Positions 1 to 64,000 of a stretch of DNA of 64,000 nt are shown here, one piece after another. The stretch is from Branchiostoma floridae (Eukaryota; Chordata; Leptocardii; Amphioxiformes; Branchiostomatidae). The stretch is taken from assembly GCF_000003815.2 (NCBI RefSeq), contig NC_049988.1:4161738-4225737 (forward strand), given 5' to 3'. Each line of letters opens with the position of its first letter. The stretch's first letter is position 1. The notes under the pieces are model-generated. The model had not been told where the DNA came from. It ran no database searches and saw only the letters and a program-made list of their open reading frames with translations. Both the position numbers and the translations under genes were made by a program.

Positions 1-93
1 CAAAGCTAAAGACATTTAAAACACTCAGTTCATGCCTTTGAATGATAACAGCATTTTGTAAGTATAAGTAGCCAGTGAAGAGAAAGCACTCAC

Positions 94-235
94 CTCGTGG
101 ACATCCCCTAAACTCGACCCTGAGACTGATGCCGCTGTGCCAGGCTGTGGGCAGCAGACGGACAGTCTTCACCAGAACTGCTCTGGGCAGGTAGTTCTCT
201 ACTACACTGCTGTCATCTGTGTTAGCCTCAAACAA
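94..235 (-). CDS. E81: F5/8C copy 1, exon C
   Basis: Phase 0 to 1. [20 protein letters not shown] to [11 protein letters not shown]. It ends at a GT donor, so at least one more exon lies beyond the window's low-coordinate edge. Confidence 0.9.
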
Positions 236-3200
236 CTGGAGAAGAGTTCAAAATAGCAAATGACAATCATCAATTTTTGTCATTAAGCATATTCTAAAAT
301 TGCAATCAATTAGAACTTTAAGCTGAGTTCTGAATCTATCATAAACAATTAGAATTTTATCACTATAGGCAACTTGTTATTCTCATCCTTCTGTCTCGAG
401 AGACAACAGAGTAGGCTAGTAGTACAAAAGTATCAGACAGTTTCGATACATTAATTTGATTGGTTTCATCTGGCTGTATAAAGAGACATACTACAAAAGT
501 AGCCAGAGGCCACAAATTAAAGCCAAGGCATGAAAAATTGACAAGAAACAATATAACATTGTTACAATTCTCAGTGAATGCGTTTACAGATTGTTTTTTT
601 ACGTACTTTGCTTGCTAATACTTATTAAAAAAGTGCACAATTAGCATTTAATGCTTTGCTTTGGGTTTTAATCATAGTCCTCTATACAGCGATGTATGTA
701 ATAGCAAGTTCTTTTTAGTTTCATAGACCCCCTTAGGATCCCTTTTAGCAAAAAATGACTGTCACAAATCTTACCATAACTTCTCCATCTTCATCATAGA
801 CATAATCCCATATCAGCCCATCCTCGGTGTACAGGACCTTGTACTCTGTCACATACTTGTCTCTGTTCTTTCCACTGCCCTGGGTCAGCACACTGGTGAT
901 CTGAACAGCTTCATCAAACTTCACCTGGAATTAGTAAAGAAGGGATAAGGTTGAAGAGAGTATGTATTGGGGATCCTAAAAACGCCTTGTGTTGAATTCT
1001 TGCTGTCTGCCAACAACTTTGTAGAAAAGTACCTGGTCATGAACAGGTATTTAGCTAGGATTTTTTATAGGGGGTCCAAACTTCTTGATCAGTCACGGTG
1101 AGTGATATATAGGCACCACTATTGTAGGGGGTGACCAGGGACATCCACCTTGCATGGTACAGAGTCATAAAGAATATCTTGTCAGAGAGGTCAAAGTAGA
1201 AGACTGTGACCTCAAATGACCTAGTGGAATCCATGGTCCATCAGAATTTCATGCTTGTCAGAGGATCTGCTCCCCAGTGTAAGGGCGTCTAGTGCTTTCA
1301 ATTTCTTGTTCTTTTAAGAAAAGCGTGTTCAAATGACGCCATGATGCATGCTTGGCTTAAAGCCTGACTATGAATCCAGAGGGGAATAACAGTTAGATCA
1401 TTGCTGGTTGATTATTCCAACACCCAGCACTGTTAAACTGACCATGTTAAACTGTCCATCTGTAACACCCCTGCAAAGTTGCCAGTAGGTGGTTTTTGAT
1501 GGGCTGTCTGTAAAGGTGCCAGACTGAGTATTTTCATTACTGAAGCAGTACGTAACTGCTAGCGGTATCACAATGAACACTCCATTTTCTCGCTATTGTG
1601 AAATCAAATCACTGAGAAATTAAATACATTTACAGCACTCGTGACCATTAGTAATTTGACAAACCTCTATCCATTCTTGGGTAGTGTCTTCAAGAGGCTC
1701 CCAGGCTTCGTCGTCATCTGACAGATACCGTCCGGTGACCAGGCGTGCATTCTTGGTAGGACGATCCTCCTTCTCGGAAGAAGCGCGGATGTTCTTGTCT
1801 GGGACGGAGCGGTCTTCCAGCCCCATCTTTATATCACACACACCTGGCATCAGATATTTTCAATGTTTATTGTGTTCACTTAATTGACTTTCCCTTGTGC
1901 AAATCTCTCTATAAATGTCAGAAAAGACATTGCAAGCTGGTACAAAACCTGATTTGTACCTTAAAAGGCAGTCAGCACTTTTTAAGTTCAACTCATGTCA
2001 CTTAAAATTAATAGATTGAATTGAAATTTAGGATTAATAAATGGGAGACCTCCCCAGAACATCATGACATCCTGATTGAGTCTCTGTGAATGTTGGTATC
2101 TCTGCTGGTAAAGCTGATGTTTCTGCCAAATCACAATCTGTACCCTAACACATTTCAGTCTAAACTAAAGCCAACAATCAACCAAGTTTGAAAAATCAGC
2201 AAGGTTTCTGTGATAACTGTGTCTCAATTAAAATAATGCTCCCATTGTTTCAGTCATTCTTCAAGGAAGTAATGCTAGTTCACTTTTATTCGGTGAGTAA
2301 CCTTTATTCGTTGTACGTAAAATCGGAGCATTGACAGGTATCAAGTCAACAGACGAGTGTTTCAGACTAGAATGCTATGAAAATATTGCAATTTGAAACC
2401 AATGTTCGACGATTACATTATCTCTAAGCATCTCATTTTTGTAAACAACAGATATAGGTTGCCATGTGAATAAAGGTGAATCAGTGTTACATGGATTAAA
2501 AGCTCACTAGTGTACAAAAATAGCTTAAATGTTTTTCAGTCATATAGTAGTGAATGCTTTTGCCAAATGCCGCATGTACATGACATAATCAGCTAGTACA
2601 TGCACTCTGCACTGTGATACTTTTTGGGTATTATTTTAAAGTAAAGCCACTCACCCTGAGTTGACAGTGCAGCAGTAGTAGGGAACCTGGTGGTGTAGGT
2701 TGTAACAATGACCTCTGTTGTTTCCTGTGGTACTGCAGCAGTGGTGCCTGATGGGACAGACTTGGTTGTCTCCTCTGTATGGGGAACAACAGTTGTCTGC
2801 TCTGGAAGGACTGGCTTTGTTGTCTCCTCAAAGACGGAATATGGTGTTGTCTCCTCTTCTAAATAAAGGCACAAACAGAATCTTTTACATTGGTTCTGAT
2901 TACAGTTTTTCAATGGCACCCAGCACTAAGTATCCAGTTTGTGATAATGTAAAGAACATCAACATCAGGATATCCCCATAACTATTAAATATGAAGCATA
3001 ACAACATCAAATCACTCAAACCATAGTTAACTGGTATGCTCTGTCCCTGGTGCTGAAGCTTCAGTAGTAATTGAGCCAGTCTTTCTTTTTATGGTTATTT
3101 CAGGAACTTATCACTGAAATATCTTGCATCTTGTGAACACAATTTTCTATATACATAGACAGCTGAAAAAAATAAACTTGGAAATGATCATACAAGAATC

Positions 3201-6200
3201 CTCACCATAAGGACATCCCCTGAACTCTGCCCTCAAAGCGATGCCGTTGTTCCAGTTGGTGGGCAGCAGTCGAACCTTCTGTACCTTCACTGCTTCTGGC
3301 AGGTGGTTCTCTACAATTCCTCCATCGTTGAAATTGGCACCAAAGATCTACAGAAACGACAAAATATATAGTTAGCAGCCTAAGAGCTTTTCATATACAG
3401 TACCAGATTAAAAAGTGACAAGAGAAAGAGAGTTACTCAGGTACCATTCTGTAGTTGCTTGCAAACACAGGTTTCTACTTGTAATTTTTGCTGACCTCGG
3501 GTTCCCCATTCTTGTCCTCCACAAACTGCCACAGTAGTGAGTCTGCTGAGTACAGCAGTTTGAACTCTGACACCCACTTGTCCTCCCCACCACTGCCCTG
3601 GGTCAGCACACTGGTCAGCTGCACTGGCTCAACAAAGTCAACCTGGGCACAGAAGGAAGAGAGTTTGAAATATTTTGAAATAGATATATTGTGCCTGAAT
3701 GACTTCAAATGATTGTGGTATAACATCCACTGGTGTACAGAATATGCAAACTGGAATCAAAATGAACAAAATGGACAGAATTTGAGCAGATTGTGGTATA
3801 ACATCCATTGGTGTACAGAATATGCAAACTAGAATCAAAATGAACAATATGGACAGAATTTGAGCAAAATGGAAAAAATACAAGGTACAGAAAGTGCAAA
3901 ATGGAACAAATTCGAAAACAAAATCGAATGAACTATCAAATAATATAACTGACATAAATTGATGGAACAGTATTGTGGAAGAATTGGAATAAAGAAGTGG
4001 GTGGCAAAGGAAAATAACTCATTGTATCATTTTTTCGTTCTATTTTGTTCAATTTTGCTCCACTGCATTCTATTTTGTTCCATTTCACACTTTATGTGCA
4101 TACACAACCATTATATCTAAATGGCTAACACGTTGATCTAAGTACTTTACCTGCAGCCACTGTCCCTCAGTGTCCTCTTCAGGCTGCCAAGACGTGACCA
4201 CTTCCTTACTGTCTGGCCTGCTGACAAGACGAGCCTCCTTGGGCTCCTTCTCAGCCTTGTAGGAAGAAGCAGTGATCTGGTCGTCTGAGACAGAGCGATC
4301 TTCAAGACCCATCTTCACATCACAGATACCTTCAGATTGGAAAGAAATTGGAGAGATGCTTTTCAATGTGGAAAATATGCTTTCAGTAATAGAGCTTTAA
4401 AACCACAGTGTTCTCTTTTTAGTTTCATGATAATGGAAATTATATGCTAGAAGTAACAACATCAGTACTGTCTCACCAGGAGTGGTGACCTCTGCTGTAG
4501 TTGGGAACTTGGTTGTGTAACTTGGCATCTTCTTAGTCGTCCATTCTGGCTGTGGAGACTCGGTTGTCTCAGGGGCAAGTGTGGTCCCCTCCTCTTCTAC
4601 AATTTTGTAAATGAAGTATAGTAGTCAAATTTTCAGATATTTATCATACCCGAAAATAATATAGAACTAGCATGGTCTGTCCCTGGTGCTGAAATTTCAG
4701 TGGTAATTGAATCAGTTGTTTTAGTTTCTTATTTTATGATTTCAGAAGCTAAATATTGCCATATTATACAGCTCTTTAGTAAAACATTCTTCACAAATAT
4801 ACGGATTAAGATACACAAAGTTGCAGATTCACCATAAGGACATCCCCTGAACTCTGCCCTCAGAGCGATGCCGTTGTTCCAGTTGGTGGGCAGCAGTCGA
4901 ACCTTCTGTACCTTCACTGCTTCTGGCAGGTGGTTCTCTACAATTCCTTCATCGTTGAAGTTAGCACCAAAGATCTACAAAAAAGGCAACAAATGTAACT
5001 AACATCCTTAGAGCTTTTCATATACAGGGTCGGATTAAAAAGTGACAAAAGAGAGACATTATATTTGGAAATATTCTGCACTTGCTTGCAAACACTGGTT
5101 TTCTACTTGTAATGTTTGCTGACCTCAGGTTCGCCATTCTTGTCCTCCACAAACTGCCACAGTAGTGAGTCTGCTGAGTACAGCAGTTTGAACTCTGACA
5201 CCCACTTGTCCTCCCCACCACTGCCCTGGGTCAGCACACTGGTCAGCTGGACTGGCTCAACAAAGTCAACCTGGGGACAGAAGAAAGAGAGTTTGAAATC
5301 TTTTGATATAGAAAGATTGCACTTAGTTAACTTCAAAAAGGAATTGTGGTATAACACCCACTGGTGTACAGAAAGTGTGAACTGGAATGGAATGGAACAA
5401 AATACAAAGCAAAGGGAAATAAAATTGATGGAAATATAAGACAACAGTACTGTGAAAGGATTAAAATGCATACGTGGACGGCAAATGTATATAACACGTT
5501 TAATCTTTATTTTATTTTAGTTTGTTCCTTATCAGACTTTCTGTATATTTTATTTCCTTTCATACACATCTTTTTTGCTTTAGTGCATTCCATTTTGTTC
5601 CATTTTGCACTTTCTGTACACCCAGTATATGTAATGGCTTCGGTGTTGATCTAAGTACTTTACCTGGAGCCACTGTCCCTCAGTGTCCTCCTCAGGCTGC
5701 CAAGACGTGGCCACTTCCTTACTGTCAGGCCTGCTGTCAAGACGAGCCTCCTTGGGCTCCTTCTCAGCCTTGTAAGAGGAGGCAGTGATCTGGTCGTCTG
5801 AGACGGAGCGGTCTTCAAGACCCATCTTCACATCACAGATACCTTCATATTGGCGGAAAAATTCATTTTTAGAGATGCTTTTTAATCTTGATAATTGGCA
5901 TTCAGTCAGATGGCTTCAAAAATACTCTTTTTAGTCTCATGATAATAAAAAAAATACGCTAGACATGACTACATCATTACTATCTCACCAGGAGTGGTGA
6001 CCTCTGCTGTAGTTGGGAACTTGGTTGTGTAACTTGGCATCTTCTTAGTCGTCCATTCTGGCTGTGGAGACTCGGTCGTCTCAGGGGATAGTGTGGTTCC
6101 CTCCTCTTCTACAATTTTTGAAAATAAGCATAGTAGTCAAATTGTGAGATTTATGTTGTACATGACAATGGTGTAGAAGTACCAAATCACCAATATTACA

Positions 6201-9200
6201 TAATTCAAGTATGGAGTATATAGAACTGACCTGCTCTGTCCCTGGTGGCTTCAGTGGTAATTGAGTCCATTGTTTTAGTTTCAAATTATGATATTTCATG
6301 AACTAAACATTGTCATAGTGTACAGCTTTTTAGCAAAACCATCTTAACACATAAGCAGATGAAAATACACAAAGTTGGACATTGTTAAAAATAAGTCTCA
6401 CCATAAGGACATCCCCTGAACTCTGCCCTCAGAGCGATGCCGTTGTTCCAGTTGGTGGGCAGCAGTCGAACCTTCTGTACCTTCACTGCTTCTGGCAGGT
6501 GGTTCTCTACAATTCCTCCATCGTTGAAGTTAGCACCAAAGATCTGCAAAAAGGCGACATATGTAGTTTTCTCATCCTTTGACTTTCCATATCAATGATA
6601 CAGGATCAGAGTAAAAGAACAAAGAGATTTTTAAGGAAACATTCGGCACTTCAAAACACTGGCTTTCTACTTGAAATTTCTCACCTCGGGTTCCCCATTC
6701 TTGTCCTCCACAAACTGCCACAGTAGTGAGTCTGCTGAGTACAGCAGTTTGAACTCTGACACCCACTTGTCCTCCCCACCACTGCCCTGGGTCAGCACAC
6801 TGGTCAGCTGGACTGGCTCACCAAAGTCAACCTGAGGACAGAAGGAGGAAGGTTTAAAATCTTTTGAAATACATATGGATTGATTGTGCTCAGATAACTT
6901 CAAAAGATTGTGGTATAATTGCCATCACTTAACAGAAATTGTGAAGTAGAACAAATTGGAACTAAGTGGGGTGAAAAGGAACAAAACGGAAAGTACAAAA
7001 AGTGCAAAATGGAACGAAATGGAAGGAAATAAGAAGCAAACAAAAATAAAATTGATGGAAATATAAAGAAACTGTACTGTGGAAGGATGAAAAGTACAGT
7101 AGTGGGAGGTAAATGGTGGAAGGATCAAAGAATAAAAAAGTCGGCGGTAGATGGATATAACACGTTTTATCTTAAGTCATTACATCTTGCTCCAATGCAT
7201 TTCATTTCACTCCATTTTGTTCCATTTAACACTTTCTGTACACCCACACCCATTATATTCTATGAATAACAGGTTTATCTAAGTACTTTACCTGCAGCCA
7301 CTGTCCCTCAGTGTCCTCTTCAGGCTGCCAAGACGTGACCACTTCCTTACTGTCTGGTCTGCTATCAAGACGAGCCTCCTTGGGCTCCTTCTCAGCCTTG
7401 TAGGAGGAGGCAGTGATCTGGTCGTCTGAGACGGAGCGGTCTTCAAGACCCATCTTCACATCACAGATACCTTCATATTGGTAGAAAAATCTATTTAGAG
7501 ATGCTTTTCAATGTTGAAAATGTGCATTTAGCCATAGACCTTCAAATATAGTGTTCACATTTTAGTTTCATGATAATGGAAATTATATGCTAGAAGTAAC
7601 AACATCAGTACTATTTTACCAGGAGTGGTGACCTCTGCTGTAGTTGGGAACTTGGTTGTGTAACTTGGCATCTTCTTAGTCGTCCATTCTGGCTGTGGAG
7701 ACTCTGTCGTCTCAGGGGCAAGTGTGGTCCCCTCCTCTTCTACAGTTTTGGAAATGGAGTATAGTAGTCACATTTTCAGATAAGTATCATACCCGAAAAA
7801 ATATAGAACTAGCATGGTCTGTCCCTGGTGCTGAAATTTCATTGGTAATTGAATCAGTTTTTTAGTTTCACATTTTATGATTTCAGAAGCTAAATATTGC
7901 CATTTTATACAGCTCTTTAGTAAAACATTCTTCACAAATATACGGATTAAGATACACAAAGTTGCAGATTCACCATAAGAACATCCCCTGAACTCTGCCC
8001 TCAGAGCGATGCCGTTGTTCCAGTTGGTGGGCAGCAGTCGAACCTTCTGTACCTTCACTGCTTCTGGCAGGTGGTTCTCTACAATTCCTTCATCGTTGAA
8101 GTTTGCACCAAAGATCTACAGAAAAGAGAAAATATGTAGTGAGCACCCTAAGAGCTTTTCATATACACTAGCAGATCAAAAATTGATGAGAGAGAGAAAA
8201 AGATTGTTTTAGGTAATATTCTGCACTTGCTTGCAAACACAAGATTTCTACTTGTAATTTTTGCTGACCTCTGGTTCCCCATTCTTGTCCTCCACAAACT
8301 GCCACAGTAGTGAGTCTGCTGAGTACAGCAGTTTGAACTCTGACACCCACTTGTCCTCCCCACCACTGCCCTGGGTCAGCACACTGGTCAGCTGGACTGG
8401 CTCAACAAAGTCAACCTGGGGACAGAAGGAAGAGAGTTTGAAATATTTTGAAATAGATATATTGTGCCTGAATGACTTCAAGTGATTCTGGTATAACATC
8501 CACTGGTGTACAGAATATGCAAACTGGAATCAAAATGAACAAAATGGACAGAATTTGAGCAGATTGTGGTATGACATCCATTGGTGTACAGAATATGCAA
8601 ACTAGAATCAAAATGAACAATATGGACAGAATTTGAGCAAAATGGAAAAAATGCAAGGTACAGAAAGTGCAAAATGGAACAAATTCGAAAACAAAATCGA
8701 ATGAAGTATCAAATAATAAAACTGACATAAATTGATGGAACAGCATTGTGAAAGAATTGGAATAAAGAAGTGGGTGGCAAAGGAATATAACTCATTGTAT
8801 CATTTTTTCGTTCTATTTTGTTCAATTTCGTTCCACTGCATTCTATTTTGTTCCATTTCACACTTTATGTGCATACACAACCATTATATCTAAATGGCTA
8901 ACACGTTGATCTAAGTACTTTACCTGCAGCCACTGTCCCTCAGTGTCCTCCTCAGGCTGCCAAGACGTGACCACTTCCTTACTGTCTGGTCTGCTGTCAA
9001 GACGAGCCTCCTTGGGCTCCTTCTCAGCCTTGTAGGAGGAGGCAGTGATCTGGTCGTCTGAGACGGAGCGGTCTTCAAGACCCATCTTCACATCACAGAT
9101 ACCTTTCGATTGGCAGAAAAAACATATATAAGATTTTTTGCATTAAGAAAGCTTTTCAAAGGCTGATAGAGAACACGCAGCTTTAGAAATTTAGATATAT

Positions 9201-12200
9201 TGACCTTTCTTCTTTCAAAAATTAACAATGTATGCTAAAATTCATAACATCAGTACTATCTCACCAGGAGTGGTGACCTCTGCTGTAGTTGGGAACTTGG
9301 TTGTGTAACTTGGCATCTTCTTAGTCGTCCATTCTGGCTGTGGAGACTCTGTTGTCTCAGTGGCAACAGTGGTCTTCTCTTCTTCTATAATTTGTGAAAT
9401 AAGTACAGTCATTAATATTTTGAAATTTCGTATTGTAAGTCAATACGGTATTGAAGCACGAAATCACCAACATTACATCATGCAAAGGTAGCTAGACTCA
9501 GTTACAACGGAAACCAATTGATTAACAGTGGGTTCGATGGAAGGGTCTTGAAAATAAAAGAAGACTGATATGCTCTGTCCATGGCGCTGATGGTAATTCA
9601 ATCAGTACTAATACTTTTATAATGATGATTATTTCTCGAGATTACCGTTGTCATATCATGCAGATTGTTGGGAAGGTTATTTTTCATACAAAGACAGCTG
9701 GCAAAAATTGGAAATTTCATGCAAGAAGCCCTACCATAGGGACATCCCCTGAACTCTGCCCTCAGAGCGATGCCATTGTTCCAGTTGGTGGGCAGCAGTC
9801 GAACCTTCTGTACCTTCACTGCTTCTGGCAGGTGGTTCTCTACAATTCCTTCATCGTTGGAGTTTGCACCAAAGATCTACAAAAAAGGCAACATATGTAG
9901 TCAGCATCCTAAGAGCTTTTCATATAGAGGGTCAGAGTAAAAAAATGGCAAGAGATATCATTTCAGGAAATATTCTGCATTTCGTTGCAAACACAAGTTT
10001 TCTACTTGTAATTTTTGCTGACCTCTGGTTCCCCGTTCTTGTCCTCCACAAACTGCCACAGTAGTGAGTCTGCTGAGTACAGCAGTTTGAACTCTGACAC
10101 CCACTTGTCCTCCCCACCACTGCCCTGGGTCAGCACACTGGTCAGCTGGACTGGCTCAACAAAGTCAACCTGGGGACAGAAGAAAGAGAGTTTGAAATAT
10201 TTTGAAATAGATATATTGTGCCTGAATGACTTCAAATGATTGTGGTATAACATCCACTGGTGTACAGAATATGCAAACTGGAATCAAAATGAACAAAATG
10301 GACAGAATTTGAGCAGATTGTGGTATAACATCCATTGGTGTACAGAATATGCAAACTAGAATCAAAATGAACAATATGGACAGAATTTGAGCAAAATGGA
10401 AAAAATGCAAGGTACAGAAAGTGCAAAATGGAACAAATTCGAAAACAAAATCGAATGAACTATTAAGTAATAAAACTGACATAAATTGATGGAACAGTAT
10501 TGTGGAAGAATTGGAATAAAGAAGTGGGTGGCAAAGGAATATAACTCATTGTATCATTTTTTCGTTCTATTTTGTTCAATTTTGCTTCACTGCATTCTAT
10601 TTTGTTCCATTTCACACTTTATGTGCATACACAACCATTATATCTAAATGGCTAACACGTTGATCTAAGTACTTTACCTGCAGCCACTGTCCCTCAGTGT
10701 CCTCCTCAGGCTGCCAAGACGTGGCCACTTCCTTACTGTCTGGTCTGCTGTCAAGACGAGCCTCCTTGGGCTCCTTCTCAGCCTTGTAGGAGGAGGCAGT
10801 GATCTTGTCATCTGAGACAGAGCGGTCTTCAAGACCCATCTTCACATCGCAGATACCTTCATATTGGCAGAAAAATTCCTTCTTAGAGATGCCTTTCAAT
10901 GTTGATAATGGCCTTCAGTCAGATGGCTTCAAAAATCCTTTTTTTAGTCTCATGTTAATAAAAAATATGCTAGACGTGACAACATCAGTGCTATCTTACC
11001 AGGAGTGGTAACCTCTGCTGTAGTTGGGAACTTGGTTGTGTAACTTGGCATCTTCTTAGTTGTCCATTCTGGCTGTGGAGACTCTGTCGTCTCAGGGGCA
11101 ACAGTGGTCTTCTCTTCTTCTATAATTTGTGAAATAAGTGCAGTTTGTAATCTTTTGAAATTTTGTATTATACATGAATGCAATATTCAAGCACGAAATC
11201 ACCAACATTACATCATGCAAATGTAGTTTGACTTAATTACAACAGAACCCAATTGGTTTGTTATAAGGTTGATGGCAAGTTCTACAGATAAAAGAGGACT
11301 GGTATGGTCTGTCCCTGGTACTGAAGCTTTGATGGTAATTGAATCAGTAGTTATACTTTCAAAGTATGATTATTTCTTGAGATTATCATTGTTATATCAT
11401 GAAATTTGTTGGAAAGTTTTTTATACAGGTGGCAAAAATTGGAAATTATCATGCAAGAAGCCTCACCATAAGGACATCCCCTGAACTCTGCCCTCAGAGC
11501 GATGCCGTTGTTCCAGTTGGTGGGCAGCAGTCGAACCTTCTGTACCTTCACTGCTTCTGGCAGGTGGTTCTCTACAATTCCTTCATCGTTGGAGTTTGCA
11601 CCAAAGATCTACAGAAAAGACAAAATATATAGTTAGCACCCTAAAAGCCTTTCATATACACTACCAGATCAAAAAGTGTCAAGACAGAGAGAGATTATTT
11701 TTGGAAATATTTTGCATTTGTTTGCAAACACAGGTTTTCTACTTGTAATTTTTGCTCACCTCAGGTTCCCCATTCTTGTCCTCCACAAACTGCCACAGTA
11801 GTGAGTCTGCTGAGTACAGCAGTTTGAACTCTGACACCCACTTGTCCTCCCCACCACTGCCCTGGGTCAGCACACTGGTCAGCTGGACTGGCTCAACAAA
11901 GTCAACCTGGGCACAGAAGGAAGAGAGTTTTCAATCCTTTGATTAGAAAGACTGTGCTTAGTTAACTTCAAGAATAAATTGTGGTATAACACCCACTGGT
12001 GAACTGGAATGAAATGGAACAAAATACAAAGCAAAAGGAAAAAAATGTTAGAAATATAAGGCAACAGTACTGTGAAAGGATTAAAATACAGACATGGCAG
12101 GCAAATGCATATATTAACATGTTTAATCTTTATTTCATTCTATAGATCTAGTTTGTTCCTTTTAACAATTTCTGTACATTCTATTTCCTTCCATAATTCT

Positions 12201-15200
12201 TGCTTTAGTGCATTTTATTTTGTTCCATTTTGCACTTTCTGCACACCCATGATATGTCATGGCTACGGTGTTGATCTAAGTACTTTACCTGCAGCCACTG
12301 TCCCTCAGTGTCCTCCTCAGGCTGCCAAGACGTGGCCACTTCCTTACTGTCAGGCCTGCTGACAAGACGAGCCTCCTTGGGCTCCTTCTCAGCCTTGTAG
12401 GAAGAAGCAGTGATCTGGTCGTCTGAGACAGAGCGATCTTCAAGACCCATCTTCACATCACAGATGCCTTTTAATGAAAAATAATAAAAAATTAATACCC
12501 CTGGTATATATAGTAATGCATATCATAACAGGTTCATTTTCTATCAGAAAAGACCATGGGGATAGGAACAGAAATTCATTCTGATACTATCGATATGATG
12601 AAATATTGTAGTTCTGACACAAGAAAACAAACAAATCAACAAGATCAATTTTTCCCCATTGTTTGATGATGATCAGAACTCTGATTCATTAAGTGTTGCT
12701 CATGTTCATGAACTATGCCGGCCCACTTTTCAAACTAACGGAACCACCATTGGGCATTGTAACTTCTCTTTTATGCTTTTCAAGCCATTACATAAGTCAA
12801 AGGTTACAGTCTTTCATTACAATTGAAACGGAATAACAATTATTGATCAGTTTTCTTACCTGATGTTGTAACTTCAGGATTTGTAGGGAACCTTGTTGTG
12901 TAAGATGGGATCTTTGTTGTCTGTACCAGTTCTGGAGTGGTAATCTCTGCAGATGGTGTTGTCTCAACTGGATTGAAAAGAACCAAACTTTTGACTCCTA
13001 TTCATATCATTTTGAGACAAGTATGCAGCCTTAGAAACAAGATAGAGCTCACTCATCCTAAGGCTTACAATACATAGGAACTTCTTTGGTACATGTTTTT
13101 TGCTACATAAAAACATATGTCAACATTGTACGCAAACTGTTAACAAATTACCACATATACATGCATGTAGTGCAAAGAGTCTTCTAGCAGAAATCTGCTA
13201 GATCCTTTCTCCATGATGCATAAAACAAAAAGACCTACACATCAAGAATGATGTTAATAAAGTAACAAAGACTGATATCACAGATCGTACGACTGCTAGT
13301 CAAGCTGTAAACACTGATCGCCTCTGCAGTCAAAGTTACCTGTATCATTAATGCTGTTATGGTATATTGTATTGTTACCAGGGCTAGCCCTTGATAATAG
13401 CCTCTGGCTAGTTGGGTAGCCCTGGCTGTATTTCTCATGATTGTACAGCTGAATAAATCAAATCAAATCAAAAAAGCTACGTTCATGCTGTCAAAGGAAG
13501 AGACCCACCAAGTGGCACCTCCTGGGTGGAAACAGGTGTTGGTTTCAGAGTTGTTGTTGTGGTTTTCGTTGTCTTGGTGACGATTGTGGTCTTCATAGGA
13601 GCTGCTGGGGTCGTCACTTCTGCGGATGCTGTTGTTGCTTCAGGTTCTGCACAGTACAGGTATAGCAAGTTTCATTTTTTTTTTCTATTTCTTTGTAAAG
13701 AACACGGAAGTAATCGACTTTTATAAGATTGGATTCTTACCTTGTCAAAGTCCTACTATACCTGTAACGTTACAATTCTATCAACCTGTACTATTTGCAG
13801 ACTTTATATAATGTAGAAGTGCATGTTACACACATTTGCTATGTGCATGCTGTTAATTGCTTGCTGTAACTGTCTGGTTTGGATGCAATATATGAATGAG
13901 TTTTCTGCTTTGCATGCAATATATGAATGAAAAGTTCAATAAGTTTTCAATGCGATTTCAAGACTATGCTCAAAATTGGGATAATTTGCAGAGAAAATTG
14001 TACATACCAACTTCTGGTGCCTTGGTGGTTCTTTCTTCAACAGTTTCAGTTGTAGTTGTGACAGTGGTGACCGTTACCAGCTTGGTTCCCTCTGTGGTTG
14101 CCACAGATTCTGTGGGTTCTGGTTTCCCTGTGTATTCTGGTTGTCCAGTGTATTCTGGTTGTCCAGTGTGTTCTGGTTGTCCAGTGTGTTCTGGTTGTCC
14201 AGTGTATTCTGGTTGTCCAGTGTATTCTGGTTGTCCAGTGTGTTCTGGTTGTCCAGTGTATTCTGGTTGTCCAGTGTATTCTGGTTGTCCAGTGTGTTCT
14301 GGTTGTCCAGTGTGTTCTGGTTGTCCATTGTATTCTGGTTGTCCAGTGTATTCTGGTTGTCCAGTGCTGTACTCTGGGTGTCCTGTGTATTCAGGGCTAC
14401 CAGTGCTGTACTCTGGATTTCCAGTGTATTCTGGTTGTCCAGTGTGTTCTGGTTGTTCAGTGCGTTCAGGTTGTCCAGTGTATTCTGGTTGTCCTGTGTG
14501 TTCTGGTTGCCCAGTGTGTTCTGGTTGTCCGGTGTGTTCTGGTTGTCCAGTGTGTTCTGGTTCTGGTTCAGCTGTCGACCTTGGCTGTTCTGTGGGCTCT
14601 GGCTGTTCTGTCATTGTTGGTTTCTTTGTGTAGTGAGGCTCTGTGTTAAAAACATTACAGAACTAGAGTTCAACGAACCCATCTCTTCGCCAAATAATCA
14701 TGCCTTTATTTAAGACTTTATGGTCTTATTCATGTATTACTAAATAGCAAATGACTGCATGAACTGTGTTCCTCACATGCAAACACACAAACATTACCAA
14801 AACCAGACTGTGACCTGACAGATGACCTGGTAGCATCCCTGGTCAATCAGAATTTCATGCTTGTCAATTTAGACTTTGTCCCCAGTGTAAGGGCGTCCTC
14901 CAGCAAACCATCTGTATAACAGCTGTGTCCATAGATATAGGTCAAAATGAGATATATAGAGCACAGTTTATTTCTGTTAATAAGTTTTGCTGCAGTACCT
15001 TAGGAAGCCGCTAGGGGGCCCACAATCATAATTTATCTTCGTTTTCCTGACCCCTACCCACCTACCAAATATCATCAGGATTTTTTCAAGGCTTCTCGAG
15101 TTATGCATTCCACAAACAAAAGGACGCACACACTCGGCCCACTACCGTCCTAACGGAAAATGCTACGTCAACTATTTTCGAACACAACCTTCTTTTCCGC

Positions 15201-18200
15201 AGCCGCTACTTAAATACTAAATATCATGAAAATCCATACACAGCTTCTTGAGTTATATGCTGTTGGCATGGATTTATGAACTTTCCTCATTAATTATGCA
15301 AATAAGCTACTGATTTGCATAATTAGTATTACATTGTATAAGTCATCACTCATTCTATCTACATACCGAAAATCCTGATGATCTGTTTACACGTTCTCAA
15401 GTTATCCTCGTCCAAAGTTTGAACGGAAATCGGTGCCTGCAGTTCCCAAAAAGCCGCTAGGGGGTCCAAACTCACAGCACTTACTCTCTGTTTCAAGGGC
15501 TATCTACTACTCAAAAATCATGACCACAGCATGTCCAGAACACGAAGTGCCAAAATTAAAAGTTTTGCTGCAGTACCTTAGGCAGACACTAGGGTGCCCA
15601 TTATCGAACTTGACCTTCGTTTTCCTAACCCCAATCCACCTAACAAATATAATCAGGATCCATTCAAGGGTTCTCGAGTTATCTTGCTTACAGACAAACG
15701 CACTTACATACAAATCCCGCTACAGCACCATAAGTAAGAGCCAGGTAAACCATTTTCGCACTTGACCTTCCTCTCCAAAACCGCTACACACCTACCAAGT
15801 TTCGTGAAAATCGCCCAGCTAGATTTTGACTTATGCTGCCAAAAACAAACCGCAAAAAACATACCAAGCTCGCTGCAGTACCGTAGGAAAACGCCAGGTA
15901 AACCGTTTTCAAACTTGGCATTCCTTTCGACAACTGCTACACACCTACCAAAAATCACAAAGTTTCATCCACAATTTCTCGAGTTATATGCTGTTGACCT
16001 ACATACAGACCCAAGTCAAGCAATCTCATACTCTTCTTGGCGAAGAGAATTATGTAAAAGATTATAATGGCTGTCTATTAGTCTAGTACGGACAAGAACA
16101 ATACAAATTAGCACAAAATGCAGCTCAGAATGTTCAGAAAAACTGAAAAATTATTAGATTACTGAAAAAAGTGATCATATTTGTTCATAGCTAGAAAATG
16201 CCATCGTTCGAAGTCACTGCATGCATACCATGTGTAGCCTTTGGTTCTGTGATAGGAACCTCTTGTGTTGTAACAGCGACAGTCTGCACCACAGTAGTCT
16301 TGATGATAATTGTCTCTGGTGTTGTCTCCACCTCTGATCTTGGTGTGGTGTCCATCTCAGACTTTGGTGTGGTCTCCACTTCAGACTTTGGTGTGGTCTC
16401 CACATCAGAATTTGGTGTGGTCTCCACTTCAGAATTTGGTGTGGTCTCCACCTCAGATTCTGGTGTGGTCTCCACCTCAGACTTTGGTGTGGTCTCAACC
16501 TCAGACTTTGGTGTGGTCTCCACCTCTGACTTTGGTGTGGTCTCCACCTCAGACTTTGGTGTGGTCTCATCCTCAGACTTTGGTGTGGTCTCCACCTCTG
16601 ATTTTGGTGTGGTCTCCACCTCAGACTTTGGTGTGGTCTCCAGCTCTGAGCTTTGTGTGGTCTCCACCTCAGACTCTGGTGTGGTCTCCACCTCAGACTC
16701 TGGTGTGGTCTCCACCTCAGACTTTGGTGTGGTCTCCACCACTGACTTTGGTGTTGTCTCTACCTCTGATTCTGGTGTGGTCTTGGCCTCAGACTTTGGT
16801 GTGACAGTTACTGAGGTTGTCTTTGTTGTCATTATGACAGTTGTTGTTGTCATGGCAACTGGTGCCTTGGGAGTTCCAGCTGGCTTGGCAGTAGTTGTTG
16901 ATTCTACGTTAAGAATAAAAAGAAAATTAGATGTCTAATAACTTGATCCTTGCTTTAAGTCATCTTCTAGGATATATCCTCGATACCTTTTACAAACAAA
17001 CCTGAGGCACCTTTGCCATTATAGCTAATTACTTAATTTTTTTTGTATTTACGACTTTAATGTATTTCAAAATCTGATGAGAAAATGAATGAGTGAATGG
17101 TAACAAACAAACTCATACGCAGTCAGTAATTCTTTCCTGAAACAGTGGAAATTACGATGTAAAGTCTCAGTGATGACTATATTTTTTTGGTAATATCAGA
17201 TACTTTCATGAATAATGTTAAAATACCTTCTGGTTCTGACTCCGTCACAGTGACAGTGGTCTCCACAGAAGACGTTGTAGCTTCACAGTCCTCAGAAGGT
17301 GGTGGAACACCACAGCGACCATTACGGCGGTCGGCAAACTCGTTACGGCAGTTGCAGCGGAGCGAGCAGCCGTCCCTCTTGGTACATTCTCCATCGCTTT
17401 CATCACAACCCAGGTAGCACTCACAGGACTCATCACAGACTAGGGCAGCAAATTTGCATGTTTAAATTAATGATAAATGACAATCTACTTTAAGCAACAA
17501 TTTGTTAAATGTTTGGCTATCTTTATCATTCATATAAGGCTCTTATTGAATTACTGCAGAAGTCAAGAAACTGAGATAAAATGTTTGCATCATCGTAATG
17601 TTTACATGATTAACTTTGATAACACTGAGCCAAAAATTAGCATTTACGTATGCCAACAATAAAATTTGGTTCAATGTGAGGTTAACCACCTAATCTTGTG
17701 GCTAGCCCACATAGAAAATCAACATCTGCATTATGCAGGCTTGTGAACAATAAAATGCTTACCATTTGGCTGTGCAGTAGTATATTCTTCTGCCTTTGGT
17801 GTGGTCTCCACCTCAGATTTTGGCGTGGTCTCCGTCTCTGACCTTGCTGTTGTCTGGACTTCTGACCCTGGAGTAGTTTCGACCACAGACTTTGGTGTGG
17901 TCTCCACCTCAGACTCTGGTGTGGTCTCTACCTCAGACATTGGTGTGGTCTCCACCTCAGACTTTGGTGTGGTCTCCACCTCAGACTTTGGTGTGGTCTC
18001 CACCTCAGACTCTGGTGTGGTTTCAACCTCAGACTTTGGTGTGGTCTCCACCTCAGACTCTGGTGTGGTTTCAACCTCAGACTTTGGTGTGGTCTCCACT
18101 TCTGACTCTGGTGTGGTCTCCTTATGTGATTCTAGAGTTGTCTCAGCTATGAGGATTCAGCAGCATTATGAATAAATTGCAAGTCAGCAATGCTGGATAA

Positions 18201-21200
18201 CACCCAGGGTTGAGATTGAAATTTCTTAAAATCTCAATCATTTTTTACAGATTGATACGTAACCATACTTTAGACAAAGCTCATTAACTACCAGTACATT
18301 AGCCTGGGACCATCCACCATAGTAACTGCTGGCTCAATCTCTTGCTTGCTAACCATGGAGCTAGTTGTTACTATGGAGGATGATACTCAGGCTGTTTTTC
18401 TTTGGCAGTAGTAAGATAATATCATCACTATTCTTGAACAAAAAATCTATTCCTTAAGATGCACATCATCATCATCATCATCAGTCGACATGCTTGCACA
18501 TGGCAAGGTTATACCGTCCCTTACGGAGTGGCATACCCTTTCGAACATGCTTAGAACAATCCGTACTAATCCGTTACCATTGCTTATCTGTACGGCAACA
18601 AAGTTTAAAGCACCTTGAGATGGGGCCTCGGTGGTTTCAGACTTGCAGGAGTCCGGCTGTGCTGCACACCTTCCCCTGATCTTCACAGTGCCAGCTGGAC
18701 ACAGGCAGGCAAAGCTGCAGCCTGCAATCTCTATACAGTGGCTGTCGTCTCCATTACAGTCCACCTCACAACGGCAAACATCCGCACACACTGTTGGAAT
18801 ATGGAGAATCATCATTTTGTGTTTATTAACGGTGTAAAAGATGACATGCAATCAAACTATTTTGATTCATAGAAATGTAACAAAAACTTCATGTTAATTT
18901 CAAAAGCATCACATGGGTAAAAAAATAGCAATATTCTATGCAAAACTTTATTAAAACGGTTTCATTTTATTTCTTCATAATATTCATCTAAGCAGAACTT
19001 AAGTTTTCATTTTATTTCTTCATATCATCATCATCATCATATTTCTTATTATTCAACTTTCCTACGAATAGCATGTTCTGGTTCAATTGCAACAATTTGG
19101 ATCAATACAACAATATTATTAAAAGAACATACAAACCTGGGTGGGTACTATACTCTGGGTGTCCTGTGCTGTACTCTGGGTGACCTGTGTATTCAGGGCT
19201 GCCTGTGCTGTACTCTGGGTGTCCTGTGTATTCAGGGCTGCCAGTGCTGTACTCTGGGTGACCTGTGTATTCAGGCTTGCCAGTGCTGTACTCTGGGTGT
19301 CCTGTGTATTCAGGGCTGCCAGTGCTGTACTCTGGGTGTCCTGTGTATTCAGGCTTGCCTGTGCTGTACTCTGGGTGTCCTGTGTATTCAGGGCTGCCTG
19401 TGCTGTACTCTGGGTGTCCTGTGTATTCAGGGCTGCCAGTGCTGTACTCTGGGTGTCCTGTGTATTCAGGGCTGCCTGTGCCTGTGCTGTACTCTGGGTG
19501 ACCTGTGTATTCAGGGTTGCCAGTGCTGTACTCTGGGTGACCTGTGTATTCAGGCTTGCCTGTGCTGTACTCTGGGTGACCTGTGTATTCAGGCTTGCCA
19601 GTGCTGTACTCTGGGTGACCTGTGTATTCAGGCTTGCCTGTGCTGTACTCTGGGTGACCTGTGTATTCAGGCTTGCCAGTGCTGTACTCTGGGTGTCCTG
19701 TGTATTCAGGCTTGCCAGTGCTGTACTCTGGGTGTCCTGTGTATTCAGGCTTGCCTGTGCTGTACTCTGGGTGACCTGTGTATTCAGGCTTGCCTGTGCT
19801 GTACTCTGGGTGACCTGTGTATTCCGGCTTGCCAGTGCTGTACTCTGGGTGACCTGTGTATTCAGGCTTGCCAGTGCTGTACTCTGGGTGTCCTGTGTAT
19901 TCAGGGCTGCCTGTGCTGTACTCTGGGTGTCCTGTGTATTCAAGGCTGCCTGTGCTGTACTCTGGGTGTCCTGTGTATTCAGGGCTGCCAATGCTGTACT
20001 CTGGATGACCTGTGTATTCAGGGCTGCCAGTGCTGTACTCTGGNNNNNNNNNNNNNNNNNNNNNNNNNNNNNNNNNNNNNNNNNNNNNNNNNNNNNNNNN
20101 NNNNNNNNNNNNNNNNNNNNNNNNNNNNNNNNNNNNNNNNNNNCAGGGCTGCCAGTGCTGTACTCTGGGTGACCTGTGTATTCAGGCTTGCCTGTGCTGT
20201 ACTCTGGGTGACCTGTGTATTCAGGCTTGCCAGTGCTGTACTCTGGGTGACCTGTGTATTCAGGCTTGCCTGTGCTGTACTCTGGGTGACCTGTGTATTC
20301 AGGCTTGCCAGTGCTGTACTCTGGGTGTCCTGTGTATTCAGGCTTGCCAGTGCTGTACTCTGGGTGTCCTGTGTATTCAGGCTTGCCTGTGCTGTACTCT
20401 GGGTGACCTGTGTATTCAGGCTTGCCTGTGCTGTACTCTGGGTGACCTGTGTATTCCGGCTTGCCAGTGCTGTACTCTGGGTGACCTGTGTATTCAGGCT
20501 TGCCAGTGCTGTACTCTGGGTGTCCTGTGTATTCAGGGCTGCCTGTGCTGTACTCTGGGTGTCCTGTGTATTCAGGGCTGCCTGTGCTGTACTCTGGGTG
20601 TCCTGTGTATTCAGGGCTGCCAGTGCTGTACTCTGGATGACCTGTGTATTCAGGGCTGCCAGTGCTGTACTCTGGATGACCTGTGTATTCAGGCTTGCCA
20701 GTGCTGTACTCTGGGTGTCCTGTGTATTCAGGCTTGCCAGTGCTGTACTCTGGGTGACCTGTGTATTCAGGCTTGCCAGTGCTGTACTCTGGGTGTCCTG
20801 TGTATTCAGGGCTGCCTGTGCTGTACTCTGGGTGTCCTGTGTATTCAGGGCTGCCTGTGCTGTACTCTGGGTGTCCTGTGTATTCAGGGCTGCCAGTGCT
20901 ATACTCTGGGTGTCCTGTGTATTCAGGGCTGCCAGTGCTGTACTCTGGGTGACCTGTGTATTCAGGGCTGCCAGTGCTGTACTCAGGGTGACCTGTGTAT
21001 TCAGGACTGCCTGTGCTGTACTCTGGGTGCCCTGTGTATTCAGGGCTACCAGTGCTGTACTCTGGGTGTCCTGTGTATTCAGGGCTGCCTGTGCTGTACT
21101 CTGGGTGACCTGTGTATTCAGGCTTGCCTGTGCTGTACTCTGGGTGTCCTGTGTATTCAGGTCTGCCTGTGCTGTACTCTGGGTGTCCTGTGTATTCAGG

Positions 21201-24200
21201 TAGGCCAGTGCTGTACTCTGGGTGTCCTGTGTATTCAGGGCTGCCTGTGCTGTACTCTGGGTGTCCTGTGTATTCAGGCTTGCCTGTGCTGTACTCTGGG
21301 TGTCCTGTGTATTCAGGCTTGCCTGTGCTGTACTCTGGGTGTCCTGTGTATTCAGGTAGGCCAGTGCTGTACTCTGGGTGTCCTGTGTATTCAGGCTTGC
21401 CTGTGCTGTACTCTGGGTGTCCTGTGTGTTTAGGCTTGCCAGTGCTGTACCCTGGGTGTCCTGTGTATTCAGGGCTGCCAGTGCTGTACTCTGAGTGTCC
21501 TGTGTATTCAGGGCTGCCAGTGCTGTACTCTGGGTGTCCTGTGTATTCAGGCTTGCCAGTGCTGTACTCTGGGTGTCCTGTGTATTCAGGGCTGCCAGTG
21601 CTGTACTCTGGGTGTCCTGTGTATTCAGGGCTGCCAGTGCTGTACTCAGGGTGTCCTGTGTATTCAGGCTTGCCAGTGCTGTACTCTGGGTGTCCTGTGT
21701 ATTCAGGCTTGCCAGTGCTGTACTCTGGGTGTCCTGTGTATTCAGGGCTGCCAGTGCTGTACTCTGGGTGTCCTGTGTATTCAGGCCTGCCAGTGCTGTA
21801 CTCGGGATGTCCTGTGTATTCAGGCTTGCCAGTGCTGTACTCTGGGTGTCCTGTGTACTCAGGCTTGCCTGTGCTGTACTCGGGGTGTCCTGTGTATTCA
21901 GGCTTGCCCGTGCTGTACTCTGGGTGTCCTGTGTATTCAGGCTTGCCTGTGNNNNNNNNNNNNNNNNNNNNNNNNNNNNNNNNNNNNNNNNNNNNNNNNN
22001 NNNNNNNNNNNNNNNNNNNNNNNNNNNNNNNNNNNNNNNNNNNNNNNNNNNNNNNNNNNNNNNNNNNNNNNNNNNNNNNNNNNNNNNNNNNNNNNNNNNN
22101 NNNNNNNNNNNNNNNNNNNNNNNNNNNNNNNNNNNNNNNNNNNNNNNNNNNNNNNNNNNNNNNNNNNNNNNNNNNNNNNNNNNNNNNNNNNNNNNNNNNN
22201 NNNNNNNNNNNNNNNNNNNNNNNNNNNNNNNNNNNNNNNNNNNNNNNNNNNNNNNNNNNNNNNNNNNNNNNNNNNNNNNNNNNNNNNNNNNNNNNNNNNN
22301 NNNNNNNNNNNNNNNNNNNNNNNNNNNNNNNNNNNNNNNNNNNNNNNNNNNNNNNNNNNNNNNNNNNNNNNNNNNNNNNNNNNNNNNNNNNNNNNNNNNN
22401 NNNNNNNNNNNNNNNNNNNNNNNNNNNNNNNNNNCCTGTGTATTCAGGTAGGCCAGTGCTGTACTCTGGGTGTCCTGTGTGTTCAGGGCTGCCTGTGCTG
22501 TACTCTGGGTGTCCTGTGTATTCAGGCTTGCCTGTGCTGTACTCTGGGTGTCCTGTGTATTCAGGCTTGCCTGTGCTGTACTCTGGGTGTCCTGTGTATT
22601 CAGGTAGGCCAGTGCTGTACTCTGGGTGTCCTGTGTATTCAGGCTTGCCTGTGCTGTACTCTGGGTGTCCTGTGTGTTTAGGCTTGCCAGTGCTGTACCC
22701 TGGGTGTCCTGTGTATTCAGGGCTGCCAGTGCTGTACTCTGAGTGTCCTGTGTATTCAGGGCGGCCAGTGCTGTACTCTGGGTGTCCTGTGTATTCAGGC
22801 TTGCCAGTGCTGTACTCTGGGTGTCCTGTGTATTCAGGGCTGCCAGTGCTGTACTCTGGGTGTCCTGTGTATTCAGGGCGGCCAGTGCTGTACTCAGGGT
22901 GTCCTGTGTATTCAGGCTTGCCAGTGCTGTACTCTGGGTGTCCTGTGTATTCAGGCTTGCCAGTGCTGTACTCTGGGTGTCCTGTGTATTCAGGGCTGCC
23001 AGTGCTGTACTCTGGGTGTCCTGTGTATTCAGGGCTGCCTGTGCTATACTCTGGGTGTCCCGTGTATTCAGGCTTGCCGGTGCTGTACTCAGGGTGAACT
23101 GTGTGTTCAGGGCTGCCAGTGCTGTACTCTGGGTGTCCTGTGTGTTCAGGGCTGCCAGTGCTGTACTCTGGGTGTCCTGTGTGTTCAGGGCTGCCTGTGC
23201 TGTACTCTGGGTGACCAGTGCTGTGCTCTGGATGTCCGGTGGTTCTGAGGTGGCCAGTTGTATGTGGCATGACGGGCTTTGTTGTCTTTCCAGAATATGG
23301 CAAGGAAGTGGTTCCGACAAAAGCTGGAGTAGTCTCTGCAAATAGTGTGTTAAAGAGCTATAATTGCTGCTAGCTGTTAGAAAGTTTTTTTTTTATACCA
23401 TGCTTTCTCATCTAAGGTACATATGCTAAAACCTATAACCTACCACAAAAAAAATTTACATTAATTTGTAACCTTTTTTTAAAACAAATCATTACTATTC
23501 TTCACCAAGGACACCGAGGACACTGTCTGACTTGGTTACAATATACTGTCAGTTTGACCAACCAGCCTTTCCAACTTGTAAACAGAAGCCAATGAACTTG
23601 TGCCACAGAAGCTGGCATGTTGCATCATTCTTTGGAAGGCCTTTACAGACTACAACCATTTTGATTAACTGATTGAATAATTTATTATAAATAATTGCTG
23701 GCATGACCTTAGAAAAAAGGGACAGATAGAAGTCTAATGAGGCAAATAATCTGTGGCAAAGGGCCTGGTAGGCAAAATAAGGCAGGATAAGCAAAATCCT
23801 ACTGACCTTCAATGCAGGTTCCATCTGCTGGTTGCCTGGCACAACGTCCGTTGGCCCTGTCATCAGTCAGGTCAGTACAGATGCAGAACAGGTCACACTC
23901 AGGCAGGGGCTCACAGTCTCCAGTGTTACCATCACAGCCCATAGTACAGCTGCACTTTGACTCACACACTTTAACATAGGAAAAATTCAATTATGTTGTG
24001 AATATTATATAATCTTAAAGAAATCAATGTCATATTATCATATAGCCAGGCGCCGCGGACCAATCAGAAGGCCCCGTTCCACGTTGGTTATGACGCCGTA
24101 ACACTTCGATTCCGGCCAGGCAGGTGCAAATTAACACCAGTGGTGTTAATTCATTTTGAATTAACACCGGTGCTGGTGTTAATTCATTTTGAATTAACAC

Positions 24201-27200
24201 CAGTGCGGGTGTTAATTCATTTTGACCAATCAAAAGGAACGAAAGAAAGGTATATGCAGGCATTGGCCAATAAAAAGGAGCAAAACATATGCCGGAGCAG
24301 ACTGCAAGGGGGAATGGCTCCTTCTGTTAACATTGATAATGAGTTTTGTTTTTCTAAAAAGCCTGCAATGTTTCGAATATTTTCTGTGGAAATTTTGGTT
24401 TCAAAATGAAATCTGTAATCTCCTAACATATGTATGTACCAAATTGTGAACTTTCAGAAATTCGACAAAGGNNNNNNNNNNNNNNNNNNNNNNNNNNNNN
24501 NNNNNNNNNNNNNNNNNNNNNNNNNNNNNNNNNNNNNNNNNNNNNNNNNNNNNNNNNNNNNNNNNNNNNNNCGCAACGTAGTGATTGTTGACTGCTTGTG
24601 TGACATCTATGTTGATTATCTCTGGACAATATTCAAGTTTTGATATCCTTTGTTGATTGTCATACGTTAGGAACCAATTTTCTCTAAACAACACAATAAT
24701 TTGAGACTGCAAGATAGCTTAATCCAGAATGAGTTTTTGTAAGGATTCTAGACAGTCAAAAAGGAACAAGAGACAATATGAGGAAGGTGGAATTCACAAA
24801 CTAATGTGTACCATGGTTTCTTTTTCACAGTGTGCAATCTAGTAAAATTCATATGCTGAATTAATGACTGTGTTATTATTTTTGTGTTGCTGACTTAGCA
24901 TGTCATCAGTACAAACATAGCCATATTATCAATGCGCTTAGAAAACATGAGACACTCTGTTGTCATGTCACAAGAAATTATGTGATATTAATATGCACAG
25001 TATACCCACCTCTCCTTCTCCTTGTTGTCGTTGGGACAGAGGAAGTTGTAGTTCCCTCGTACATAGGTTTCCCTGTGGTGTAGGTCTCTGAAGGTTTCCC
25101 TGTAGTCATCTCAGATGGCTTGCCTGTGGTCATCTCAGATGGCTTTCCTGTGGTCATCTCAGATGGCTTTCCTGTGTTCATCTCAGATGGCTTGACAGTG
25201 GTAAGCCCCTCTGATGTTGTAGTCTCCCCACCACACTCACAGAACACCCTGACCTTGTAGTCGTAGCAGAAAGGCAGGAATCCACGCTGCTTGGAGTTCT
25301 CACAAACCAGACCCTGGTGGATGTCACAGGTCACATCCTGGCCAGTCCTGGTGTAGTCCATCTCCAAACCACTGTCCACACGACACTCAATGTCTGTAAA
25401 GATAGAGGCAGTTTAATTACATGATCTAGCCCTACTGTGCCTCAAGCCATCTTTTTTTAAAAATTTCATTGCATACAAGGCTAAAGAATTCAAAGTTCAA
25501 AGGAATGGTACTTATGCTATGCCAATCAAACAAGCTCACAAGAACAATCAACTTACTTGTGATCATCTCAGGCCCACAGAAGTCAAACTTCTCTCTCAGG
25601 TTGTCCAACGTCTCAAAGTCTCCACCAGAGATGACATTAGGATAGAAGGAGTTCATCCACTCTGTCCACTCGCCCTCACAGGGGTAGGATTTGGTCGGTT
25701 CCACATGGGGCTGCTCTGTTTTGGATGGCTTCTTTGTGGGTTCTACTGTCCCTGTTGCCTCTGTAGCAACTGGCTTTTCTGTCCCGGTTGGCTCTGTACC
25801 ACTTGGTCCTTCTGTGCCAGTTGACTCTGTAGCACTTGGTCCTTCTGTCCCGGTTGGCTCTGTAGCACTTGTCCTTCTGTCTCGGTTGGCTCTGTAGCAC
25901 TTGGTTCTTCTGTGCCACTTGACTCTGTAGCACTTGGTCCTTCTGTCCCAGTTGGCTCTGTAGCACTTGGCTTGTCTGTCCCAGTTGGCTCTGTAGCACT
26001 TGGCTTCTCTGTCCCGGTTGGCTCTGTACCACTTGGCTTCTCTGTCCCGTTTGGCTCTGTACCACTTGGCTTCTCTGTCCCGGTTGGCTTCTCTGTAGCA
26101 CTTGGCTTCTCTGTCCCAGTTGGCTCTGTAGCACTTGGTCCTTCTGTCCCAGGTAGCTCTGTGGCACTTGGTCCTTCTGTCCCGGTTGGCTCTGTAGCAC
26201 TAGGCTTCTCTGTCCCAGTTGGCTCTGTAGCACTTGGCTTCTCTGTCCCAGTTGGCTCTGTAGCACTTGGCTTTTCTGTCCCGGTTGGCTCTGCAGCACT
26301 TGGTCCTTCTGTCTCGGTTGTCTCTGTAGAACTTGGTCCTTCTGTGCCAGTTGACTCTGTAGCACTTGGTCCTTCTGTTCCAGTTGGCTCTGTAGCACTT
26401 GGCTTTTCTGTCCTGGTTGGCTCTGTAGCACTTGGTCCTTCTGTCCCGCTTGGCTTTTCTGTAGCACTTGGTTCAGTAGCACTTGGCTTTTCAGTGCCAG
26501 TTGGCTTTTCTGTAGCATGTGGCTTCTCTGTCACGCTTGGTTTCTCCGTGGCACTTGACTCCTGTGTTGTCAACGGTCTTCCAGTTACAGATGGTCCTTG
26601 AGTAGTCTCAAGTCCTTCTGTACTTTCAGATCTCAGTGTTGTGACGATGGGGCTCTCTGTAGTAGCCTGACAGTCCTCTACGTCTGGAAGTCGCAGACAC
26701 CTTCCAAAGGCACGACCGCTGGTGTATTCTGTGCAAAGACAGGCGCTGGCAGAGCAGCCAGAGATGGCCTGACAGTGGGCTACACTTCCATCACAACCGA
26801 TCTTACAGTCGCACTTGGGAGAGCATTCTGAAATTACAACAAGGGGAAATATTATAGCAATCAAATTTTCAGCACTAAGGACAATGCCTACCATTCTGAA
26901 GTAGCACTTAGAGAAACTAATGATGATAAGTTATTGTCTTGCTACAATATGATGATGAATATGCAAAAACAGCCCATTTGAAGGCACATACAGGATTTGA
27001 AGTAACATCTGAAGTAATGTTTTGACTATGCAGACTTTAAGTTACATATTGTATCAAATTTATAGACTCTATACACATTTTAGTACATACCACGTTTCCT
27101 GTAGGGAGTAGTAGTTTCTAGTGGCTGACTGGTGCTGTGTTCAGGCATATATGGACCAGTTGTGCCTGGTTTTCTAGTGCTGTGTTCAGGCACATATGGA

Positions 27201-30200
27201 CCAGTGGTGCCTGGTTTTCCAGTGGTGTGTCCAGGCACGTTTGGACCAGTGGTGTGTCCAGGCACATATGGACCAGTGGTGTGTCCAGGCACATATGGAC
27301 CGGTGGTGTGTTCAGGCATGTATGGACCAGTGGTGTGACCAGGCATGTATGGACCAGTGGTGCCTGGTTTTCCAGTGGTGTGACCAGGCACATATGGACC
27401 AGTGGTGTGACCAGGCACATATGGACCAGTGGTGTGTCCAGGCACATATGGACCAGTGGTGTGTCCAGGCATGTATGGTCCTGTGGTGTATTTCTCATTT
27501 GGACCATGTGTTGTTCCTGTAATAAGAACAAACATTTATCTGTTAGGTACCAAATAAACACAAGACTATGGCTGTTGTGAACATAAGACAAAAAGAAAAT
27601 GTGTACTAGAAGCCTTATGGTGATGCAGTGTCAAATGTTAAGTATTCATGTATGAATATATAGCTAATGTGGTGTTTACAATACAGTCTTAAACATAAGA
27701 GAGTGTATCATATACATAATTTTTTTCATGTAACAGATGATAATAGCAGTACAACAATAATCATCTACTTCTTAAGAATGTGGTTCCAAAAGCCTATATC
27801 CCCCTTTATCATATTTCATCACATGGTTGTGTACAAAGGATCTTCTTCTCTTAGCTTGGCTTCACTGACATAGAATCTTGCGAACCAACGTTATACTGAT
27901 GTTACATTCGCGCAATTTTTCAGTAAATCTGACAGAATCTGGCTACCTTCAGGGCCCCTTGTTGTGGTCAGCACGCACTCCTCGTATGATGGCCTGATGA
28001 CACACCTTCCACCGACCTTCTCCATAGCAGGGTCAGGACAGGCGCAGTAGTTACAGCCTGCGATACGTGGACACTCTGCTGCCACGTTCCCATCACAACC
28101 AACCAGGCACTTGCACTCCCACAAACAGGCTGGAACATGGAGGTTAATATTTGTCAATGAAGGTTACACATCCAGGTCATAAGATATGCCAGTTGTGTGG
28201 ATGCTATCTGAAATGTCTGACCGTTTTCAAAATACACATACACATGTTTCTAGACAATGGAAAATTATTTCCAAGAAACTATGGACACACATTAATTTTT
28301 TCATTACATGTACTTTTGTACCAGTGACTCTAGAAACTCTTTTCATTTTTGAGGCAATCATTACAAAATCTAACCTGTCAGGAGTAAAAGACATGGTCAA
28401 TGCTTACCATTCCCATCGATGATTTACCAATGACAGGCAAACGAGGTAAGATATCAGCTAAAATATCTTCAACCACTTTGGGGGAACACTATTCTGATCA
28501 TATTTCAAAATGTTGAATGAAAAATCACTAGAGGTTCGGAAGAAAATAACAAGTAATAAAAGAAAGTTTTGAGCTCTATCAAAGTTTCATTGACAATCCT
28601 TTAACTCACTTCTACGAGGCATGGCAGTTGTTCCCTCAGCAACAGTGGTAACAGATTCACTTAGACTTCCAGTTGTGGCCTCAAATGGCTTGCCAGTGGT
28701 GTAGACTTCTGAAGGTTTCCCTGTGGTCATCTCAGATGGCTTGCCTGTGGTGTAGGTTTCTGAAGGCTTGCCTGTGGTGTAGACTTCTGAAGGCTCACCT
28801 GTAGTGTAGACTCCTGAAGGCTCACCAGTGGTATAGGTTTCTGAAGGCTTGCCTGTGGTGTAGACTCCTGAAGGCTCACCTGTGGTGTACGTTTCTGAAG
28901 GCTTGCCTGTAGTGTAGACTCCTGAAGGCTCACCTGTGGTGTAGACCCCTGAAGGCTCACCTGTAGTGTAGACCCCTGAAGGCTTGCCTATGGTGTAGGT
29001 TTCTGAAAGCTTGCCTGTAGTCATCTCAGATGACTTGCCTGTGGTGTAGGTTTCTGAAGGCTTGGCTGTGGTGTAGGTTTCTGAAGGCTTGCCTGTGGTC
29101 ATCTCAGATGGCTTGCCAGTGGTAAGCCCCTCTGATGTTGTAGTCTCCCCACCACACTCACAGAACACCCTGACCTTGTAGTTGTAGCAGAAAGGCAGGA
29201 ATCCACGCTGCTTGGAGTTCTCACAAACCAGACCCTGGTGGATGTCACAGGTCACATCCTGGCCAGTCCTGGTGTAGTCCATCTCCAAACCACTGTCCAC
29301 ACGACATTCAATGTCTACAGAAAATGGAGATGGATACAGTATTTGTCAGTAAAACAAACAGCCAATATCAAATAATTTTTCTTAAGTAGTTATAAGTATC
29401 AGCTAAAGTATCAGTCAAACCAACAGTAGTGCAAGGAGACTTACTTGTAATCATCTCAGGCCCGCAGAAGTCATATTTCTTCCTCAAGTTGTCGAAAGTT
29501 TCATAATCTCCACCAGAGACAACATCAGGATAGAAAGAGTTCATCCATTCTGTCCACTCGCCCTCACAGGGGTAGGGAGTTGTAGGCTCAGTCCCTGGTG
29601 CTGAAGGTTCAGTAGTGGTGGAGATATACTCTCCTGTGGTGTGGACTTCTGAGGGCTTGCCTGTGGTCATCTCAGAAGACTTGCCAGTGGTGTAGACTTC
29701 TGAAGGCTCACCAGTAGTCACCCCAGAGGGCTTGCCTGTGGTGTAGACTTCTGAAGGCTCACCTGTGGTGTAGACTTCTGATGGCTTGCCTGTGGTCATC
29801 TCTGATGGTTTGCCTGTAGTGAAGACTTCTGATGGCTTGCCTGTAGTAATCTCGAATTGCTTGCTAGTAGTAATCTCAGATGAACTGCTTGTAGTAATCT
29901 CAGAAGGTTTGCCTGTGGTGTGGGTTTCTGAGGGCTTGCCTGTGGTGTAGGTCTCTGAGGGTTTGCCTGTAGTCATCTCTGATGGCTTGCCAGTGGTCAT
30001 CTCAGATGGCTTTCCTGTGGTCATCTCAGAAGGCTTGCCTGTGGTGTAGGTTTCTGAAGGCTTGCCTGAGGTCATCTCAGAGGGCTTGCTAGTGGTGTAG
30101 GTCTCTGAAGGCTTGCCTGTGGTCATCTCCGATGGCTTGCCTGTGGTCATCTCAGAAGGCTTGCCTGTGGTGTAGATCTCAGAGGGTTTGCCTGTGGTCA

Positions 30201-33200
30201 TCTCAGAAGGCTTGCCTGTGGTGTAGGTTTCTGAAGGCTCACCAGTGGTCATCTCAGAAGGCTTGCCAGTGGTGATCTCAGATGGCGTTCCTGTGGTGTA
30301 GGTTTCTGAAGGCTTGCCTGTGGTGTAGGTTTCTGCAGGCTTGCCTGTGGTCATCTCAGATGGCTTGCCAGTGGTGTAAGTTTCTGAAGGCTTGCCTGTG
30401 GTGTAGGTTTCTGTAGGCTTACCTGTTGTCATCTCATATGGCTTGCCAGTGGTAAGGCCCTCTGATGTTGTAGTCTCCCCACCACACTCACAGAACACCC
30501 TGACCTTGTAGTTGTAGCAGAAAGGCAGGAATCCACGCTGCTTGGAGTTCTCACAAACCAGACCCTGGTGGATGTCACAGGTCACATCCTGGCCAGTCCT
30601 GGTGTAGTCCATCTCCAAAGCACTGTCCACGCGGCACTGAATATCTACAGAAAAGAGAAATAATTTTGATAAATATCCAATACATAGTGTGGCTACAATT
30701 TTCATATAATAGTAAAAAAATTAGTGCTCCAATAGATGAGAGGGTGGAGAAGAAATTGCACACCCCTCCTTCCCCATAAAAAGTCATGTGCAGGTCAGGC
30801 AAACAGGCAAACGCCTGTCTGCCTCCTCATCCGTCAAATCGACAGGAGAATAAAAAAAATAAAAAGTTTAAAAAAAATTATACATCAGATGGACTTACTT
30901 GTGATCATTTCAGGCCCGCAGAAGTCATATTTCTTCCTCAGGTTCTTGAATGTCTCATAATCTCCACCAGACATGACATCAGGATAGAAGGAGTTCATCC
31001 ATTCTGTCCACTCGCCCTCACAGGGGTAGGGAGCTGTAGGCTCTGTCCCTGGTGCTGAAGGTTCAGTAGTGGTTGAAGCAAACTTCTCTGTGGTCAGCTC
31101 AGAGAATGGTGTGGTTGCCAGCTCTGGTTTCACAGTCGTATAAACTGGCAAAGTAAAGAACCAAGTCTTGATAGATGAATCAAACAAAAAGCAAGTCGAA
31201 AGTCCTAATTTGATTAAGCATTCTTAGTAAGGCTTCAAAAAGCATAGCACTTGCTGGTTGTTTCACATACCACAAAATATGCATAAAATTTTAACTTTTT
31301 TTTTCAGTTTTTACTGCAAATGTTAAGAAATTATATTTTCGGAATCATTTGTCTTCTTGAAAACTAGTTAAGATGACAAAATTTCTTATAGTGACAAATT
31401 TTAAAAAAGAAAATAATTAATTCTGCAGTTTAGCCATCTTATTCCAGCCAAATGAAGATTTATGAAAAGAAATTATACATATTTATGACAAGAAATTATC
31501 CATACCTCCTTCACAATCTTCCTCATCACTTCCATTTGCACAGTCAATGACACCATTGCACTTTTGGTCATCAGTGGTCAGGCACTGACCATCACCACAG
31601 TCAAACCCTCTACACACACAGCGGTCACAGCACTCTCCGGTCATCCTGGTCCTTACTTGTGTGGCCTGAGTGAGAAAAGCATTCAAAGTGAAAGTGCAAC
31701 AAACAGTTTGTCATGCGTTACGTTTACCCTGTGTAATAGATTCTCTCACTCTAGGCTTAAAACTAAACAGAAAGCAAATTCACAGTTACGTTTTAACTTA
31801 GTATTGAACATGTATGAAAAAAATCACAATAAAAATGGCAAGTGCTATTAGCAAAACAAATGTCATTTTACCAAACTGCAGCAAAAATGTGATTTTAGAG
31901 TACAAATTAAACCTTTACAAATTTATCATTTGATTTATTACGTACCATAGCTAGAGGCTTGAAATATTATTCTATTGAAGCTTTTTATTTACCCCTATAC
32001 CACATGCTATCAGAAAGGATTCTTTAAATAGATTTTGATTTTCTGTTGCCATTGGTTCCAAGAGATAGAGTACCGGGGGCATCCTCATTAGATGGTTTTG
32101 AGACAATGCTTACAGCTATATGTGGGAAAGTTAGGTGAGACAGGTCATTCAGTGTAATGCTTGCCTGTGTTATAAGTACCTGTGAAGCTAGTGTGTTACC
32201 CCCAAAAGGGTGACTATACTAACTGGCAGTACAGATACAGATACAGACTTAAGTAGACTTACCTCATCACAGTAGACAGCAGCACAGTCCACTGTACTCT
32301 CACACTCCACCCTGTTGTCGAAACAGGCACACTCTGTACAGGGGCTGGCCACCCAGGTCTCTTTGGGCTGGAAGACAGTCATGCATGTGGTTTTAGTGGC
32401 AAACAATAAACAACATGAAAAAACAGTTACTGTAGTTACTTCAACTTTGATAATCTAGAGTATATGCCACATTGCACCTGTGGCAGAAGAGTGTAGGATG
32501 GCCTTACGTTGGTAAGATTCATATTAAAATAGCTGTTGGTTTGTGACAGGACATTTCATACAGTCACTTAGATTGAAAACATCTGGAGGTACTCAAAAAG
32601 AATGATCAATGAATCCTCTATTGATAGCATCTTCATTTTCACTTTTAAATCCTCTAAAAAAATGGCAAAGTCAGTTTACAAGGTCTAAGAGCTTGAGTGA
32701 CTCCCGACACCCCCCTCCCCCTAAAGAGGTGGTGCCTGTAGCACTGGCTTGCACCTTTGCAACTTGCTAGTGAAAACATTCTCAGAGAGAACCCTCAATT
32801 CAAATTCCTGGCTACGGGCATGAGACCTCCCATGAATATTGTTCAACAAAGACTAGAAACTAAAGTTTTTACCCCAAACCAACTTATGACACCTTACCAT
32901 TCTGACAATGCCCTCATCGTCCAGACAGGTGCAGTCGATGGGGTCCACACACTGGCTGCCGTTGAAGACAGATTTCCCGCTGCACTCGCAACACCCCTCC
33001 CCCATGGGCTGGCATGTGTCCTTCAGGTCATGACACACCTTCTCAAGACACTGTTTACAGTCTGAGGTAGCGTAGGGATACTGGCACACTGAGGTAATGA
33101 AAGACAGCAATGAAAATAATCAGTGTTGAAAAAAATGAACAAAAAGACACCATATTGTTGTATAGGATCACTTTGACAAATATGTGTGGATTTAAGTTGG

Positions 33201-36200
33201 CAATTATTGAAACTAGAATTTCTGCAGAAAGCTCGCCTATTTTTACCACTATCAAGGTTTGCAAAAGGCTTCAAGAAATGAGAAAATGGAAAGAGACACA
33301 ACAAGAAAACTCTGATGGTTCCGCTACACATTGGACCTTGGTAAGAGCAGTTCTGACTCAACCCCACAGATTGAATACCATTAAAATACTATATTGTGTT
33401 CAAGAAGTGTAGAATCAAAGTACAGTAACAGTTTGATATTAGTTATGTCCAGATCTTTGTTTATTTCCTTAGCTATGAAGGACATACTGTTAGGGCTGCC
33501 CAACTAGCTAGTAGCTACATGTATAGCAAAGGGCTAGTCCTGCTGTCAAGACAATACAGAATCATTATGTAGACTTTGAACATGATGGTATCTAATAAGT
33601 CGTCAAGATGTTGAATGTATATTCTGCAGACCTGGTGCAGGTGTTGGCGGAATCTCTGTCTCACAGAATGCCTCATCAGCGCCGTTGTCACAGTCCGCCT
33701 TTCCATCGCACTCCCACGACAGCGGGATACAGTCGGTGTAGTTACAGGGGAACTGTCCCGGGCAGTGTTCGTCGCACACGGGGCAGCACTGCTCGGGTTT
33801 GTACACGAGTTTCATGCCGTCCTCACACACCGGGATGGCACACTCGATGGTGGTACACTCTGTGTTACCCTGGGACTCACATTCACAGGTGGTGCAGGGG
33901 TCGGATCTCCACACACTACCAACCTGGTAAGAGAGAGGGCATTTCAAAAACTGATGCAAGCATAGAAAGAAAGAAAAGTTTGGCAAGAAAACTATCCAAT
34001 ATCACTCTCTTCATCTCACCGGTCCCAAATTTCATGTCCCTAGTACTTGAAATTTGCTAATATAGTCGAAGTTTAAGTGCATAACAGCAATTCATCTCAT
34101 CTCATCTCATTTCATCCACCTCTTAGTCTATTAACTGTTGGGGCACCAAGATCTGGCATCTCCACACACTACCAACTTTGTAAGAGAGAGGGCATTTCAA
34201 AACTGACACAAGCATGGAAAGAAAAAAAAGTTTGGCAAGAAACTATCCAATATCCTTCACTTTACCTTGCCTCACTGGTCCCAAAGCCTCACTGATAATA
34301 GGGGCAGCAAATTTTGTGTCTCTACTACTTGAAATTTGCAAAAACAGTCCAAATTCATTTGAACCATATAGCGTAACATTTCATCTCATCTATGTTTTAG
34401 TCTATTGACAGAAGACCTGTTTTCTCCACCCTTCTTAATTTTCTGTTTTTCTCAGTGTTTTACTTAGTGTCGTCCAATTTCCGTATTTTATCTATGGCTA
34501 TGGACACAACCTGCCGTACGTACAAATATGTGCCAAAACCTGGGCAATCTTTTGGGGTCCGTAAGTGGTAAGTACCGCCACCATATGAACTCTCAGGCAA
34601 TCCGACAGATTTTTGAGCACGCAGACAAGCCGTAGAACTTTACGTGCAGGCAGAGCTTTGTGTGCCATCGGGCTGCGGATTCGCCCCCCGTACATGCCAG
34701 TAGGGGCGATGCACCTGCCCTGTACAGCCTGAACGTTTTCAGAAATACGTGGTAGACATGGCCTCCCCAAAAAGCATACGGACAAATTGTACGTACGGCG
34801 GGTTGTGCCCTTAGCTTAAGTATAATTCGAATCCTCCCTAGTGTTTGAATTTTCAAAAATTATAGTACGAATTCAAATGCATAGAGATAACAACTTGTAC
34901 ATGTATATGCCAATTTTACCTCCAAGCATTCTCCCTGTACATAACAGCCGCTGCATGGTTCCGGTGTAGATGCGGGGATCTCTGTTGTGGCTGTAACCGT
35001 GGTGACTGCCTCGGATGAGATGGGAGTGGTGGGGATGGGAGTCGTGGCAGTGACAGTGGTTTCTGATGGCACTATGGAAAACAAAATTTATATGTGTTTG
35101 CAAGATCAAATTTAATAGTTTGATGTACATGTTTTAGCACTCAGCACTTACTTCTGAAGCTGGTGTGTTACGACAAAGGGCAGTTATACTGGCTATATAG
35201 ATACAGATACAGGTACCTATTCATAAGAGATAATAAAAGATAATCTTCCGTACTTTCACTTTGATAAAGTGTACTTGGACAAATTCAAAAGAATTACTTA
35301 CGAGATTGGCAATAGCAGCATTGGCTCCCTGAGGGGTTGATCAGCTCTTCATCCTGTAAAAGAAATGATAAGGCGACATATGATAAACTTAGATATACAA
35401 CTTGTTGACAGGAGTATGTGGATGGCCACAAGTTGTCTTAATACCAAGATGGCTGCAGATACTGTCAATAGTTTAAGATACTTTCCTCTATTATAAGGAC
35501 TGAGGTACTGGAAGGCAGAGCCCATTCCTCTCCTTCCAGGTCCTTTTACATTGTGTCTTCCCAATCAAAGTTGCTTTCCAATTAGGATATGTTGGACTCT
35601 TTAAGCCATGAGTGCCACGAATGAAGCCAACATCTCTCAATTCAGAGTTTACTAGCCTGACCACTCAGCAATTGATGCCACCAAGGAGGGGTAATGTAAC
35701 AGTTAACGCTAGTTCACCTTTATTTGCGGGGTAACCTATATCCATTTAAACATGGTATCTCTGGATTTTTAAAAATGGATTATCGAATTGTAGGATGGCA
35801 CCCATCTCAGTTACTGTCAAGCCCTGGCCTACACATACTTTTCTGCAATCGCTACAGCAAGGGGCTTGTTTGCTACTTCTAGTATGTGTTCAACTACAAT
35901 AATCATTGCAGTTTGATATAACAACGGATATTGGTTACCCCGCAGATAAAAGTGAACTAGCATTACACTTTCCTACAAAAGCTGCTACGGCATTTAATGC
36001 AAGAAATATGAAGGGCTCACCTCTGCACATGTCTTGTCACACTTCTTTGTGCAGAAGGCTAGGCGATCGCTACAGAGGCACAGTGTGCACTCATTGGCCA
36101 GCCACCTCCCACCAGACTAATGCAACATAAACAACATTACTCAGCACATACATTTGTAGCAACATAAACATATTGTTTATCATTACACAATGATGCAAAG

Positions 36201-39200
36201 AAATAAGATTTTGAAAATATGAATATAATGCAGATATGATTTAAAGAAATCATGATAGCAAATTTTACCAGACCACATTCTTTCAGTCTGTTTTCCAAGT
36301 TGGGCATCAACAATTTCATTTTCCTTCTTTACCATATTACATACTGTTACAATATTATTCATCATAATGCTTTACAAATTAAGATTGAAAATGTCTATGT
36401 GGATTTCTTGGTGAAGCAAAGAAAAGTATGAAACAATTGTGCATGTTTCTGAGATGTATGTCCACCCAATGTTACAAGACATAAAATTGAAGAATTTCAC
36501 AGCGTATGATTTGATAACTTTTATCAGCACTTCTTGCTAAATTTTAAGACACATTTTAGGACATATGTAATATTGTGTGATCTCTATGTCTTACAGCATA
36601 TGTCTTGCCCTGGTAGACACATGGACACTCAGTCTCTGGGATACACCTGGACCCATCCCTGTAGGTTCCCTCAGGACAGTAGCAGCCCATCTCACAGTTA
36701 TCTTCATTACACTCTTCATACACCATACTGCAGGTCTTGTTACAACTGCACTGCATGGCCACCAGAGGGGCTGAACACACTGTACAGAAGAATGGCAAAA
36801 ACGTTTTAAGTAGGAACAAGTCATTATGTTGTTGTTGTTGGCATCCATCTGTCTCAGAAGACAATGGTAGGCAGACAGGTTGGGTTAGGCGACCCGTCTG
36901 CCTGGCCTGCACGTGACTTTTTAGGGTGAAGGATACTCAAGGGGTGTGCACTTCCTTCTCCACCCTCTCATCTACTGGTGCACTAAGTCATACAGGGGCA
37001 AGAACTGTGTGTAACGTGTACATGTAAGACGGCCCCAGCAGATGCAAGTTTGTTGGTTGGAGTTTCCGTCTCTTAGGAGGACTTACGATGTACTTTTTCC
37101 TGTGAGTTCCATAAGTTTGTAAGCTGCAATGAAAGCTGCCAAAGAGGTTTAAAAATTCTAAACCCATGCTGATTTGAATCCACAGAAAGTCCTTGAACAG
37201 GCTTCTCCTTTATAGGTTTGAATTACAGCAAACAACCATGTGAAAACATGACATGACAAAAATGCAATATTTGGTATATCGGCTGGCACGTTCTATGACA
37301 GTCTTTATCTTTGGTCTGTTAGTCCTCACTGTCATTGAGTCAAACTTGCTTCAGTAATTATGATATTTATGATTTATCAGACAGAAGAGACACTATCCTA
37401 GTCCTATTCATGTAAACTAGCATGGCCTTTGGGGCCTGGGGATTTTTGCACTGCTGCCAAACATAAAACCAGGTCTGCGTTCTCAAGTGTGTAAGACGAA
37501 TCCCATAGTCCTGCTTACCTTGTCAAAACATAGACTTGCAAAATGAAAACATAAAAATGCAAATGTTTGCTCAAACAGTAATTGCCACACTATCACTAAT
37601 TGGATTGCTAATTTTGATGGACAGTCAGGATCAGTCCATTGTCCTTACCAACAGGAGTGGTAACTCCAGAGCTGGGGGTCGTTGACCCAGGTGATCCGGT
37701 AGTCTCAGCAGCACTGGGGGTCGTGGTGTATTCTGGGTATGGAGATGGTTTAGCTGTGGTCGCTGCTGGTGAGAAAAAAAATGAATTTTTAAGCTTTGTA
37801 CAATGAAGAAACAGTGCTTGCTTTGATAAATTTATCTTAAGAGTTGACACAAATAGCAGTGTGATCATATTTTAGCATATGATTGAGTTAAACTTTGTAA
37901 TGTATGGATTTTTGTCTGCGAATTCCAATAAAACAGATTATGAAATCATATTTTTGTAACTTACTGATTGCTCTACATTCACAGCATTCTCCTTCTTCCT
38001 GAACAAGTCTGTATCCCTGGAAACAAGGATGCACAAAATAGTCATTTAGAATAAACATCAAGTGATGGACAATTTATTCGATCCATGTAATGGACATCAT
38101 CTTGTAGTATTACAAAAAATAAAAGAGTGGTCAAAAATTAGATTAACATCATTGATTCAAGGTGTCTCTCCACTTAAATCATCATATTCTATACTTTATG
38201 GGTATTAGTGGAGAGCAGGGCTTTAGCCAGCTCGAAATTATTTTCTGTCAGCCAATTACAATCGTCGTGAAAACCGCAAAAATTAATTAGAAGGACTGAA
38301 CTGAGACCTTGAAAAACGGGTTTTAATGAGATTATCGTATGCAAAAGGGCGCCGACACACATTGTCAACAATCATAACAATAGCAAAACAAACAGTGTGT
38401 GGCTTTTACGGCCGTGGATGGCGTCCCCAAGCCGCCTGTAGCTTCCACCAAGGATTTTTGTCCGTCAAGGTTGACGGATTGGTTTTAAAATTTTTCCGTC
38501 AGACGCAGCAAATTTCCGTCAATTGACGGAAAAACGGACGCTGGCTAGACCCCTGGTGGAGAGGCACTTTTAACTGATAATTAGCTTATAATTCTGTAGT
38601 TATCAGAAGTAAAAAAGGAGGATAAAAAACTATTTAGATTACAAAATGAATAACTAAAAAAGGAACTTTTAATTGAAACATTGAAATTATCAGAGCCCTA
38701 GTTTTTAAAGACTATGCAAAAGAACTGCGATATGCAGTGCAAAGGATAAGAGTAACTTTTCTTAACTACAAAAATGTACCTACCTCAGCACAACTGTTCT
38801 TGTTGCAGGCCTTGTAGCATTCAGACTGGCCATTCACACATCTACAGGAGTGACAATCATCAGCAACCCACTCACTTCCGTCCTGTAGCAAGTACAGAAG
38901 AAATAAAAGGTTCTTGGTGACAATTGTGCAGATTTGGGCACACTGATGCACCAAAAGGTGACAGATTAGCCAAGAGGCTCATTGGGTATCACTCCACCCT
39001 CACATACATTTGTACTAGGGCTGGGTACCAGTACAGAAAATTCAGGTCCAAGTCCGGTTCAGGTCCAGAGGATCAGGTCCTGAACCTGGACCTGATGCAG
39101 TATGACTCATATCAATGGTCCATTTCATTACAAAGAAATCTGTTTGGTGGAGTATTAGACTTACATTGGCGTTTTAAAATCCTACAACGCTAACGGCACC

Positions 39201-42200
39201 TTTACGATTGGCTGTAAAACTTGGTAGAAATTACTTCAAACTCTACTCTACTTCACTCTTTTAATTTTCTTCCACCTGCAAGCGCCAAAACGTGTGAATG
39301 CCTGATAAAACAATCTGTTAATTTTCTAATCGGTCCAACATCCGGTCTACCTAATTTTTTCAGGTCCGGTTTTTCTGGACCGGTCCAATAAGAAAAAACG
39401 GTTTTGTACCGGTACGCTGTACCAGTACCCAGCCCTAATTTGTACAGTACTATTGGGTACACCATGTTACTTAATAAGTACTTTTCCCAAGAGCACAACA
39501 TCAGGGAAGCATCGCACCCAGTACTTAGTTCTAAGTCCAATGTTCTAATCATTGTGCCACTCCAATGTAAAGTATAATGTGTTCAATGCAGACTTTATTG
39601 CTACAACATCATGTAAAAAGAGCATGATAAAGTCCACCTAGTGTTCAAAACACAGAAATATAATCATTGCTAAAAAGTTTGCCTCCAAAAGCTAAGCACA
39701 GCACATCAAATAGGCATGAATCTTTTGGGTTTCCAATTAGGAAGATGATTAGTTTGGGAAATATGTTTGGGAAATCACATACCTTACAAACAGCTGGGGT
39801 TGTGTAAGGGGGCAGCCTGGTAGTCACGTATGTACTGGAGGCTGTGGTTGTGGTGGTAACTGTAACATAAACAAGACTTTTGTCAGACAAAAGATATAGG
39901 AGATTCCCTATCATCATCATCGTTGGTTGCCTGCTTGGTTGGTTGACTTTCTTCCAGTGTCTTCTGTTGCCAGCAAAATGGTGAATCCGTTGTGTAGTAA
40001 GCTTCTGTAGTAAGAGCTGTTAGATGTACTGAAGATAGATGTAGTAGGTTGGTGTCATCTACGTCAGCCGTTAGACAAATACATTCACCATTAACGATTA
40101 TAGAAATTATTGTGGGTTAAGTTTAAGGTTATGTTCTAGGTATTAGTTAAATACAAATTTGGTTAATTTAAAAATGTGAGGTTTATCTGCTAAAAGCATA
40201 GATTTCACAGAAACAGAAAACCTGTGAGCAAACTCACTTGTAAATGGTCTACATCCACAGCAGCCTCCGTTGTCCGTGTCATCATAGAACATCTCTCCCT
40301 CCTGACAGGAGCTGGAGTCAATGTTACAGCCTGTCTTGTAGCAGGTCCTCTCATAGTTGTCCTGGCACTTGCACTCCTCACACTGACCCTTGGACCACTT
40401 GTCTCCAGCCTGAATGGTACCACAATGAAAAAAAGACATAAAAAACGGAGCTTTTGCTGCAGTACCTTACCAAGCTACAAGGGGGACTAGCATCAAATGA
40501 TTTTGGGTTCTCATAAGACCTACCCACATATCAAAACAAACCACCCAAGCATTCTTAAGCATTGCGTTCACACACAGACACAGACACACACACGAAAACA
40601 TTATCTTCTCGGCGAAGGTAATAATCAACATGATTATATTACATATTAAAAAAACATGCTTTTAAGTTTTCCTAGACATACTGTAGATTGAAGATTTTTC
40701 TATCAACTCTATATATGATGAAAGGTAGTTGTCATCACAGTTGTGTCAATTACATGACATTGTACATAGATATAGTGGTACAATTCTTCCAAGCACCCTA
40801 GGGATACTTTGCCAAACTGCAGCTTGATAAATATTGCAACTTGACCAAAATCATAAAAATACTGTTTTCATAAAATACATTTTGGCATGCAAAATTTCGG
40901 TAATTGGTCTAAAAAAGAAATACAGTACAAGAAACAGCAGTATGTCTCCTTTCTGAATGGAAACAAAACTAACATTAATTTTGTAATTACTGGGCAGATG
41001 CAATAACAACTGACTCTAATACCAGCACTTAGGGCCAGAAGTGTAAAGCCAGAACACCACCTACCGAATATGAAGTGTCTGTGTCAGCATCATAGCAGCT
41101 GCAGTGCTGAGCGACCTTGGCGCAGTAGTCCCCGACCTTGACCAGGTCGTCCCCGCGACACTCGCAGGTCCTGGAGCAGGGGACGGCCTCGGGGCTGCAG
41201 ATCAGGTTCCCACTGCAGTCCTCCTCACAGTGGCATCGCTCATCACAGACTATATTGTACACAATTTATGTCATTATTTTTGGGCAATGTCTGAGGAAGA
41301 CTTGAGAGGGCTAGTTAGGTGCGACAATGCCATGATCAGGTGGTTAATTGCTTCAGAAGACTGGCGGAAAGAGTGCCATCTGAACAGCTTAGGTGTAGGC
41401 TAGGTTTACACAGCCTTCATGACATCTTCCGCTACAACAGACTCCACTGGTATGGCTACGTGCAAAGAATGACAAATGGCAACTGGCCAAGAAAGGTCAT
41501 GAACTTGTTATTACTGGGCCAGAACACACGTGGGTGCCCCAAGAGGAGATGGGTGAACAGTGTTAATAAAGATATTAGAAAACTGCACTTGCAAAAAGCC
41601 AACCCCTTTTGTGAAAAGCACACACATATGCATAAATATACCATGTAATCTATTAGGTACATGTAACATCTGTGGGCCAACTCAGTTCTGTATGAGCTGT
41701 GAAGTTCTTTCCTATTGGTCCAGGTATCTTCTACAATGAAAAATTTATTCAAATTTCTTCTAATTCAAGTTGCTTGGTCTGTATGATATTGGCCAGGAAT
41801 ATAAAATGGGTTCCTGAAGTATTCCTGCTGACATTTCCTTACCATACTCTGGAGTAGTGGTGATGGCACTGGTCAGCACAGATGTGGTGGTGGTCACTGC
41901 TGGGAGGGCAGTCGTGGTTGTCACTTCTAAAAGCAAACAAATAAACAAAACAAGCTTAGAGCAAAAATAACAAGATGCTATTACCCTGTATCATGACCAA
42001 AAGAAATATTTTATGATAAAATTTGCACATTTCTATTATATATATCATGCACTTAAATGCTTTTACCTGCAAGGAAGCTGCAAGAAGTATTGCTCTTTCT
42101 GGGAATATTATATTTCAATCACTCCTTTCTTTGCCCATGTCCTTGTTTATCAGTCAAGGTATGGAGATACATTTTGGTCTAGTGGATTTGAAATGGTCTA

Positions 42201-45200
42201 GTGGATTTACAATGCATGCTTACCCAGTGGACATCCCCTCAGCTCTATCCTCAGTGCGATGGTGCTCTGCCACTCCTGGGGGTACAGCCGGATCTGGGTG
42301 GCCACGACTGGTTCAGGCAGCTTGGACTCAGCCACACTGGTGCCATCAGTGTTACCATCAAACACCTGGAAATAAACAGGTGTGAAAATGAGTGTCTTTC
42401 CATCTTTATGCTACTTGGTGAAGAAAGTGTGCCAAAAATAGTGATAGGCTCTGTCCCATTTCATAAGGAAGTATATAAAGGAGGGTTCGAAATTTCTCTC
42501 AAATGCTAGATTTAACATAAATTTAGTGCCATTAGTATTACCATATGCATTGAGAAATGTAATGGGAGATGGGTTTCTTCAAACCCAATGTTGCTTAAAA
42601 ATATGGGTACTGTCACAAGAAAAAAATACAGGAATGAACATGTTTTAAATATTTTGTTTTTGCAATCAAGAAATATATTTTCACCTTTGAGCAGAGATTG
42701 TGCTACTCAAAGTCCCCACATTCAAACAAAATTCTTGTGTGGATTAAAAGAGTCCTTCTACGTATGAATTAAAGAGCAAATGCAAAAGCTGCAATTGCAA
42801 AAGGTTAAGAGAATATTAATTAAAAATTTAATATAACGCAACAGTAATAGTATAAAATATGATTTCTAACCTGTTCTTCTGGTTCCTGTCCCTCCTCAGT
42901 TACAGGTTCTGTAACAAATGTCCACTCCTCCCCATCTACAGAGTAGGCCACCTTGTACTTAGTCACATAACCTTCATCTCCTCCTCCCTGGGTCACTACA
43001 GATGTGATCTACAGAATAACAATAGGATAAACACCTTGGTCATCAATCATTTAGTGTGATATTCTACTTTCTTATCCATAATTTCTTTGGGTGAACTTGG
43101 CTATATGTCCGACAAGCAAAATAACTGAATGAAAGAAAAAGAAAATTGTAAGTTGATGATCAAACCTTGTTAAATTTCTAAAGCAAAATAAACAAGCATG
43201 ACAAACATAANNNNNNNNNNNNNNNNNNNNNNNNNNNNNNNNNNNNNNNNNNNNNNNNNNNNNNNNNNNNNNNNNNNNNNNNNNNNNNNNNNNNNNNNNN
43301 NNNNNNNNNNNNNNNNNNNNNNNNNNNNNNNNNNNNNNNNNNNNNNNNNNNNNNNNNNNNNNNNNNNNNNNNNNNNNNNNNNNNNNNNNNNNNNNNNNNN
43401 NNNNNNNNNNNNNNNNNNNNNNNNNNNNNNNNNNNNNNNNNNNNNNNNNNNNNNNNNNNNNNNNNNNNNNNNNNNNNNNNNNNNNNNNNNNNNNNNNNNN
43501 NNNNNNNNNNNNNNNNNNNNNNNNNNNNNNNNNNNNNNNNNNNNNNNNNNNNNNNNNNNNNNNNNNNNNNNNNNNNNNNNNNNNNNNNNNNNNNNNNNNN
43601 NNNNNNNNNNNNNNNNNNNNNNNNNNNNNNNNNNNNNNNNNNNNNNNNNNNNNNNNNNNNNNNNNNNNNNNNNNNNNNNNNNNNNNNNNNNNNNNNNNNN
43701 NNNNNNNNNNNNNNNNNNNNNNNNNNNNNNNNNNNNNNNNNNNNNNNNNNNNNNNNNNNNNNNNNNNNNNNNNNNNNNNNNNNNNNNNNNNNNNNNNNNN
43801 NNNNNNNNNNNNNNNNNNNNNNNNNNNNNNNNNNNNNNNNNNNNNNNNNNNNNNNNNNNNNNNNNNNNNNNNNNNNNNNNNNNNNNNNNNNNNNNNNNNN
43901 NNNNNNNNNNNNNNNNNNNNNAGGTATTCTAGACTGGGTGATAACTTGCAGTATCATATGGGATTCTACTGCTATTACACGGGCTTCCATCGAATAAACC
44001 GAAGGCACCCAAATAGTACTACTACCACTACTACTACTACATGTACTACACCATGCATGCCAAGTCTAGTGCAGTTTTTTGAATACCAAAAATTTGAATA
44101 CCAAACTCCTGTAGGTCGGATTCACTCTGGCCTTCAGGCGGTCGTACTCCCAGTTGGGCTGGTACCTCAGGTGATATGGAATACAATTTTTTATATATAA
44201 CCAAGTTATGGCTTGAGGAATATGATTGATAGCTCACCTGAAGGACTTGTAACTGTGGTAGTCTTGATGACAGTGGTGACAGTGGTCTTGGAGGGCTGCT
44301 CTGTTGTCATGACAACCACCTTCCTTGTGGTGTGTTCCACCAATGGTGTGGATTCCTCTGGGGTCACCTCTGTTTTTAAAAAAATCAAAGAAAATCATTG
44401 CCAAATACAAAACCATATGAAATACTTTTTGACTAACACTTTTTATACTTACCAAAACATTGCATTAAAAAATTCATGAGCAAGAGGTGAGATTAATACT
44501 AAGGCTTATTGTGTGGGAATGGAGCATATTTTGCCTCAGTCTCATTTAGAGTGACTTGACAAAGCCAGTTTTAAACCGTGAAATTTTTCAGTCCTTGCTG
44601 AAACTCCCCGGTATATCCCGTACAGAGATAATATGCCCTGTGTGTTGCGCCCGGTTATATAAGCAAGATATATGGTATTCCCTCAAAGTTAACAGAATAG
44701 GGTGCATGTATTGCTGGAGACATTGCAGTTTGGGGCACCGGTCTTAATTGCCAGTTTTGGTTTGGAAGTAAGGAGTCCAACCCTAGCACTGAGAGTATTT
44801 CCCGGGCTAAATCTCTACCAGGTTAAGGGTTAGATTTCATATGAATTCCTACTGAGAAAATTAAACTTTCAGGCCTAAATAAGAATTGGTGTATTATAAA
44901 AAAGTTGTAGTCAGAAATGATCGAAAATAAATCAAAAACTAGTGTACACATATCATTGACTAAAGAGCTGCACTGACCTGTGACCTCTGGTACAGACTCG
45001 GTTGCCACAGGTGCCTGGGTTGATGCAGGCACCGAGGCTGATGGGAAGGCTGTGCTGAGAGCTGCAGGGGTCGTCAGGCCTGCCAAGGTCGTGTGGAGAG
45101 GCTCCGGCTTAGATGTAGTCTCAGTCTGTGCTGTGTAGGTCTTCTTAGTCGTACCCCCTGTTAGATACAAGAAAATGTAAGCCCACAACTAGGTAATACA

Positions 45201-48200
45201 GTCAAACCTGTCTACTAGTAGGCAAACACCAGGTGCATGCAGGAAACCACCTGTAGTTACAAGCCACATTAAAGCATTGATTTCCATTGTTGAATAGTTA
45301 AGACACTCAATGAGTCTTTGTGCTAGAACTGGCATTGACTAGTTGAAGAATAGGCCCAATGAAACCTGCAAGATTTAAAAAAATTGCAAATTTGAAAGCG
45401 GTTCCGCTCATTCTGTCAGTTTTATTTGTTTGGCCAGAAGTCAACGTGGGACTGACTTAATCAACAAGCAAACATCATTAAAGGAACTTATTCATTCAAT
45501 CTACTTATGTCATGTCCAGGCTACATATCTTCGTATTTAGGCCAATACATATGTAATGCTCTAAAAAAAGAGAGAATCTATTGTACAGTAATAGACCGAC
45601 TTGTTTAACTTGCATATTACACTATGTCAATACAGGTTTACATTCCTGTACTATACATGTATGTAGTTATAGACCTTATACGAGTATCATTATATTAATT
45701 GGCTTATTACTGTTGCCTTACAATTGTACCATGTACAAATGTCGTGCAGTAAAGTTAATTCATTCATTCATTCTCAGCAAGTTACAATTGTTTAAAATTT
45801 ACAACATTGGCACTCTTTGATATTCATCGTTCATATTTAATGGTTTTTCTCCTCTACTGGAAAAAAAGATCAAAGTTGTAATACGGTGTAAAAACATGGA
45901 GAATGAGCCAAATCCTAACATCTTCCTGGAGATAAGTACTGATTGACAGACTGACCAGGTGCTGCTGTTGTCTTCTCCATGTGTTGTCCTAATGTGATGG
46001 TCAGTGTGGTTGTTGTGACTTGGACCTCATGAGTAGGCTGGACTGGTCCTGTTTGTTCAGTTACTGGAAAGAATGTATAAAAAAATGAAAAATGTAAAAA
46101 TAGAAATGACTAATCTTTCTGCAACTGAAACAAACATTGTTTTCTTTTTTAATAATTTCTCTGTAATATTTCCTCTGCATTGAAGGTCTCAATAAAAGCA
46201 AAGCAAATTATGCACAAAGAGTACATGCCTCTCTAGATGACAAAGGCAATTTTACAGTAACAAGTTAAAATACTTAGAATTAGAAAAGCAGCTTTTTAGA
46301 TTAAATACAGCTGCTGTTACCAGATAAAGGGCCAATTACAGTATGGCTACATCATTATTACTGATTCATTTATTGATCTGATTCATCTCTTGATCTATGT
46401 ATCCACCTGGAGTTTCTTCAGTCTGTGACACTGGTGGTGTGGCAGTTGAATCCATGACCTTGGTTGTCTTTACAACACTGACAGTGGAGGCTTCTGGGAA
46501 GGCTGTAGTCTCCTCCTCTGGACTAGCAGAAGTCTGTCCGGGTACAATTGTTGTCTCACTCACCACGACACTCTTGGTAGTACTTTCCACTGTAGGGGCT
46601 GTTGAAGGCTTCTCAGTTCCTTTGAGAAAGAAGGACAAGTTAGACATATTGGTATTACAGGTGTGAGATGCATTTTGAATGCATCAATTGACAAAAAAGC
46701 GATGGAAATTAAATGAAAAAAACAATCCTCATTTTTTTTGTTATTTTTCAAAATTATATATTGACGGTTGGACACTACAAAATAAGGTACAGGAACTTCA
46801 CTCAGGAGCTTCAAAAGTCACAAAATAAGGTTAAAAGAACACAGAATGATAAATAATCACAACATTGCTACTTAAAGCTACATGAGAATTAGGTGAGATG
46901 GATACAAAACAATATGTGATATGGACTTGTCCTTGGTGCTGAAAATGTGAGTGCTATACCGTGTCATTGATATTAAGGAAAAGCAGACTTATGATATACA
47001 ATGGAAACAAATACTGTCTTATCTTTATCTCATAAAGATATTCAACTATTGCAAGTTGATGAAATTATGAAGAATTTAGCATACATAAGATGATTGTGTA
47101 TCATTTAAGATAATCATGTGTGTGTGAGTGTGTGTGTGTGTCTATGTGTGTGTGTGCACATGTGTCTGTGTGTACATGTGTGTGTGTGTGCATGTACATG
47201 TGTGTGTGTGTTTGTGTGTGTGCGTGTGTGTGTATGTACATGTGTGTGTGTGTGTGTGTTCTCTCAAATATATTATTACTCAAGAAGATCATAGCAAGCC
47301 TAGTAAGTGCATAACTGTTTGAAATGCTGAGCATACCTTGGCAGGCACAGAAGAACCTGACTTTGTAGTCGTAGCAGGCAGGGATGGGTGTCTGCTTGTT
47401 GTTGTAACACACCAGCCCAGCTGTTGTGGAACATTCCACCTCGTTCTGGAAGGCAGCCCTGGGGAACAATAAACAACAATGATCTTCACTCAATGTTTTT
47501 TTTCATTGTAAGTGAAAACGTTATCAATCCATATTCAAGCTACTTGTAAATGCAGATAAGTACAGAACAATAAATTAGCGTGAAGTCAAAGATTTTTACA
47601 GCCTTACAAACTTGAAGTGCAGTAGCTTCAATCATTGCCATTACAAGCCTGGGACTTATGGATGACTTACCATGGACCATAGTCCTTTTTACCCATAGTA
47701 ATTGACTTACTCATGGAGGACTGATAGTAGACTTACTTTGGAATCCTTAATTGGTGTGAAGGACTTACTCTGGATAATAGTTCACCAAATCTAACACAAA
47801 CAGCCCTCAGACATAACAAATTGGGTGGACTTACAGAGGAAGTAACTCCCCTTCTGGTAACAGGAGGTCCATCTACAGTCCACACTCATCCTCTTTTAGG
47901 TCCCAGGTTTGCAAGGACTGAGTAAATTTAATGCATTTACAGTAACTGAAGTAATACTACTGTAAACAGTGGACTTAAAACAAGTCTTCTTCACCTATAG
48001 TCCAGGTCCATACTGACAGTGTGGCACTGAATATCAGTGATCATCTCCTCCCCACAGAAGTCAAACTTCTTCCTCAGGTTCTCAAGTGTCTCAAACTCTC
48101 CCATGGACACAGGGGAGGGGTAGGAGGCACTCATCCAGTCAGTCCAGAAACCCTGACAGCTAGGCTCTATGGAGGTGCCTGGGGTAGTCTCACTCCAGGG

Positions 48201-51200
48201 CTCTGTGGAGGAGCTGAGAGTTGACTCACTCCAGGGCTGCTTTGTCTCTGGTGCTGGGATCAGGACAGAGATGGAAGAAAAATGAAACTTTAGCTTAACG
48301 TTCTGCAAAAGCAGAGTGTAAAGACTAGCTGACTGCTGCCTACCCCTGCGTCAGGGATCCCAGCAGCAGTATAATCTAACCATGGATAGTGAGTGTGTGT
48401 GAGTGAAAAGTCTATTCACATGTTTGGAAGGAAAACACTTCCTACATTAAGATGGTGACTAGCTTAACTAATCACCATGCATACAAAATACCCTTTTTCA
48501 TTAAAGTTGTATATCAGCATAGCTCAGCTATTGAACTCACTTGTTGCAGTTTCTGATGTTGTTGTCAGCTCAGAGACAGTGGTGGCTTCTATAGAGAAAT
48601 TAATAAAGAATACATGTTTTAGTACTCGTAACTAAGTCAGATTTTAGCAACCAGATAACTACCTGTCTAGCACCACATTTTGGTGCTATTATATACAGCT
48701 TAATTTCAGCACCAAGGACAGGCATGTCTATACTGCATATCTTAACATTCTATTGTGACAGTTAATCTGACAATGGCAGAATTAGTCCAAGCATAGAACT
48801 AATCATTCTTTAAACCACAAATTTCTAAACTGTTCTTGGAGTTAGCATTTGTTTTTAAAGTCTGCTAAAATCAGTAGTTTATAAATGATAGATATACAAC
48901 TTATTCTCCAAGCAGAGGTTGGGTCAGGGGGATAGTAGTAATTGAGATTTCTTTCCGCTTCCTCACCTTGGGGAGAGAAACAGTTAAAGTCACAACCACT
49001 CCTTGCCAACTCAGCTGAAACCTCTTATTGAAGAATATATAGTATTACACAATCCATCAAGATGGTGTCACAGTGACACAGTTGTAGGCAAAAACGCAGG
49101 TCGCAGACAAAAGATAGATTCACATGTTCACTAGTAATTTGGTTTGCCAACTCAAAAATTAATAAGATTTGCCAATTAATTTTACCTACCAGGATGAAAA
49201 CAAAAACAGCAATTTCTCATGTATCAACACTTACCATAGGCGTAAGGGCACCCGATGAACTCCAGCCTGAGAGCTGGGGCCTGTTCCCAGTCTACAGGCA
49301 GCACACGGACGTACCGGGCAACAATGGTGCTGCTGAGTCTGTTCTCAACCATACTGTTATCATTGGTGTTGGCATGGAAGATCTGTATAACACAAGAGAA
49401 ACAAAATATCACGAAAATGCAAATTAGGAAATACCTGTGTAGTTAGATAGTCAAACAAAATGCACTAAGTTAGTTTATTTTTGTAAGGATTTGAACTTCC
49501 TATAAGGGTGAAAATGAGTTTTTGATACACATGATAGGGTTTTGGTAAAAAAACCTCTGTAGTAAAGCAGTGATACAATGCAAACACACATGCCCAGAGT
49601 TACGATTTTGCAGTGGACAGGTCTTCTTAAGAATTGTAAAAACAAAACTCTCACAAACATTTAAAGTTTAACAGTATGCAACAATGTTCCTCAGCTGGTA
49701 AGAAAAACAGCATCTAGGAATATGTTCTACCAGAATTGAGTTTCAAGAGAATGGCATGTTTAGAATAGAGTTAGTGTTATCTCACATAGGATGTGCAGAT
49801 GCTACATGTTCAAGAAGAATTGCAGTAAATAAAAACAAAAGTCTGGCCACAAACCTTTGGTTCTGGTGATGCCTCCTCTCCCTCCTCTAGTGGCTCCTGT
49901 TCTGTGTAATCCAGCCAGTTTTCACCATCTTCACTGTACTGTACAGCAAACTTGGTCACCCACATCTCAGAACCTGTCAGTTAAAGATAAAAAGTAACAA
50001 TCTATGAGACAAGGAAGGATGTAGATCTCTTTGTTTGATATACAATCTGTGTACATTATGTTTGTCTTCTGGTTTGAAGAGGTGGTTATATTGCAAGTTC
50101 AAGATAAGATCCAGAATTGATGAAAATTCAATAACAAAGACATATTAATTTTAATTCCTGTCATGCTGAGTTTCTTTTTCTTGCTGTTATGACAATGCAT
50201 CGTTATCAGTCAGTAGCTATATAGGGCAAACTATATCAGTTGCTTTAATTTCCAAAACAGGGTATTTAGGAATATTTTCAAAATACTGCAGTTTGAAACC
50301 ACAGTCCATCAACTTGATATCCCTAAAAAACTGTTTTTAAAAACAACAATGTTTACCCCACAAAGGCAAACTAGTGTTACAATGTTTATACATAGATGTA
50401 ACCATGCTTGAAAGAGTTTGGAAGCAATAGCAATATTGAGCAATATTGTACCACCTCAATAGTTTTTTAACAATTTTTTGTCAAAAATACTTGGCAATGC
50501 ATAGAGAATAGGAGTGGATACAACAATTAGCAAAGGAAAATGATAGTCCACCTCAGTACAATAGCAGCTACTTGACTGTGGCAACTATGATTATTATGAC
50601 GATACTTCTCCTTACCTCCACTGCCCTGAGTGGCAATACTGGTGATCTTGGTTGTCTCCATGAAGTCCACCTGTATGTACTCCTCCTTAGGCAGACTGTC
50701 TGGCTGTGGTGCCCATGGTTTCCCTGCCAGTCTCCCCAGACCAGGGCTGCCGGCTGACGAGTAGCTGATCTGTTCATCAGGGATGGAGCTGTCCTGGAGG
50801 CCAAGCTTAGCATAGCAGATCGCTGTAGAAGTGGGATTACCAGTTAATTCTTGTAAACATTTCAGGATGAGTTGTAAGAAAACATATTTCTACAGGGACC
50901 AGTGTGCAAAACAAACTTTGTGATCAAGTGAAATTTCATGTACAGCATAACTTGACATACACCTTATACATAAAGAAAGTGGTACAAAAATGCTTCATTT
51001 TGCCTCTTTTTGTCCTTAAATGAAAGTGGATTTATGATCATTTACACTCACCCTGTGTTGTAGTTGTCAGCTGAGGTGTGGTCTTTACAGGAGCCATGGT
51101 CGACACCTTTGAAGTTGCTAATCAAAACAATTTTTTCAAGTTTAAGTTAAAGAGCAACGTGATTTCCTTCAAGTTCTAGTTCTTCAAGTTCTAGTATATC

Positions 51201-54200
51201 TATTGGAATGAAAATTGTTTTTCTCGTAAAGAAAAATATATGAATGCTACTTACTGTACTGTGGCTGCTCTGTTGTTGGTGTCTCAGTGGTTGTCACTGG
51301 AAATGAAAGGCATGAAGATTTTACATAAGACATGAAATAAATTCAGCAATCATAAAAAAAATAACTTCTGTGACATTACTTGCAGACGATGTAATCAATA
51401 AGAGTAAAGTAATAAGTGTCTTACCTGTAGACTGACAGTAACAGCAACCATCTTCAGGTGTGTTGTCAACAAGCTCTTCATCCTTGAATAGCAAAAATGA
51501 AGGGGACAAAAAATCATCTTTTAATTATTAGAAATTTTAAAATGTCAAAAGGTATCAGAGTGAATGTCTCATGATACAATTACATTTGTGTCAGTGCCTG
51601 AAGGAGGTGGAGGCTCCATATTTCACAATCATGTCACTGTGTCTTTTTGTTGCCGGGTCCAGGGTTGATTTTAACTGCCATTTTAAAAAAATGGGGTCCT
51701 TGCTGTGCCCCAATATAGCCTGGTAGCTGCAGGCTGTCTCATGCCATGGGTCCCCAAAGTGATCAAAATACAGCCCGTAAACTATCTGTTGGGATCTAAA
51801 CTACAAATTGTGATCGTAGCAATACAAGTGGATCCTTTACAATTACTATAATGGTGATTCTACCTGCTCTGATACTGGCTGAAAATGATAAGAACTTTAT
51901 TGCACGACAATTGTACATGGTACAAAGTATGGCAACAACTATTACATAAAGTACAAAATAGAGGTATAGGATAAAGCTTAACATCATAGTTAACATAACA
52001 ATAAGCCTTAGGGCTAATATGCATAATTCATTCATATAGTATCATAATGAAGTAGGCTAATCATTAGCTTAAGTATTCTTTCTAATAGCAAAGCAGTCCT
52101 TGATATATTTGCCTATTTTCGCATTATGGGAGTTCTGACATCTAAATAAATGTGCAAATCTGTCTGTAGCATCGAGTCTTTTGAAATATGTTGTACTTGC
52201 TTCGAGAAACGTGAATAATTTGTTGCGTAAACTAGCGTATCTAGAACATTCCATTATAAAATGAAATTCATCTTCAATATGATTTGGGCAGAATGGACAG
52301 AACCTTTGGTCATGGGCTACATTGTGGTATCTGCCTGTTTCAACATTCAACTTATGGCTACTAATTCTTAACTGAGTTATTGCTTTGCGAATCTCAAAGT
52401 TATCTATATTATAAAGGTACATTTCTTGTTCATAGCATTCTTTTGATTTGCTAAGAAAAGACAGTTTTGAATTGTTTTCAATAGAACTAAACCACTCCTG
52501 TACTAGTATGTATATATCTTGTAGCCTCGTGCACAGTTGGTTAGCAATATAATCTGTTTTATAAGCCTCAGGTTTCGTCCATATTTGCCCGAGGCCGTGG
52601 TAACAGAGAATGTCCTTAACATGATTAATCCAGTCTTGATTATCAGTAAATACAGTGTTGTATGCATCGCCAAGTAGCGAGTCCTCAGGTAAGTTTACCA
52701 AACGGTGCCAGTATTTAATGAGCTGAATGATAAGTGGATAGATATGTTGACTGACCTGATCACACTGGATGTTACATCGACGTTCACACACAGCCTGGTA
52801 GTTCTCACATCTGCAGAACCTGCAGGAACCAGCCTCCCAGCTCTCACCAGGCTACAGGACAGTCAAATCAAACATCAATTCAACAAAAGTCATATATTTG
52901 TATCAATGTGATTTTACTACTTCTAAGGAAAAGTAAATGTTTAAAAATATTTTCCCTTAAGTGGAATATTCTTCAATCAGTGATACTTTTGAAAGGCATC
53001 ATAGCCGCCATGAATATGTACCTCCAAATGTTTGATGCCACGGTATACCTTGCTCATGGAGTAACCAAGTCTCGTTAGAGAACAGACCTAAAATTTGCAT
53101 AGATCAAAGAGGCAGGTAGCTCAGAAGATCTACACAAATCTAGGACCTACACTTTTTCTCTCACAAGACTAGATCACACCATAGATAAGACATACTGTGA
53201 TATCAAAAATTTGGAGGTCTGTGTAAAGCTCTTTTTATGTTAGGATCAAGAATGGATTGGTTGGTTGGTATTTCCAATACCTAACTCCATTATAGTAGCA
53301 GGCACAGTTGGGGGGGGGGGGACTTTTTGCAAATAACAGAATCAAGAAAACTTGGTAGGTTTGTTTATAATAACCTTATGTTTCCATACCTCATATCTAA
53401 CTCCGTCATAGTAGAAGGCGCAGTTGTTAGGCTCAGCCACACAATAATGATAGATTGAATCAAAGTGAGTTGTAGTAGATAACAGAGTCAAGAAAACTTG
53501 GTAGGTATGTCTAAGCTTATATTTCCATACCTTATATCTAAATCTGTCATAGTAGCAGGCACAGTTGGTGGGCTCGGCCACACAATAATGATAGATTGAA
53601 TCAAAGTGAGTTGTAGCAGATAACAGAGTCAAGAAAACTTGGTAGGTATGTTTAAGCTTATATGTTTTCATACCTCATATCTAACTCCATCATAGTAGCA
53701 AGCACAGTTGGTGGGTTCGGCCACACAAGTCACAACAATGTTGGATCAAATCAAAGTGACTTGTAGCAGATAACAGAATCAAGAAAACTTGGTAGGTACG
53801 TTTAAGTGTGTTCCTATACCTCATATCTAACTTCATCATAGTAGACCACACAAGTCACAACAATGTTGGATGAAATCAAAGTAACTTTTTGCAAGAATCA
53901 AAGTCAAGAAAACTTGGTAGGTATGTCTAAGCTTATGTTTCCATACCTCATATCTAACTCCATCATAGTAGCAGGCACAGTTGGTGGGCTCGGCCACACA
54001 GTGGGTACCCTTCCAGATGTAACCACTAGGACAGGGCTGACACTCTGCACCACAGGGGGCGGTCAGGTCACAGGTCGTGGAGCCGTCACAGCGCTCCTGG
54101 CAGTAACATGCTGGGGAACACACTGGGGAGAGAGGTACAGAATGCAGAATTTTAGCTAGGATCTTATCATAGGGGGTCCATATTTCATGGTTAGTTGCAG

Positions 54201-57200
54201 TAAGTGATATAGGACTGGTGCGATTATTGTAGGGGGCTTTGGGGGCATCCATCTTCCATAGAGTTTTCAAGAATTTTAAGTTAAAATGGTGCATTCTAAG
54301 GTATCCTGAGGGGCAAAATTACTGTCAGAGAGGTCACAGTAGAAGACTGTGACCACAAATGACCTATTGGCATCCCAATTGGGATTTTATGCTTGTCAAA
54401 GGATCTGCTCCCCACTGTAAGAGCATCTAATGTGTCCAATTTCTTGCTATTTTAAGAAAAGCGCATCCAAATGATGCCATGAGGCATGCCTGACAAAGTG
54501 TAGAATGATGATTTTGACTTATACCTTATCTATATATAGTCATGAGTATAAAAGATGGTTTCTAAAGCTTGCTGCTTGTTTAGATTGTACCTTTTTAAGA
54601 CACATTTAGGGTTCAAAGCCAGTGTCACACAAAAGAAAAATAGCTTGCCTGACAAGTCTAGATGTGAAAGTAAAAGTAAAGGTGGTGACATAGTCTGTTT
54701 CTTTGTAGAAGTCAACTAATGCTGAAGTCAATCTTGACACATGTGTGTATGGTTTGATTAATGATATGTCAGTTCAAGGTTTTTGGCCAGCAAATTCTAA
54801 AATTAGACGATACAGTAGCTACATGTACATACAGACAAGCATCTGCATGTAAACAAAAAGAAATTTTACTTGCTACCTATAACCAAAAAAAGAAATGTAC
54901 TGACTACAAATTGAATTCTCAAATGTAGAAAATTGAATATCGACAATGGTTTATGAGCCACCTTTTGGTGTTGTTGACTCAGGCAGCACAGTAGTGCCAG
55001 CTGGGCTTGTATAGGCCGTGCTGAACACAGGTGCAGCTGTAGCAGGTGCAGTGGTGGCAGGTGCAGCAGTTGTAGGTGCTGCAGCTGTAGGTTTGGCAGT
55101 TGTAGCTGGGGTCGGCACACACTCACAGCACCTGTCATCTGGGTACATCTGGATTATAAAGCCCTGGGGAGACAAAAAGAAATTGATAGTAATTTATAAT
55201 TGATATGAGGATTTTTAAAATGTATACTTTTATTTTATACAGCAAAATATATTTTACTCACCATATCAGAAAGCAGAGATGAGGATGATCATCATTGATA
55301 ATACAGAAATCTAAAGCATTAAGATGTGAAGAAAATTAGGTACAGTCAAACCTGTATTAGCGGCCACCTTTGCATAACGGCCACCTGCCCATAGTGGCCA
55401 CTTTTTGTCGGTCCCTTGGATTCGTAATGATTAAGAAATAGGCTTAGCGGACACCTGTCCAACGCGGCCACGGCCACACGATTTCCGGTCCCGCAGGTAC
55501 AAAAACACTGCCGATTACGGCCACGCGGACCGCTGATCTATGTTTCGGCACGCGTTCGGCCATATACAGCGGCCGTATCGTCACCCTACGCCGGATTTAA
55601 AACTTCTTTGACTTATTTTCAAAAAAAAACTTCGTAAACTGGAGCTACCCATACCCGCTGACAAACGAGGTCATATAAGGTCAACAGACGACACCAACAT
55701 TACGGAGATAAATTGTGTTAAAGTTACGTTCTAATACACTATCGCTTAGGTTAATTTACATCACAAAAATGTCTACATTAACTGTTACAAAGACAAAATG
55801 ATATGAACTTCGGACTATAGTGGATTTTATTGTTACATTTATTAAGAGATAAGTCTAAAATGACGAGACTTTTCTTGTGAGTAACACATTAGCATAATGA
55901 ACGAATCTGACGTGTGAACGCGAGCGGGAACACACGGACGGCGAAGTATCAAAGGATACAAGACGAAAGATCAAAGAAATATGACGATGCGGGTCTCTTC
56001 AGACAATATCAACTGTAGAACATTTAAAACTTTTTATAGCTTTTGTTTTCTTAATACATATAGTGTAAAAATCATTGCAGTACATGTACAGTACTGTATT
56101 ATGTGAATAAAGATCAGTGGGTACTAAAACCATGTGTAACTTATTGCTTGTGGTCAACTAATTAGCATATTCTCTATAGTGGCCACCTCTCTATAGTGGC
56201 CAATTTTGACCAGTCCCTTGAGTGGCCGCTATAGACAGGTTTGACTGTATACATGTACATGGAAAAGTTTGCCAATTTGCTATCTTCATTGCATTATAGC
56301 TTCACCAGCATAAGCATTTGTATCTATCCTCTCATGTCTTCTTTTTACTTTACTAATAAAAAAGGAAAGGTTTGTAAAATTGGGATCTTCTAAAAACTTG
56401 TCAAGTTGTCATCAGAATGTAAGTACTCTATCACACCTCGGTGTTCAGCACCAAGGACAGACACTTATATCATGCTTTTTACTACATCACTCAAACTTTC
56501 AGGTCACAAACATACTCTGTTGGTTGAGCTTCCTACATTATCTAAGGAGGCTCTGTACTGACCTCTGCACAGTTGTCATAGCTGAGATCACAGGCCTTGT
56601 TACAGTCCACTTGACCCTGGTCACAAACACACTGCTGGCACTCACTCTCCATCCACATTTCACCATGCTGGAGAATAAGGGTTGTAACAACATTAATGTC
56701 GTACCTGGGCCGTGATAACATTCAAACATTCTCACTTCTGACACATTTCATATTGAAATGTATGTATTCTTCTAGCCATATAGGCTATTATATTGCTTAT
56801 AAAATACCTGTGTTAACTGTTACAAAATAGCCTAGTTCAAGACATATAATTCCTTAACTAGCAATTAAGCCTACCAGAAAGCCACTACAGCGTATCACGC
56901 AAAACAATAATATTGCAGCACGTTTTATTCAAATCCATTTACACATTATCAACTTAACTAAATTATCAATTTGTTATTGGTAATTGGCAATAGGTATCAA
57001 AAAAATTAGAGAGAAACAAAATGCCTAGTAGAAAAAGATTACAGTTTGTTTAAGCCAAAAGCTTTTCTATGTCACAAAGAGTGCATTGAACTTTGTAAAG
57101 TCAACCACAAACAAGATAAATCTTAAAAACATTCTTCTTATAATTAAGGCTAACATAAACATTAACTTATGATATATTGCTACAATTAGCTGGACAGGGG

Positions 57201-60200
57201 CTTCATCACTATCTTTTATAATTATCCAATAAAGCAATAACTAAAAAATCTTTTATGGATTGACCTATCTAATGTATAAATTGGTAAGTACTAGGGCTGG
57301 GTATCGGTACAGCGTACCGGTACAAAACCGGTTTTTCTTATTGGACCGGTCCAGAAAAACCGGACCTGAAAAAATTGGGTGGACCGGACGTTGGACCGAT
57401 TAGAAAATTAAGAGATTATTTTGTCAGGCATTCACACGTTTTGGCGCTTGTAGGTGGAAGAAAATAAGAGTGAAGTACTAGAGTAGAGTTAATAGTAATG
57501 TCTACCAAGTTTTACAGCCAATCGTACAGGTGAAGTTAGCGTTGTAGGATTTTAAAACGCCAGTGTAAGTCTCATACTCCACCAAACAGATTTCTTTGTA
57601 GTGAAATGGACCATTGGTATGAGTCATACTGAATCAGGTCCAGGTTCAGGTCCGGACCTGGACCTGATCCTCTGGACCTGAACCTGAACCTGGACCTAAT
57701 TCAGTATGTAATAACTTGTGAATTGACAATACTCAGAACAATGGTCCATTCCGCTACAAAGAAATCTGTTTGGTGGAGTTATACAATGTACTCACCTGGA
57801 ACTCCTTTCCATTGTAGGAGCACACACAGCTGAGCTCATCTCTCCCATCTGTACACTGAACTATCCCGTCACAGATCAGGTCCTCTGATACACACTTTCC
57901 ACAGTCATCACAGGCCATGGACCCAACAGGGCACACACAGGTTTGCCTAAACAAATGAACATTGGGGAAACAATTCTTATAGATTGCATCATACCTGACA
58001 CAAATTAAAGCAACTCAAAACATCTAATCAAAGAAGTCATAACTTTTAAGGTTTTTTTAGGAGTACTGCGTGTATTTTTTTTATTTATTCCTCATTGCTA
58101 ATTTCTTGCTAATGCTCTGTATGTATTTTCCTGCTTTCCTGGGCTAAAGAAGAAGCACAAACTTTATTTGGACCCCAGCCAAACCAGCCTGCAAGTCTCT
58201 AGATAACATCCATTGGCATAATACCGGTCGGTTTACTGCAATTTCTCAAGCAATGCTAATTTGGCAAATGATCAACGCATCATTTTCTCCAGTTACATGT
58301 TGCTGTTACAGCTTACCTTTGCCACTTCTTCTGTGTAAATTATTTTGTCTCTCTGGTCCTGCTAAAAACATAATATCGTAATTGGAACACACCGTGGAAT
58401 TGCACGGAGAACGGGCGCGTGGTTGGAAGGGGGTGCACTATACCGGTCGAACGAAACACAGCACAATTAACTGCCGCTATGTACCTTTATACATCCTCTG
58501 TTGTTCCTTTCTTTCCTGTTAGTAGTTGCACAAAACAAAAATCTGCATGAGCATACAAAAAGTCATGAGAAAATGGGCGTATACTGACAAGAATTTTCAT
58601 TTAATTTTGGTCCGTCACAATCGCTATGACGTAAAACTTTACTGCTGGCCGTAGCATTAAAAATGGCGGGAAAATGGCGGCGTACGTTCAATTTGACCCA
58701 TTCAGCCGTAGATCCGGGCGATAATGCAACGGTTCCTCACACTTTTACACGAGTTGTAGGTCACCAAAAGAAATTCAAGATTGCTGTTGAATCATGCTCG
58801 TCTTGTGCCGTGAGCACATGTGATTATTATCTACAAATCTGGCGATGAACGTGACAGTGTGTTTGTCCCACGACGAGCTCGCCTGCCCCGAAAATGACCT
58901 GAAAACTTTTGGCCTTGTTGTCTTCGAATGCATTGTTATCGATGCTTTGTAAATTATGTATTGGACACCTAGATGTCTGAAGTGTGCATACCTCAGAAAT
59001 AACTATTGTTGCACGTGCAGATCTCTTTAAGCTCCACTATTTTCAATCGACCGGTATAAGGCTTATGACCGGTATTATGCCAATGCATGTTACACAATTT
59101 TCTAAATCCTGTCAGTCAGAAATATCTAAATGCAAACACATACCAGTACAAAAAATTGATATCTCAATATCTATAGATTATGAGGTAAAAATTCTGAGTG
59201 TATCAAGAATTCTAAGTATGAATTTGGCTTCAGGTTAAGCATAAAATTTTGATCTGTAAAGCAACAAACCTGGTTGTGGTCTGCATAGTTGTCTGTGGGT
59301 GAACAGTCTCCAGCTTGTTCTGAGGCCCAGCTGTGGTGGGAATGCCTGCTGTGTTGTGCTCAGGCATTCCTGTGTAGTAGGGCTCAGTCTCGCTCTCTGG
59401 CCTGGTTGTGTATCCTGGTTCAGGTCTGTAGGTACCGGTGTGTTCTGGTTCAGGGCTGTAGGTACCGGTGTGTTCTGGTTCAGGTCTGTAGGTACCGGTG
59501 TGTTCTGGTTCAGGGCTGTAGGTACCAGTGTGTTCTGGTTCAGGTCTGTAGGTACCAGTGTGTTCTGGTTCAGGTTTGTAGGTACCAGTGTGTTCTGGTT
59601 CAGGTCTGTAGGTACCAGTGTGTTCTGGTTCGGGTCTGTAGGTACCAGTGTGTTCTGGTTCAGGTTTGTAGGTACCAGTGTGTTCTGGTTCAGGTCTGTA
59701 GGTACCAGTGTGTTCTGGTTCTGGCTTGTAGGTACCAGTGTGGTAGCTCTCAGGTTTGGTGGTGCTGTGCTCTGGTCTGGTTGTGTGTTCTGGTTCAGGT
59801 CTGTAGGTACCGGTGTGTTCTGGTTCAGGTCTGTAGGTACTGGTGTGTTCTGGTTCAGGTCTGTAGGTACCGGTGTGGTAGCTCTCAGGTTCAGTGGTAC
59901 TGTACTCTGGCCTGGTTGTGTGTTCTGGTTCAGGTCTGTAGGTACTGGTGTGTTCTGGTTCAGGTCTGTAGGTACCGGTGTGGTAGCTCTCTGGTTCTGT
60001 TGTTGTGTAGGGCCACTCTGGCTCTGTTGTTGTTTCCGGTCCAGTAGTTGGGACTGAACAAAGTACATATTCGTGCTTTATATTAGCAAATCTTAGGTAT
60101 GCAAAACATAAACTAGTCAGTTTCATTTTTCAAATTCACTATGGCAGCCAAACTCCACACATAGATACAATCAATAAAGGAAAACATGTGAAGTCTTTTT

Positions 60201-62643: not shown

Positions 62644-62779
62644 CTGGAAATAGAAGGATTTTCAATATTATACACTAGAATTGATTTACAGTAACTACAA
62701 ATGTACTTGTATATATCAGTAGATGTTAGTTCTGACTGTGATATAACGTTAGTCTCCAATACAGACAATTTTGACAGTC

Positions 62780-62860
62780 TTTTCTTGTAGCAGTGAAGGG
62801 TTGGGTGGTGTACACTGACACACTGGAGAACATGTGGTTCCCTTGAAATGGAAGAATTTT
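62780..62860 (-). repeat. Partial copy of the 5' end of exon E1
   Basis: GAAGGGTTGGGTGGT, GACACACTGGAGAACATG and GGTTCCCTTGAAATGGAAG parallel the acceptor side of E1 (62571-62660) with the middle missing. A partial exon duplication in the upstream intron. Confidence 0.55.
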
Positions 62861-63225
62861 TATTGTTATGTTCACTTGGTACCATGGAATCAACTTATAT
62901 AGTGACACAGAATTTTAACTCTGAATGTGATCTAGTTTCTAATAGTAACTCTGTAACTGTCCAAATATTCAAAAGGTCTGACTTTAAAGTGGTGGTGGAG
63001 AGTTGTGTAGCCACTAGAGATGCAACTTCATCGACTGCACTTCTTTAATCCTTTTTGTGACTGATTAGTTGATTCTACCATCAATTTCACAATATTATTG
63101 TTAACACATGTTGTTCCTTGAAGTTCTTCTTTGCTTTGCATCAGCAAGGCCTTTGACATGCCTGTGACAATTCTACTTGAACTTGAGGATAGTAAGATGT
63201 AAGATAGTATGATTAATAGTAAGAT

Positions 63226-63972
63226 GTCACTTCCGGAGTCCCACAGGGCTCCATCCTAGGCCCACTGTTGTTCGTACTTTACATAAATGATCTACCTGAC
63301 TCGGCTAGAAACTCTATGTCTGACTCAGCACTTTTTGCAGATGATAGCAAATGTTTCAGAGATATCCATAGCACAAATGACTGTTCAAAACTACAACAGG
63401 ATATCTGTTCACTACATGACTGGAGCATAAAGTGGAAGTTGACTTTCAACCTATCCAAATGCATAGTGTTAAGGTTTACACGATCTAAGTACCCCATCAG
63501 ATTTGATTATCACATGTCAAGTTCAAACCTGACTGTAGTGGACAGCATGTCTGACCTTGGCATCACAGTAAAATCCAACCTTACATGGAATAGCCATATC
63601 ATAAGAACAGTGGCCAAAGCAAATCAAATGCTTGGGTTTATCAAGCGTTCCGTAAGTTACAAGTCCAACACTGATATACGTAAGACATTGTATTTGTCTC
63701 TTGTTAGAAGTGTTTTGGAATACTGTTCATCAGTATGGAGCCCAACATCACGTAATCTCACAGCCCTGATCGAGGGTGTACAGCGAAGGGCAACAAAATA
63801 CATCCTCAGGCCCTCCGCTGAACACCTGGACTACAAGTCTAGACTATCTAGACTAGGCTTGTTACCATTGTCTTACCAAAGAGAGATGTCTGATGTTGTG
63901 GTATCCGTTAAGTCCCTTGCAAAGGTATATGATTCAGATCTAGCGAGGTTAGCTGCATTCCCTACATGTTAG
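63226..63972 (+). mobile_element. 5'-truncated LINE reverse-transcriptase fragment
   Basis: Open for about 249 residues up to TAG at 63970. GVPQGSILGPLLFVLYINDL and ALFADDSKCF are RT motifs, the latter with the FADD active-site Asp pair. HDWSIKWKLTFNLSKC, LGITVKSNLTWNSHI and VRSVLEYCSSVWSP follow, as in CR1/jockey-group elements. An in-frame stop at 63220 and loss of all upstream RT motifs show 5' truncation. It opposes the host gene. Confidence 0.85.
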
Positions 63973-64000
63973 TCCCTCAGAGAGTAAGATCTTCTTCATT

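Follow-up and report, generated by a model that had tools for sequence, protein, structure and literature searches.

The window, a stretch of 64,000 bases with a G+C content of 40.6% (counted over all letters), carries four runs of N at 20044-20143, 21952-22434, 24472-24571 and 43211-43921. Its minus strand contains numerous cysteine-rich and threonine-rich open frames with good splice sites at their edges. Exons were assembled using a custom-written gene finder that combines frame-specific 5-mer coding scores, splice-site matrices and phase bookkeeping. The program was trained on the window itself, starting from 41 peptide seeds chosen by eye and generic splice matrices. Because it was self-trained, its absolute scores mean little and the controls are what count. 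The best minus-strand parse was a single chain of 94 exons with neither a start nor a stop. Curation removed nine weak exons as unreliable (63762-63825, 62824-62841, 53531-53572, 53390-53431, 51864-51878, 39931-39963, 35718-35735, 35148-35192 and 6231-6248), merged three split repeat exons and lengthened one repeat exon; exon 48967-49023 is weak, yet was retained. The curated chain runs on the minus strand from 62643 to 94 and comprises 82 exons, every one of them GT-AG, with 21,191 exonic bases. It amounts to approximately 7,064 codons including N, in agreement with the initial annotation, which put the exons at 81 or more and the residues at over 6,900; 7,012 whole codons lie within exons, 195 of which read as X. 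The 81 introns have a median length of 430 bases, the longest being 1,687 bases. Rfam detected no RNA gene in the window at its gathering threshold, and ARAGORN found no tRNA.

When phases were left free, the minus strand scored 6,036, whereas three block shuffles gave 110-127, the plus strand reached 694 and the reversed sequence reached 857. Exons with a coding score of at least 20 numbered 75 on the minus strand (each of at least 50 bases) versus 6 on the plus strand. The unforced phases of these 75 strong exons agreed in 70 of the 74 neighbouring pairs; permutation of the same pairs gave a mean of 36.3 (sd 3.9) and a maximum of 52 in 20,000. The phase agreement over about 80 junctions that had been noted beforehand thus persists among strong exons when nothing imposes it. 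With weak exons included, agreement across the whole free parse of 106 exons was 81/105 on the minus strand, set against 36/100 for the plus strand and 38/101 for the reversed sequence. After training on the seeds only, 60 of 65 pairs of strong exons agreed, and 81 of 107 overall. Exactly one stop-free frame was present in 56 of the 82 curated exons, and 34 of the 35 junctions at which both neighbours have a single stop-free frame were in agreement (the exception involving the exon that contains the 100-N gap at 20044-20143), although both counts are less independent than the free-phase counts because the exon borders had been set under the phase rule. The minus-strand exon chain is confirmed as real and not the product of chance.

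All modules lie on the minus strand and are given here from 5′ to 3′. The first exon of the chain (62347-62643, phase 0-0) encodes a VWC-type tail, a short PTS segment and TIL 1; it is preceded by a strong acceptor, and the gene extends upstream beyond the window. Ahead of this exon, on the strand opposite to the gene, lies a reverse transcriptase fragment (63223-63969, plus strand; Pfam RVT_1, 9.3e-10). The chain continues with VWC 1 (60512-60659; Pfam VWC 1.2e-05, slightly under the cut-off), a Thr/Pro-rich mucin-type exon built of 30-base repeats (59270-60053) and an LDLa-like module (57796-57946), recognised by its cysteine spacing and without a Pfam LDLa match, which leads to VWC 2 (56563-56667 and 54962-55163) and its PTS tail. 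TIL 2 (53947-54122, by eye) and VWC 3 (52756-52851 and 51425-51482) follow, and the piece with VWC 2 and 3 matched Pfam VWC in two stretches (2.2e-10). Two short PTS exons (51052-51296) then lead to F5/8C 1 (50616-50822, 49855-49973 and 49235-49382; Pfam F5_F8_type_C 5.9e-24).

Two minor features were seen around TIL 2 and VWC 3. A 141-base tandem repeat of 4.8 copies (53321-54000) overlaps the TIL 2 exon in its 3′ part as well as the donor, both of which recur with it in the intron; two of its copies retain an open 42-base 0-0 frame, have no good acceptor and resemble exons in the making. On the strand of the gene, a mostly intronic open frame of 228 codons (52072-52755, minus strand) returned only DUF223 at 0.017 from Pfam and resembles by eye the end of a retrotransposon protein.

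Beyond F5/8C 1, a PTS segment leads into WxxW (CysD) 1, the two exons of which (47995-48253 and 47337-47458) meet at an internal phase-2 junction (Pfam Mucin2_WxxW 9.9e-20). Four Thr-rich 1-1 PTS exons (44238-46619) precede exons two and three of F5/8C 2 (42224-42995; Pfam 1.3e-13, profile positions 52-127 of 127). The next segment (37649-41926) comprises PTS, TIL 3 (41065-41249, by eye), VWC 4 (40238-40409), PTS, VWC 5 (38784-38882 and 37965-38016) and PTS, with Pfam VWC at 7.3e-07 in two stretches. It is succeeded by TIL 4 (36595-36779), VWC 6 (36021-36116 and 35302-35353), a PTS exon (34920-35071), VWC 7 with LDLa (33632-33923), TIL 5 (32898-33088, by eye), and VWC 8 (32263-32367) with a further LDLa (31506-31665). 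The piece with VWC 6-8 gave Pfam VWC at 1.6e-12 in three stretches and LDLa at 1.8e-08 in two; the TIL 4 piece matched Pfam TIL at 5.7e-05, slightly under the cut-off, and TILa scored 0.0019 in the region of TIL 5, likewise under it.

After a PTS lead come WxxW 2 (Pfam WxxW 4.8e-23) and, across a further PTS tract, WxxW 3, accompanied by Thr-rich repeats of 24 and 27 bases (30899-31144, 29445-30644 and 28610-29314). PTS segments then alternate with TIL-like unit 1 (27947-28129), a PTS repeat exon (27091-27516) and an exon holding TIL-like unit 2, 33-base Thr-rich repeats and the first half of WxxW 4 (25557-26827); the second half of WxxW 4 and more PTS occupy 25010-25393. TIL-like unit 3 (23807-23968, no Pfam match) is followed by a Thr-rich PTS exon of 4.2 kb (19137-23335) composed of 39-base repeats and broken by two runs of N. 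TIL-like units 4 (18614-18790) and 5 (17227-17439) flank a PTS exon of 24-base repeats (17763-18146), and three Thr-rich PTS exons (16229-16903, 14008-14640 and 13509-13646) lead to seven linker-F5/8C cassettes. Six of these (3206-12967) are nearly identical, each consisting of a Thr-rich linker exon and an F5/8C domain (F5/8C 3-8; 179+147+142 bases; Pfam 1.4e-50 for the first two), although the linker of the first (12860-12967) is divergent. The seventh consists of a PTS linker (2655-2858) and F5/8C 9 (1665-1843, 775-924 and 94-235), which shares 54% identity with another F5/8C copy and ends at a strong donor; the gene runs on beyond the window. In total, the chain encodes nine F5/8C domains (six nearly identical), four WxxW (CysD) domains, five short TIL-like units and many Thr-rich tracts in addition to TIL, VWC and LDLa units. 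The TIL, VWC, LDLa, F5/8C, WxxW and Thr-tract modules listed in the initial annotation are therefore all present, in one orientation and with compatible phases.

Pfam was applied to ten spliced pieces, from which most repeat tracts, WxxW 3 and 4 and F5/8C 5-9 were left out. Over four of the pieces, VWC was matched in eight stretches (one piece being slightly under the cut-off). TIL matches, including a second one at 0.042, fell under the curated cut-off, and three of the five TIL domains, like the LDLa-like module, were assigned by eye from cysteine spacing. F5/8C, LDLa, TIL and VWC nevertheless occur together in the chain, TIL being backed by a PDB match. In that search, the best match of the TIL 4-VWC 6 segment was von Willebrand factor (1e-28), with three matching stretches that we take to be its TIL-E units, D′ included. 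The same segment matched MUC5AC, MUC5B and MUC2 chains (9.4e-13 and weaker), and the best PDB match of the WxxW domain was Mucin-5AC (2e-17). F5/8C matched a snake-venom factor V homologue (1.7e-37), coagulation factor V (3.9e-34), factor VIII (7.9e-32) and neuropilin-2 (9.8e-27); these are the closest solved F5/8C domains, the remainder of factors V and VIII and of the neuropilins being unrelated to the chain. The second F5/8C domain of factor V carries a paired-Trp loop that forms its membrane spike. Since this Trp-bearing loop is missing from the query in the factor V alignment, membrane insertion of the factor V type is unlikely.

The five TIL-like units (17227-28129, minus strand) are of about 51 residues and mostly contain ten cysteines. 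None matched a Pfam family, a single weak TIL_2 score of 0.024 being obtained, and a profile search of PDB sequences gave no match at E 1. The AlphaFold model of the unit had a mean pLDDT of 64 and the best of six PDB fold matches an E of 4.7, which is uninformative. Cysteine spacing and an hhalign probability of 82 tentatively suggest that these units are akin to TIL and may constitute a shortened TIL subfamily.

VWD, C8, TSP_1, EMI, EGF and CTCK were not matched in the exon pieces submitted to Pfam, both ends of the gene lying beyond the window. A check for missed exons identified 24 open frames of at least 36 residues with usable splice sites outside the exons, shorter exons being invisible to it. 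The 17 of these that were scanned matched neither VWD, C8 nor TSP_1 and gave only weak, irrelevant hits (best 0.037).

PTS exons account for 24 of the 80 exons examined and jointly contain 25.8% Thr. Tandem arrays have periods divisible by three in 16 of 16 cases within exons versus 7 of 15 outside them, the 31 arrays being our own selection from 49 overlapping rows in which a few still overlap. The six similar F5/8C copies differ from one another at 7 to 20 positions per 465 coding bases, with dN of 0.0055-0.014 and dS of 0.040-0.161 across all 15 pairs. Their three domain exons show mean identities of 95.9%, 98.5% and 97.6%, compared with 64-78% for the introns and 84% for the linker exons (a mean that takes in one divergent copy of 108 bases). 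Among three of the four WxxW copies, dN was 0.007-0.022 and dS 0.028-0.088 in the second halves, and 0.035-0.084 and 0.41-0.80, respectively, in the first halves. These comparisons indicate that the six F5/8C copies and the three WxxW copies are under purifying selection. With dN far below dS, exons more alike than introns and exonic repeat periods divisible by three, we conclude that the repeated copies are maintained as coding sequence, and the Thr content of the PTS exons, the repeat periods and the selection count in favour of a mosaic mucin. Gene conversion among the copies may have increased their similarity.

The 81 junctions of the curated chain divide into 50 of phase 1, 29 of phase 0 and two of phase 2. 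Exons of the 1-1 class number 33 of 82, and every outer border seen of the F5/8C and WxxW modules is in phase 1. Exceptions to the phase-1 rule are found among the TIL-VWC modules, namely the exon that opens the chain (entered in phase 0) and the LDLa-like module at 57796 (entered in phase 2). The chain thus possesses the phase-1-bordered modules of a mosaic protein derived by 1-1 exon shuffling. Active exon shuffling, biased towards 1-1 exons, is described as extreme for lancelets in the cited part of PMC4284660.

Two exons contain an internal break of the reading frame. Within the 4.2 kb exon, the frame of the 39-base repeats differs on either side of the 100-N gap at 20044-20143; as a gap of exactly 100 N is usually a placeholder, the difference probably stems from the assembly. 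A 33-base repeat unit in exon 25557-26827 is a single base short near 25.88 kb (25840-25960), and the frame shifts there. The missing base could reflect faulty assembly or a genuine frameshift; if genuine, it would truncate the allele shortly downstream. Separately, the first exon of F5/8C 2 is absent from the sequence and probably falls in the 711-N gap at 43211-43921. A decaying or inactive locus would have the one-base break as its pseudogene mark, and we consider this highly improbable given that each of the remaining 81 exons has a stop-free frame, that GT-AG is retained at 82 of 82 and that the repeated domain exons tested are under purifying selection.

Whether the chain represents one gene or several was assessed by varying the penalty for starts and stops. 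At penalties of -9, -6 and -3 the parse contained no boundary. Removal of the penalty (0) introduced two implausible boundaries, one of them with a start within an F5/8C exon; with a value of +3 the parse fragmented widely. The 81 introns were also scanned for signal-peptide-like first exons by means of a heuristic that recovers 12 of 15 human signal peptides and is blind to those split by an intron. Four candidates at three places were found in the sense direction versus 11 at five places in the antisense control, seven of the latter sitting in one TG repeat. Two overlapping sense candidates near 40.6 kb match the phase of the next exon on inspection, but a start there would deprive a VWC domain of its first cysteines; the remaining sense candidates do not fit the next exon. 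Neither the penalty series nor the intron scan, then, revealed a convincing internal gene boundary. The missing signal-peptide starts are weak evidence of modest power, because a signal peptide split by an intron would escape the heuristic. Poly-A signals in introns (58 sense, 85 antisense) were not decisive.

We probably see the central part of one minus-strand gene, encoding a secreted, disulfide-rich and heavily O-glycosylated mosaic protein of which some 7,000 residues are visible. The case for a single gene rests on one chain having no start or stop until the penalty is removed, on the 70 of 74 phases in agreement, on introns of at most 1.7 kb and on the Pfam and PDB matches. On sequence grounds, the points counted against it are the two breaks of frame within exons, the agreement of only 81/105 once weak exons are included and the lack of the polymerising VWD, C8 and CTCK domains of gel mucins from the scanned pieces. 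The signal peptide and C-terminus would lie beyond the window, and false fusions are known among lancelet gene models (PMC4967905, in the part cited).

A rather different account is that two or more adjacent genes of one tandem family, such as a mucin with TIL, VWC and WxxW next to an independent gene for the F5/8C array, merely appear continuous through their phase-1 borders. Phase agreement supports the reality of the exons more than it does a single gene: with 50 of 81 junctions in phase 1 and 33 of 82 exons being 1-1, modules of neighbouring genes would join equally smoothly. Thr-rich linkers and F5/8C domains are present in two places, and the cited passage of PMC4967905 reports lancelet gene models with fused neighbours that were refuted by ESTs. 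Against such neighbours stands that no intron is longer than 1.7 kb, and the candidate signal peptides offer weak evidence in the same direction, being fewer in the sense than in the antisense direction and, where they fit in phase, cutting a VWC domain. We judge the adjacent-gene account somewhat unlikely. Of the single protein first proposed for this locus, the modules, their orientation, their phases and the lack of a convincing boundary have held; that all modules belong to one protein is, on the sequence, likely, its support being weakened by the phase-1 symmetry.

If the single-gene reading is adopted, all exons would be spliced into one mRNA. The Thr/Ser/Pro tracts of the protein are expected to be O-glycosylated, forming stiff hydrated rods, while the four WxxW (CysD) domains could provide non-covalent cross-links between neighbouring chains, as in gel-forming mucins. 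TIL-VWC-LDLa units would serve as rigid disulfide spacers. The F5/8C array, on its flexible Thr-rich linkers, might make many weak contacts with a glycan or protein ligand, and such binding would attach the gel to microbes, to a filter net or to a surface. This organisation probably originated by repeated copying of phase 1-1 cassettes; splicing could also leave such cassettes out and keep the frame. A lancelet origin of the DNA is plausible, and the mucus net of a filter-feeding chordate would be the obvious location; lancelet endostyle mucus nets are mentioned in an excerpt of PMC6109156, and stiffening of mucus by a poly-CYS protein in one of PMC6861317.

The protein compares with several known systems. 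Gel-forming mucins such as MUC2, MUC5AC and MUC5B likewise alternate WxxW/CysD domains (present in some members of the class only) with large Thr/Ser/Pro repeat exons. The chain differs from them in its added F5/8C and LDLa domains, and VWD and C8 were not found in the scanned pieces (the ends lying beyond the window). In known gel mucins, VWD, C8 and CTCK effect polymerisation, the first two within VWD-C8-TIL assemblies at the N-terminus and the last as a cystine knot at the C-terminus. The resemblance to von Willebrand factor is limited to the TIL-VWC unit; there, such units follow VWD and C8, which were not found here, and no VWA was seen. Hemocytin and hemolectin combine cysteine-rich modules of the von Willebrand type with F5/8C domains and VWD assemblies, and we know of none that has WxxW domains or seven F5/8C domains in an array. 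Chick SCO-spondin, as described in the cited part of PMC8487547, is a giant secreted protein that also unites F5/8C, LDLa, TIL and VWC. Its domain list there gives one F5/8C, 27 thrombospondin repeats, EMI, VWD, EGF and CTCK (PMC8487547), whereas the chain has nine F5/8C domains, WxxW and mucin tracts, and EMI, VWD, EGF, CTCK and thrombospondin repeats were not found in the pieces scanned; the many thrombospondin type 1 repeats typical of SCO-spondin had no match in the 17 other open frames scanned either, a result that holds for the visible part of the gene. EMI and three VWD lie at the N-terminus of SCO-spondin and CTCK at its C-terminus, and both ends of the present gene fall beyond the window. 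Sea star Sfp1, a secreted marine protein, resembles the chain in its TIL and von Willebrand-type modules and differs in their VWD-C8-TIL arrangement, and Sfp10 and Sfp11 share galactose-binding/F5/8C domains with it; WxxW is not mentioned for these three proteins in the cited part of PMC9382459.

The sea star comparison bears on function, since a secreted adhesive of the kind made by sea stars, limpets and flatworms would be as compatible with a single gene as a component of a mucus gel. According to the cited parts of PMC9382459 and PMC8621496, VWD, C8 and TIL are often combined in aquatic adhesives, galactose-binding or F5/8C proteins occur in sea star secretion, and flatworm ap1 contains a C-type lectin domain. 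VWD and C8 were found neither in the exon pieces nor in the 17 of 24 other open frames scanned, and a mucus gel is favoured by the long Thr tracts and by four WxxW domains; we consider a glue unlikely. Equally compatible with one gene, and very unlikely in our estimation, is a relative of SCO-spondin residing in a filament akin to Reissner's fibre. The four shared domain types (PMC8487547) and the origin of the cephalochordate Reissner's fibre from the infundibular organ (PMC8261243, in the part cited) are in its favour; thrombospondin repeats, EMI, VWD and EGF were not matched in the exon pieces scanned, and WxxW is absent from the domain list given for the chick protein (PMC8487547). The best reading is a giant shuffled mosaic mucin of familiar parts in an unusual combination.

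SCO-spondin had initially been regarded as a partial match only and the combination of modules as new to any described protein. The first view underrates chick SCO-spondin, which already joins four of the module types (PMC8487547), so the unusual part is the union of WxxW, mucin tracts and the F5/8C array. The second stands to the extent that the full architecture was not recognised in any paper retrieved by searches of open-licence PubMed Central. We tentatively propose, at somewhat less than even confidence, a kind of secreted protein so far undescribed: one chain, considerably longer than 7,000 residues, that unites a gel mucin (WxxW and Thr repeats), SCO-spondin-like TIL/VWC/LDLa modules and seven or more discoidin domains in a conserved array. 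Splicing or a change in copy number of its 1-1 cassettes would tune the number of ligand-binding heads per molecule. Should the modules reside in one protein, exon shuffling would clearly have brought mucin-gel modules together with SCO-spondin-like and lectin-like ones, and the product would be a definite candidate for a component of mucus that carries its own multivalent binding. Gene-prediction errors are argued in the cited part of PMC4967905 to explain much of the reported lancelet innovation, and the locus provides a clean test of whether large lancelet domain combinations are real or gene-prediction fusions. It likewise permits a clean test of individual variation in the number of tandem F5/8C cassettes. 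As a minor observation on these cassettes, the first introns of three of the six share a 78-base tandem pair (3711-3866, 8484-8639 and 10238-10393), a trace of cassette copying.
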